From Gossypium raimondii (taxonomy: Eukaryota > Streptophyta > Magnoliopsida > Malvales > Malvaceae), in the NCBI RefSeq assembly GCF_025698545.1, contig NC_068571.1:52423733-52487732 (forward strand): a stretch of DNA of 64,000 bases, given 5' to 3'. Position numbers and translations under genes: made by a program. Below, in pieces: positions 1 through 64,000 of the stretch (positions are counted from its first letter, which is position 1; every line of letters starts with the position of its first letter). The notes under the pieces were generated by a model, which saw only the letters and a program-made list of their open reading frames with translations, was not told the DNA's origin and did no database searches.

Positions 1-2720
1 TTGCTTGCTGTTTTCTGGCAATACTCGCAAAAAAGTCAATTAATGAATTTAATGGCTGTCGTTTGCATAGCGATTGACATATCAAAATTCGTGTAAAGTA
101 TAGGGATTGAGAATGGTCAAATTGAAGAACATGGATAGGAATGAAGTCGGAAAATTACTTTAGGGGGGGCAGAGATGAATACTAAATCTTTTGTGATGGC
201 CAAAGTGTAATTTTACCGTTATACAAACTTATAATTTCGTAAACTTCAAAGTGACTAAAAGGCATATTTACGTGCGTGCCCTTAGCTACACCCCTAAATA
301 TAGACTAAATCTGACTTTAGCATAACATGAGATAAATAACAAAATTTAACCAAACATATTTAACAATTATTGTTTGAATCATTATTAAAATTTAAATTTT
401 AAAATGTACAATGACTAAAAATGAGTGATTTTACATTTAAAAATAAAATATATAGATTAAATCCATAATTTACACATGATATATGGACTAATAGTGAAAT
501 TTGGCTTTTTTAATTTAAATTTTCTTTTGTAAACTCAAGAATCATTTTAACATATAAAACATGTTTTTTTAAAGAAAGTTCTTTTTTTTAATTTTCTAAT
601 TTTACCAACTAATAGCAGCCCATTTAATGTGTGAATTAAATTAGTTTCGTAAGTCGTTAGGACATAAGTCTAAAAAGTGGTTCATGCAACCTTGTCAAAT
701 TACAAGACATGAAGTAGGTTTGGATATTAAAAATTTATTGTCCTTTTGACTCAATTGGTTGAAACTTTCATTTTTAAAATTTTAAATTTATAAATATAAT
801 ATTTTTATAACTTTATTTATACTATTTTATTAAAAATAAAATAATATTGTTTTAATGATTAAATAATAATTCACTAAATTGAATCGAATTTATTATATTA
901 TCAATGTTTACGTATTACTGATGTGATGGGTGTTTTTTGGCTTTTTAGCAATAGTTTCTTGATTGATCGGAATTTGTTATTAGGTTGGTCTGATGATGGA
1001 AGGTTAGGATACACTTTTAAGCAGTTTGATTAAAGTGGTGCATCTCTAATTTATCTTTAAATTCTTTCAGTGTTGCGTACTACCATTTTGTATTCCTCTT
1101 CTTTTGGGATTATTCTGCAAATGGCATTTGTGCATCATTTTATACTGTGTTATTTATCGTTTATATTGTGTATTATATTTTTACATTCTTATTGTTCATA
1201 ATTCCTATTAATAATAGTATTTTATTAAAAGAAAGTAAAGAAGAAAACCATTGGTGAAGCTAAGAATTTTATGTTTGGGTAAAGACAAAATTATAAAATT
1301 TTGAATGTTAAAATTAAAATTTGTGTTAAAAGGAATTAAATTAAATTATTATTTTTAAGAAAAGATAAAATGAATATTTTTATCTAAAATGTTTATATGT
1401 TGAGTAGAATTGAATTGTGAATTGATTCTAAAAATTTTCCGACCTTATACTTGCTCAATTGTCTTGTTTTAATGTTTAAAAATAGTTTTTATAATTAGAT
1501 TTAAATAAAATATTTTAAAATTTATTTAATTTGATTTGAACTGAAATAAGGAAATTCAAGATTAAAATTGATACCTAAACCTTAAAGAGTATATATATAT
1601 ATATATTTGAACAATCTAATTATAAGTTCTGATCATATCTATTTTCTTTTACACAATACCTAGAATTATTCATAGCCCCTCCTCAACCCATAATTAGGAG
1701 GATAATATGCTTTAACACACTCAAACCCACATCGTCATGTATTGACAACAATATTCATACTAATCGAGCTAATATTCAATCGACTTAAGAAATATATATA
1801 TGTGTGTGCAAGTTTAGTTAAAGTGTTATGTCACGTTTTAGTTCTTTAAATAGGAGTATATTTTGGTTGAAACTTTAAATATTTACGTTTGCCTTATTTC
1901 ATTATTTAGTTCTCTCTTTAGTCTAGGGCAAAGTCGAGAATATTTTTAGAGGCATCGAGAAAAATTATAAAATTTAAAATTTAATTTTTTATTAAAAAAG
2001 CATAAATTGAATTATTAATATTTTAAAGGGTCAAAAATAAATTTTCTTATTAATCGAAAAAGCTAAAAAAACTTAAATTGAACAATTAATTATTAAGTGA
2101 AGCTAAAACTAAAATTATTCCTTTAATCAAAGGAGCTATGCCCATTGCTTACCCATATGTATTATTGTGACGTGTGGGTCTCTGTGTTACCATGTGTATA
2201 TGTTATATGTAGGTTCGATTTGGTTATTCATCTGTTGTGTTTTGTACAGAGGTGAATTTAAAGGGGGCATGCAAGGGGCTTGCATAAAAAAATTGTTATT
2301 CAAGCCCTTAATAAAGGATTAAATTATAAATCGATATTTGATGAAATTGTACTATGACCCTTTAAATAAAAAGTTTACTGTCTTTTTAAAACCAATAAAA
2401 TTATAAATTAATACACGATAAATTTATATTTTAACATTTCAATTTTTATAATTCAATTTTATTCTTAATAAAATTCTAAATTCGCCTCACTTTGTATTGG
2501 TACGGTTCTTTGTTATAAATACACAACGAAACTATAAAAAAGCATACTTAACAAAACATAAAGGATAGGAATAAAAGGAAAATTAGCCATTAATATTTTA
2601 TATGTTATAGACTTGTAGGCTTTTAGGTATTAATTTTTTTACATGTAAATATAAAAGAAATATCCATTTCCATTCATGCCCATACTTTTTAAAAGCTAAT
2701 TAAATTAGTTGTATATGTAG
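1..2720. other. Gene-free AT-rich intergenic DNA
   Basis: I see no coding exon here. The stretch is very AT-rich, with short poly-A/T runs, a short AT dinucleotide run near 1590-1606, and decayed repeat debris. Text such as the G-rich run near 163-170 and the purine-rich piece near 2255-2290 looks like the worn ends of dispersed repeats that recur elsewhere in the window. One SINE-like relic lies at about 1655-1795 and is listed separately. Confidence 0.6.
1655..1795 (-). mobile_element. tRNA-derived SINE relic, copy 1
   Basis: Read on the minus strand, this has an RNA polymerase III box A-like motif (revcomp of 1761-1772, TTAGCTCGATTA) followed about 30-40 bases later by a box B-like motif (revcomp of 1720-1733, GATGTGGGTTTGAG). 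The same order and downstream text (a stretch resembling TTATCCTCCTAATTATGGGTTG) recur at 35530-35665 and 50388-50515. Two degenerate promoter boxes plus three dispersed copies fit a tRNA-derived SINE. The ends are not sharply visible. Confidence 0.5.
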
Positions 2721-3034
2721 AAAAAAAAGTTATTTGGTTAGATAGGTTGGTTTTTTTTGATAATTTAAGGAAATAGGTCATTTTTTGAGAGAAAGTGTGA
2801 AGGCGCATCCAATTGGGTGAGCTTTTTGCACAGTTGGCAGGGAAAGCATGCCCAGTTGAATGCATTTTTTTTGGAATTTTCAAAAAACACCTTTAGCTGA
2901 ACGTGCTTTCCTTGACATGTTAGTAGAAAGCTCACCCAACTGGACGGATTTTCATACTCTTTCTCTAAAAATGACGTATTTTTCTATATTTTCAAAAAAT
3001 CGATCTATTTAGTCAATTAAAATTTTTTTTTTTA
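2721..3034. mobile_element. Foldback MITE with arms of about 150 bp
   Basis: The left half (from about 2721) and the reverse complement of the right half (to about 3034) align along most of their length. Both carry the core CAATTGGGTGAGCTTT or CAGTTGGGTGAGCTTT, preceded by AGAGAAAG and a GTCATTTTT block. Only about 35 bases separate the arms, so a single strand would fold into one long hairpin. No transposase is encoded. I could not identify a convincing target duplication, so the superfamily is open. Confidence 0.65.
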
Positions 3035-5890
3035 CATATATGACTAATTTAACCAAAATTAATAGGGTCCCACTTTTAAATATAATTTTAAGTGATATCT
3101 TACGTGCAAAATTAGGAAAAATGGGGTCCGCATATATCCCATAAAACGGGTCGGGTTGGACCTGTTTGGGTCCCTCCGAAGATTAAACCCCATACGTTTT
3201 ATCCGAATCAAGCGGCCGAGACTCAAAGATGGCTAATTACGTGGTTAATCGTTATATAATGACTTAAAGGATGAAAATTGGACACGTCATCATGTTTGTG
3301 GGACCCTGTTTCTTATCTGTTTTAATCATATGTGATAACGTTCTTGATATGTAAATGATCCAACGCTTAGGCAGCCTTTTATGGATAGTAATCATTGTTA
3401 AAGTTTTTGGTTAGCTCACCCAATTTGATATGGAGGTGTTGATTTCATGGATGGGTGTTTACTCCAATTTCAATTTATTTATTTTTAATTAAATTTAGAA
3501 TTGTTTAAGGTTAGGTTACTAGCTCGAGCCTAAAAACTCACTTAAAATATAAGAGAGTTCGAATAAAAATATAGGATTCGAAAAAATGGATTTGAGCAAA
3601 AAAAAATTTAAGCTTGTTTAAAAATATGAACAAGACTCAAGCTCCAACTTTCAAGTTTGAGCCTTGCCCGACCCGGTCCTATTTCTACTTTTATAATATG
3701 TGTTTTATTTTATATTTATATATTATTTAATTTATATCATATAAAATTAAATATATGATTATATATAATACTATAATGTAAAACATTAAAAATATATATT
3801 AAGTTGTTTATGTGTAAATTTTAATAAAATATATACAAATATTAAATTAAAGATAATATGTTATTTTTAAATAATACAGATTGGGTCCAAGATGAGCTTA
3901 AACTAATCATCTATAAATATGAGTAGACTTGAGCAAATTTTAATGTTTATATTTTAGATCTAATAAGACCTAGACAAACATAAAATATACTAATATCATA
4001 TATAAACCTAATTTATAAATATTTCTATTTAAATTCGAATAATATCAAGTCAAAATTTTAGAACCGAACAAATCACCCATTCCGTGAACAAGTCTAATTG
4101 GACCAGCTTCCAAATCATTAGGTTGCCAATTTCCTTTGTTCATAAGAAAAGAAAAGAAAAAATAACATTGCCAATATCCTCAATTCATTGGGGGGGACCA
4201 TTTTGTTCGTGAAGAATCGTGTGGGTCCTTTTAACGTGGACTTGATTGAAATTAAAATTAAAAAAAAAAAATCAAAGTTGCTTTTTATTTTTTCTTCGAT
4301 GGAAAAGCAAAGACAAGTTGTTTCCTTAAAGCAAAGAGTGGAATGGTGTACCAAATTTCATTCATCTTCCTATGGGTTAAGTTGTAAAATTAAGAAAATT
4401 TAAAGGTTGCTAAAGATATCGATGTTAAAATGAATTGAATGATTAATATTTTGGAGGGGGCAAAAATAAAATTTCCCATTAGATGATTATATCATTTAAT
4501 GAAAGGAAGGCCAAGACTCCTACTTGACCTTTAGCTCTGCCTTCTTGTGTGCATGAAAATATTGATTCGATAGTGAAATGATTTATATGATTCAACTCGA
4601 GTTTAATAAAATAACTCATAATTCGAATAATTATTTATTATTTTAAAATTTTATTTAAATTTAAATATAAAAAATTTAACATCTTATCCAAATTCAACTA
4701 TTCATTTTTATTTTATAATAAAAACCTTCAATTATTTATTTAAAAACCCAATTTTTTATCATAAAAATCATTTTCATGGGTTTGTCTTAATTCCATGCAT
4801 TGAAAAGTAAGTTTTGGGAGCATAAAATAGAATATAATTTCAAATCTCAAACTTTTGTTTGTGTTAATGTTTTAAGACGAATGAGTCTAACATTTGTTTT
4901 GCTTTCATTTTCACATGAAATATTATTATTCATTCTAGATGTGGACGGCTAAATAAAATCAAAAGATTAAGAGAGTGGAGGAAGGTCCAAACTTTTTAAT
5001 AAAATTCTAATTTAATCATATCTGGAATTATCAATAAATTTAGTGAACAAATAATTAGCGGTGAAGCCAAAAAAATACAAATTTAAAGGGTCAAAATTAA
5101 AAATATTGTGTTAAAAAATTAAATTAAATTATTTGTTTTCTAAAAGAGCCAATTTTTATTTTATTTTTACGTTTAATTAAAAGCTTAAAATACTTATATT
5201 TAATATTTTATTTTTGGAGGACTAAAATAATCATTTTCACCTATTCACATTTGGTGCATATAAAAAAAATAGGGTTCAATGATTTTAGTCCATTTTGTAT
5301 AATGTAAAACCAATCATGCATTCTTTATATAATTTTAACATGTTTTAAGACTATGCACATCATCTTGCAATATAAAATTTTTCAAAAAAAAGGACTTAAT
5401 TCAAAGTTAAATAATATAAAATATTTGATCTTGGGAGTTTAAAGGGTCATATTTTCAATGCTCAAGACTCGTGATGAGTTTACTATTACCCTAATAACAA
5501 TGGGCTAATTTCATTAGGTGCCTTCAAACTATAGTCAAATTTCTAAATTGATCCTTAATTTCAAACTATTGGTCTTATATGTAATGTCAACAAATAATTC
5601 AAAATTTTTAAAAATTTATGAAAAGTTCATAAAGATTTAAAAAAATAGTATGTCTTGAATGTGGGTTGTCACATGAGTTGTAATGTTTAAAAATTTAATG
5701 TTTTAGTCAATATTTTTGTTAAAAAAATAATTTAACTCTTTTAGAAAGGTTGATGGTCAAATTCCACTCTTTTTAAAAAGTTGAGAGCCAATTTTAGCTA
5801 AAAAAAAAAAGAATAAGGGCTAAATTGATGAAAGTTGTAAACAGTGAAGGCAAAATTGACATTATGCCACAAAAGTATTAGTAAGATTTT
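3035..5890. other. Gene-free intergenic DNA with repeat debris
   Basis: No exon is recognisable. About 3490-4095 has a dispersed-repeat look: phrases at its left end (GCTCGAGCC, TTGCCCGACCCGG) and right end (CCGTGAACAAGTCTAATTGG) have counterparts at 32930-33305 and 48401-48926. About 4440-4540 and 5035-5230 resemble a worn repeat also seen near 13255-13510 and 47690-47930. The short reading frames near 4118-4403 on both strands overlap each other and look non-coding. Confidence 0.5.
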
Positions 5891-7675
5891 GGATAAACAA
5901 CATTTTTAGTCACTTATGTATAGTTTAAATTACGTTTTGGTTACTGAAATTTAAAAAATTACTATATGGTCACTAATATTATTGATTTGTTACATGATGA
6001 TCACTGAGCCATTACCTACTGATAACAATGTGAGGGTAATCTGGCATTGACGTAAACAATAATTTTTATTTATTTTCCCTTTTCTTCCTTTTCACGTGAA
6101 CTTTTTCCCCTTCTTTTTCTTCTCCTCTTCTCTCTCTCTTATTCTCCTCCTTGTCCTTCTAATAGTTGTCATTCCTCTTCTTCTCAAAGTCTTCTTCAAC
6201 CTATTCTTGATGCGAACCCGAGGGGTAAACTCTTTCGATTTCAAGACTAATACAAACAAGGATGGTAAATTTTATTAAACTAAATTCACTAAAGTTGTTG
6301 CTTTTCAAGTCAATAACATCAAACACAACATATTTTTTTATGAGATTTGGGCATTTCTTAATTGAGTTGTCTTATTATGTATTGAAAGTTGTCTCTTAGC
6401 TTCGGAATGCACTTTGAAACGTTTAATTTAAGTTTAAGAGTTCAAGTTATAACTATTTTAGCGAAGACTACACAAGCAAAAAATTTTGGACAACTTCGAT
6501 ATAAAGTTTTTTTTTTTTTACCTTGAATATGAGTGTTTTTGAGTTGAAGGTTTTGGAAGTCTCTTTAGTCACCAATTGTTATTCTTTAGGCTTAAGTTTT
6601 ACAGTTTTAGGTCACTTAGAAATTTGTTTAAGCTGGTTATGTGTGTTAAGAGATTAAGCATGCGGTTAAATAGTTGTTATAATAGTGGTTTGTTAGTTGA
6701 GTGATTGTAGTTGCTTTAATTTGGTATGAGTGGTCAAAGAGTCTCTCACTATTATAGATAGTCTTTGTAAGCTTGTGTATTCCTTTAGCCATTTATGGTT
6801 AAAAGAGAAGTCATAGTTCACTTTTATTTTCTCTTAGTTTTTTTATTAACTTCTCTATTTCATCTCTTCTTCTTCTTGGTTCATTCTCTTTAATTTGTTT
6901 ATGAACCAAGATTTCAACAATCTGAATGTTAGAGATTGTGTGACCCGTATCTTGTAGGCAATATAAGGGGATTTGTGGTGGGCTACGGCCTCGGGCCGAA
7001 CGGACCATACAATACAAGTTGAATCCATATAGAACTATTATTTTTCTATTTGACTTTGATTAGAAAAGGGTTTTTCAACCCTGTAGTCGAAACTCTTATT
7101 GTATTATTCGTTTTTCAACATTGGTGAATTTTTCCTCCTCTGCCCGTGGTTTTTTCCCGAAAGGGTTTCCATGTAAAATCTGTGTGTTCTTTTTTCTTTT
7201 TTTTTGCTTTGCGATTGTTCTACCACCATTATCGACGTTTATTATAACACTGAACTTTTCTTTTCGCTTTGATGGTGCAAATTATAATAGATGAAAGCAA
7301 AAGACTTTTTTAATTCTACTTGACTCTTTTGAATTTTCACCAATTAGAACTCGGTTCTCCTCAATTGATGCAAGATAAAACAATGGTGGTGGGGAAGTTT
7401 GATATAACATGGAGTAGGGAGATTAAGATGATGCCTTTTAGAGTTGGAAGAATAAGAAGAGAGAAAAAATAAAAAAGGAATGAAAGGAAAAATAATAATA
7501 ATAATATTATTAATAGTCATGTTAGATTGTCGTCACACCATTAACGACAGGTAATGGCTTAATGACTATAACGTAACAAATCGATAACGTTAGTGATCAT
7601 ATAGTAATTTTTTAAAATTTGATGACCAATATGTAATTTAAACAATACATAAGTGACTAAATTTGTAGTTTACCC
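5891..7675. mobile_element. Long-TIR DNA element, possibly Mutator-like, non-autonomous
   Basis: The first about 150 bases (5891-6040) match the reverse complement of the last about 130 (7545-7675). Shared phrases include AGTCACTTATG, GTCACTAA and GGTAATGG. The ends read GGATAAAC and GTTTACCC. The flanks TAAGATTTT (5882-5890) and TAAAATTTA (7676-7684) match at 7 of 9 positions, consistent with a worn 9-bp target duplication of the Mutator type. The interior (6041-7544) encodes no transposase that I can see and carries a copia-LTR-like fragment. The class assignment is inference. Confidence 0.55.
7060..7260 (+). mobile_element. Copia LTR fragment (U5-like)
   Basis: The block TGCCCGTGGTTTTTTCCCGA at 7141-7160, followed by AAGGGTTTCCATGTAAAATC, resembles the U5 end of Tnt1-type Ty1/copia LTRs. 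Upstream (about 6600-6900) the text also looks LTR-like, with TTGTAAGC and CTTTAGCC phrases and pyrimidine-rich runs. It lies inside the inverted-repeat element at 5891-7675, so it was either captured or inserted there. No gag or pol reading frame is attached. Confidence 0.5.
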
Positions 7676-8171
7676 TAAAATTTAGGAGGGTTATTTAATT
7701 TATTTAACATGTCAAACTCTTGCCATGCAATTACGTTAGGCGTGTTTAAAAATTTTGATTCATGTATTTTAAATATACTTTATATCAAATTGAACTAACA
7801 TTTAATATCCAAGTTGATGGTTGGATTAGCAAAAGATCGATTGATGTGATAATACTTTAAAGATTCACTTACAATATTTTGAAGCTTGGAAACTAATTTA
7901 AAATTTAGATCGTAGTTTAAGAACCCTAGTGTATTTAATCTTAAGTTTTTTTTTTTTTTAATAAGGGGCCGAGGATGGAGATTATTTTAGGATTAAACTC
8001 GAAATTGGTATCAATATTTGAGCATAAATCATTTGTTACTTCGCCTATAATCCAATCGACACAATTCTATAATAGTAATTTAAACCCTAATTCATTATTA
8101 TCTTATACTAAAATTAAAGATAAAGAAGCAAAAGATGGAGATAAATGGTTATTCATTCATTATTTTTTATT

Positions 8172-8477
8172 TGTTAATATAACTTTTAGCTCATGAATTT
8201 CGCAATTAGGTCCACTTTTGTACCTATATTTTTTTTATTCATTTTGGTACATAAACTTAACAACTAGATCCATTTTAGTCATTAAACTTGAATTCCATCA
8301 AAATTTGAAGGTGTGGCACAATGCCACATCATTAAACTTTTCCATTTGTCAAGTCCATGGACCAAAATGACTAAATGAGCTTAGTTGCCAAGTTCAGGTA
8401 CCGAAAGTAGATAAAAAAAATATAGGTACCAAAAAGGACCTAATTACAAACTTTAAGGGCTTAAAGTTATATTAACC
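8172..8477. mobile_element. Small foldback MITE
   Basis: The left arm, starting GTTAATATAACTT, aligns with the reverse complement of the right arm ending AAGTTATATTAACC. Both share AATTAGGTCC, GTACCTATATTTTTTTTAT and TTTGGTAC-type phrases. The element is about 300 bases, non-coding and AT-rich. Similar phrases occur in partial form near 21590-22135 and 40285-40420. Confidence 0.55.
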
Positions 8478-11400
8478 TTTTTTTTCAATTTACTAGTGAT
8501 TTTTTTTTAGAACTTATCCAAAAAAATCCAATGGCAAGCTGATGACTTGTCGTTTTCTTACAGGAAGCCGGTTGAAAAGTATGTCATTGGTTTCGGTTAT
8601 CCAACTAATTTTGAGGTTGAAATGTTGATGGGATATTGGAGTAAGCCAAAATGGAGAAGAGTTTTTGAGTGCAAAAAACAACCAATACTTATGCAATAAT
8701 TTATAGACAAGATTAAGATTATATTCTCTTAACCAAAGACATGATTTTTGACATCAAATCCATTATAGTTTGTGTTTGGTAATGAAGGTTTAACTAACAC
8801 TTAATTTACGTTGTTCAAATGTTTATTTCTTTGGTTTAGTCTCTAAATTTTATGAAAGTTATAGATTTAGTCTTTATCTTTTGATTTAATCAATTTTAGT
8901 TGGTATATTTTTGAATCGTTCAATTTTATCCCTAATCCAAATAGTAGCAATTAAATTTATTTGGTTAAATTCAATTACTAGTCATGTACTATGCATATAG
9001 TTGTAGATTTAATCTATATTCTTTAATTGAATCATTTTAAGTCCTTATGCTTTTCAGATTTTGAAATTTTAGTCTTGACCTAAATGACATTCATTAATCC
9101 ATTAACCGGCTTTTTAGGGAGTAATATGTAGAAATAACAAATTAACATGACATTATATATACAATAATACGTTTGCCATGTTAGATTTTAGAAATAACAG
9201 AACTTAATGAATTTAACAATTATCGTTTGATGATGACTGAAATCTTAAAATTGAAATGTATAAAGACTAAAACTGATCAAATTAAAGTATAGAGACTAAT
9301 TGCATAATTTAACTTAAAAATTTTAATTATTTAATTTGAGTTCCAACAGTGTTAGACTGTCCCAAACTAAAAAAAAAAAAAAATCTTGTCTAACATCCCA
9401 ACCAGACCAGCTGTCTGGTCCATAGACTGGTCTTAATTAGTTTATGGTGGCAAAAATAAAAGCAGAAGATGTTGTTCTTACAACATGGTTGGTTATGGTT
9501 ATAATGGGTACAGCTTTACTTGACATTGAAACTACTTTGCGATTTTATTTGTTCAACTACCGCTAGTTGTTGACTTCCCCCAAAAACGAAAAATCAAACA
9601 GTCTAAAGCTAGTTTTTGCCTTCTATTTGACGATTTTGTTGCATTTTGTAACCAATTTTGTTCCAAGTACTTGGTTAGTTTGTGTCTTCTATTGGATCAG
9701 TGGTTAAATTAGTTAAAATATTGATTCATTAGTCTGATCAGTCTAAAAGGTTCGATTAAAAAATCACTAAGAAAAATATCAAAAAATATTAAAAGCCAAT
9801 TCAACTAATCTGTACTAATTCGTGACTCAATCAGTTTGAAGTTTTTTTTTTTTTGATCGATACCTTGACCAATTCCTAGTTCAATCAATCCAACTTTCCC
9901 AATCCTATTCAGATAACCATACTTATAAGTGACAAAATCTTAAAGAGCTAACTTTATGTTATGGACAAATCGATCGAGCCGGAATACAATTGGGACCAAA
10001 GCGTATCATCTACCTTTAAGTTGTGGATTGTGCCACATGGAACATTAGTTAGCCATGTCTTCTCCATATGTTAAAGACATGTTGCGTAAATGGGTGAAAG
10101 TGTTTGTTTGTAAGGAAAATTCTTTGTAATTGTTTCAAAGTTTAACCAACTTCAAAGCATCATTCATGATTAATGACCATAACAAAAAATAAATTGAAAT
10201 TTGGGTGAGGGGCGAATTCAACAAATTTAATTATAAATTTTCCAGAGATTATAATTTTATTATTTTTGAATGAATTAAAGATTATTTCTTTTTCATTTTA
10301 GAGGACAAAATATATTTTTACTATATATTTATTTATAATTATAATAGTATTAAATTAATTTTTTTGAGAGCCAAAACCTCTGTTTGTCCTCTCAAATTTA
10401 CCTCAGATAATCTTTTAAATATATAAAACTAAATAAAATAAAATAAATCTTGTATTCAATATTCATATTTGAAACTTAATTGATTTTGAATTTAAAAATG
10501 AGATATTTCTAACACTTGATTTCAACTATTAATTAAAGTAATAATTAGAAAATGGACAAGCATTTCCTAGACAAGCAAATTTAAAATTATTACAGCTAGT
10601 TGGGTTCAACTCAAATCTCTGGAAGATCTTTGATTGACTTTAAATATGATAATAATATACTAATAATTTTGGTGTTCTTCTTAATCAAATTTCTATCGGA
10701 TTCTTTTGAGAAATATAAATACACAATTTTTATTGTTTTTGAAATCGGATTGACGATCGAACTGATTTCGATCAAACCATCAATTTAGTTTCAATTAAAT
10801 AAATTATTAAAATTTCATAAAAATTTTAAAAAATATATTTTCAATCGGTTTTTATCGCAGTTTGTATTAATTTATAAGTTAACAAGTTCTTTTCCTTCCT
10901 CTAAACCTATGTTATAACTAATTTTCGATCCAATTAATCCAATCTACGTCTCTATTCCGATTACTAAAGTGCTTTTAGGGTTTTCAAACTTTTAGGCAAA
11001 GACCATCCCCATGTTTTACCAGTAAAATTAATAATAATTGAGAAAAAAAAAAAAGAAGAAGACAGAAGCCACTTCATCCAGTCAACATGTACACACAGCA
11101 ATTTAATTAAATCAGCTTTAGAGTAGGCTACCTAATGGGGAAGTTTTAAAATAGGTTGAATTTTGGTTTTCATCCTTGAACTATACTCAATTTAGGATTT
11201 AATCCCTAATTTTTAATTTGACATAATTTGACCCAATGTTATTCGTTAGTCCAAACCATCAACACCGTTGCAAAATCTTATTAGTTGATTGAAGTGGATT
11301 ATAAAAAAAAAAAAATCTCAAAACTTGAAATTTGAAATTCTTTATGTAAAATGTGAAATTATGGAGCTCCAAGTACTTGTTTTCCACTAATGTGTCATTT

Positions 11401-13809
11401 TAGGGGGAAAAAAATACCAACTCAACCTCATAATTAGGATTTTTTTAAATATACATATATACACATTTGATTAAGGCATAACATTGATAATAATAGGAAG
11501 ACCAAACTATGTAAAATTAAAATAAAAGGATTAATTTTTCAAGTTGAATATAATATAGGGATGAACACCATCATTTAACCCCAAAAATAGGGGTCTAAGT
11601 TGAAACTTGCATCCATCTATATCTCACCATGAACAACCTTCGTGGCATGGGTCCATTATTGTAGTCCAGACTGGCAGAGATAAAAAAAAAACAAAAAACA
11701 AAAGGATTAATATAATGGTGAAATGTTAAATTGCTCCCCCTTAAAATTAAAATCCAATTCTAGCCTCTCTAGAATGAAAATTTCATAATCTAATCCTTCA
11801 AAAATTATAAAATTTTACATTAATACAATAATAAAATTGCATTCTAACTCTCTCAAAATTTTATAATTTAAATCTAACCCTAAAAGAATTGGCCTAGGCA
11901 TAGTATCTGTTATATGTATATAATTAATGCAATTGGGTCCACATTTCATGAGAAAATCTTAGTTTTTTAATGACAACTTATGATGTTTTTGTCTGAAGGA
12001 TAAGAATTAAAAGAAAAAGAAGAAGACATGCTTTATCATTGCTTTATCATTCCAAGTCATGCATATAAGAGCTTCCTTATCTTTTATTTGTTATCATCAT
12101 TTTATGAGTTTGACACGTTTGATAATCTCCATGGGGACTTGTACATCATATAAAAGTTTGCCCTCCAATCACTTACCAATTCTAAAATTTGATTCCGAAT
12201 CGATTCAATTAAATCTGATTTTATCATTAAAAAGTTAATAAGAATCTAAATTTTATAAATGTAAATATGAAATGATCTAAATTCCGAATGACTCAAAACT
12301 TGGAATAACCTTAAACAAACAACTTATAAAATCTGACTAAAATGTAACCCGAACCTAATATGACCTGCCTTAATTAGTTAAACCTAAACTCAATTTAACC
12401 CATTCAATTAAAAGGTCCAATTATAGTGATTGTTAGATATTTTATGTTGACGTCACGATTAAATCTGGAGTCAAGTAAAATCGATATCAAAACGGGAGGC
12501 AAAATATGTTAGTGTTGTTTTTACCACATACAAGATTTGAACTTGAGATCCTGCTTAAGGGATATAGACTTTCTTATTACTTGACTTAATAGAAGCCGGT
12601 ATATTTAATCGAGTGATAAGAAATTCAATGTGTTTGGGGATTATAAAAACTAGGGTGGGAAACTGCGGAGTGTTGTTGAGGCTCATAATGCAAGTGGACA
12701 AGGGTCAAATTTTTTGGTTACAGGACACATTTGCCATTGGACTTAAGTCCAACAAAAAATTAGAAGATCATTTAAGAATAAATGGTCTTTTAGAGTGAGA
12801 ATGGCCCAATTTAAGACTAAGTTCTGTCAAGGTCTAATTCGTCCTTAGTCCCTATAATTTTTTATCTTTTGAAATTTAATTCTTTTATCTTTAATTTTTT
12901 TAGTCCTTTACTTGCTCGATTTAAAAATTAAAGTTTAATCAATAACACTGCTATCTAATTTCCACTTAATTTGAATGTGTTATCAGTTGGATTTTAATTT
13001 TATAAATAAGGTATTTGAATATTAAAATGTTATATTTTCAAAATTAACAAAAATTCATTAACAATTGTATCATTTGGCCTTTAAGTTTTAAATAAAAATT
13101 AGATAAACTAAAATCTTAAAATTAAATTAAAATAGACTAAATTTTAAACGTTGGAAGAGTAAAAAGAAGTAGTAATAATTAAATGGCCTTCGCATCATAG
13201 GTTAAGAATTAAATTAGTGACCACAATATTGTATTTAGGGATGAAAATGGATAGAGGTGAAGTCAAGGGGGTCAGTAGGGCTAAGGCCCTCTAAAATGGG
13301 AAAATGTCACTTTGCTACTTTAAATTTTATTTTATTGTAATTTAGTAAATGGTTAAATTGCAGTTTAACCTCCAAAATGATAAAAATTTTGATTTAATCT
13401 TTCAAAATTGATAAAGATACAAGCTAATACAATGGTGAAATTGTAAGTATCTCTCATAAATGTATATAACTCAATTTTGTCCCCAAAAAGAAATAATTTC
13501 TAGCTTCGTCCTTGACTAAGAATAAAGTAATTTTATATATTCGAATATTAGAGATTCAAATAATATTTGGTTCTGGATACTCTAGCTATTAATCATCAAA
13601 TATCCCTCATCCAAATTCGTTTTACTTTTGTGGATAACAAACTCTAATATTGTATATTTTAATTATATGAATCCAATAATTGAATCTTCATACTATTATT
13701 AATATTATGCCTTGATCCAAATCACTAACACAATCGAGAAATTCTATTAGTTGGGTTTAAGAAAAATCAAACTAGAATTCTTTTTCAAATGATAAATTGA
13801 TAAAAGAAA

Positions 13810-14030
13810 GCGATTAATATACTATTTAGTATATGAAATTAGTTTCTATATTCAATTTGGTACTTGAAGTTTTTTGCATCTTGATTAAGTACCAATGTCT
13901 TTTTCACTATATTACATGTGTCAAACATTCACTGGGCCAGTGCACGTGTTAAACATTTATTGGGTCACATGATGCCGGGTACTAAATTGAACAATATAGC
14001 TAAATTCAGGTACCAAATGATATATTAACT
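13810..14030. mobile_element. Small foldback MITE near the first gene
   Basis: The left arm (ATTAATATACTATTTAGTAT, then TCAATTTGGTACTTGAA) aligns with the reverse complement of the right arm (TTAATATATCATTTGGTACC, then GTTCAATTTAGTACC). It is about 220 bases and non-coding. It ends about 180 bases before the ATG of the gene starting at 14210, so it sits in that gene's likely promoter region. Confidence 0.5.
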
Positions 14031-14209
14031 CATAGAAAACAACTATTTTGATAATCATAGATTAACGTTCAATTCCCCAGGTTTAGGAGCCAAAAACAAA
14101 GAGCTTGGATTGTTGAAACTTGAAAGTGCAAATCAAAGTTTGAAAAATTAGATTCAAAGGGGGTTAAATAAAACAAACAAGAAAAACCCTTTAATTTACT
14201 TCAAGGAGA

Positions 14210-15304
14210 ATGGAACCATCTCAATCTCAAAATGAAACCCTTCCTATCTCTTCTAAGGAATCCCGCGTTAACCGCTTCAAGCCCATTTGGCGATTTTTCT
14301 TGATTTCCAATCTCGCTCTTGGAGGTAATTTGCTTTTGTATTTTTCTTTTAATCTGATGTTAGTTTCTTAACAATGGGTTGATGTTCTTTTTAGTAATTT
14401 TTTTCGTTTTTACCTTTGATATAATCATGTTTAGGATGTGTTTGATATAATGTTTAGCTGAAATATACTGTGTTTCATATATGTTTTTTGGAAGGTTTAC
14501 GCTAATGGGTTGAGAAAACTTGCTACGAGACTGTTGTTATGATATAAGTTAGAAGCTGAAAGATTTGTTGCTAAACACATTGAAATGAGTATATGTGCAT
14601 AATATAGTTTTTACTTCCTATGGGAGGTTTAAAAATTACCAAGACTTTCCGGTCATTGATCGTGTTGTTCAAGTATCACATCGATGAGCATTAGCTTTTA
14701 GCATTGGTGATTGGTTCATAGTAGCATCGAGTCATTGGTTCTAACATTAGTGTTGTTGTTAAGTTATTATTTTAGATAATTATTTCTTAGTTGTGTTGTC
14801 ATTCATGAGGATTAGAATTCTGAGATGAATTTGCCTTGCATTTGGTTATAATTAGCTCAATCCTCTATTTATGCATTTGAATTCTATGATGGGACATACA
14901 ATTTGTTTCGTTTCAAAGTTACCTTTCGGGATTAGCTGACATTATTGCTTCCCGTTGCAGCGTATATATTTGCACAGGCAAGAAGGAAGAACTCAAGCAT
15001 TGCTGATAACAAACCTGCTAAAAAAGAGGAGGAGCACAGCAAGAGTGAAACTGAAGCAGATGTTTCTTCTGATGCAGTGACGGATGCTTTAGTTCACGAG
15101 GAACCGCCGATCCTTCCAATTGTTGCAAAACCCCCAAAGGTTTTGGATCCCATTCCCGAAGATCAGCAGCGTGAACTTTTCAAGTGGATGTTGGAAGAGA
15201 AAAGAAAAGCCAAGCCTAGTGACCCTGAAGAAAAGAAAAGAATTAATAAAGAGAAGGCTGTTCTCAAACAGTTTATTCGCACAGAATCTCTTCCCAGAAT
15301 TTGA
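14210..15304 (+). CDS. Small single-pass membrane protein, function unknown (152 aa)
   Basis: There are two exons: 14210-14324 and 14961-15304, with GT-AG splice sites. The join at LALG|AYIF is supported by frame continuity and by a hydrophobic segment that is completed only after splicing. The predicted 152-residue protein has a polar N-terminus, one membrane helix at about residues 26-45 (WRFFLISNLALGAYIFAQ), then a basic RRK stop-transfer. The rest is a charged, probably cytosolic or stromal tail with a Lys/Glu-rich segment and an EDQQRELFKWMLEEKRK helix. The architecture resembles uncharacterised plant membrane proteins. I do not recognise the family and assign no function. The ATG is the first in frame after a purine-rich leader. 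Confidence 0.75.
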
Positions 15305-15954
15305 TTATCACATCTCGTCGTACTCGACAAGTTCTTGCTTTATCAAAGAACAAATTACTATTGAGGATGAATTGAAATATCACATGTCAAAGATGGGATT
15401 CTGGTTTTTGGTACCCATCTCTTGTGAAATTGAATTATAAGAACTTGTATTACATTTTGACAGCAGCTAGACTAAGACATTCTTCACATCTGATTCATCG
15501 GAACTAATTGAGTCTTCTTGATTGGCTTGACAGCTAAAGAATTGAGTATGCTCAATGTATTTGGCAGTGAAATGTGTGTTTTTGCTTTGATTAGTAACAA
15601 ATTCACACACCTATCAATAACGGAAGGCAACAAAAGTAAACAGAGGTTTGGGCCCATAGGCAATTGTACCTATTGGCTCTTAGGTGAGACAAAAAGATAA
15701 GAGATTGGTTCCCTCAATCCCCAGCCTTAGTGGGGTCCATTATATAACCTTTTCCTACAAGACTAGCCACACGTTTTTTCATCTATCATGCTTATAAACT
15801 CTACCAGGTGGAAATGCAACTGAGCTGTTCTTAGAAGTTTTACATCCAAATTATCATATTGAAATGATATGGTTTAGTTTTAGACTTTTAGTCGCTGGTT
15901 AATCTCTTATCATCATCTCTACTTTTCTAGTCGTACTGCATAGCTTTCTTGCAA

Positions 15955-18900
15955 ATGCCGGGAACCATCCAAGTTTCAGGTACCAAATGCTATGCTAACT
16001 TTAATTCGTAAAATGGCAGTTAAAGTTCATATGCTTTTCTTTCGAGACTTCCTCATTTGATTCATGTCAGTTCTGGATTTCAAGGGTCTCCAATCAACAT
16101 CACCATCTTCACAATCAGTAAAAGGTAGTCAATCATTACCTGTTGTTCTACTTTCTTATCTTGAATGACTATAAATATACACAATGTGAGAAGAAAAAAA
16201 TTGTGTTAATTCATCCTTTATAATGCAGTTTCCATGGGAAAAACAGAGTACCAGACTTGCGACAAGGGAGAATTCTTGTTGTAGAGATTCTGAACACTGT
16301 TTTGACTTCTGTAATTCTGGTTTTGATTTAGCTATATTCTTTAACTTCTGATTTTTTCTTAAAATCCAACATGCTTGCTGTGGCACAGTCCCTTGACAAC
16401 CCTTCATGACAATTTGATTATAACACTTCAAGGTGCCGACGGGAATGAGATTACGCATGCAGGTTAGTCCCTATTCGTTTTAAAATGCGTTGGAAAATTG
16501 GATTTCAATTTAGCGGTAAGGCTTATTGAAATATTGATGGTATGGAGCAGTAGTTGAGACCAAATTGGTGGTTGAGAAAGGTGTTTGGGACAACATATTT
16601 TCTCTCGAAGGAGGTTGGCACGTACATATGAAGTTGCAGTTTGTCCTCAGTGAAGAAGAGCACCAGAGAATCCGAGTAATGGTATTGTTCCTTTATTTTA
16701 GCCGTTCTTCTTTTGATGCAATGGATGGTTACTTATACTTGATTTGCATTCAAATAAATTTATTATTATCCTTATCATAATTTTAAATTATTATATCTTA
16801 TTTTAAATTAACTGTTTGAATTTCTATTTTAACTGTAACCATCTACCTTTACCTCTATAAATAGAGGTTTTCATCAATAAATCGATGGAGTTTTTTTAGT
16901 AGCCTCCCATTACTTAAATATCGTATCAGATTTAATCTAACACTCTTGTGAGTTCGATCCTATAGCTCACCTATCACTCTCAAATAAGAACATGGTTCTA
17001 GATCTTGGCCTATACACATTTTCTTACACCTTCGTTCAAACAAGTATATCTGTGGACCTTCATAATCATATGGCCCCAACAATTTCAGTGGAGTCATCTC
17101 TTATTTATCAAAGCCAATCAGTTGGCTTTCTTTTATCAATAAATTAATGGAGCCATTTAAGTACTCTCCCATTACTTCAATAAGATGTGGTTATACCCCA
17201 AACAATGAACCGCATTATGATGTATGATAAATGCAAGCCCTTGGTATCCCCTTTGAATGTTGGAACCCTGGTAAACGTATTCCTTTCACTAGCACAACTT
17301 AATTATGTTTAATTTCATTTTCAGAGAGAAGCTGCACTAAAGAAGAAACACGAAGAGCTTTGCAAAAGTGGTCATGGAAGTCCCGAACGTGCTTCCATCG
17401 GTTACAGTGAAGTTTCAGGTTCGATTTTTTCACAGTCAACTTTCATTTTCCATTTACCAGAAAAGCAAGGGAACATTGAAAAGAATATAAATCAAGCAGT
17501 GCATGAAACTTGCATGTACAAAAGCTTTTACTTAACATATTGAGTACTCCATTTTCTCAAGGTCCAGTAGAAAGTTTATCCCGAAGTGGATTGCTAGCCG
17601 ATGAAGATACCAAATTCGACAGAAGTTATCCTATTCAGAAGCAAAAGAACACAGTTAAGGATTGTTTATCACTGCAGTAAAACTCTTTTTCTCTCGGCTA
17701 ATCTTGTGTTTTCTTAATGTTCATTTTGTATGCATATTTAGAATAACAGAGGCGAAAACAAAGGAAATATTTCGGCCAAGTCCATGTGACGAATCATTTA
17801 ATGTCCATCTAACTGAATTATGTTACCAGGATACAGTTCCTCTAGAACTAGAGAATGTTAATACCTCCAAGAAGCAGGGACCAGCTGTGAAAGCCCATAG
17901 CAATATAAAGAAAATGATAAGTGCATTTGAGGGTAGTCTAAACCAGGTATATTAAGCATGTTTCTTAAATTTATCCATTTGTTATTGTAACTTAGCATAT
18001 GATTAAAATTTCTTGAACTTGATCTGTGGCAGGATGTGAAACCTTCTGCTAAACCACCGCCAACAATATCTCGGACAAGGAAGATTGGAATAGCAAATTC
18101 ACATCTTAATGATGTTGAGACAGAAAAAATGGTACCACCAAAGGTAACTTTAGGAATGGTCACTACAATGAATATGAACAAACAAAAAATGTATTAAGGA
18201 AAAAGTCAAAGACTATATTGGTTCTTTCAAACCTCTATATCGGTCTGCATCATCTAAAGAAACTGAGCAGTTGATGGAGTCAACTACACCGCGTATTGAG
18301 AAATAGAAGCAAAATTTTAGATATGAAGAATAAATTCTGTTGAGGAGGTCGAAGTCTTCGATGTGTCATCCGTTGGGTAGCCGACTGGACCCACAACAAT
18401 TGAATGTATTGTCCCTCAGGGAGGGTTTTGTCTCCTGTGCTCTGTCAAGAGCCAGCGTGCCATGAGCGGCTGCCCTGAGGGCTTGGTTCACAGAGTTGGG
18501 AGTGCCTCTATTGTATGTGGATGTACGGCCACGCACCAAAGCAACGTGAGCATCTTGCCTTTGGTGGGGTTCGAACCCCTGACCTATGGCATATAGGTCA
18601 CTTGTTGGGGAGACAAAACCCTCCCTGAGAGGCAATACTTTCAGTTGTTGGGGGTCCGATCGGGTGCCCAGCAGACATACTTCGAAGACTTTTCCCGAAG
18701 GAGTCGACCCCCCTCAACAGATTGAAGTTAAACAGAAAGAAAGTGATGTGAATGAGGAGAAGAATTATTCCAAAGATGTCAAGAGAGCATCAGCTATGGA
18801 GAATGCTTGACAAGCATTCAAAAGGCAACCAATCTTGGAACCCTATTTTATAAAATAAAATAAAATAAAAAAGCAACATTCAAGCCGAAAATTAGTAAAA

Positions 18901-20542
18901 AGAGGATGGTGCAGAAGAATTTTTTCTACTTCAAATGATAAACTGAAATCAGTGGCTATTTAAAGTGATGGCCACTGTTCCATTGGTAGCTCTGGTCTCT
19001 GGATATTTCTAGGTGAAGCTAAATCTTGCCTAAGCATAACAACAGGGGCCAAAGAAATAGTGGACCTAATGGGAGTGTGCTGGGATGAAACAAAGAAGCT
19101 GAGCTCTTGTGATCATATAGTTACAGGGTAGGTTTGCTAGATACCCCATGTATACATATTGTTGTAGATTGTCATCTTTCTTGAGTGGACATAATGCAAG
19201 ATACCCCCTATATATATATTGTAGATTGTCATCTGTCTTTAGTGGACATAATGCAAAGGCGGAAAGTACATGTATTCATATGTAAATATGTTCAAATTTG
19301 GTAACACTGGATCTTTTTCTGTAGATGATTGTAATATCCTAACCAAACTGTTTTATTTGCCTGTTACGTACAGGTTGATGTTGATGCTGCCACTGCTACT
19401 GAGATAAATGAAGATGGCAACAATTCTGAAAAGTTAAGACCACGGTCTGAGAATTCAGAGGATCCTCAAGACTCTATAGGACCTTTTGGACAGGTTATAC
19501 TTTTTCCTTTACTATTAAGTATCAAGCATTTACCCTTTGCTAGAAGGTGTTATATATTCCTTGAAATCTTATTAAAGTTGTCATAATGCAAAACCATTTT
19601 ATTTTCCCCTTGAGTTTAATATGAATTGAAACCGGAACCTTGCAAGTGAATCATGCTCTAATGACTATGTTTTCATTGCACCATTGATATCAACTGAAAT
19701 GAAAGATAAGGGGGATCGGCTTCTTTGGGAGAAGTCTTCGAAGTGTTGTCTGTCAGGCAGCCGATCCGATCCCCTAACAACCAAAGGTATTGTCCCTCGA
19801 GGAGGGTTGTCTCCTGTGTTCTGCTGAGAACCAGTATGCCGTGAGCACTGCTTGCCCTTGGTGGGTGGCTGTACGTCCACGTACGGTCGAGGCATTCTTG
19901 GCTATGTGAACTAGGCCCTCGGGGCAGCATCTCAGAGCATACTGGCTCTCGGCAGAGCATGGGAAACAAAACCCTCCCCCGGGGGACAATACCTTCGGTT
20001 GTTGGGGGATCAGGTTGGCTGCCTGGCAAATGACACTTTGAAAACTTCTCCTGAAGGAGCCGACCCCCCTCAACAATTCTAAATCCACTTAGTATCTAGA
20101 ATCCCATTGAAACTTGAATCCTGAATGTTTATATATGTACATCCTCCTACTGTAATCTCTTTGTTCTCAATACCTTGTCAATAAGAACAAGCGAATGATA
20201 TTATTTCTGCTAATTTCTTTTTCTTTACATCAGGTAATTAAAGTCATAATCATGGTAGGCTTTGCAACACTAGTTCTCCTAACAAGAAAAAGGACTTACA
20301 GGTACCAATATATATACATGTATTTGTTGTTGAATCTCATACTATTTACCCTAAACTCTACAATCTCTGCAGTTTTTTTTTTTTATCGAAATATCGTGTA
20401 AATTATCGAATACTTCATTTACATGCATTTCTTTGAGGGGGGAAATTGCAAAACCTATAAATCCTAAACAAACATGAAAAAGATATCTGTTATGCATTTA
20501 TCAGCTAACATGTATTTGTCTGTTTTATGATCTTGCAGATAA
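15955..20542 (+). CDS. C2-like, C-terminally tail-anchored protein with a decayed middle exon
   Basis: Twelve exons can be chained: 15955-15979, 16071-16124, 16229-16280, 16389-16462, 16551-16681, 17325-17418, 17562-17676, 17742-17946, 18033-18143, 19374-19493, 20234-20301 and 20539-20542. They sum to 1053 nt (350 aa). The N-terminal ~110 residues look like a C2-type beta sandwich: MPGTIQVSVLDFKGL, then FPLTTL, DADGNEI-like GADGNEI, and EGGWHVHMKLQFVLS. A basic helix (REAALKKKHEEL) follows, then a low-complexity middle with KKMISAFEGSLNQ. The end is a hydrophobic tail anchor (VIIMVGFATLVLL) followed by TRKRTYR. Between 18144 and 19373 lie further exon-like pieces that contain stops and a foldback insertion, described separately. 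The model that skips them stays in frame. The intron at 17677-17741 is short (65 bp). The function is unknown; membrane-tethered lipid or Ca2+ binding is only suggested by the C2-like fold. It may be a functional shortened gene or an early pseudogene. Confidence 0.65.
16690..17230. repeat. LTR-like text in an intron of the C2-like gene
   Basis: The 643-base intron 16682-17324 contains a TATA-like CTATAAATAGAGG at about 16853-16865, followed by TCATCAATAAATC, a layout typical of plant copia LTRs (promoter then polyadenylation-type text). A related phrase (TATCAATAAATTAATGGAG, then CTCTCCCATTACTT) repeats near 17136-17180, giving two near-copies of the segment ATCAATAAAT...GGAG...CTCCCATTACTT about 260 bases apart. 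No coding sequence is attached. Confidence 0.4.
18187..19135 (+). pseudogene. Decayed exon segment of the C2-like gene
   Basis: If the foldback element 18337-18720 (plus one ATT) is removed, one frame runs from about 18187 (EKVKDYIGSFKPLYRSASSK) through IEK and KQNFRYEE into IEVKQKESDVNEEKNYSKD. Stops interrupt it: TAG at 18304-18306, TAA at the insertion point, and TGA after MENA near 18807. A second exon-like piece about 18905-19126 (DKLKSV, then SSGLWIFLGEAKSCL and KEIVDLMGVCWDETKK) has a TAA at 18961-18963. The peptide character is that of a real exon, but it cannot be translated whole. It may be skipped in the mature mRNA. Confidence 0.55.
18337..18720 (+). mobile_element. Foldback element, copy 1, inserted in a coding exon
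   Basis: The arms of about 110 bases are inverted copies: the left begins CTGTTGAGGAGGTCG and contains GTCTTCGA and CCCTCAGGGAGGGTTTTGTC; the right ends GGGTCGA...CCCCTCAACAG in the opposite sense. The flanks are ATT on both sides, a possible 3-bp target duplication. It is GC-rich relative to the surroundings. The middle has a tRNA T-arm-like stretch on the minus strand (18563-18584). It interrupts the decayed exon exactly between codons. There is no coding capacity. The superfamily is not assigned. Confidence 0.65.
19706..20075 (-). mobile_element. Foldback element, copy 2, opposite orientation
   Basis: This is the same family as the element at 18337-18720. Its arms share GTCTTCGAAG, TTGTCCCTCG(A)GGAGGG and CCGACCCCCCTCAACA. 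The unpaired middle matches copy 1 only after reverse complementing (phrases such as GCTCT...GAGCCAG, GCCCTCGGGGC and TACGTGGACGTAC), so the two copies face opposite ways. It lies in the intron 19494-20233 of the C2-like gene. Short reading frames inside it are by-products of its GC-rich palindrome. Confidence 0.65.
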
Positions 20543-22206
20543 AGTTAGCTGCTGAGAAATGTATGTTATTATGCTACAATTTAGAATCATTTGGATCCTT
20601 TTATGCAGACTCTTTGCTTCTTCTTTTAGTTGATTTACTCCTCTACTAGCAAATCAAAGTGGGTTTTATACTCAAAATATCTGTATAAAGATTCATGTAA
20701 AATTTTCTGTTAATATTCAATTCTTCAGGAGCTCATATGTAATTTGCACTTGGTTAAAATATGTTCCGAGTCGGAATTTAGTCCCTCTACTTGTCAATTT
20801 TCAAAATTTAGGTCTAATTGTTAACTCTGGCTAAATTTTTCTGCTAAATTTGTTAGTGTGCCATTTTGACATAAAAAGAATACTTACTTCGTAGTTATGT
20901 AATAAAAATAGCCTTGTAATAAACTTGAATTTGACAAAAAAAATTAATGGTGTTAATAATTGAACTTGTATTTTAAATTCAAAAAGTAAAGTGATTAAAT
21001 TTATTGAAAAGAATAGAAAGATTAAATTTCAAATATCTGAAAGTAAATAGTCTCAAAGCATATTTTAACCTTTGCAATTTTATTGTAAATGCTGAAATTT
21101 GTGCAAATTTACATCTGTGTTCATACTCACAAATGTGTCCACATTTTGCAATTAGATCAAATACATTTATGTAAACAACATTATTATTTAAGGAGGAATC
21201 ACTTACACCAGTATAAAACTAAAGTAATTTTACACATTTTGTTTATTTTTATACGATTAATGTTTTAACGATCCAACTCCTAGTATTAATTATTTCTTCA
21301 TCTAAATATGTGTAAAATTTATTCAAATTTATATAGAAATGGAATTAGAAAACTTAAAATTAAATCAAAACTTTATTTCTATGAAAGCCATTTGTCATTA
21401 CATTAAATATTTAATTTACATATAAAATTTCATGTGATTATGATAAAAAATATAAAAAATTACCTAAAAATTAAATATTTCTAGTGTTTAAAATGCTTTT
21501 ACCATATTTCATGATAATGATTGAACTAGGATTTTTAAATTAAAAAGGGATTAAATAATTTAGAGACCTTAGTAACTAGGTCAACTTTGGTGCTTAAATT
21601 TGGCAATCAAATCCATTTTTGTGCCTGAATTTGGATTCGGTCCAGATTTGATGATGTGGCTAGTGTTATTGGAACATGACTGGATTGGTCGATTGGACCA
21701 GTTGGATTGAGAATCGATTGATGTATTGGTCCAAACAAAAAGGTTGAATCGATCTAATAATTTTTTATTATAAATTTTTAATTAATTATTGTTGGTCTAA
21801 CAATTAAACCGATCAAATAGATAAATCAGGAACCATTGATCTGATTGGTTCAATCACCGGTCCAATTATTAGAACACTGTAAATGACATTTTAAGATTGT
21901 ATCACATTATCAGTTGAAAATTAATATAATTTTTTTAATTTTCAAGTGATGATATAGTGCCACATCATCAAACTTTTAAAATTTCCAAATTTAAGGATTA
22001 AAATGAATCTAATTGCTAAGTTCTAGAGAAAAAAATATTATTCTCAATTAAAAAAGTAAGAGGATTGAATTTTTAACTTTTTAAAGTAGATGGAGTAAAT
22101 CTCTAATTTTGTCGAAGTACAGGGACTAACAAAACTTGTTAACCTTAAAAAATATTTAGAAAATAACCCAAAAAAAATTCTAACCATTTGAAGCATATAA
22201 AATCTT
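20543..22206. other. Intergenic region with repeat debris
   Basis: This spans the 3' end of the C2-like gene to the promoter of GRWD1. It is AT-rich with no exon that I can support. The piece 21590-22135 reads like a worn palindromic repeat (ACTAGGTCAACTTTGGTGC and, near 22010, AAATGAATCTAATTGCTAAGTT), related to the small MITE at 8172-8477. A block with CAATCACCGGTCCAATTATT (about 21850) sits inside it. Confidence 0.45.
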
Positions 22207-22214
22207 AAACCCTA
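22207..22214 (+). promoter_or_regulatory. Telo-box (AAACCCTA) upstream of GRWD1
   Basis: AAACCCTA lies about 75 bases before the ATG, followed by GCGGCC and a second AAACCCT at 22227-22233. Telo-boxes close to the transcription start are known in plant genes for ribosomal proteins and ribosome biogenesis. That agrees with the product of the gene behind it. The assignment rests on the motif and position only. Confidence 0.5.
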
Positions 22215-22287
22215 GCGGCCACCTAAAAACCCTCTTTGTTTTCTCATAGAGTATCTGTTCTTCTACTCTGATTTATCCTCCAAAAGA

Positions 22288-25200
22288 ATGGCTCGCACTA
22301 TCAAAAACCCTAAAAAAGCTAAGAGAAAGAATAAGGTTCAATTGCAAAAAAACTCACTCTTAATCTTTTCTTCTTCTTTTTTTTATCTTTAAAGTTTGTT
22401 CCTTTTTTCACTAAAATTGCTATGTAATTGGTTTCTTAAATAGGGCTCAAAAAAAGGCGATGGAGCATCAACGTCTTCTTCAGTGCCGACAATTCAGCCA
22501 AGGGTTTGGCAACCAGGAGTTGATGAATTGGAGGAAGGAGAAGAGCTTCAATGTGATCCTTCAGCTTATAATTCACTTCACGCTTTTCATATTGGATGGC
22601 CTTGTTTGAGGTACTCTTTAGTTACCCATCATTACTTGGTGTTTGTTTGCTGAGAAAGTAGTGGGAAAAGTTAACAATTTAATAAGGTTTATAAAAAAAA
22701 TGAGCAAAGGGTATTTGAAAAAGTATTTTCTATGTGTTTGAATTTAGAAATTGGGTCATTTTGTTGGCAGCTTTGAGGTACTTTTTAATTACTCACCATT
22801 ACTTGGTGTTTGTTTGCTGAGAAAGTAGTCGGAGAATTTGTTGAAATTAATAAGGTTTAATAAAAATTATACAAAGGTATTTGAAAAAAATGTTTAGTTT
22901 GCATTTTTTATGTGTTTTAAATTAGAAATTGGGTCGTTTTTTTGGCAGTTTTGTGGTACTCTTTAATTACCCACCATTACCTGGTGTTTGTTTGCTGAGA
23001 AAGTAGAGGGGAAGTTGTACAAATTAGTAAGGTTTGTAAAATATTCTGCAAACGGTATTTGAAGAAGTGCTTGCTTTGTATTTTCTATGTGTTTTAATTT
23101 AGAAATTGGGTCATTTTTTGGCATCTTTGAGGTACTCTTTAATTACCCACCATTACTTGGTGTTTGTTTCCTGAGAAAGTACTGGGTAAAGTTGAAAAAA
23201 TTAATAAGGTTTATAAAAAAATGTACAAAGGGTATTTGAAAAATAATGTTTAATGTACAAAGGGTATTTGAAAAAAATGTTTACTTTGTATTTCTATTTG
23301 TTTTAATTTAGAAATTGGGTCATTTTTGACAGCTTTGATATCGTACGTGATTCGTTGGGTTCAGACCGGAAAGATTTTCCACATACGGTGTATTTTGTTG
23401 CAGGGACTCAGGTTTGCTTCATTACTTACTAAGTGCTAACTAATAGATGGGACCAATAAGGAACAACATTTGTCTTATTTGAACCATTAGGAAGAGATGG
23501 TCAATCTTTTTGACTTCTTTTGTGTATATTGATGTAATTGTTTGATTTCACAGGCAGAGAAGGCTTCTTGGAACTCTATTGGAGTGTTTAAAGTAAGCAA
23601 CATTTCGGGAAAAAGGCGTGAGCTGGTTCCTAAGAAATCTTCCGAGGATGATCCTGATATGGATGGTGAAAGTAGTGATAGTGATGATAGTGAGGATGAA
23701 GAAGAAGGTGGTTCTGGTGCACCGGTTTTGCAGGCAAATTCTAGTTTCTTTTGATTTCTAGTTATATATCATCTCCGGGGTTTATTATTAGACTTATTAT
23801 ACATTGTGCCCTTTTTTTCCTTGGAACAGTTGCGAAAGGTTGCTCATCATGGATGTGTTAACCGTATACGTGCCATGGGACAAAATCCTCACATATGTGC
23901 ATCATGGGCTGATAGTGGTCATGTTCAGGTCGGACTTATAATCCAACAATATATCATATTGTTCCTTGTTTGCACTTTAATGATTGGGAATACGTTTCGA
24001 TACTTCTTGTTGCAGGTATGGGACTTCACTTCTCATCTGAATGCTTTAGCGGAATCGGAAACTGAAGGCATCCAGGGAAGTTCGGTTTTTAACCAGGCTC
24101 CGTTAGTTAACTTCCGTGGCCATAAAGATGAAGGCTACGCAATTGATTGGAGTCCTGTTGTTGTTGGAAGGCTTGCAACCGGTAATTATCGAGAAATAAT
24201 TGTGAAAAATCTCTTTTTTACTTTTCGGTATTATCAAGCTTTCATTGTGAAGGTGCTGTTTTTCATATTTTCAGGGGACTGCAAGAATTGTATTCATTTG
24301 TGGGAGCCTACATCTGATTCAACTTGGAATGTTGATCCTACTCCGTTTATTGGACATTCTGCTAGTGTCGAAGATCTCCAAGTAAGTAATCATGTTGTGA
24401 TGTAATTAAATCTATACTTTATCGTTAAAACATAATTTAATAACACCATTTTTATGTTAATTTTGCAGTGGAGTCCAACGGAACCTCATGCGTTTGTGTC
24501 GTGTTCCGTGGATGGGACTATCACAATTTGGGATATCCGTATAGGGAAGTCACCGGCAGCTTCTTTTAAGGCACATGACGCAGACGTGAATGTCATCTCA
24601 TGGAATAGGTATTTCAGTCTTAATATATATACTTGCTCTTTATTTCAACACATCTCTTTGATGTTCAAACTTTTGATGTTTGTGCATGAGTCAATCCTCT
24701 TTGGTCATGATATTTCAACAGTCTTCTTTCTAGATAAAAGTACCATGGAGGCTCTTGTATTGAGAGTTGGATTACATTTCGCCCCTTTGACTCAAAAAAT
24801 GGGACAAATTAGTCTCTGTACATTTGACCAAAGAGCAATTTGGTCTTTTTGTTAAAATTTTCATCAATTTCTACTATTAAAAATTGGTCTATGTAAGTTA
24901 GCGTAAGATATACGTGGTACACCATGTAGCATTGTCTGGTTATTCTGTCAGTCACACCAGTTTTTAACCATACAAATGGGTTTTTTTATCAAAAGGACCA
25001 ATTTGATCTTTGATTGAACGTACAAGGATTAATTTTCTCAATTTTTTAGTAGAGGGGGCAAAATGTAATTTGACTCATAATACAGGGGCCTCTGTTATAC
25101 TTTTACCCTTCTATCGACAAATTTCTGACATCTTTGCATACTTGGATCTTTATTTAGGCAAGCTAGTTGTATGTTAGCATCGGGAAGTGATGATGGCACG

Positions 25201-26042
25201 TTTTCAATCCATGACTTTAGGTTGCTCAAGGTATGCCTATTATTACCTATGACACGATGATACTTAAATCCTTGAAATAGGAAATCCAGTCGTTGACTTA
25301 ATTTATGTTCATCTTAAATGTGATACATCTTGTTTCGGATTCCACATTCATTGGCATTTGGCATCCGATTCCATTCTATGTTGAGGCCAGAATGGTACTG
25401 ATTTATAATTTGTGTTTGCAGGATGGAAATACAGTGGTAGCTCATTTTAAGTACCATAAATACCCAGTAACATCCATCGAGTGGAGTCCACACGAAGCCT
25501 CCACATTGGCAGTTTCATCATCCGATAATCAGTTAACGTAAGTATATGTAAAGCACTAGAATATCAAAATAGGGATGAGCAAGAAAAACTGAGAACCGAA
25601 TCGAACCAATATCATCCCTAATATCAAGGCTAACAAAGTTAACGTACATGATTCCCAGATTAGGATCTTGGACATTTGTACATATTCACTTACTTTTGTT
25701 TTGCTTCGGTTTCTAGAATATGGGATCTTTCTCTCGAAAAAGACGAGGAAGAAGAAGCGGAATTCAAAGCTCAAACAAAGGAGCTTGTAAATGCCCCGCA
25801 AGATTTACCTCCGCAACTTCTTTTTGTTCATCAGGTACTTAAAAATCAGAGTATTGAAAATTGAATACGTTTTCAGGATTCCTTTTTAACACAATTCCCA
25901 CCATAAACAGGGACAAAAGGACTTGAAAGAACTTCATTGGCATGCTCAGATTCCTGGAATGATTGTGTCAACTGCCGCGGATGGTTTCAACATCTTAATG
26001 CCTTCAAATATACAGAGCACTCTCCCCTCCAATGGCTCTTGA
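22288..26042 (+). CDS. GRWD1: Glutamate-rich WD-repeat ribosome-biogenesis protein (GRWD1/RRB1-like), 474 aa
   Basis: Twelve exons: 22288-22335, 22444-22610, 23333-23411, 23554-23733, 23830-23928, 24016-24181, 24275-24381, 24469-24608, 25158-25230, 25422-25537, 25717-25834 and 25911-26042 (1425 nt). The family is a nuclear chaperone for ribosomal protein uL3 in 60S assembly. Visible in order: a basic N-terminus ([13 protein letters not shown]), the histone-binding-protein-like motif around [26 protein letters not shown], and an acidic Ser/Asp/Glu stretch at about residues 128-150. A WD40 propeller follows, with [46 protein letters not shown] and SSDNQLTIWDLS blades. An acidic [10 protein letters not shown] loop and [16 protein letters not shown] end the protein. 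Intron 3 has a GC donor, and intron 2 is internally repeated. Length and order match the eukaryotic family. Confidence 0.93.
22611..23332 (+). repeat. Fourfold tandem repeat forming GRWD1 intron 2
   Basis: Four diverged units fill the intron: 22611-22777, 22778-22955, 22956-23131 and 23132-23332 (167, 178, 176 and 201 bases). Each starts with GTACTCTTTAATTACCCAC-type text, carries TTGGTGTTTGTTTGCTGAGA, and ends with AAATTGGGTCATTTT then GGCAGCTTTGA-like text. The unit is the whole intron plus a few exon-edge bases, so each junction looks like an acceptor, a 7-base mini-exon and a donor. Unit 4 also has a short internal duplication of ATGTACAAAGGGTATTTG. Confidence 0.85.
24733..25108. mobile_element. 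Intronic MULE-type MITE, copy A (GRWD1)
   Basis: This is a palindromic element with ends (GATAAAAGTACC and ACTTTTACCC) and arms that contain AATTAGTCTCTGTAC and ATTTTGCCCC-type phrases in inverse order. The flanks TTCTTTCTA (24724-24732) and TTCTATCGA (25109-25117) match at 7 of 9. It lies in GRWD1 intron 24609-25157. It is the first of four near-complete copies in introns (others 42318-42639, 52479-52854, 57294-57614). Confidence 0.75.
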
Positions 26043-28568
26043 AAAGAATAGTGTCTTTTTGGCTCCTTGCTGGTAACAAATGAATCAACAGCTAATGCAA
26101 AGCTCATAGGAATTCATGCATGGAATATGGAGGTTTTTTTTTTCCTTAAATTATTATTTTTGCATGGTGATGTCAATGTGTTATTTGTTACGAAGGTACT
26201 CAAATTTGGAACCTTAAAGCATTTGTGTGAATGTAGACAATTGAATTTATCTACCAATTCACCTATAGATCCCCTCACTGTGATAAAGGAACAATAATTT
26301 TATGAAGACAATAATAAATTTAGCCCTTTGTTAATTAGTATGAATAATTTATAATAAATACTATTTAATGTAATTATTTAATAAGTCAAAATTTATTAGA
26401 ACAACATGAATTGGACAAGGGCAAAGTCATAATTTTTTCTAGGGGTTAAGATTAATTTATATATTTTTATGAGAATTAAAATAAAATTTGTGCTGGTATA
26501 TATCTTTATAGTTTTAGGATTAAATAAAAAATTATCATTTGGGGATCAAACCATAATTTTATCATTTACTAACCTTAAATTTTATAAATTTAGAAAAGCT
26601 AGAGTTAAAAATTTTCATTTTAGGGGCCATAGCCCTTATTTACCCTTACCTTCGCCCTTGATAGGAGAATGTTTCAGGCACTTTAATTACATTCAATTCA
26701 ATGAGATTCACTAACAACGAATATTCTAATATACATACACATATGTAATTAAAAGCTTAATGTGCATATCAAGGTTGTGAGCACTCTTAGTGAATAACAA
26801 TACAATTTTTATTTTTGTAAAACAACAGGTGTACTCATCCATTTTGACGATAAGAGCTTTGTCCTATTCGAGGCTAGTGGTAGTATTTAGTAAAACCATC
26901 TTAACAATATCAACTTCAGAATTTAAACTTGATTTAAATATTTGTGAAATAGGAAGTTCACTTTCACTTTTTCCAATCACTTATTAATATAACAATATAA
27001 TACTTAATCATCTGTGAAATTAAAAAATAGCGAAAAACTTATAGATAATATTAATTAATCTTTATTTAAATAAAATCCAAAACTTAAAATTCAATATAAA
27101 ATTTAAAAATGAAACCCTAAATATAAATACTAAACCTAAAATTCCATATTAATCTTAAATCTTAGATCATAATCTCTAAATTTTATTTTTTAAATTGCAT
27201 TATTCTTTATCGATAATGCATAAAATTTATGTGTTAACGGAGTTTAAGGCATTTATTCTCTTAGTCGGTGCAATTTTTAAATATTTACTTTATTAAGTAA
27301 ATTAATAAAAGCATTACGTGAGTGGGAGGTTGTGCATGCCAATGCTAGTAGGGTTGCTCCATTCTCCCAAAACATAGTCAAACATTTCAACGACCCCTTT
27401 TGTTTATTTCTACACACTTTTCGGATATAAAGAACCTTTATTTTATGGGTTTTTTTTTGTTTTTTTTGTATAATAAAGAGAGAATCTTGTACTCGTGAAT
27501 GAAAATAAAATAAAGCTCAAGATTCTATTCTCGTTTTCATTACACAAGGTGGCCCTTTCATTCATTTTTCTAGATAAAAAACAAAAACAAAACAAAAAAA
27601 ACACAGATCTGTCCTGTTGGAGTTTATTTGGGACTGATGAATTTGGATTTTAACATTTTCTTGATTTCGACTTCGAGTTTAAATTATTTGTGTTTTTAGA
27701 TAATTTTATTTAGTTAATTGAGTGAGATTCTTTTAAGTTTGAGTTATTTTTTATGTTATCTTTAGTTACAATCATTTCATGTTTAAGTCATTTAGGATTT
27801 AAACTTGAGTTAGAGTTATTGTAGATTACTTGTTCAAGTCATTCTAAGTTCAATCATTTTGAGTTTGTGTAATTAATTGTTCGGGTTATTCTCAGTGCAA
27901 GTTGATTGTGGGTCACGATTTAATTTAGGTTTTAAAAACTACGAGAAGTATTGATAATTTAAGGTTCAAGTCATTTTAGTTCGAGTCAATTTAATTTTTC
28001 CAATCAAGGTTTCAAGTCGATCATTTCAGGTAGAATCAGACAATTATAGTGACCTAAAATTTTGAGAAGTTTTGATTTTTCCCTTGAAACTTTTAGAATT
28101 TTTTTTAAGTCTCCAAAAATTTTGAAATATTTCATTTTTCCTTCGAAGTTTTTAGAAAATTTTAAGCAGTCTTATTTTTTTTTAAAATTCTCATTAAACT
28201 CTTAATTTAAAAAAAATTATTAGGTCATCTCAAATCTTAATATCAAGATCCGTCACTGATTTCAAGTTTGAACTACTTCAAATTTTGCTATTTGGGTTTG
28301 ACCATCGAGTTTAGGTCTTTTTTTTTAATTACTTATTCGAATTATTTTTGAAGTCAAGTCAGAAAAATTCCACTTGTCCAAATTCAAATCCGAATTAATG
28401 ACGTAAAATATTGAAATCCAAACAGAAAATAACAAATCCACGTACTAATAATTACGATAATATTCATTACATCTACAACCCCAACACAAACGCATCCAAC
28501 AAAAAACACATAAAAGAAACCTCAAAAGCTAGCAGAAAAAGAGATAACTTCCGATGAAGAAACCATTG
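26043..28568. other. Intergenic region between GRWD1 and tetraspanin (convergent)
   Basis: This is the shared 3' flank of two convergent genes. It is AT-rich. I see no exon. A stretch around 27650-28390 has many short near-repeats built on TTGAGTT, AAGTCATTT and TCGAGTT, giving a loosely periodic text without an exact unit. Nothing else is supportable. Confidence 0.5.
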
Positions 28569-31353
28569 TCAATGTTTCCGGCGGCTAAAGAGTTCCTCCG
28601 ATTGGACATTTCTAAAGGCACTGCAAGCAATAACATAGACCAAAATCAACAGCACCACCGCCACAATTAGAATAATGTTGGCTTTCCTCCATTCGGTCCT
28701 TAGGTTCCCTAACAAACCAGCCCTGCATGAGTTACAGTTGTAGCAGAGCTGGGTCTGGTCATTACTCCATAGGTAACAGTCAGGGTCGCCGGTTGGGTTC
28801 GTTGGGTTCGTCCACTGTATTGGGTTCACAAAAGTATAGCCACAGATCGTTGGTGGCTTACAACATCCTGACTGTCAAACAGTAAAAAAAGAAAATTAAT
28901 ATTTGATGAACTGAGGATATTAATTTTACACAGCATGATACGTCGTTAAAAATGAATTTAAATCTAAAATTTTGTTGATTAAAGAGACAAAAGTTATTAG
29001 CAGACAAAGTGGATTACCTTATTTAAAAATGGACACCTTTTTATTAAGTCAAAAATTCCATGATTTCAGGCTAATAATTCATCCCTTAGGTACTACTTCC
29101 ATTGGCCCTAACTTTTCCAACCCACAAATTGGAATTTGAAGCCCCACACCCCACACACCACACACCATGTTTTCTTCTTTAATCCTAATCCTTTCTAGAT
29201 GCATTATGAAAAAAAAGGGCCATGATTTAAGCTATGATTAACATAACAAAAAGTTGTCAATTAGTTAGTGTTTGATGTATTGGCCATGAGTGTTTACTTG
29301 AGTACTTCAAAATTTACGTCTTAAGTTCGAATAATAGGTATTACATACAAGGGTGGAGGTAAATGAATAGACAATAATCTTAATCTCTAAATAGTAAAAT
29401 TATATTTTAACTCTAAAAAAAATTTTGATTCATCGTAGACCCTTCTCTAAAATAATTTTTTCACTTCATTGCTAATAAATGACTAACCTCAAATCTAGAG
29501 TTTAAATGTAGACAATTCCCTCTCTTTGGAAAATAGATATGCAAAAAAGTTAGTGCTAACAAATCTTGTGTGGATCAATTTGATCAATCCATGGGGTCCC
29601 AATGAATCGTGGTATTGTTATCTACCCTAAATTAAACATCAAAACACCATAATTGTGGGTCCTAAAGTTTATATTATTTAATGTGAAATTTGGCCCAACT
29701 TTAAGGCATCAAAGTCTTGTCCTAATATATCCTTATAATACTAGCAACTTCCCCTAAAAATTAATATTCAATTATCATCTAATATAACCCATCAATATAA
29801 AAATACATATTATCTATTTCGTCCTTCAATTTTATAAAAAAAAAATATTTTAACACTTCATTTAATTTTTCATCATTTTAACTACTAAAATTGTATCGTT
29901 TATCAAATCACCGAAAACATAAGAAAAATAATATTTATTAACTTTATCGACATTAAAAGTTATAAAAATGTTTTAAATTTTTTAAAATTAATTAATTGTT
30001 AACGTAACATACACGTGGATCAGTAAAGATAATAAAAGTTAACTTTTTATTTATTTTAAGATGATTTGATAAATAATATAATGTTTAAAAATGAAAATGA
30101 AGTAAAAATTAAAGGACAAAATAATTCATTATACTTTTCTTTTTTTAAAAAAAACAGAAGTAAAAGAAGGGAAAAAGAAAACACAGATCTCTTATGAAAA
30201 ATTAATGGATCATTGAATCACGTAAAAGATGGTAGAATGCATTAAATATAAATTCTTAAAATTTCTGAATTTTAACGAAATATGTTGGATGTTTAATGTT
30301 GAAACATGATATCATTTTCAATCTATAGTGGGACAAATAAATTGGATATTTATCCAGATGTTTCTTAGAACTAAACCAGTAAGAAAATGCCATATTCTTT
30401 TAATCCAATTTTCTAACACTGATTAATGTAAACATCTAAAAGACCGGTTTGCTACTTTGTCTGAAAACAAAATAAAAAGTTCCTCTAGTTGTCAGACAAA
30501 TATAGAAAATGAACATGATAATGTCTTTTCTATACCATATCCCATTAATATCTCTCAAAGCTACTAGTATTTCATCATATATTCGGGAAATATGTTAACA
30601 ATCATATTTTATTTTATTTCTTTATTTAAAATAATAAAGAAATTAGTCTTTTCTAATTAAAAATTATCTATTTTATTTTAAAAATTAATATAATTAATAA
30701 AATAACTAAATTATTATGATATATAGAGATAAGCTTTTAACCCGAAATACATAAGTGTTCATCATTTCAATAAAAATTTTTAGTTTTAATATGAAATCTT
30801 AATATGAAGTTAAATTAAAGGTGTATGTATGTAAGAAAACAGAGCATGAACTTGCCTGAAGAGGAGAGATATGAGCAGCAAAGAACTGATCGGCGGTAAT
30901 AAATTTTTGAGTCAGCTTAGGACAAACACCGGTATCAGCCAAACAAGCCTTGATTTTTCTCCAACTCTTGTTATCAACCACATGGTCTCGAAGCCAAGCG
31001 GAGTACCCATCAAGCCTGTACTCTTTATAACCTTTTCCGGGCACGTCATAGCTGCCGTCCGGCCTGGTGACGACGAAAGCGAAGACAAGCAAAATTAGGA
31101 GGAGGGCAATGAGGATGGCCATGCAACAAAGGTAGAAAGCAAGGAGGGTTTCTTTGTAACGGTAAGCGCCGACGAAGCCGGCGAGGGAGACAAGGAGGAT
31201 GAGGAAGCCGAGGAGGATGACCGGCCACCGGATGAGGTGGACACAGGCGTTGTCGGGCTTTTGGTCTAACCATATGCCGGCGGCGATGATGGGGATGGAA
31301 CAGAGGAGAGCAACTATGTTGAGAACTGCTGTTATGTTATTGGAAACTCCCAT
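28569..31353 (-). CDS. Tetraspanin (TET8-like), 266 aa
   Basis: Two exons on the minus strand: 31353-30856 and 28871-28569 (801 nt). Plant tetraspanins organise plasma-membrane and vesicle microdomains; the TET8 group marks exosome-like vesicles. The protein has four membrane helices: about residues 8-28 (ITAVLNIVALLCSIPIIAAG), 43-63, 72-95 and the C-terminal LIVAVVLLILVYVIACSAF. The large extracellular loop carries the plant signature GCCKPP right after the splice junction, then a Cys-rich run (LCYNCNSC). The cytosolic tail is short (ending SRRKH). Length is near the family's usual about 270. The single 1984-base intron splits the loop just before GCCKPP, and its donor is CAG|GCAAGT, a GC-type donor. 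Which TET clade it belongs to needs a tree. Confidence 0.92.
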
Positions 31354-33575
31354 GGTGTTTTTTCGTGGTTAAAGGAAAGAGATGAATACGATGGAAATGG
31401 TGTTTGAAGATTGGGTTTTTATGCTGTTTTTATTAAGGTTTAAGAGGGTTAAAAGTACAATTTGTACCATTAACCAAGTAGGTTCACCCCTCATTCAAAG
31501 GATGTTGAAGTGTTCAGGTGATTGAGTATTTGTTAACATTGACAAACATATCTACTTAACGAATGATTCGTAAGTACTATTTTTAACCTTATATTAGAGT
31601 GGTAATATGTCGTCATTAGGGTTGAGTAAAAAAATCCAAATTGAAATATTTGTACTATTTATAAAATACAAGTTAAAAAGTAAAGATTACTGAAATTGAA
31701 CTAAATTCTATTTTATTTATAATTAATGTTATTTTTTATGATGTAAAACATAAATAGTTAAAATAATTTTAAAATCTATATAAAATTTATTTTTAAAAGG
31801 ATTGTTATATAAGAGTATCGATTAAGTTTTATTTACTTAAATTTTTTATAACATTTATAAAAATAATATGAAACTTTATTGATTAATATCCAAAACTCAT
31901 TTTATTATAAGTCCAAAATCTTAAAATTAATATGAAAATATTATCATGAATAATTAGAAAAATGGGAAAAGTTTGACAAAATTGATTTCAAGATACCCCA
32001 GTACTCACACACTCTCTTTTTTTTTTTAGAAAGAAGAAATAAAGGATGTGAAAAAGTAATACAAAGGGCTTAATCTTTGATCTCTACTAACATTAAAATA
32101 TTATGATAATACCCGAAAAGAAAGAACAAAAGAAGCAAAGTATGAAGACATATTGATCCAAAAATACTTGAATGCCGACTGATTATAATATGGCTATATG
32201 TATGGATTTAATTGGAGTTCTTGAAGTGTAACGCCTAAACTTGTTAATATTTTCGATATGGGTTTGTCTTCATGAATTGAGATTTTAAGTCCAATAACAA
32301 AATTAGTCCCTTCTAATTCATCCTCACTTCGTATTAAACTCTAAAATTTATCGCCTTAAAACTTCAACTCTTCCTATCGAAATTTCTTTGTGATAAAATC
32401 TCATGATTAAGTCTAAATTCTAAACTAAGTCCATTTCCCTCATGAACTTTGAATTGGGTCGGGCCACTTGTATCAAAAGAGCTTAATCTTGATCATTACT
32501 AACATTAATATAATGTGATAACACCCAAAAAGAAAGAACAAAAGAAGCAAAGTATGATGTTAGTACGGTACCAACATGATCTTTTGCCGGCAATTATGTT
32601 ATGTTTCATCTTTTGCAGTTTGCTTTGATTTTTCTGTTTCTTAAAACAGTAAAAAGGTGGTAAATGTCAAAATTGAATCATGTTCCCAGCAGCTCAGTGA
32701 AGTTAAATTTGAGGTTCAGACCAGACTAGGCCAGGCCATTCTGTTTTGGTAAAGACAACAGTGTCTTCTGTCCCTATTGACTCACACAAACTTCAAAATC
32801 TCTTCTTTTTAATTTCAATTCAAACTCAAGTTAATTTAATTAAAAAAGATGATACTAATCAACACCTAAAATGATGTGATAAAAAGAAACCCAACAAACA
32901 AATTTGAATCTAAAATACCCAAAATTCTTAAATTTGAATTCAACTAATTTAAATGGATTCGATCCGAAAAATTAATCGTACTTGTTCAATTAATATAGGC
33001 TACAGTACTATGTAAAGATTAATTCACTTTATTTAAATAATTATATTTAAACTTATCCATGGATCAAGTCAAAATAGATCGTAACTAAATCTTTTTAAAG
33101 AAAATTAAGGATGAGATCAAGCCCAGCCTGAACAACTAAAATAACTTATATTACTATTTAAAATTATTAAAAAATATATTTTAAAATTATTTAATTTAAA
33201 TTTGATTCAAATTAGGCTAGGACAATCTAAAATTAAAAAAAAAAATCCAAACGCAATTCAAGTTTCATGGATCAGATAAATCACCTAACCCGTGAACAGG
33301 TCTAGAGAATTTTTTTGAATTCCCCCTAATTCCAGTTTCTAATGGGCCTGTTGTACTTCCTTTACAAATGAAGTTTGACCCATTGGATGCAAATTTTTAG
33401 CAACTCTTAACAATTTTGATTCTATTCATACAAAATTTTTCCTCTAAGAACGAATTTTTTTTTGTTATATGGGTATGGGTTGTACAAAAATCAAACAAAA
33501 AAATAGTATTAAATGAAAATTAAGCATAAATTATTTTCCTGATTAAATCGATTTTTTAAGAAAGTTGGGGTAATT

Positions 33576-34225
33576 TACATTTTAAGTCACCAAACTTAGC
33601 ATCAATTTTCATACGAGTCACGGATATTTAATGTGATCAAATTATATCATTGAAGTTTATTATTGACAAATTAAATCTCTTTGTATAAAAAAACACATGT
33701 TAAGTCTCTTATGTTAATTTCATTGAATAATTTTAATGTAAAAATTGCTTCGTCATGCATATGTGACTTATTTTTAAAAAGCTTAATTGAATGATAAGTC
33801 TTCAAACTATACCTTTTTAAGTATTTCAATAGTTTTTTTTTGGTTGAATTAAGTACCTAAATTATAATTCCGTAACTATTATGGGTTCCAACCGTTATCT
33901 CCGTTGAAAAAAAAACACTTCATCCAATCAAATAACGAAGATAATAGTTATGACAGAATTATAATTTAGGTACTTGATTCAACCAAAAAAAAGTTTAACT
34001 CAAAAAAGAGTATAGTTTGAAGGCTTATCATTCAATTAAGCGTTTTAAAAATATAAAGAAACTTTGAGATATGTCAAGTCATGGATAAAAACTTTTCAAT
34101 AGAATTACTTAATGGAGTTGGTGTAAGTTACCTAATTTATTAATAATAAAAGTTTAGTGATGTAGTTTGATGAAATTAAAATTTGTGATTTATATGAAAA
34201 TTAATGCTAAATTAAATGACTTAGA
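33576..34225. mobile_element. Outer MITE interrupted by a second MITE
   Basis: The left arm (TTTTAAGTCACCAAACTTAG, then CATCAATTTTCATACGAGTC) aligns with the reverse complement of the right arm (AAGTCATTTAATTTAGCATT, then AATTTTCATATAAATCAC). The arms are separated by a second inverted repeat (33781-34042). Without the inner element and its target duplication, the outer element is about 380 bases. Non-coding. Confidence 0.6.
33781..34042. mobile_element. Inner MITE with a perfect 9-bp target duplication
   Basis: The ends are GCTTAATTGAATGATAAG on the left and its inverse at the right, with CTTCAAACTATAC continuing the arms. The inner arms also pair (CCTAAATTATAATTC with GAATTATAATTTAGG). The flank TTTTAAAAA occurs at 33772-33780 and again at 34043-34051, a perfect 9-base direct repeat. 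Nine bases is the usual target-duplication size for Mutator-like elements. It has no coding capacity. Confidence 0.75.
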
Positions 34226-35529
34226 AAGTTGATGCTTAGATTTTAAAATATTAAAGTTGGTCCTTGAACTTTACTATTCAAATCAAGTTATGCATGAATA
34301 ATCTTGTGAATCCTTTAACTTTACTCCTTAAATCTAAATGATCATAAAAGTCAATAATATGAATACACCAAACTGTATTAAAAAATATCTGACTTTAAAA
34401 GGAATAAATATCAAAGTTATATATGAGCTTTGGTCTAATGTGCGATTCAATACATAACCTTTGATTTGGTACTTGAATTGTGGTTCATACGTATATCGTA
34501 AAACTTTAATTTTGATTCAATTGTATACGTTTAGATAAATGGATACATATATTTATTTTCATATTGGATTGATATAATTATTTGTGTATGTAATATGTCA
34601 ATATAAAATGGTGTTAATTCAATAATGTTGTTATTGGTTTGTGAAAGTTAAATCAAATTAAAATTTCATGTATAAAATTGTACAAAATCAAAGTTCATGT
34701 GTACTTTTGATATTTATCCCAATTTAGAATGATACAAACTTGAACTAAACGGAATCTTGAAATGACTTAAACTTAAATGTTAAACATGAATAAAAAAAAA
34801 CCTTAAATGACCCTAACCCTAAATCATATGAACCTAGAAATGGCTTGAACTTGTAAACTTGAATTGACCCTAACTAATTTGACTTAACTCAAAGCTAATC
34901 AACTTGTCCAATTGACAATTTTTTTTTCTGATTCCTACTAATTTCCCCAGATCAAGGGCGAGTTAGGAGTCTGCAGGGCCTTCAACTGCTCCCCTTAATA
35001 TAAAATTTATATTTACCATTCTTTTTAAAAAATAAGTTCATAAAATTACACTTTAATCATCTCAAAAAATATATAATTCAATATCAGTCCCTAAAAAATA
35101 AAAAAAAAATTTATAATTTACTCTTTCAAAAATGTTAGAACTTTTAAGTTAATAAAAAATATTTCTTTTTCTTTTTATTATTTTAAGAAAGTTGATGCCT
35201 TACTTTTTGAATCTTAATTACATCCTTGAACTTTACTAATCATATCAAGTTATGCATGGCAATAGAGAATTGGGGCATATGCATGAACCAATGTTTGTGA
35301 CCATCCTTCAACTTTACACTTCAAATCTCTTGTCTTAGCATTAAGCAAAAAAGTTCAAACTCGGAGCCCAACACCCATGTTTCATGTCGGATAAATACAT
35401 CACATGCATTCTGCCAACTTGAGGTTTTTATAGTTAGAATCCAGACTCAAATTCTACTAACATCATATATGATATAGTTGTCCAGGTTGAATCTCTTTTG
35501 AAAATATGAGCTCATTATAGGTTATTTTG

Positions 35530-35665
35530 CACGATATTTAGAATTATCTATAGCCCCTCCCCAACTTATAAATAGAAAGATAATGTATTTTAGCGCACTT
35601 AAACTCACATCGTCCTACATTGGTAACATACTCATGCCAATCGAGCTAAGACTCAATTGACAATA
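35530..35665 (-). mobile_element. tRNA-derived SINE relic, copy 2
   Basis: On the minus strand a box A-like TTAGCTCGATTGGC (revcomp of 35636-35649) is followed by a box B-like GATGTGAGTTTAAG (revcomp of 35598-35611), and then the GGGGAGGGGCTATAGATAATTC text shared with the copy at 1655-1795. This is the best preserved box A of the three copies in the window. Confidence 0.55.
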
Positions 35666-36241
35666 TAAATATAAATTTTATGTATTTTTTATATTTGTAA
35701 ATATCTAATTTATACCGTCTATCATTTTCTAAATTTGTTTTTAAAATATATGTTAATAATCACATTTCTAAGGTAAGGTTTTCTGCTTATATTATGACTA
35801 GCGGACGTTTTCATTAGCTGACATATCATACTTATTAATATTAAAAATTAAGTGGGTGTTATTAAGAGCCCGATGTTTATATTTTGTGTAATTTTATGTG
35901 GAATTATTTATTCAATTTAATTTAATTTTTATAAATTATTAATATAGAATAAACGTTAGAATTAGAATTAAAATTAAAATTTAATGTGTATGATTAGATT
36001 AAATTAAAATTTATGTTATCTTAATTTTAAGTATACATTTTTCTATTGAAAGGATTTCTCGAATCCAGAAATTTCAAGATATTAAAAAAAAGCTGTTTTC
36101 ATTAAAAAAAAGAGAGAATACAAATACAAATATTTTTAGATAGGAAACAAAGCAACATAACTCATAAAAACATATATAAAACTGTATTAAAAAAAAAAAA
36201 AAAAACCCCCCACTTTGAGGCCATGCAAATCACTGCTTTTT
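35666..36241. other. 3' flank of the ACC-oxidase gene
   Basis: This AT-rich sequence lies downstream of a minus-strand gene. It contains a poly-A tract near 36186-36204 (T-rich on the transcribed strand). No exon or RNA gene is visible. Confidence 0.45.
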
Positions 36242-37906
<1,665 letters not shown>

Positions 37907-37946
37907 ATCTAATCCCAATTGCAATAAAAATGGTGAACTCGGAACA

Positions 37947-37956
37947 CTATTTATAG
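37947..37956 (-). promoter_or_regulatory. TATA box of the ACC-oxidase gene
   Basis: The minus-strand text CTATAAATAG is a strong TATA-box match about 41 bases before the chosen ATG at 37906. Transcription would start about 25-30 bases downstream, which leaves a very short 5' leader and argues against the upstream in-frame ATG at 37924. Confidence 0.6.
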
Positions 37957-40900
37957 GCCATCAATACATTGATTGTGTGGACCTAGCTTATATAATCTTC
38001 AACTCTTTTTCCCTTTCTAAAAGAATTTTCAAATCCCATTTTTTTCACTAATTTTAGGTAAAAATGACATTAGGTAGACTAGTTAATTTTGACTCCAACT
38101 TAAATATTTAACCTGTTGAAATTGAATTCAAACACAAAATTAAAACCCGTTATGATAATAAATTAGAGCTTTAAAACCCGAATTTATAATGAGAAAAATA
38201 ACTCATTTTAATCATTCAACTATTTAATTTTCTTCTTTTTTTTACCACTTGCTAGCTCACATAACAATGAAAACACCAAAAATTCAAGATAATTTTTATA
38301 TGAAAAATCATAATTAAATAAATATTAATACAACTTACCCAATTTAAGATCATCCAAATCCGAAATTAAGTCGAGAAATACTATGTTGGGTTGATTGAAA
38401 GAGAAAGATTAATATAGTCCAAGTTCAATTCATTAAACAACATGGAGTCAGTGTAAATTTAATTAAATTACAATCAATACATGCAATATTGCTGTGTTTA
38501 TGAAGGGAATCATGATTTTCTTTCATTTTCTTAAGAAACAAAAAGGGAAAAAGAAGAGAGTTTTTCCTGATTGGGTTTCTAAGATACTAGCTGACTCAGA
38601 ATAATTATTTTATTATTATATTTCAATTTGTTGGAAATGTAAACTGCCCAATCGCCAGTTTCTTGCATTCAGCAAAACCAGGGGTGGGAACTTTCATTGG
38701 TTTCAAACAAATATACCCCCTTAATTCTAGAGACAGATTTTTATATACTACAGATTAAAAAAATATGTAAATTATAATGATGAAGTTAACTGTGTATCAT
38801 TTATGGTGTTTAAGGTTTAAATTTTATTAACATTGATATTGTTGTCAGCGTAAGAAAATATAAATTTAAATATGTTAAAATACATTATACTCTAATCCCG
38901 AATCCGAATACAACTATAGAAATATTTTTTTTTCTGAAAACAACCAAAGAGAAACGGGGGGAACAAAAATCAAGGAAGGAATTTTAACAATGGGCGCTTT
39001 CTGAGTTTTTCTTTTCTTTTTCTGACAGAATATCATCATTTTGCATTTGTCTTTACGTGATTTGCGGGAATTAGTGGCATTATGAGGCTATTCGTTGATT
39101 ATTTCAAGAGTTTGTTGCAGTGCCAAAATTATTATAAACCCACCATTCTTATGATATGGTTCATAATCATAGTTAGCATTGGGAATTTAATGGGCAGACA
39201 GAAGATAATATCCAAATTAATTTATTTATCGTAAAAAAATTTAAATAAATAAATAGTTAGTCACGAAATCTTAGTTTGTTGTACTCTCACAAATTTAGAA
39301 TATAATCAATGTAATTTTCACATTTCCAAAATTTAACTCAAATGGGTAACATTATTAATTTTTTTGTTAAATTAATTGGTATAATATTTTGAAATAAAAA
39401 ATATGGTAATAATGTAACTAAAATTAATGTTATAATGAACTTGAATTTAATAAAATAATTTTAACAATACTAACAGTTGAACATAAATTTTAAAATATAA
39501 TAAATAGAGGACTATATTCATATAAATAAAAGTAGATGTACTAAATTTAAAATTTATAGAGTTTAAAATAATATAAAATTATAATATATATAAAAATCTA
39601 ACTTTAATCATTTTAATCAAATCACTAGCATTTCATCTTATTCTCCAATCTCATCCAATGGCCTATATATTGCCAACAACCATGATATTTTTCATAATTA
39701 TCTTATTTATGAAATGACTATTTTGCCATTAACTTTCTCTACAATTTCATTCTTGAGTCGTGACATTTTCTTTGTATATTTACAGTCCTAATCGTTCTTC
39801 TTTTCTTTTCTTTTATTTTTGCTGCCCTATGCTTTTCACTTTATTCAAGTTAGTCCCTATCTCAATTTTCAATTTCAACATTTCAATACATCTCAATGTC
39901 ACATTCATAGAAAAATATTTCTTAAATTTTGGGGCTTTTTCCTAAAATGGCAAATTTACACTTTTAATCTCTCAACTTTTAAAATTTGCAATTTAATATC
40001 TTTACTAAATTTCATTATTCGTTCTTTCTATCCAAATACTTAACTCAGCTTTAAAATACTTGTCTTTTCTTAAGAACCAAAATTTTGAGATATTACGTTA
40101 GTAATAATTTAAAATGACTGGTGTGGTTTACCCTAACTTTTTTTATGGAGTTAAACGTTTCATTGTTAATTTAATATATATATATACATGAGTTAATGCT
40201 TAATGTATCGATTATGTGTAATTTCAGGCACTTATAATAAATCATACGAAACTAAAATAAAATTAAGTCGATATAATTTTAATTTTTAAGGCTTAAATGA
40301 AAATATGACCCTGAACTATAATGTTTTCCATTTAGGTACCTTTTTTGACCTTTTTGGGTAAAAAGCGGTACCTCTACTTTGAATCTGTTAATATTTTTAG
40401 TCTAACCATTTATTTCCGTTAAAAAATTCCATCTGCCAATTAAATCATGACAAGTGTCAAATTTTAATTAAATTTAATTTTCCTCCATCTCTCCCTCATT
40501 TATTTTTCTATATCCAAATTTAAAACTGGTTCAATCAATTTTAGATTTACAGTTCAACTGATTTAATCCTTTTTCTAGATCAATATCCTAAGTCGGTTTT
40601 GATTTAAATAACCATGCTAAAAAAGCTTTTGTTTTGGTTTTTCTTATTGTGTGATAATCATTGTGGAAGGGATAAAGTATGGTTGAAGTTTTATACATTT
40701 CAAGATAATTTTTTATTTTATTTCGAGGAATTTAATTGTTTTTAAAATTTAAAATTGCAAACTTTCTTAAAATTATTCTCTTAAATTTAGGTTTATTACA
40801 TTATTTACATTATCTTTTATACAAACTATTAATAAATTTAATAAAAGAATTTTAATAGTATTGACAATTGAACTTGATTTTTAAATTTTAAAATTACACT

Positions 40901-42041
40901 CTTGAAAATAAAATAAAAGGATTAAATTCTAAATATATAAAAATATAAAACTTATACATGAAAACTCCTGCCATTGCCACATGAATTATCTAATGAAATT
41001 AGTTATATTAGAGTTAATTGCAATAGACATCTTAAACTATGACCCTTATTTTAATTGGTTCTCAAATTGTAAAATATTTTTAATTATATATTTAAACTAT
41101 CAATGTTATATTAATTAGGTCCTTTCATTATTAAAACAATTTTTTAAAAAATAATGTTTTTGTATAACTTTTAAAAATAAAAAAATCAGAAAGAAAAAAA
41201 AGAATGAACAATAAAACTTTTGTAAACATCGACTAATGCTTCATTTGACTTAAAAAACATAGATCATTTTGTTTTCTTGGAAAATGAAGGTTGAAAATTC
41301 TAAAATAATTTTGGAAAATAAAAATATGTAAAAATTAGAAAACAATAAAATAATTTGTAACTTAAAATGAATTGACATTATTTTAAACTCATATAAACAT
41401 AAAATATTATTTTTTTCCGATAATTATTAAAATATTAAATCTGCTATCCTGTTTAAAATGCACTTTATTTTATTTATCAAACGTGTTCTGTAAATGAAAA
41501 TGATATTTTCAAAAACCAAATGAAACTTTGTTTTACACATTCATTAAATAATTAAATTAATAATTTTAGTAATGAAAAGACCTAATTGTAATTAAAATGA
41601 TTTAAAGTTCAAAAATGAATTGAAGTTAGATTTTTGATCCAAAATGACCAAGAAATAGAGTAAAATATGGCAAACAATCAAAATACATATATATGTAATT
41701 ATTTTGTTGCTCATCATTCATCATAAATAAAATCCCAAATCTCCTTAGAATTTACATACAAAGTTCAATTGACTCCTCTTTATGACTGACTACAAAAGAA
41801 TGATTCCATGTTTTTTTACCCATTATTATATAATAATTTTAATAATAACAATAATAATCCCTATATTCTTGCTTCTTTATCTACATCATCCTCTCCACCA
41901 CCTCCCACTTACCCAAACCGTGTTTCTTCTATCCTTATACATGATTTTCTTTTTTCCAAAAGACAAAAATGAACCGAAAAACAAGTAAAATCTTAACAAC
42001 AAAAGGAAATTTTCCATCTTTTTTTTTAGTCCCCCACCTTG
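37957..42041. other. Intergenic region between the ACC-oxidase and NDL genes
   Basis: I see no exon in this 4 kb. About 38820-38900 carries a worn plus-strand piece resembling the SINE family (GTTGTCAGCGT..., then TGTTAAAATACATTAT). About 40285-40450 resembles one arm of the dispersed foldback repeats (GGTACCTTTTTTGACC). The rest is AT-rich with short homopolymer runs. The many short frames here have amino-acid content typical of random AT-rich DNA. Confidence 0.5.
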
Positions 42042-45000
42042 TCAAACTTCGAGTGAAACTCGGGTTTTTATCGGTTTTAGCTTCAAACCCATGCTTTCTG
42101 GTGAGAGTAGCTCCGGTGAGATGCAAGACGGACTTAACGGGCTCCTTGGGCTGTCACTTAAATGACAAGGCCTATACAAACCATACCGCATGAAGAAGTA
42201 TTCCATCGGTATTAGCATCGCATGTGGCTGTTCTTCAGTCACCATTGATCCACAAGCCTGGACCTGCAAGTAAGCATTTCCATTATTATGCCCTGAAATC
42301 CCGAAGGGCCAAATCCTGGTAAAAGTACCATTGAAGTCCTTGTAGTGGTTGAATTGCATTTCGTCCCTATGTTAGATCAAAGGGCATTTCATACATTTGT
42401 ACTAATAAAAACTGGTGCGGCTGACAAAATAACTAGACAATGACTCGTGGCATGCCATGTGTACCTTATGTTGACGTATAAGGACCAGTTTTTAATAGTA
42501 AAAATGAATGGAATTTTCAACAAAAGGACCAATTTGCTCTTTGATCTAATCTACAAGGACTAATCTACTCATATTTTGAATAGATAGGGCAAAATGCTAT
42601 ACGACTCCTAGTACAGGGGCATTCATAGTACTTTTACCACCAAATCCCTATCTCTAATGGAATTTTTTGATACTAAAACCATTTTGCATCATTCGACATC
42701 CTAGTAACAAACTAACCACTATAATACATAGTTTGTACTTACCTCGACTAAGGCACTAAATCTTCTATCCAACTTGGATGTCATATAGAGGGCCTCGGAA
42801 TGAAAAGGTGAGCTATCCCCAACGAATATTAAGGTACGGCATCTTAGCCTTTTCAACTCACTGGTAAGATCAGGTCTTCTGCAAATCGGGGATACAAAGT
42901 TTTCATGTAATAAAGCCGAATAACATGCAAAAAGTGACAATAGGAAAGCAGTCATGTTCTTTTGTATCGTACCTATTAATGGCTTGAAGAAATCGCATCA
43001 CGTTTGACCCATATCTCTCATCCAGTAACTGAGAAAACAAACATGCCGTAGAAATAAAGTGAATCCAAAGAAAAAAAGGAATCAAAAGCAAAATGTAAAA
43101 GAAATGTAAAAGCACTTACTCTTCGGCATGCTTGAACAATATCTGATTCGGGAATTTCTGCATTACCACGAACTTCCTGTTACAATTTACAGAAATCTCG
43201 TCATTCGGCGTACTTGAGAGGTTAGAATATAACAAAAAAGAAACTTAAAACGATAGTCTACTAGGAAGAAAATGCTTGGATACCTTACTAAAGTATCGTT
43301 GAAGCAAAATTTCTTTAAGCAGTCCACACATTCCGTAAAAATATAACAAGTTCGACATCACCTAGAGATTATAAGTCATTTTAGTCAATACGATATAAAC
43401 GCATAACAAAGGATGTTAATTATAACCAACAATGTTAGTAACAAACCTTGTTATAAAACCATTCAGTCCAAGAAGGTGCTCTGCAAAGCGGGGATACAAG
43501 TATCAAACCAAGAACGCGTTCTCTGTATTTTATCTGCAATGCAAAAATCTTTGTCAATGAACCCTCATCAAAAAATTTAAATATAATACTCAAAAGAATT
43601 CATACAGAAACCTACAGCAAATAGAGTAAGAATGTAAGCACCCGCCGTTACTCCCATGCACATCACTGCACCTAGCCTGAACAGATTCTCAAGTATTAAA
43701 CCCCTTTTCGACTAAAACATTAACACCAACCAAATCTGATAGCTCTCTACTAAGATACTATCGTAAGTGAGATGGCAGCATCGAGTAAAAAAAAAGGTCG
43801 TACTTAGAAAACCAAAAAAAAGATTACCCGAAAAAGTTGAGAACCTCGAGGATCTGATCGGCCAAGTCGTCAGCAGAATACGGGGAAGTGCTTGGACAAA
43901 TTTGAGCAGCTCCCAACTGCAAGAACTCTTGTGAAAGTGCCAGAAAGGAGACTATGTGAATAATGAAATCCAATAATTGATTTCGTTGCAAGGAGATAAA
44001 ATAGTGTGTAAAAGGCAAATATGAATATGACAACAAATTTACAGACCTCATGTCCGGGAGGACTAATATGATAAATGCAGAAGTTGTGCAGCAGCAAAGA
44101 GGCCGCTTCTGGACAAAAGAACAATCCTTGGAAACAAGACATATCTGAAACATATACGAACCATACAATGCAATTGTTAGAAAGCAGAATCGGAGATAAA
44201 CACCGACCAAGCAGAATAATACTTACAATTCAATGCCAGATCCGGATATGTAATTAGTGCAGGCTTGTCTTGATCCCCATATACTATAACAGACACAGAA
44301 CCACAGCGCGTGCGTACATGATGTTCCTGATGTAAGATTGAATATAAATCCACATAAGAGATAGAGTTAAGAATTCCAATCAATAATAGAATAGATGTAT
44401 TCGAAACTTTCAAGTACCATAATGTTTTTCTAAGTCGATAGTTTATTTTTTTTTAGGTTTCAGTTATATAAGACAAATCATTAGTTTCATGTGACCCTTA
44501 AAAAAGGAAGAAAAGAAAAGAAACACTTCAATTATATCTAAAATAAAAGTTATTCATCAAAAAGCACATCCCATGTGCACTCTCATCCCTTTCATCAAAA
44601 TACAACTTAAACATAACTTTGTAAAAGAATTTTAAAAATAAAAAGAAAGAAAAGACAGATGAATCAAATGAGTGGTTCTTGATATTAATCATTGCAATTC
44701 TTCAAAAAGGAGATGATAGTCTAAAAGGAAAGCATGGGATGCTGGAATCTCTCAAATATTAAAAGAAGACATTGACATTAGGTTAATGTAAGGAAAAAAA
44801 GTACATTTACAGCTAGGCAATTTTAATATATATATAGTGAAACAATGAAAAGGTATCTTCAAATGAACTGCATAACACAAGTTGAATAATCCCATATGAA
44901 TCAATAGTTAAAAGAATCCATTATCCAACCTATTTTGTCATCATAAGCAACTAAGAAGGAAAGAATCTTCAACCAATTTAAAAAGAAAAAGTAAAAAGTA

Positions 45001-45642
45001 AAAATTTATACATAAAACTGTAAATGAATTGCTAAACTTAAGAACACGATAATTTTGATACAAAAGAGGATAACCCCATTACCATAACAAATGTAAAAAA
45101 GACAAAGAAGGTTGTGATTTGTGAAGAAACCAAAAAAAAATGATTGCTCTACATATATAACAAGAGCAGAAATGGAAACTGCCTCAGCTTACCAAATGTG
45201 TAAAATACAAGCAAATTTGACCAAATAAGGAAGATTTAGTGAAACCCCATTTTGTTAAATCCTTGGTATTGTGAAAAATTTCAAATCAAGTTCAAATTAA
45301 CCCAAAATTACCTCCCATTTGAAGAAAAAACGGGGGAGGGGGGGAATGGAATCTTTACTCCAATTCAACAAATGAAAATATGTAATAAAATAAAAAAGAC
45401 CAAATAAGGAAAACATAGATCTAGTGAAAACCCATTTCGTTAAATTCTCAATATTACCTAATCAAATTCAACCCAAAATTCCACCATTTTCAGTATTTCA
45501 AAAAATCTTTAAAAAAAACCCAAAAAATTCAACAATGCAAAATGGGAAATGGGTAAAAAGAAAAAAAAAATTGGGTAAGAACCTTTCCACCGAGATAGAT
45601 CTTTTCAGCATCAAGAGGAATGGAATCGTTTGATTCAACCAT
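42042..45642 (-). CDS. NDL: NDL protein (N-myc downregulated-like, NDR family), 347 aa
   Basis: Eleven exons on the minus strand: 45642-45583, 44326-44227, 44144-44047, 43916-43828, 43676-43616, 43533-43447, 43361-43284, 43176-43120, 43028-42973, 42878-42743 and 42263-42042 (1044 nt). Plant NDL proteins bind the G-protein beta subunit AGB1 and regulate auxin transport and root architecture. The order of motifs is that of the family: an N-terminal [61 protein letters not shown], then the alpha/beta-hydrolase-like core. That core has the [19 protein letters not shown] elbow, [16 protein letters not shown] and [15 protein letters not shown]. The C-terminal stretch is [28 protein letters not shown]. 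The usual nucleophile elbow has Cys in place of Ser (VMCMGV), as is normal for this non-catalytic family. Length agrees with known NDLs (about 345). Intron 10 carries a MITE. Confidence 0.94.
42318..42639. mobile_element. Intronic MULE-type MITE, copy B (NDL intron 10)
   Basis: The ends are GGTAAAAGTACC and TAGTACTTTTACCA. The flanks CCAAATCCT (42309-42317) and CCAAATCCC (42640-42648) match at 8 of 9. The arms share TTAGATCAAAG, ACTGGT..GCTGAC and GGACCAGTTTTTAA with the copies at 24733, 52479 and 57294. One arm is partly deleted. It lies inside the intron 42264-42742. Confidence 0.75.
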
Positions 45643-46246
45643 GGCTGTGGCTCTTTCTCTGTTATATTCAAACAAAGAAAGAACAAAAGAAAAAACTTCT
45701 TTTTCTTCAAACAATAACAGCTTTTTTTTTTTCTTTTCTTTCCTTTTTCTCAAGAGAAATATAAAGCCTTATTGCTTCGATTTAATGGCTTATAGATCAA
45801 GCGATTCTTCTTCTTCTTCTTCTCCTTCTTTTGGATTATTTTTTATAGCCATTGATGAAAGCTCCACCGACGCTTTAATTGAACCAAACGGATTTACTTC
45901 TTTTAACCTTACTTCTGGTTAAAATCTTGACCCTTGGTTAAGTTTATATCAACCGCAACAGCAACTAACAAACGACACCGTTTCAACAAAACGAAAGGTT
46001 CTATATAACTTAACATGGATTCGTTTGTTGATGATTAGCTTTCGGTTTTTTTCTATTTGTGTTAATTTACGTTTTCGTCTTTTATTATATTTAAATTTAA
46101 TATTTAATATCTATATTTTAATTTGAAACTGTTAATCTCGGTATTTTAATTTCAAACAGTTAATCGATTTATACTAAATTCATGGAATTAAATGTAGATT
46201 GACTAGATTTTAAAAATTCGAAATAGTGCAAGAATTGAAAGTTTAA
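45643..46246. other. 5' flank of NDL
   Basis: Upstream of the NDL start codon the text is rich in CTT/TTC runs (45670-45830), which read as GAA/AAG repeats on the gene's strand, a common feature of plant 5' leaders. I could not fix a single TATA box. A 100-residue frame on the opposite strand (45620-45922) is largely Ser and Phe repeats from this tract and is not a gene. Confidence 0.45.
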
Positions 46247-46813
46247 TTGTTATACCCCTTTTCGGCACGACATGTGGCACTACGAGAAGACACCTAAAAG
46301 ACATTTGCAAACGGTTCTCCACTTACCTCTTGGCCTACAACACTTGGCATATTCACCATCTAAGTGCTTGGACGGTCCTCTACCAGTGACCAACCACCCA
46401 AGCATTTACTTTTAGTGGGAACACACTCTCCTTTAAAAGGGGGACCATTGAGCATAACAACTTTATACTACTTCAGTCAATGGAATGTTAGAACAATACC
46501 ATGCATGAGGACCACTCATATACAATGGTCTTGCCACCTAGCTGATCGCACGATCATCATGTCTCGAACTTTTCGATGATGTGGCCTTATTGAGCACAAG
46601 ACCTTCCCTATAAATACCCTATAAAGCGATGAACGAGGGATCAATCCTTTAGCCTTTCAACAACCTTAAGCACTCCCTAACACTCAACCTCCTTTGCTAC
46701 CTTATCCTCCTCACTTACCTCATTTCTTCGGTTATTTAGTTGAACCGACCTTCCTTGCACCACTACCGTCTCCTTATTATTTCCTCCCTTGTCGGCACTT
46801 ATATCAAGAACAA
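46247..46813 (+). mobile_element. Solo LTR (567 bp)
   Basis: The block starts TTGTTATACCCC and ends ATCAAGAACAA, with inverted ends TTGTT/AACAA. It is flanked by TTTAA on both sides (46242-46246 and 46814-46818), a perfect 5-bp target duplication as left by LTR retrotransposons. Inside is a promoter-like CCTATAAATACCCTATAAA near 46608-46625, followed by a C/T-rich leader, as in plant LTRs. There is no internal domain or second LTR nearby, so it is a solo LTR. Its start resembles the block at 54923-55463. Confidence 0.7.
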
Positions 46814-48400
46814 TTTAATCAAATTTCTATATTAAAACGAGTGTTTGTAAGAAAAATTAAGTAATTTAACCTGAATAATTAATAGTGGTAACTATTTAGA
46901 CTAACTAACGATATTACAAATGCAAAGAGATCAAATTATGTCAAATTGAGATGCATAAATTAAATCTCAATGTTAATTATAACAAAAGGACCAAAACCAC
47001 AATTTAACCATTCTTTTTTGCGGAGAATATTTAGAGAAAAAATGAGGTTAATGATTATCATTTGTTTTTTAACTAAAAAGAAATTATTGGCGCCGCAGAC
47101 ACGTGTACATGTTTCATTGGTTGCTTTTTTTAGTGGGTCCATAGTATTTTCACATGTGATAAAAGAGAGATTGGCGCCGTATTGATATATGTACCTCTGT
47201 CATTGGATGCTTTTTTTCTGTGGGTCCATTTTTAATTTTTATATATTTTATTTTCATATACATAAATTGGCCTTAGAAGTTACAGTTTCTTTTTATTTTT
47301 AATTTGCTTTGCCGTTCATCTAACTCAAAATTGATTTATTTAAATCAATGTGTCTTTATCAATGATAATTAGATCCATAATTTGATTATTATTTACTGTA
47401 ATTATAATTACACATTTTGTACAAATTTTAATACATTATCTTTTGTATTTGAAATTATAAGGTTTTAAAAGTTCCAAATTTTTTCATCACACAATTCAAA
47501 TGTTATTGCCACTAAATCGAGAAATTATTAACAACTACAAATACACTTTTAAATACAATTATAATTATAAGTATAAAAGAATATACATTTAAAAAATTAT
47601 CATTTTAATTAATCGTTATAGAGCATGGTCCAAATTTGATAATTGGAATGTACCTAGATAAGGTTCTCGGAACGAATTTTAGCGGCAGGAAAGGGCATTG
47701 CTCCCCAAAAAATAAAAAAAATTGACATTTCAATCCCTCATAAAATATTAAGTTTATAATTTTATATATGATAAAATTACAATTTAGGCCGTAAAATAGA
47801 AATAAAATTATTTTAGCCCTTTCAAAGATAATGAAATTATAAAATCCTAAATGATAAAATTATATTTTGATATCTTAAAAATTTATAATTCAATTTCGCT
47901 TCCTCTTAAAATTTTATATTAAGTTTCCTAATTAAATATTTTATTATAAATTTGGAGCATCGTTTGATTTTATTGATTTGATTCTCTTTTATTTTTTTTC
48001 TTTTGGAACATAATTCTCACTTTTTTTATTTAATGGAAATTCTCGAAATGAATTCTATGTTAGGTTTGCAACAATTTTCTCTATATAATAGCATATTGTT
48101 ATAGGTTTATAATAGTCGCCTCTCTATATCAAACAAAATATTGACAAACAAATGGAGTTTTTATAGGGAGGATTGAATGTATATAAATGCATAGATAATA
48201 TATCACATATATTTTACTTATATTCATTAGAAAAATTCAACAAACTCCCTTGATTAGCCTGTGGCTAAGGATTGTTCACACATAGAACCCACTCAAGTTT
48301 GAACTTTCGGAGGAGCAATGGTAGGCCTTTATATAAAACAACTTTCTTTGTGTAATGTGCGTGTGTGGTGTAAGTATGCTTCTACCATGAGTGCATGCGT
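46814..48400. other. Intergenic DNA with a short direct repeat
   Basis: No exon. A roughly 58-base segment beginning TTGGCGCCG at 47087 recurs in diverged form at 47171 (see findings). About 47690-47930 is worn dispersed-repeat text rich in AAATTATAAAATT and shared in style with 13255-13510 and 34960-35150. Confidence 0.45.
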
Positions 48401-48926
48401 ACTAGACTTGATCATGGATTGGGCCACTTGCCCAGGCTCAAAGACTTGCCCGAAAAATGAGAGGGTTTAGGCAATAATATAGGCTCTAAAAATGGCATTA
48501 GACAAAAAAAAAGGCCTATTTTCTAAACGGGTAGGGCCTCAGTAAGATTTTTTTGGCCCCGGCCTGGGTCAAATTTGCCTAAATATTTTTTTCCACTATT
48601 GTTTGCTGCCATTTTAATGTTGTTTTGCTACTATTTTGTTAATATTGCTTGGATATTGGATAACTCTTGTTTTATTATTAATTTTGCTATTATTCTAGAA
48701 GCATTTGTTTGATAAGTTGTAACTATCTTAGTGCTATTAAAGTATAAAAGATTTTTTTAAATGTTTTTATATAAAAAAATTAATGCGAGTGGATCGGGTC
48801 AGACTTGAATTTAGCATTTTTTATCTGGACCGGGTTTGAACAAAATTTTAAATTTATTTTTCGAATCGTACCCAAGCTTAGAATTTTGTAATGACCCAAC
48901 TCAGTCTGACCATGATCAAGTCTAGT
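48401..48926. mobile_element. Non-coding TIR element, about 526 bp
   Basis: The left end ACTAGACTTGATCATGG is mirrored at the right end as CCATGATCAAGTCTAGT. The inverted match continues with GGCC and GGGTC type text. The middle is AT-rich and non-coding. Pieces with the same style (CCGTGAACAAGTCTA) are seen near 4080 and 33290. The superfamily is not assigned. Confidence 0.55.
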
Positions 48927-50380
48927 GTATAGTAACATTTTTAATTATAAAAATATGTGATAATATTCAAATTTTTTATATTTTTATTTAACTAACTATA
49001 ACATTTTTTGAATAAATAATATAAATAGAGAACCAACATAATAATTGCGATTTCTGAAAATAAACAAATCACAAATGTCTACAAAAGATTTTGTTCATCA
49101 TAATTTTATTAATGAAATTTGGGGTCCACCACTTTTGTTTTTTAAATAAAATTTCATCACATTTTTTATAACCACAATATAAAATAAATTCGTCACATTT
49201 CAACAATTTTTACCAAATTGGTCCAAATTTAACTTCTTCTTTTTTATATATGGTTCAAATCAAAATTTACTATATGCCCAATCTTTAATTTTTTTCCTTT
49301 TTAAAAAAGTTAAACATTTATGTTGTTTACTTTTTAATTAACTTGCATAATAAAAATAAGTGCTTTATTTAACCATTTATATACAAAAGAACCATGCAAA
49401 ATAATGTGGGAATATAAAGCTTTTGGCAGAATTGATATTACCTATTACTCGGGATGTAATTCAATTGTGAAATTATCAAAATTATTATATTGTAAGAATA
49501 TTTATGTTTTTATATTTTGATAAATCTAAAAAATACATATATATAATAAGAATTATAAAATTTGAACCCAAATCGTTATGATCTTTATGCTCCATTTTAA
49601 TCAAAGTTATTTTTAATTTTCATACCAATTTTCTCTAATTTATGCCATAATCTAATATAAATTTATGGAAATTCTATTTATTTATTTAAAATATATTTTC
49701 TTAAAAACAAAAGTAAGTATTTCAAAATTCACTTATTGCAAAATGCCAACTGGAAAGGCCAAGCAGACAGCAAATATCGTCTTTATTTTATTTTTTCACG
49801 TGGGTGGCTTAGGGAATTACCATTGATGGGTCAAATACCATGAGTATATGCCCACATTACATTACCATTTTCTTCATTCATTTTGACAATGTTATTTACT
49901 TATTTATTGATGCATGCATAGCCTGGTGGTGTCTCCTGATTTTATTAAATCCACACCTGATATATACTACACATTACATTACCATTCAATTTATTGTAAG
50001 GATTAATAGATTTTCTTTACGAATCCATTTGAAATTTTACAAATTTATAATTAATAGAATCAATTAAAAAAATTAAACTCATAACAAATATATATATATA
50101 TATCTAAACCGTCTAAATCAATTGAGTTGATTTAGTCGATTTTCTTGATTTTAACTGAAATTTGCTTATTGTGTTTATTATTAAAAGAAGTGGTTTTCAT
50201 TAAGTTATTATTAAGAAAAGAAATGAAGTCAACCTCATTATTGTTCATTGTGGAAGGGGATTACGAAAGTTTAGGATGAGGTTGGTAGAGGTATAATATG
50301 AAATGTTGGTAATGGTAGGACTGATGTTGGACCCCTCATAAAGCATTTTTTTAATAATTTAATTATAGATTTTGATTATA
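48927..50380. other. Intergenic AT-rich DNA
   Basis: Nothing coding is visible. There is an AT dinucleotide tract at about 50087-50103. A 75-residue frame at 49840-50067 has random AT-rich composition and is not supported as a gene. Confidence 0.45.
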
Positions 50381-50387
50381 TATGCTC

Positions 50388-50515
50388 TTTTTGACACAAT
50401 GGTTAGAAATACTCGTAACTCCTCCCAACCCATCAATAGGAGGATAATGTGCTTCAGCTCACTTGAACCCATGTCCTCCTATATTGACAATAATACTCAA
50501 TCAACACTCATAAAG
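50388..50515 (-). mobile_element. tRNA-derived SINE relic, copy 3
   Basis: The minus strand carries a box B-like GACATGGGTTCAAG (revcomp of 50462-50475) followed by CACATTATCCTCCTATTGATGG, as in the copies at 1655 and 35530. Box A is decayed beyond certainty. It directly abuts a LINE relic. Confidence 0.5.
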
Positions 50516-50529
50516 TATTGTTAATAAGC

Positions 50530-50995
50530 CAGAATTTACTACAAGCAATGCGCCTGGCCAATGAGGAGGCTTTGAAACGACCGGAAGCAAGATGGCTCAA
50601 GATCAATACCGATGGAGCGAGAAGGGGGTGTTATTAATGGTTGGTACTTGGGTCATGGGTTTTGCTAACTACCTGTGGCTGTTGGGAGCTTGTGAGGGAC
50701 TCAAACAAGCATGGTAGTTAGGAGCGAGCCATTTTGTTGTTGAAATGGACAGACAGTGCACTCATGAAGGCCATCAAGAGGGTGGTCGGTTGAGATTGGC
50801 GGGTCAAAGTTCTCCATGTTTATAGAGAGGGCAACACTCGCATTTTCGAAACCACTAGGTATGCACACAGTTTTACAGACTCCGAATGAGATACTTCGAC
50901 TTCATCACGATCTCCATGGTGTTAGTCTACACAGAATGGTGATGCTTTGATCTTTTGTAGATTCACCCTTTTATATCAACAACAACAACAAAAAA
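50530..50995 (+). pseudogene. LINE RNase H domain relic with a 3' A-rich tail
   Basis: A frame from about 50543 reads RLANEEALKRPEARWLKINT then DGAR, the start of a plant LINE-type RNase H domain (KINTDGA with the first catalytic Asp). After a frameshift, ACEGLKQAW and GASHFVVEMD follow, matching the Glu and second Asp regions. Stops and frame changes break the rest. It ends in AACAACAACAACAAAAAAA at about 50972-50991, like a retrotransposon 3' tail. It is the truncated 3' end of a non-LTR element and cannot be translated whole. Confidence 0.7.
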
Positions 50996-51486
50996 ATCCC
51001 ACATCAATCTATAAATGAATTCAACTCAACCTCATAATTTAAACTAAAAATAAAATCTCAATGAAATGTTTTAATGCTGTTAGTGACTTTAACTGGTCAT
51101 TAAAAAATAAAATCTCAATAAAAAGTTACAAAATGGTCAATTAATTATATGAAAATTTTATTTAAGTTAATAAGCTATTCAAAAGTTTTTATTCAAGTGT
51201 TAAGTTTTTTTAAAAAAATCTTACTAACGAGCTTCAAATGACAATTCGACGATCAATATAATGAATCAATATCTATTAACGAGTAAAAAACCATACTTTA
51301 AAAAATTATTTTGCAAGCCAAATTTTTTTCCTAACAGCAACAATAATCCAAGCTTAGTGCTTTAAATATGATCTGCTCTTTAGATTTATGTTCCTTTCAA
51401 CAAATTATGATCAAATTAATTTCCTTTTTGTTATTGTTGTTTTTGTCGTCGCCGTTCATCTCGGCATTCACATGAGACGCATCATC
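50996..51486. other. 3' flank of the 525-aa gene
   Basis: AT-rich sequence between the LINE relic and the stop codon at 51487, with a short CT-rich piece near 51420-51470 that is likely 3' UTR of the minus-strand gene. I see no feature that I can name. Confidence 0.4.
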
Positions 51487-54420
51487 CTACACGAGCGGGT
51501 TATCAACTTCACTGTCACTGCTCATATCATCATCAGAGGCACCCGAGTCCGAGCCTGAAACCGAGACCTTCTCTTTAGCTGCTTTAGATTTGCTTGAAAG
51601 ATCATACTTAAAATACTTGATCTTTTCCTTTTCTTCACCCTCACTTCCTTTTCTTTTTTCCCTCGAGTTATCATTTATCAGCCTCATCGATCGGGCGGCA
51701 GCCACATATGCTGCTGTCATAGCTTCATTTTTTTCATCTTCTCTGTCATCAAGGGAAAACAACGGTTCATCATCCTCGAGTTTCTTCTCCTCTACCTTTG
51801 TTACCGATTGCTCATCAACTTCCTTGGAATCGCCGACGAGTAATTTTGCATGGTATTTCAATATGCTATTGCTGAATAGCTTTATCCCTTGTTTCTCAAG
51901 CTTCAATAGCCGCTCTGCACAATGGCAGTTTAGTAACATAAAACTTAAAAGATACAGACAGTTACTCAATATACTAAGAAAAGACTATCGAGTGGTTACT
52001 TACTTATAAGAGCTTTAGGTGAGGATCCACTTACTCCTCCGGCTTTCTCATCTGAGCTGATCAGGGTCGAGATCCATTTGGTTATTTGAGAATGTAAATG
52101 GGAATTCGCAAAGGCACTTGTATAACAAGTAGCTCTTTTTTGATCCCTGTTTTTTCTGTGACAAAGTGGATCGAAGATGAATACGAAAACCAACTTTAGT
52201 TTATGAATTATATAACATCTATTCATACCTGAATAACTCGATGGCCTCAAGCGTGACAACCAATCTTGTCATGGCAATACCTTTTACGTGCTCATTTGAT
52301 AGGTGAACTGTCTTGGACTTGAGGAAAGTGTACTCTACCAAAATAACAGCATCATACAGAATATTTTTCAGCAGATTTCCATCTTCGGGTCCCTGCACCA
52401 CGGAGCGTCTCTTCAGTTCAAATAACCATCAATAAATCAATGCTAATTTAGCATTTGATCTACGAAAAGCTTAATATTGGCAAATGGACCATGAAGGCCC
52501 TTGAACTAAGAATCAGATTGCATTTTGCCCTCTTTACTAAAAAAATGAGCAAATTAGTCCCAGTACATTAGATTAAAGAGCAAACTAATTCTTTCTATTA
52601 AAAATTTCATCCATTCTACAGTTAAAAACTGGCGTCACTGACAGAATAGTCAAACAGTTACACATAGTGTGCCACGTGTATCTCAAGCTGACATACAAGG
52701 AACAATTTTTAACAGTAAAAATTGATGAATTTTTTAACAAAAAGACCAATCTGCTATTTGATCTAGCGTACAGGGACTAACTTGCCATTTTCTGAGTAAA
52801 AGGGGCAAAATGCAATCTGGCTCGCAGTACAAGGGCCTTCATAGTACTTCTACCCTTAATACTCTAAGCATGACATAATAAAACATCATTGAAGGAATCA
52901 ACTGTTTATAATAGAATAGAAGCCAGATACAAGTTAAAGCACATCTTGCACTGGAGCTACAAAGAGGAAAACGAGCACGAAGACTTGGACTGAGCTCAAT
53001 TATCAAGCCACTAATACTTCATTCCCTTTGCTCCCTCGTAACACCCCCATGTTTACTATCTTGCCTATGAAAAGGAAAATTGCTATTCACTTCAACATGG
53101 AATTGACCAATGCTTAGAAATCACGAAAAGACTGGGATCCTGTGTATGTCCACCAAAACATGGAAAGCCAAAAGAGAATAACCGGAAACCACGATCCAAA
53201 GTGGCAGAACCGTTAATGCAGCATAAGCATTTCAATAGTTTAAACATTTGTATGGACAGACAAACACACAATTTACTGTAGAACCACACCATTTACAACC
53301 CATACGAACTCAACTCCCATAAGCATCAACGAGCAGTTTGACGTAAAACACAAAAAACATAGTAAAACAGGAGGAAGAGATATAACGAATTTAAAATAAT
53401 CAAACGCTGCAAACTAACCACCAAGGCAGTCACTGGCAAAGCTGGCTGCAGCAACATCCTCGTAAGCATTTCTGATCAGCATAAAGCGATAATTAGATAG
53501 TAAGTATAGCAAATATTGCTCAAGAGAAAATATACATACATACATACATATATACATACATACTAAGCTACATATATAAGCTTATGATTTAGTCAATGTT
53601 GAACAAATATGGCACAAATAAATAACGTACAGCACTAACCAAAGAAATAAAAGTTGTGAAAGCTGGAAATTGAAGCGACAGCCCAACTTTTTAGCTCTTT
53701 TTCTAACACAATCCCTTCAATCCCAATCCTTAAATCCAAGCAAAGTTTCAACAAAAATGCTTCCACCATAACCACACCAGCCAAGTAATTCACATTAAAC
53801 CCTCTTTCACTAATCATTCCACAAATCTCACTACTCACTAATGGCAAAAAAGATTGTAAATTTACATTTCTATCTATCCAAATAGAAACTAAATCCTCAA
53901 CTGGAATCACCAAATCCATATCAATGTTTTCACTTTCCTCACTAAAACCCTTACAACAACACATGCTTATATACCCAATGATCACTTCAACAAGAGACTT
54001 AATCCTTTTATTCACTTTCCTTGAGTCCTTTCCTAGTACTTCCACAACTAATTTATAAACCTCGAAAACAATTGGTGCAAGCAATGCTATGCTTTTGGAA
54101 GAATTACAGGGACTTGAGCAAGAAGAAACTAGCTGAAAGAGATCATTTATGATTGATAATCGATTCAAAGGATCTCCTTTTTCGAAATTACGGCTTCGAA
54201 ACGACAAAGCAGTGTATACCCAGATTGATTCCAGTGGTGGGTCGAATTTTGCTTGCATTAAACTGTGGAATTTATCAATGAAACCAGAGAAATTTGGGGT
54301 TTTTTTGTGGGTTTCAGCTAAAAGGTCTTCCATGGATTGTTTTAGAGAAAGATGGTAGTTTTCGCCAATTAGGAAACTGGGTTTTGGGGAATTCGTAGAA
54401 GCTTTCATAGATAAAGCCAT
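51487..54420 (-). CDS. Unrecognised plant protein with acidic Ser-rich tail, 525 aa
   Basis: Five exons on the minus strand: 54420-53640, 53471-53419, 52392-52229, 52155-52004 and 51914-51487 (1578 nt). All junctions keep one open frame, including FG|EMLTRMLL, ALV|GPEDGN, LFR|KNRDQK and ALI|KRLLKLEK. The first ~430 residues look mostly alpha-helical, with repeated Leu/Val/Ile-rich helices (for example LLAPIVFEVYKLVVEVLG and YLAGVVMVEAFLLKLCLDL) as in HEAT/ARM-like solenoids. No transmembrane topology is convincing. The last ~110 residues are highly charged: VEEKKLEDDEPLFSLDD, a basic EKRKG stretch, then SGSDSGASDDDMSSDSE, typical of nuclear or nucleolar tails with casein kinase 2 sites. I do not recognise the family. 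A nuclear scaffold role is inference from composition only. Confidence 0.75.
52479..52854. mobile_element. Intronic MULE-type MITE, copy C (525-aa gene)
   Basis: This is the most complete copy of the family. The flanks CTTAATATT (52470-52478) and CTTAATACT (52855-52863) match at 8 of 9. Both arms carry ATTAGATCAAAGAGCAAACT-type and GGGGCAAAATGCAATCTGG-type text in inverse order, with a central ACACATAGTGTGCCACGTGT. It sits in intron 2 (52393-53418) of the 525-aa gene. Confidence 0.75.
53530..53566 (+). repeat. ATAC/ACAT tetranucleotide microsatellite
   Basis: A run of CATA units (ACATACATACATACATATATACATACATAC, slightly broken) lies in intron 1 of the minus-strand 525-aa gene (53472-53639). 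It is a simple repeat that would vary in length between accessions. Confidence 0.75.
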
Positions 54421-54669
54421 GGCGTCAGCTAAAAATAACTAAAAATTGTGGAATTTAGAGTTACGATGTTGAGAAGAAAGGTTTCAAGAGCTAAACCCTA
54501 ATTGTCCTAAAAGATTTTAGTGAAGAGAATGTCAATTTAGGGTTTTAGAGGGGACCGGGGTTTCGGTTTTGGGCTTTCAGATACCATCCAGTTTCATTGT
54601 CTCCGGTTCATACAGTTCTTTCATAAATCTGCCACATAAGCAAAAACCAGTTGAGCTACTGGTTCGTAA

Positions 54670-54842
54670 ATCCGACCTATAAGAATTAATTTTTAACAAT
54701 AAAAATGTTAAAATTTTAATAGAAGAACTAATTGGTTATTTGATTTAACATATAAGGATTAATTTACTCACTTTTTTTAATAAAATGGGCAAAATGCAAT
54801 TCCTCTCCTAATACAAAGGTCTCGATAGTACTTTTACGGGCA
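54670..54842. mobile_element. MULE-type MITE, partial copy D
   Basis: One arm only: AATTTTTAACAATAAAAATG..., ATTTGATTTAACATATAAGG, then ATGGGCAAAATGCAATTCCT and GATAGTACTTTTAC. The order matches the right arms of the complete copies. It lies about 250 bases upstream of the start codon of the 525-aa gene, in its likely promoter region. Confidence 0.6.
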
Positions 54843-54922
54843 AAATCTTGTGTGTATGCAAAATTTAATCTAACTAATCTAAATATAAATCCAACTTGAT
54901 ACGATTTAATCATAAAAAAGGT

Positions 54923-55463
54923 TTGTTTATACCCCTAGAACTTGGACATGTGTCAACACAACGAGGTATAAAAATAAACTTATTGTAATTGGGTCTCCCT
55001 TACTCGGACATCTTTTCAAGCTAGACCGCTTGCTCTCTCCACCTAACCCTCCACGTGCTCTCAGGTAAGAACTCATACTGCTTACTCCTCCTCGAGGGTC
55101 CATCCACTCTAATGATAAGGCCACCCACTCAACAGGTTACCTTATCAAACACCTGCTTTTTAGGTGCGAACACTTCTCTAAGTGTGAAAATACCAACCTC
55201 GTATTATTTGGGACCACTACATCTGCACTTCTCGCCCACTGTAACGACTCCTACTATAAAATACCCTCTCATTGGATGGAGAAAAGATTGAAACATTTTC
55301 TCCTCTAATCACCCCTCAAGCCCCTACCTACTCCAATATGAGCTTGTCCTCTTGTCCATTTCCAACTCTTCGTCTTTTTTGGTGAACCAGGCTTCTTAAC
55401 ATCACCTCATACTCTTCCTTCTGTTCTTCTTATCTCTTCCATTGTACATTATTATATCAACAA
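54923..55463 (+). mobile_element. LTR-like block related to the solo LTR at 46.2 kb
   Basis: It starts TTGTTTATACCCC (compare TTGTTATACCCC at 46247) and ends ATATCAACAA. Inside is a promoter-like CTATAAAATACCCTCTCATT near 55254, followed by a C/T-rich leader containing CTTCTTATCTCTTCC. This is the same layout as the block 46247-46813. I could not see matching target duplications, so it may be older or truncated. No internal retrotransposon domain adjoins it. Confidence 0.5.
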
Positions 55464-55909
55464 TGTCAATAACCTAAACTCGAAATGAACATAATTTAAA
55501 ACTACACAAACCTCAAATAATTCAACCATGAAATAATTTAAATAAATAACTCAAAATAATAAGAAAATGAAAAATCGAAAAATAAAAAAATTTAAATAAC
55601 TTCAACTCAAAATAAATAATATCAACCTAAAATAATTATTTTGAAAGAAAAAAAAAAACACTCAACGTAATAAGTACGGCTTTGGTAAACCAGAAAAATA
55701 TAAGTCAGCCATTAATTAAAATTAAATCACAGACACACACACGCAAAAAAAGAAAAAATAGAACTACGTGTTTTCTCAAATTCTATTGGTCCAAAAAAGT
55801 GGACCCCATTCTTTAAACCCTCAATTCAACCAATCAAATTCATCGAGACACGTATCAGTTCTTTTATCATATAATAATATTATTATCAATTTATTATCAA
55901 TTATTATTA

Positions 55910-56180
55910 GATTAAACTACCTAATTGGTCGCCCAACTATTAGGGTGCTTTCATTTTAGTCCTTTTTTTGAGTGACCAAAATGAATTAGAAGTTGGATGA
56001 CCAAAATGGAAGTCTGAACATGATGTTGCTTGTACAAGTTAAATTTCATTATAGATTTAATGCTTGGGGGTTAAAATGAAAGCGCACTAAAAGTTAAGTG
56101 ACTAAATTGTAAGGATTTCATTTTAGGTAACTAAAATGAAAGTATTACAAAATTTAGGTGACCAACTAAGAGAATTTACC
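55910..56180. mobile_element. MITE in the promoter of the saposin-domain gene
   Basis: The left arm (ACTACCTAATTGGTCGCCCA, then GTGCTTTCATTTTAGTCC) pairs with the inverse right arm (GGGTAAATTCTCTTAGTTGG, then AATACTTTCATTTTAGTT). The middle also pairs (GTGACCAAAATGAATTAG and AGTGACTAAATTG-type text). A partial relative lies at 59672-59815. It ends about 140 bases before the ATG at 56322. Confidence 0.6.
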
Positions 56181-56321
56181 CTTCCTATTATTTTTCACAA
56201 CACTTTGAAGTGGACTTCGAGCCTTCTTCGATCATTTTCCATAAAAAAGAGATCTTTTTATAAGAACTCTTCCAAGGATTATTTCGTTATTATTATTTCT
56301 ACAATCTAAAGAGACAGAGCA

Positions 56322-58878
56322 ATGGGAAAAACAGAGCAAAATTCAGTTCTTTTAGTCCCAATTTTCTTCTTTTTATTGACAATATCATTGCCTGTCTCTG
56401 TTTATGCCAAGAAACCAGTGGCGATTCCTCGAAAAGAAGACATTCCTTATATTAAATGTCAAGTTTGTGAGAAGATAGCATCACAGTTGGTTCAACAAGT
56501 TCAATCGAAACAAACCCAGATCTCTCCCAAGAAGGTATTTTTATAATCTGGGTTTTCTTTGGTTTTTCTTTAAATTTTACTTTCATGGAATTCTGATTTG
56601 ATTTTTTTTGGGGGGGGGGGTTTGATGGGGTTTTAGATCTCAGAATATCAAATCATTGAGATTGCGGAGAATGTTTGCAATTTGAAGAAAGAAGAAGCTG
56701 ATTGGATTTTGAAGATTGATATAGTTGAACAAGGGGATAAATTAGAGGTAAATTGAATTATAATTGTTCTTGATTTTTTGTAAGTTTTTGTGCTTTGTTT
56801 GATAGGATATTTGTAATTAAAAAATTGAATCCAAATGCACTTAATTTATTATCAAATGCATATTGATTTAGATATTTATTCCCATTAATGGCAAATAGGT
56901 GTATCATTTCAATTAATCCTAGGGTTCATATTTGTTAAAATTTTAGTTACTATTAGGTATGCTTATTGGGTGCATAATGAATTTGCTTATGCTTTCATGG
57001 ATGTATTGATGGCAAATTTTGATGGAAAATCTGTTAAGTGATTATAAGTGTAGTGACTTGTTGAGGATTGCTGATTCTATCAATAGAAGTCTGCGAAATA
57101 CCGTCCTTATCTATCAATGCCTTATAACCTTATAGTTTCAAATCCCTCTATGGTCATGGTGGGTGGGTTATGGTAAAGTTGAGAGTCAAAACCTGTAGGG
57201 ATAAATTTGGATGAGTGAGGGTCAGCTGACTCTCGACAGATAATACTTTACAGACTTCTTTGAATGGAGCCGAGTTTCAGTATAGCTGACTGGCGGTAAA
57301 AGTATCTTAGAGGCCTCTGTACTAGGAGTCAAATTGCATTTTGTCTTTTTACTAAAAAATGAGCAGACTAATCTTTGTACATTAGATCAAAGAGCAAACT
57401 AGTCCTTTATGTTAAAAATTTCATCCATTTTTACTGCTAAAAATTGGTTTGGCTAACAGAATAATTAGACAATTACACGTGGTGTGCTACGTGTACTTCG
57501 TTTTGACATATAGAGACCAATTTCTAATGGTAGGATTCATTTGCCCATTTTTTGAATAGAGGGGACAAAATGTAATCTAACTCTTAGTGCAAGGGCCTCC
57601 ATGGTACTTCTACTGCTGACTGATATTTTTGACCATTAATCTTATTATGCTAACTCATGAAATTTTCATCTATTTGCAGCTAGTGGAACAAAATGCTGAA
57701 GGGATTTGCAATACAGAGTGTAAGACAATTGAGAGAACTTGTCAAGAGGTTAGATTATTAATTAACATAAAATGAATTGTTCTTTTGTAATAAAAAGTTT
57801 TAGCTTCGGATCGTGAACTTGTTGGTTTTTCGTTTTAACATTTGTGTTACGAGACTGTTGTTAGGCATGGCTGCTTATGTTTCTTTTCAGGTTATGGGGT
57901 ATTCTGATACTGATGTTGCTGAATATATATACACGTCGAAACCTGATGTTGAGTCATTGACGAATTATCTGTGTAAAGACTTAACTAAGGCATGCAAAAC
58001 CAAGCCTCCCCCACTACCAAAGGTATCTCAATGCTTTCATGATTCTGTATCTGTAATCCTTTGATTGATTTCATTTACTTCCTTCTGTTCTTTCAGTTTA
58101 GTACAAAAAGAATAGGATTGTCGCTTTAGTCCATTTGTCTAATTTGGGTCGTATGAATCTAATTCTTCTGTCTACTGCCTCATTTCATTTGTTTGCTTTC
58201 TTGGTAATATGCTTTGAATGAAGCAGCCCGACTTCTTGTACATCACGATGGTTATTTAAACGAGCTTGTTGTTATAATGTTGGATGACAAGCTAAACTGA
58301 TCAAGCTGCTTTGTTGTCGATGATTTGTGCAGGATAGGACTCCGGGAGAACCTTTTGTACCGAAACCAACTAAAGAGGCTGAAATGGAAAAGATGTTACG
58401 ATCCATGGAGGTACGAAAGATTCATGGCTAAATAGCATGCTGTTCATACTATGTTAATATTTGATCTCATTTTAATTGTTTAACTTTATTACGATTCAGG
58501 GTATGCCAGGAGCACCCAACATGCAAATGTATTCAAGGGAGGAGCTAATGAACATGAAGAATTTCGGTGGAGATGCCGACGATGATGAAGATGAAGACGA
58601 GGACCAATTTCCATCGAATTTGGTACTTATCGAAAAACCCCGAAACAGATTTGAAGTTTCAATGTGATTCTTATTTCGGTTCTTTTTTTTTTCTGCAGGG
58701 AAAAGTGTTGAGAGACAAAGAAAGTAAACAAACCGATTGGAAACAAAAGATCATCAAAGGTGTAAAAGATGCAGGTGAAACATTGAAGAGACATGCAACT
58801 AAGGTGTCTTTTAGGGTACAAAAATGGTGGAAAGGATTTAAAGCTGCTCAATCAAAGTCCGGTAAGACAGAACTTTAA
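56322..58878 (+). CDS. Saposin-B-domain secretory protein, 301 aa, ending KTEL
   Basis: Seven exons: 56322-56534, 56637-56747, 57680-57748, 57891-58022, 58333-58410, 58500-58622 and 58699-58878 (906 nt). Residues 6-29 form a signal peptide (VLLVPIFFFLLTISLPVSVYA). A saposin-B-type domain follows with paired cysteines: IKCQVCEKIASQLVQQV, NVCNLKKEEADWIL, GICNTECKTIERTC and LCKDLTKAC. Then come a proline-rich linker (KTKPPPLPK), a Met-rich segment (MEKMLRSMEGMPGAPNMQM), an acidic run (DADDDEDEDEDQ) and a basic amphipathic tail (WKQKIIKGVKDAGETLKRHA). The C-terminus GKTEL resembles a KDEL-type ER-retrieval signal. Similar plant saposin-B proteins are annotated without known function. ER-lumen residence is inference from the signal peptide and tail; canopy-like folding helpers have similar layout. 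Confidence 0.85.
57294..57614. mobile_element. Intronic MULE-type MITE, copy E (saposin gene intron 2)
   Basis: The ends are CGGTAAAAGTAT and GGTACTTCTACT. The flanks GCTGACTGG (57285-57293) and GCTGACTGA (57615-57623) match at 8 of 9. The arms share GTACATTAGATCAAAGAGC, GTTTGGCTAACAGAATAATT and GGGGACAAAATGTAATCTAA with the other copies. It lies in the intron 56748-57679. Confidence 0.75.
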
Positions 58879-61800
58879 GACACCAACAAAATCGTGAGTT
58901 CAAGGAATACGAGTTGTTAGCATGTTCTGTTTTCGTGTTTTCTTCCATTGCATTAATATGTTCGGAAGAATTTGATTACGTAGAAAGTCGAGTTCGAGGA
59001 AGGTTTACGAGTGTCTTTCCCCGTATTTTGGGAAGTTTTGATGATTTCATTTCATCCATTAGAACTCTGTGTTTAACTAGTGTCACCAAGTAGCAAAACT
59101 TCTTTTTTTGCTGATTATAAATACACAATCTGTTGGAACTCTTTTGTGCTTCGATCAACTTGATTACGTTGCCTTTACCTGATGGACACCACCACCACGG
59201 AATTCATAGTTTCTTTGTTCACTCTTAACCACGATTATCATGAAGTTCTTTATACTACGAGTTTCACTAAAAAAAGGTAAATCAGTCTTTGCATATTTGA
59301 TTAAAGAGTAAATTGGTCATTGTGTTAAAAATTTCATTAATATCTATTGTTAAAAATTTATCATTGTACGTTAACATGAGATACACGTGTTATGCCACAT
59401 GTTACAATCTAGTTATTTCGTCAGTCATATACACTTTAATTTGCTAATTGTTTAGGTAAAGAAAATAATATACAATATGATTCTTAATACACAAATTTCT
59501 GGATCTTCATGATACTTATTTCTCTTTAACCCCATATTATAAATGGATTCAGCAAGTGCCCGAGCATGCATGCATTACAGTACTACATCTATTTGCAAAA
59601 TGCTGCTTAAGTGCTCAGCGATGAATGAAATTGATATATATACAGGGTTTAAAGCGTAAATGGAAATTGGTCAAAATTTGCTATTAATCCTTGTCACTAA
59701 AATGAAAGCACCTAAAAATTAAGGTGGCTAAATCACAAAGATCGTTGAGTGGTTAAATTGTAAAAATTTCATTTTAAATAACCAAAACGAAAGTACTCTA
59801 AAATTTGGGTGACCGCAAAAAAATATGATATAATTATGAGCCAATTTCATAACGAAGCCCAATTGGAAAATTGGATGAAAGCCCATAATATGGGGCATTA
59901 TTTGTTTATTTTTTCTTTTCAAATTAAAAAAAAAAGGTGCAAAACGGCTTCGTTTCAATATTACTCTTCCTTTTGGACCATTTTGTTTTTCTAGTATAAT
60001 ATATAATATGAATTTATTTATTTATGTCCTCATAAAATATTTTAAATTTTCTAAAAACAATTTAGAACAATTTAACACGTAAGTAATAATGGTTGGATTA
60101 ATAAACTTAACGAAATATTCTTTTATAAGGGTAAGAATATTTAGTGTCAATAAAAATATTTTAACAAAAACCCTTTCACATTGCATGAAGCTCAATTGAC
60201 CCCAAAAGTTATTAATATAATGCAATGTCATCAAAATTGTATGATTGGATTATAAACATGAAGGGCCACTAAACATCCTCAAATTCTCATCTATATTTTA
60301 GCTTACTCCCAAAATTTCCCTAACCAATCCTCAAGCATATCATGTCATTTCAATAGTTAGTCATTAAATTCTAGTTTGAATTTAATGTCAAATATATTTA
60401 AAATATTTGAATTAAATTTTAAATATATGTATATTTACCACATGAATAACTCGAATATCAATAAAATTTAAGAACTTATTTCCTTTTTAATACACTAGAT
60501 CTCATCTATTCGATGCAGTAAGTATACATATTTATAATTTTATCTGCATGTTTATAATTTAAGCCATGTTAGAGTTTACAATATAAAATTAACAAAATAT
60601 CGAGATTATTGTTAATTAGGAAGAAATAGAAGTCAAAAACCAAAAAGAAATTAATTAATTTAAAAATGTAACCAAAATAAATCTAAATATGCAAAGCTGT
60701 TAGGAAACTAGAATATAAAATTAGGGTTAAGAATCTAATTAATGTGATTTAAGATTTTGATATGAAATCTTCAAAAGATTTAGCAATAAAAATTAAGGGA
60801 ATATGCAGGCTGAGATTGTATTAAATTAATTTACTCAAAATTAAAATACTATCAAATTGATGAATATGCATGATAATATCAAATGAAAATCTCAAAGATT
60901 AAAAAAATGTTACTTTTGGCACCACAGAAATATGCAAAACATTGAACCATTTTTATTTTATTGTCAACATTTTGATGCTTTGACTAAATTAGGGCACTAA
61001 AGACATTATGGATTTTGATTTCTAGACAAAAGGTCAAAGATTTATGGAGTTTGTCTTTAATTTGTTGGCTTTGAACTTTTCTTCATGATGATTATTATTT
61101 TGGAGTTGTTAGATATTGATTCAAAATTTAATGGTATAATGATGAATTTAGTTTTTAATGTGTTTATATTTTATCATTCTAGTTTTAATTTTTTTTGGGA
61201 TTATTTTGACCTTCAACTTTTAAAATTAGTCAAATTGATTAATGAATTATTAAAATTTTAGCGGCAAATGTGGCACCTTACATGATAATCCATATGCACT
61301 TCATTGTTAATATAGATAATTTTAAAATTTTCTAAAATATTAAATATTTTTATAAAATACATACGGATTCTCATGCAAGTTATCACATTAATGACATTAA
61401 AATTTTAATAGTTCAATAAGTTTTGTCATCCAACAAAAAGTAATTTGCCTCAAATTTGAAGGTTGAGTGCCAAAATGATCCAAAAAAAGAAAGAAAGAAA
61501 TAATTAGAACCAAAATGACAAAATGGATGAACATTGAGGCTCAAAGGTATTTTGAACTTTTTGTGATCTCTATGTTTATCGGGTGTTCTAAACTTTTTTA
61601 CAATTTCTATGTTTATAACATATATTTTTCTCATCTAGGATGTAGGCCGATAAAACAAAACCACATTAAACATTATATAGATGGTATATATGAATATATT
61701 GTAAAGAAATGAGTAAGATTTTTATAATCGGACTGGTAGTTAAACTAATCAGGTTATCGATTTATCGGTCCAATTGATTCATAAAAATTTTCAGATTAAC

Positions 61801-62800
61801 CGGTTCAATATCTTTTTCTAGACTGATATTCTAATCAATTTTTGATCCGATCGAGGTGTGTGCATAAAATAAAAAATGTTGCTTGGATATGGTAGACATG
61901 AATGGGATCGATTTGGGATAGTAGGTAAGGGAATTCCATGGTGTTGAAGAAGGACACGAATTTTGGTTAAGGAATTCAAAAGCATAGCTGCTGGATTCCT
62001 GGACTTTGTCTCGTAATCTTATTTTATGCATGCTTGTTCTACATATATTTATTCTATATATATATATGTGGGAATCAATTTATGTTTTTTTTTTTTTCTT
62101 CTAAGTTTGTCTGGTGATGACAGAAGCCATGCACTCCCCAGCTGGTTAATATTCCATGTTAAAATCACTTCCTTGAAATGCTATTGTGAAAGTCAATCAA
62201 TAACTTTTCTATATATTGACTTGCCAATGGGTGGTAGCCAGCTTTTGCATGTAATTAGTCGTAGGCAATGTTCTCAAATTATCAACTTTTAGTTCAATCT
62301 TTCAATTATTATAAAATTAAAAATAAAAAAATTCATTTTATACTTTATAACAGTAAAATTAAATATTTAAATTAACTTAAATCTAGTTCAAATAATTTCT
62401 TAATTGGTTTATTATCTAATTCGACAGGGTAAACTGATATTGCACCAGTTTAATTTTTTTAATTTTATGATATTAATTGAACTGATTGGATCATTAATTT
62501 TTAGTTCAACTGATCGGTCTGATTAAATATTCTCAACCTTATTTAAAGCCATTGCCTTTTGCTATTGGACGTATGAATCTATTAAGCTCGTTTCCAGTTG
62601 CATAGGCTTAAAATTAATATATTCTGATTGCTACTTAATACGTCATGAAATGGATGGAAATAGAGGGCTTAGCCACCGTTACAGGAAAAGCAAATGGAGA
62701 GCTTTGTATGGAAAATGATCGTGTGTATATATGACCTTCCTTGCTTGCTGATTACTGACAATGGGACATAATTCTGAAGGAAATTTGAAGACTTCTGTGA
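58879..62800. other. 3' flank of the saposin gene and gene-free AT-rich DNA
   Basis: After about 280 bases of likely 3' UTR there is no further exon. A partial copy of the intronic MITE family lies at 59265-59435, and a partial copy of the promoter MITE at 59672-59815. From 60.0 to 62.8 kb I see only AT-rich DNA with short AT and poly-T runs (for example 62055-62065 and 62084-62098). The short frames there look random. Confidence 0.5.
59265..59435. mobile_element. MULE-type MITE, partial copy F
   Basis: About half of the family consensus is recognisable: TTTGATTAAAGAGTAAATTGG, GTTAAAAATTTCATTAATAT, then TGAGATACACGTGTTATGCC and TAGTTATTTCGTCAGTCA. The left end runs into unrelated sequence and the right arm is missing. 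It is about 390 bases downstream of the saposin-gene stop codon. Confidence 0.55.
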
Positions 62801-62884
62801 TAACCCTTCGTATAGCCCCTGCTCAAAGTTCTATATATCAAGACACCTCAAACAAATAGGCAAACAAAAACGATGACTAAGAAT

Positions 62885-63088
62885 ATTTTGGTAGCACTTA
62901 AAAATAAAGTGGATGACACCAAGGGAGCATGGATAAAAGAACTCCTTGGTATACTCTAGGCCCTAAGAACAACTTCTCATATTGGCACTAGGGAAACTCC
63001 GTTTAATCCTGGCTCCGAGGCTATTGCAACCGAAACCTCGCTAGTAGCTAACAACTCGCCAACTATTAATCTCGTAGATAAATACATG
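62885..63088 (+). pseudogene. Ty3/gypsy integrase relic
   Basis: The frame starting at 62885 reads ILVALKNKVDDTKGAWIKEL, then LGIL, a stop, ALRTTSHIGTRETPFNPGSE and AIATETS. This follows the end of the gypsy integrase core (…KGxWxxEL..VLWAYRTTPRTSTGETPF..YGSEAV…). The stop at 62957-62959 is TAG where the family has the Trp of LWA, a single-base change. The catalytic core upstream is missing. Downstream (63140-63420) a CTATAAATACTC and a C/T-rich leader could be the matching 3' LTR, but its ends are unclear. Confidence 0.65.
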
Positions 63089-64000
63089 CACAACACATGA
63101 AATTCTCTTAACTTACCTCGTAAAGAACAGATGTTGAGTTATTCTTTACATGGATCACACATGAGGTCCTATTAAATCTATGTCAATCGCTTCGTTACTT
63201 ATTTAAAAATCTATTATGCTGTTTTAAGTAGTTAATCATGACAAAATAAATGTACACACCCAAGGCCAAGGGAGATCAACCCTACCTATAAATACTCATT
63301 CTTAACCTTGAGAGATCAACCCTCAACACTTCACCACCTTGTGAACCAACATCCTCTACCTCTTACTTCTTTTGACTTCAACACACCCAATCAACTTCTT
63401 GTTATAATTTGCATACCTTTTCTTCTAAAGCTAGCTAGCTGTTTCCATAAATTTACTAATAAAGATCCCAAGTTGGCAAAAGCATGTGTATGTTTCATCA
63501 AGTTACGAGGTCATCATCTATTCTCTAAACAACAATATATATATATATCCCAAATTCAAGAGTTCCAATGCAAGTTATAATGTATACAACATAGATGATT
63601 GTGATTGCGATCAATTTCGAAGCTGCTGCCTACATGGCTTGGTTGGCAAAGGTCTAGCTGGATCATTAATTAGTTTCAATTATACATTTTTTTTAAAGCA
63701 TAAGATAAACAATCGATCCAAAGAGTTTTGATAAACCAATAAAGAATAACGTGAAATGTGCAACAATTTGAAGCAACAACAACAAAAAAAACTATACAAT
63801 AATGGCAAAATTATGTCCCTATGACCCTCGTTGGCTATTTAAGGATCACAATTTAGGGAACACCAAAAATAATAGAATTGTTTATATATATATATATATA
63901 TATGATTTCATTCCAACAATAATGGAATTAATAGATGAATTAAAAGAGTGTGAAGAGAAAGCACATGGAGGAGGAGGCGAGTAATAGAAAATTGTTTCAT
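63089..64000. other. Window end: LTR-like text and AT-rich DNA
   Basis: The LTR-like promoter CCTATAAATACTCATTC near 63287-63303 is followed by a C-rich leader. AT dinucleotide tracts occur at about 63536-63550 and 63884-63904. A 60-codon frame at 63802-63984 (starting MAKLCPYDPRW, ending ECEEKAHGGGGE) has an ACAACAACAA-type leader. It also runs through an AT microsatellite (read as YIYIYIY), so I do not call it a gene. It could be the 5' exon of a gene continuing beyond the window. Confidence 0.35.

Follow-up and report, generated by a model that had tools for sequence, protein, structure and literature searches.

A window of 64,000 nucleotides of Gossypium raimondii DNA carries copies of one palindromic MITE family within introns of four of its genes, which raises the questions of what this element is, whether it prefers transcribed DNA, and whether its hairpins may be a source of small RNAs. 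The analyses described here make it highly probable that the copies are old and derive from a single non-autonomous foldback DNA transposon of Mutator type, present in high copy number, which contains the hairpin that is catalogued as MIR7502.

Results and discussion

Element copies in the window

The four intronic copies, which measure 321-376 bp, belong to a single family, as the original prediction had it. A profile built from the same four copies matched each of them with an E value of 8e-84 or better, and pairwise identity was 73-77% after orienting the copies by their asymmetric centre. All four host introns are GT-AG, as read from splice sites and frame. The WD40 and Ndr domains span the exon junction in GRWD1 and NDL, respectively, in Pfam searches, and the reading frame is open across the MITE-bearing intron in the 525-aa and saposin-like genes. 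The sole Pfam match of the saposin-like protein was SapB_1 at an E value of 0.003, below the cut-off.

Table 1. Element copies and Rfam MIR7502 matches in the window, with host introns, target duplications and scores.
Feature	Positions	Strand	Details
MITE copy, full length	24733-25108	+	GRWD1 (+) intron 24609-25157; duplication TTCTTTCTA/TTCTATCGA, 7/9
MITE copy, internal deletion	42318-42639	-	NDL gene (-) intron 42742-42264; duplication CCAAATCCT/CCAAATCCC, 8/9
MITE copy, full length	52479-52854	-	525-aa gene (-) intron 53418-52393; duplication CTTAATATT/CTTAATACT, 8/9
MITE copy, internal deletion, antisense to host	57294-57614	-	Saposin-like gene (+) intron 56748-57679; duplication GCTGACTGG/GCTGACTGA, 8/9
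Half copy upstream of 525-aa gene	54670-54842	-	Profile matches
Decayed copy 3' of the saposin-like gene, probably retaining both ends	59231-59520	+	Profile matches; 3' end weak
MIR7502 match in GRWD1 copy	24850-24991	-	86.1 bits; + strand 60.0, below cut-off 71
MIR7502 match in NDL copy	42374-42522	+	76.2 bits; - strand 54.4, below cut-off
MIR7502 match in 525-aa-gene copy	52596-52739	both	+ 106.2, - 81.4 bits
MIR7502 match in saposin-like-gene copy	57410-57558	+	77.0 bits

It had also been claimed that every near-complete copy is intronic and that the two remaining copies are partial. The first statement holds for four of five copies, and the second for the copy at 54670-54842, truly a half element. 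The exception to both is the copy at 59 kb, of which 59265-59435 is the best-kept core, with ends traceable to about the limits given in Table 1. It is flanked by the gapped duplication CTCTTAACC/CTCTTTAACC and lies about 350 nt beyond the stop codon of the saposin-like gene, outside the coding introns. This copy likely spans both element ends, but not certainly, since its 3' end scores just E 0.22 with a profile of three correctly oriented copies.

Element structure and superfamily

The consensus element is 376 bp long, with arms of about 150 bp and an asymmetric centre of about 70 bp, and the open frames inside its copies, none of them long, are of the kind that arises by chance only. It has the features of a MITE, being shorter than about 800 bp, non-coding and present in high copy number, with inverted and shared ends and a duplication of fixed length. 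The flanking 9-mers are as originally described, nine being the best duplication length for each intronic copy, and the joint chance of the four window duplications, allowing each copy 25 offsets, is about 5e-8.

When the best 40 of 3211 first-look candidate places in the genome were scored, all 40 matched the element; the genome copies treated below are the best matches among these candidates. Loci L001-L020 gave 47 matches, 35 of them end-complete. Among the matches listed, duplications of at least 7/9 flank 25 of these 35 copies, five of them perfectly; the 35 rows still include three duplicates of the kind left out of the intron count below, and their removal gives 22 of 32. Pattern scans of viral contigs and of genome contigs, and a blastn search of one copy against plasmids, were without result.

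Target duplications of 9 to 11 bp combined with long inverted repeats are a mark of the Mutator superfamily, and the element shows both length traits in its 9-bp duplications and arms of about 150 bp. The duplications in both window and genome copies support the earlier suggestion of a Mutator-type mobiliser, and from these features we infer a transposase of that type.

Identity with MIR7502 and hairpin folding

The Rfam family MIR7502 (RF04225) is represented by a 143-nt model with a curated gathering score of 71 bits. This score was reached or exceeded in all four intronic window copies and in 17/17 genomic copies (L021-L037, among the matches listed), and both non-intronic window copies scored under it. 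Because the model matches the inner hairpin of all 21 of these copies, the MIR7502 microRNA family is, judged by its sequence, the inner hairpin half of a high-copy MITE. This link is the new and useful part of the analysis, the MITE itself being ordinary and old. RF04225, which includes gra-, ghr- and gar-miR7502, is catalogued as a microRNA family, whereas here the same hairpin makes up half of a transposon of 376 bp that is bounded by ends and target duplications. A comparable link between a cotton MITE and a microRNA family is described for GosTE, which is tied to MIR482/2118D; GosTE, however, is a PIF/Harbinger element that carried a known microRNA gene (PMC10004981), whereas in the present case the element itself is the hairpin.

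On the sense strand, the intronic window copies fold far better than shuffled sequences (z -6.8 to -18.1) into foldbacks of 321-376 nt, and this folding is lost in the decayed 59-kb copy (z 0.4). In the predicted folds of the four intronic copies, 4, 7, 9 and 12 of the 20 mature-site bases are unpaired. The exact mature miR7502 sequence was found in none of the 37 loci tested among the matches listed, where the mature site carries one mismatch in 8 loci, two in 13 and more in 16. The proposal that the hairpins may be a source of small RNAs has its support in the MIR7502 database annotation.

Transitions in the intronic copies are more frequent at C/G sites (35/199) than at A/T sites (27/447), a pattern like that of methylated DNA. 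The two extragenic window copies showed C/G transitions at 22/66 sites compared with the 35/199 of the intronic copies (P 0.009), and transversions at 21/221 versus 20/646 sites (P 0.0003). Because transversions are also raised, the extragenic C/G excess is a lead only, with age or misalignment as possible causes.

Distribution in introns and along chromosomes

Introns make up an estimated fifth of the window, and the probability of at least four of six copies being intronic is 0.006-0.07 for intron fractions of 0.15-0.30. Given this range, and given that the pattern was picked post hoc, the window alone is merely suggestive. Three of seven other foldback elements in the window are also intronic, no different from this element.

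Among the genome matches listed, 28/37 copies fall in predicted introns compared with 59% of non-exonic random points at the same loci (P 0.008), and a stratified test gave P values of 0.00015-0.0056 across six predictor settings. The gene finder behind these counts is home-made, trained on the window and over-calls introns, and 2 of the 37 copies fall in exons. The count leaves out copies no longer than 250 bp, one duplicate from the overlap of L006 and L007, and the whole of L005, a duplicate of L004. For six copies a Pfam domain reads across the intron, and 4 of 10 junction peptides were without a Pfam match. An earlier version of the test with masked copies (32/40 versus 48%) was set aside for the empty-site version, since masking may itself lead the predictor to draw introns across them.

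Element places also cluster at contig ends, with 24/36 lying within 5% of an end compared with 26/79 WD40-gene places among the matches listed; places less than 30 kb apart were merged, and the WD40 set came from the best 150 of 964 candidates with contig C11 omitted. A distribution in proportion to sequence space, which would have spoken against the predicted preference for transcribed DNA, was not seen among these copies. Altogether, the intron excess and the contig-end clustering lend modest support to this preference, which may not be special to the family.

Similar distributions are on record. Mutator-like MITEs of carrot are reported to have 9-bp duplications, foldback structure, a similar length and intron enrichment, with 1343 of 6308 copies in introns and seldom retained in transcripts (PMC8227079); they belong to another genome and have another sequence, the likeness being one of description. 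MITE-derived microRNAs of eudicots are described as coming mostly from Mutator MITEs, the miRNA-producing copies being said to be intron-enriched (PMC12550479, PMC12595863), and the survey among them, of 207 genomes, names neither Gossypium nor MIR7502 in its main text.

Alternative explanations

The intron excess could reflect no preference for introns as such, only insertion in gene-rich open chromatin whose non-coding DNA is largely intronic, an account that we find possible though on the unlikely side. The gathering of element places at contig ends agrees with it, as does a second foldback family that is likewise distal (18/36 places within 5% of an end), and introns already form the 59% of non-exonic points near copies, according to the home-made predictor; the window excess is weak and like that of other foldbacks. 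The same-locus comparison argues against it, since with each of the six predictor settings copies are intronic more often than random points, as does a published account in which 6 of 7 gar-miR7502 precursors are intronic, compared with 32 of 446 miRNA origins, in a set chosen by expression (PMC5471329). Placement directly before 3' splice sites, by targeting or through use in splicing, was suggested by the four window copies, whose ends lie 49-86 nt ahead of the acceptor (P 0.004, post hoc). It is already contradicted by the genome copies and is very improbable: of the 28 intronic copies among the matches listed, 9 have a predicted acceptor no more than 90 nt away, against 9.5 expected, and 9 have a donor at that distance or closer. 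A fixed orientation to host genes was rejected, both in the genome, where 14 of the 28 intronic copies listed are sense, and in the window, where the saposin-like-gene copy, correctly turned, is antisense.

MIR7502 might instead be a genuine microRNA family under selection, derived from the element or carried along by it, its hairpin and mature sequence kept for target regulation. The family is on record for several cotton species in many small-RNA studies, and a degradome table lists two weak miR7502 targets of category 4 (PMC5748687). Nevertheless, the model fits every copy tested while the mature site differs among copies, and selection for arm pairing was rejected over 72 outer pairs in four copies, where no compensatory change was seen and pairing was 0.80 within copies versus 0.79 across copies (rank 7 of 24); we give this reading only a slim chance. 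Pairing between the arms is not kept up, and the splicing effect that had been envisaged is without evidence.

Proposed mechanism and implications

Under the preferred reading of a Mutator-type foldback transposon, a non-autonomous MITE of about 376 bp would have been moved by a Mutator-type transposase making 9-bp target duplications and would have built up in gene-rich chromosome ends, the surviving copies within genes being those in introns. Copies would be transcribed as part of the host pre-mRNA, and a well-kept one could form a long hairpin that Dicer-like enzymes would process; its inner 143 nt correspond to the database entry MIR7502, a cotton microRNA precursor family. The enrichment would then stem from insertion near open, transcribed chromatin and loss of exonic insertions, and not from host benefit.

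These observations explain a deposited cotton microRNA family as a piece of an abundant transposon and call for caution with miR7502 target predictions, such as those for FORMIN genes (PMC11875364). Additionally, they supply a same-locus control for how such elements are retained within introns, and a definite example in which intronic MITE hairpins can be tested for small-RNA production. A bolder and rather unlikely reading is that MIR7502, instead of being a family of microRNA genes, forms a genome-wide network, in which many intronic MITE hairpins are transcribed by their hosts and yield pooled small RNAs acting in trans. If this were true, the small RNAs would hit the family and any mRNA bearing a copy, and ordinary gene expression would feed transposon silencing.

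Family structure and copies in the window

The four intronic copies belong to a single family: a profile built from them recovered each of these same copies at E 8e-84 or better, and also detected two more copies in the window. Pairwise identity amongst the four, each oriented by its asymmetric centre, was 73-77%, and the MITE consensus is a 376-bp foldback with inverted arms of ~150 bp and an asymmetric centre of ~70 bp. The claimed 9-mer flank matches (7/9, 8/9, 8/9 and 8/9) were reproduced; nine was the best-matching duplication length in every one of the four copies, and the joint chance of the four matches is ~5e-8 with 25 offsets permitted per copy.

Host introns, delimited by direct reading of the sequence, confirmed that the four copies sit in introns of four genes, all with GT-AG boundaries and a domain or open frame across the junction. 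The original statement that all near-complete copies are intronic held for these four and failed for the decayed 59-kb copy, which shows traces of both ends (the 3' end weakly, at E 0.22 when the profile comprised three copies in the correct orientation), so that the proportion is probably four of five. The chance of at least four of six window copies being intronic is 0.006-0.07 for assumed intron fractions of 0.15-0.30. Other foldback elements found by self-comparison of the window were intronic by reading in three of seven cases, no different from the 4/6 of the MITE.

Host introns, extragenic MITE copies and neighbouring repeats in the window
Feature	Position	Splice sites	Observation
GRWD1 intron	24609-25157	GT-AG	WD40 domain reads across junction
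NDL intron	42742-42264	GT-AG	Ndr domain reads across junction
525-aa gene intron	53418-52393	GT-AG	open frame across junction
Saposin-like gene intron	56748-57679	GT-AG	open frame across junction
Half copy of MITE	54670-54842		extragenic
59-kb copy of MITE	59231-59520		extragenic; end traces at ~59231 and ~59520 with gapped duplication
Second foldback family	18351-18714, 19709-20070		neighbouring introns of one gene
MIR8675-like stretch	21883-21972		palindromic
177-bp unit	22725-23252		three tandem copies immediately upstream of GRWD1
Dispersed repeat	1606-1799, 35522-35676, 50349-50499		three related copies ~76% identical, outside recognised genes

Genome-wide copies and intron enrichment

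With the GRWD1 copy as query, 3211 first-look candidates turned up in the genome (750.8 Mb, 281 contigs); the best 40 of these were scored and all 40 matched, at 75-79% identity excepting the query itself. A near-identical copy was not found amongst these 40, which makes the family look old. Loci were taken around 38 places outside the window (20 of ~9.9 kb, L001-L020, and 17 of ~2.4 kb, L021-L037), and the longer ones held 47 MITE hits. With an offset of up to three bases allowed per side, the 9-bp duplication matched at least 7/9 in 25 of 35 end-complete rows from these best-matching places, at least 8/9 in 22 and perfectly in five; removal of three duplicate rows left 22/32 at 7/9 or better.

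For the intron test, copies were excised from L001-L020 before gene prediction, and their insertion points in the emptied loci were then compared with random points. Gene prediction used a small purpose-written program whose training set was 2001 codons from genes of the window; on that same window it recovered 30/30 known exon pieces and over-called introns. Amongst copies >250 bp with duplicates removed, 28 of 37 lay in introns, seven between genes and two in predicted exons, relative to an intronic share of 59% for non-exonic random points (P 0.008, predicted genes; locus-stratified P 0.00015-0.0056 across six gene-finder settings). A Pfam domain above cut-off spans the junction in six copies (L003 LRR, L004 PPR, L011 AAA, L013 Inositol_P twice, L015 kinesin). 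One further copy, in L004, has PPR repeats on either side with a below-threshold match across the junction, and four of the ten junction peptides tried had no Pfam match. One Inositol_P-domain gene (L013:2258-5892) carries four MITE copies in three predicted introns.

Independent support for the intron enrichment is provided by G. arboreum, where the available part of PMC5471329 places 6/7 gar-miR7502 copies in introns, alongside 32 intronic origins amongst 446 in total; our own reckoning from these counts gives P 6e-7 for copies selected by expression, a choice that favours introns. Its authors state that repeat annotation was unavailable.

All four intronic window copies end 49-86 nt upstream of the 3' splice site (P 0.004, post hoc). 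This placement disappeared genome-wide, where 9/28 intronic copies lay within 90 nt of a predicted acceptor against 9.5 expected, and the window pattern is most likely chance. Orientation to the host gene was sense in 14/28 at these best-matching places.

Distinct best-matching MITE places lay within 5% of a contig end in 24/36 cases, compared with 26/79 WD40-gene places (P 0.001). The second foldback family, with 138 first-look candidates, had 18/36 places in this range amongst the best 40 scored.

MIR7502 and the inner hairpin

MIR7502, a cotton miRNA precursor family, was the sole Rfam family reaching its cut-off in the window, with five matches, all within the four intronic copies and covering the inner hairpin. 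It also exceeded its cut-off at the MITE copy in 17/17 loci of L021-L037 (best-matching places), so this Rfam family is the inner half of an abundant MITE. The mature gra-miR7502b/c sequence, taken from a table in the accessible part of PMC5785843, had four window sites with at most three mismatches, versus 0.05 expected. These sites are confined to three of the four intronic copies; the NDL site has four mismatches. The exact mature 20-mer was absent from all 37 loci, the nearest site differing from it at one base in eight loci, at two bases in 13 and at more than two in 16, which counts against a simple link of the MITE to the mature miRNA.

The MIR8675-like stretch scored 45.3 bits against a cut-off of 90.8 (E 6e-6), and is perhaps another MITE underlying a listed miRNA.

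Folding and decay

Relative to shuffled sequence, the four intronic copies folded far better, with z of -6.8 to -18.1 on the sense strand, and the 59-kb copy no better than its shuffles (z 0.4). Co-maintenance of the arms was not seen over 72 outer pairs in the four copies: within-copy pairing was 0.80 and cross-copy pairing 0.79 (rank 7 of 24), and thus the hairpin is a legacy of the element and not maintained.

Transitions in the intronic copies (unanimous columns) affected 35/199 C/G and 27/447 A/T positions, a roughly three-fold excess as expected for methylated DNA. The two extragenic copies had about twice the C/G transition rate of the intronic ones; this may reflect stronger methylation of DNA outside introns, but it is confounded by age or alignment.

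Relation to known elements

In the portions of the literature available, Mutator-like MITEs are enriched in carrot introns (PMC8227079), MITE-derived miRNAs are known, those of eudicots mostly from Mutator (PMC12550479), and a review describes intron enrichment of miRNA-producing MITE copies (PMC12595863). The available portions of the miR7502 literature held no tie to a MITE, and the tables of a 207-genome survey may list one. The re-reading of one miRNA family, MIR7502, as part of a MITE is useful. The evidence is best accounted for by an old MITE in decay; its intronic copies would be transcribed and, judging from the database entry and the papers, can yield small RNAs from their hairpins, its microRNA listing then being a by-product.
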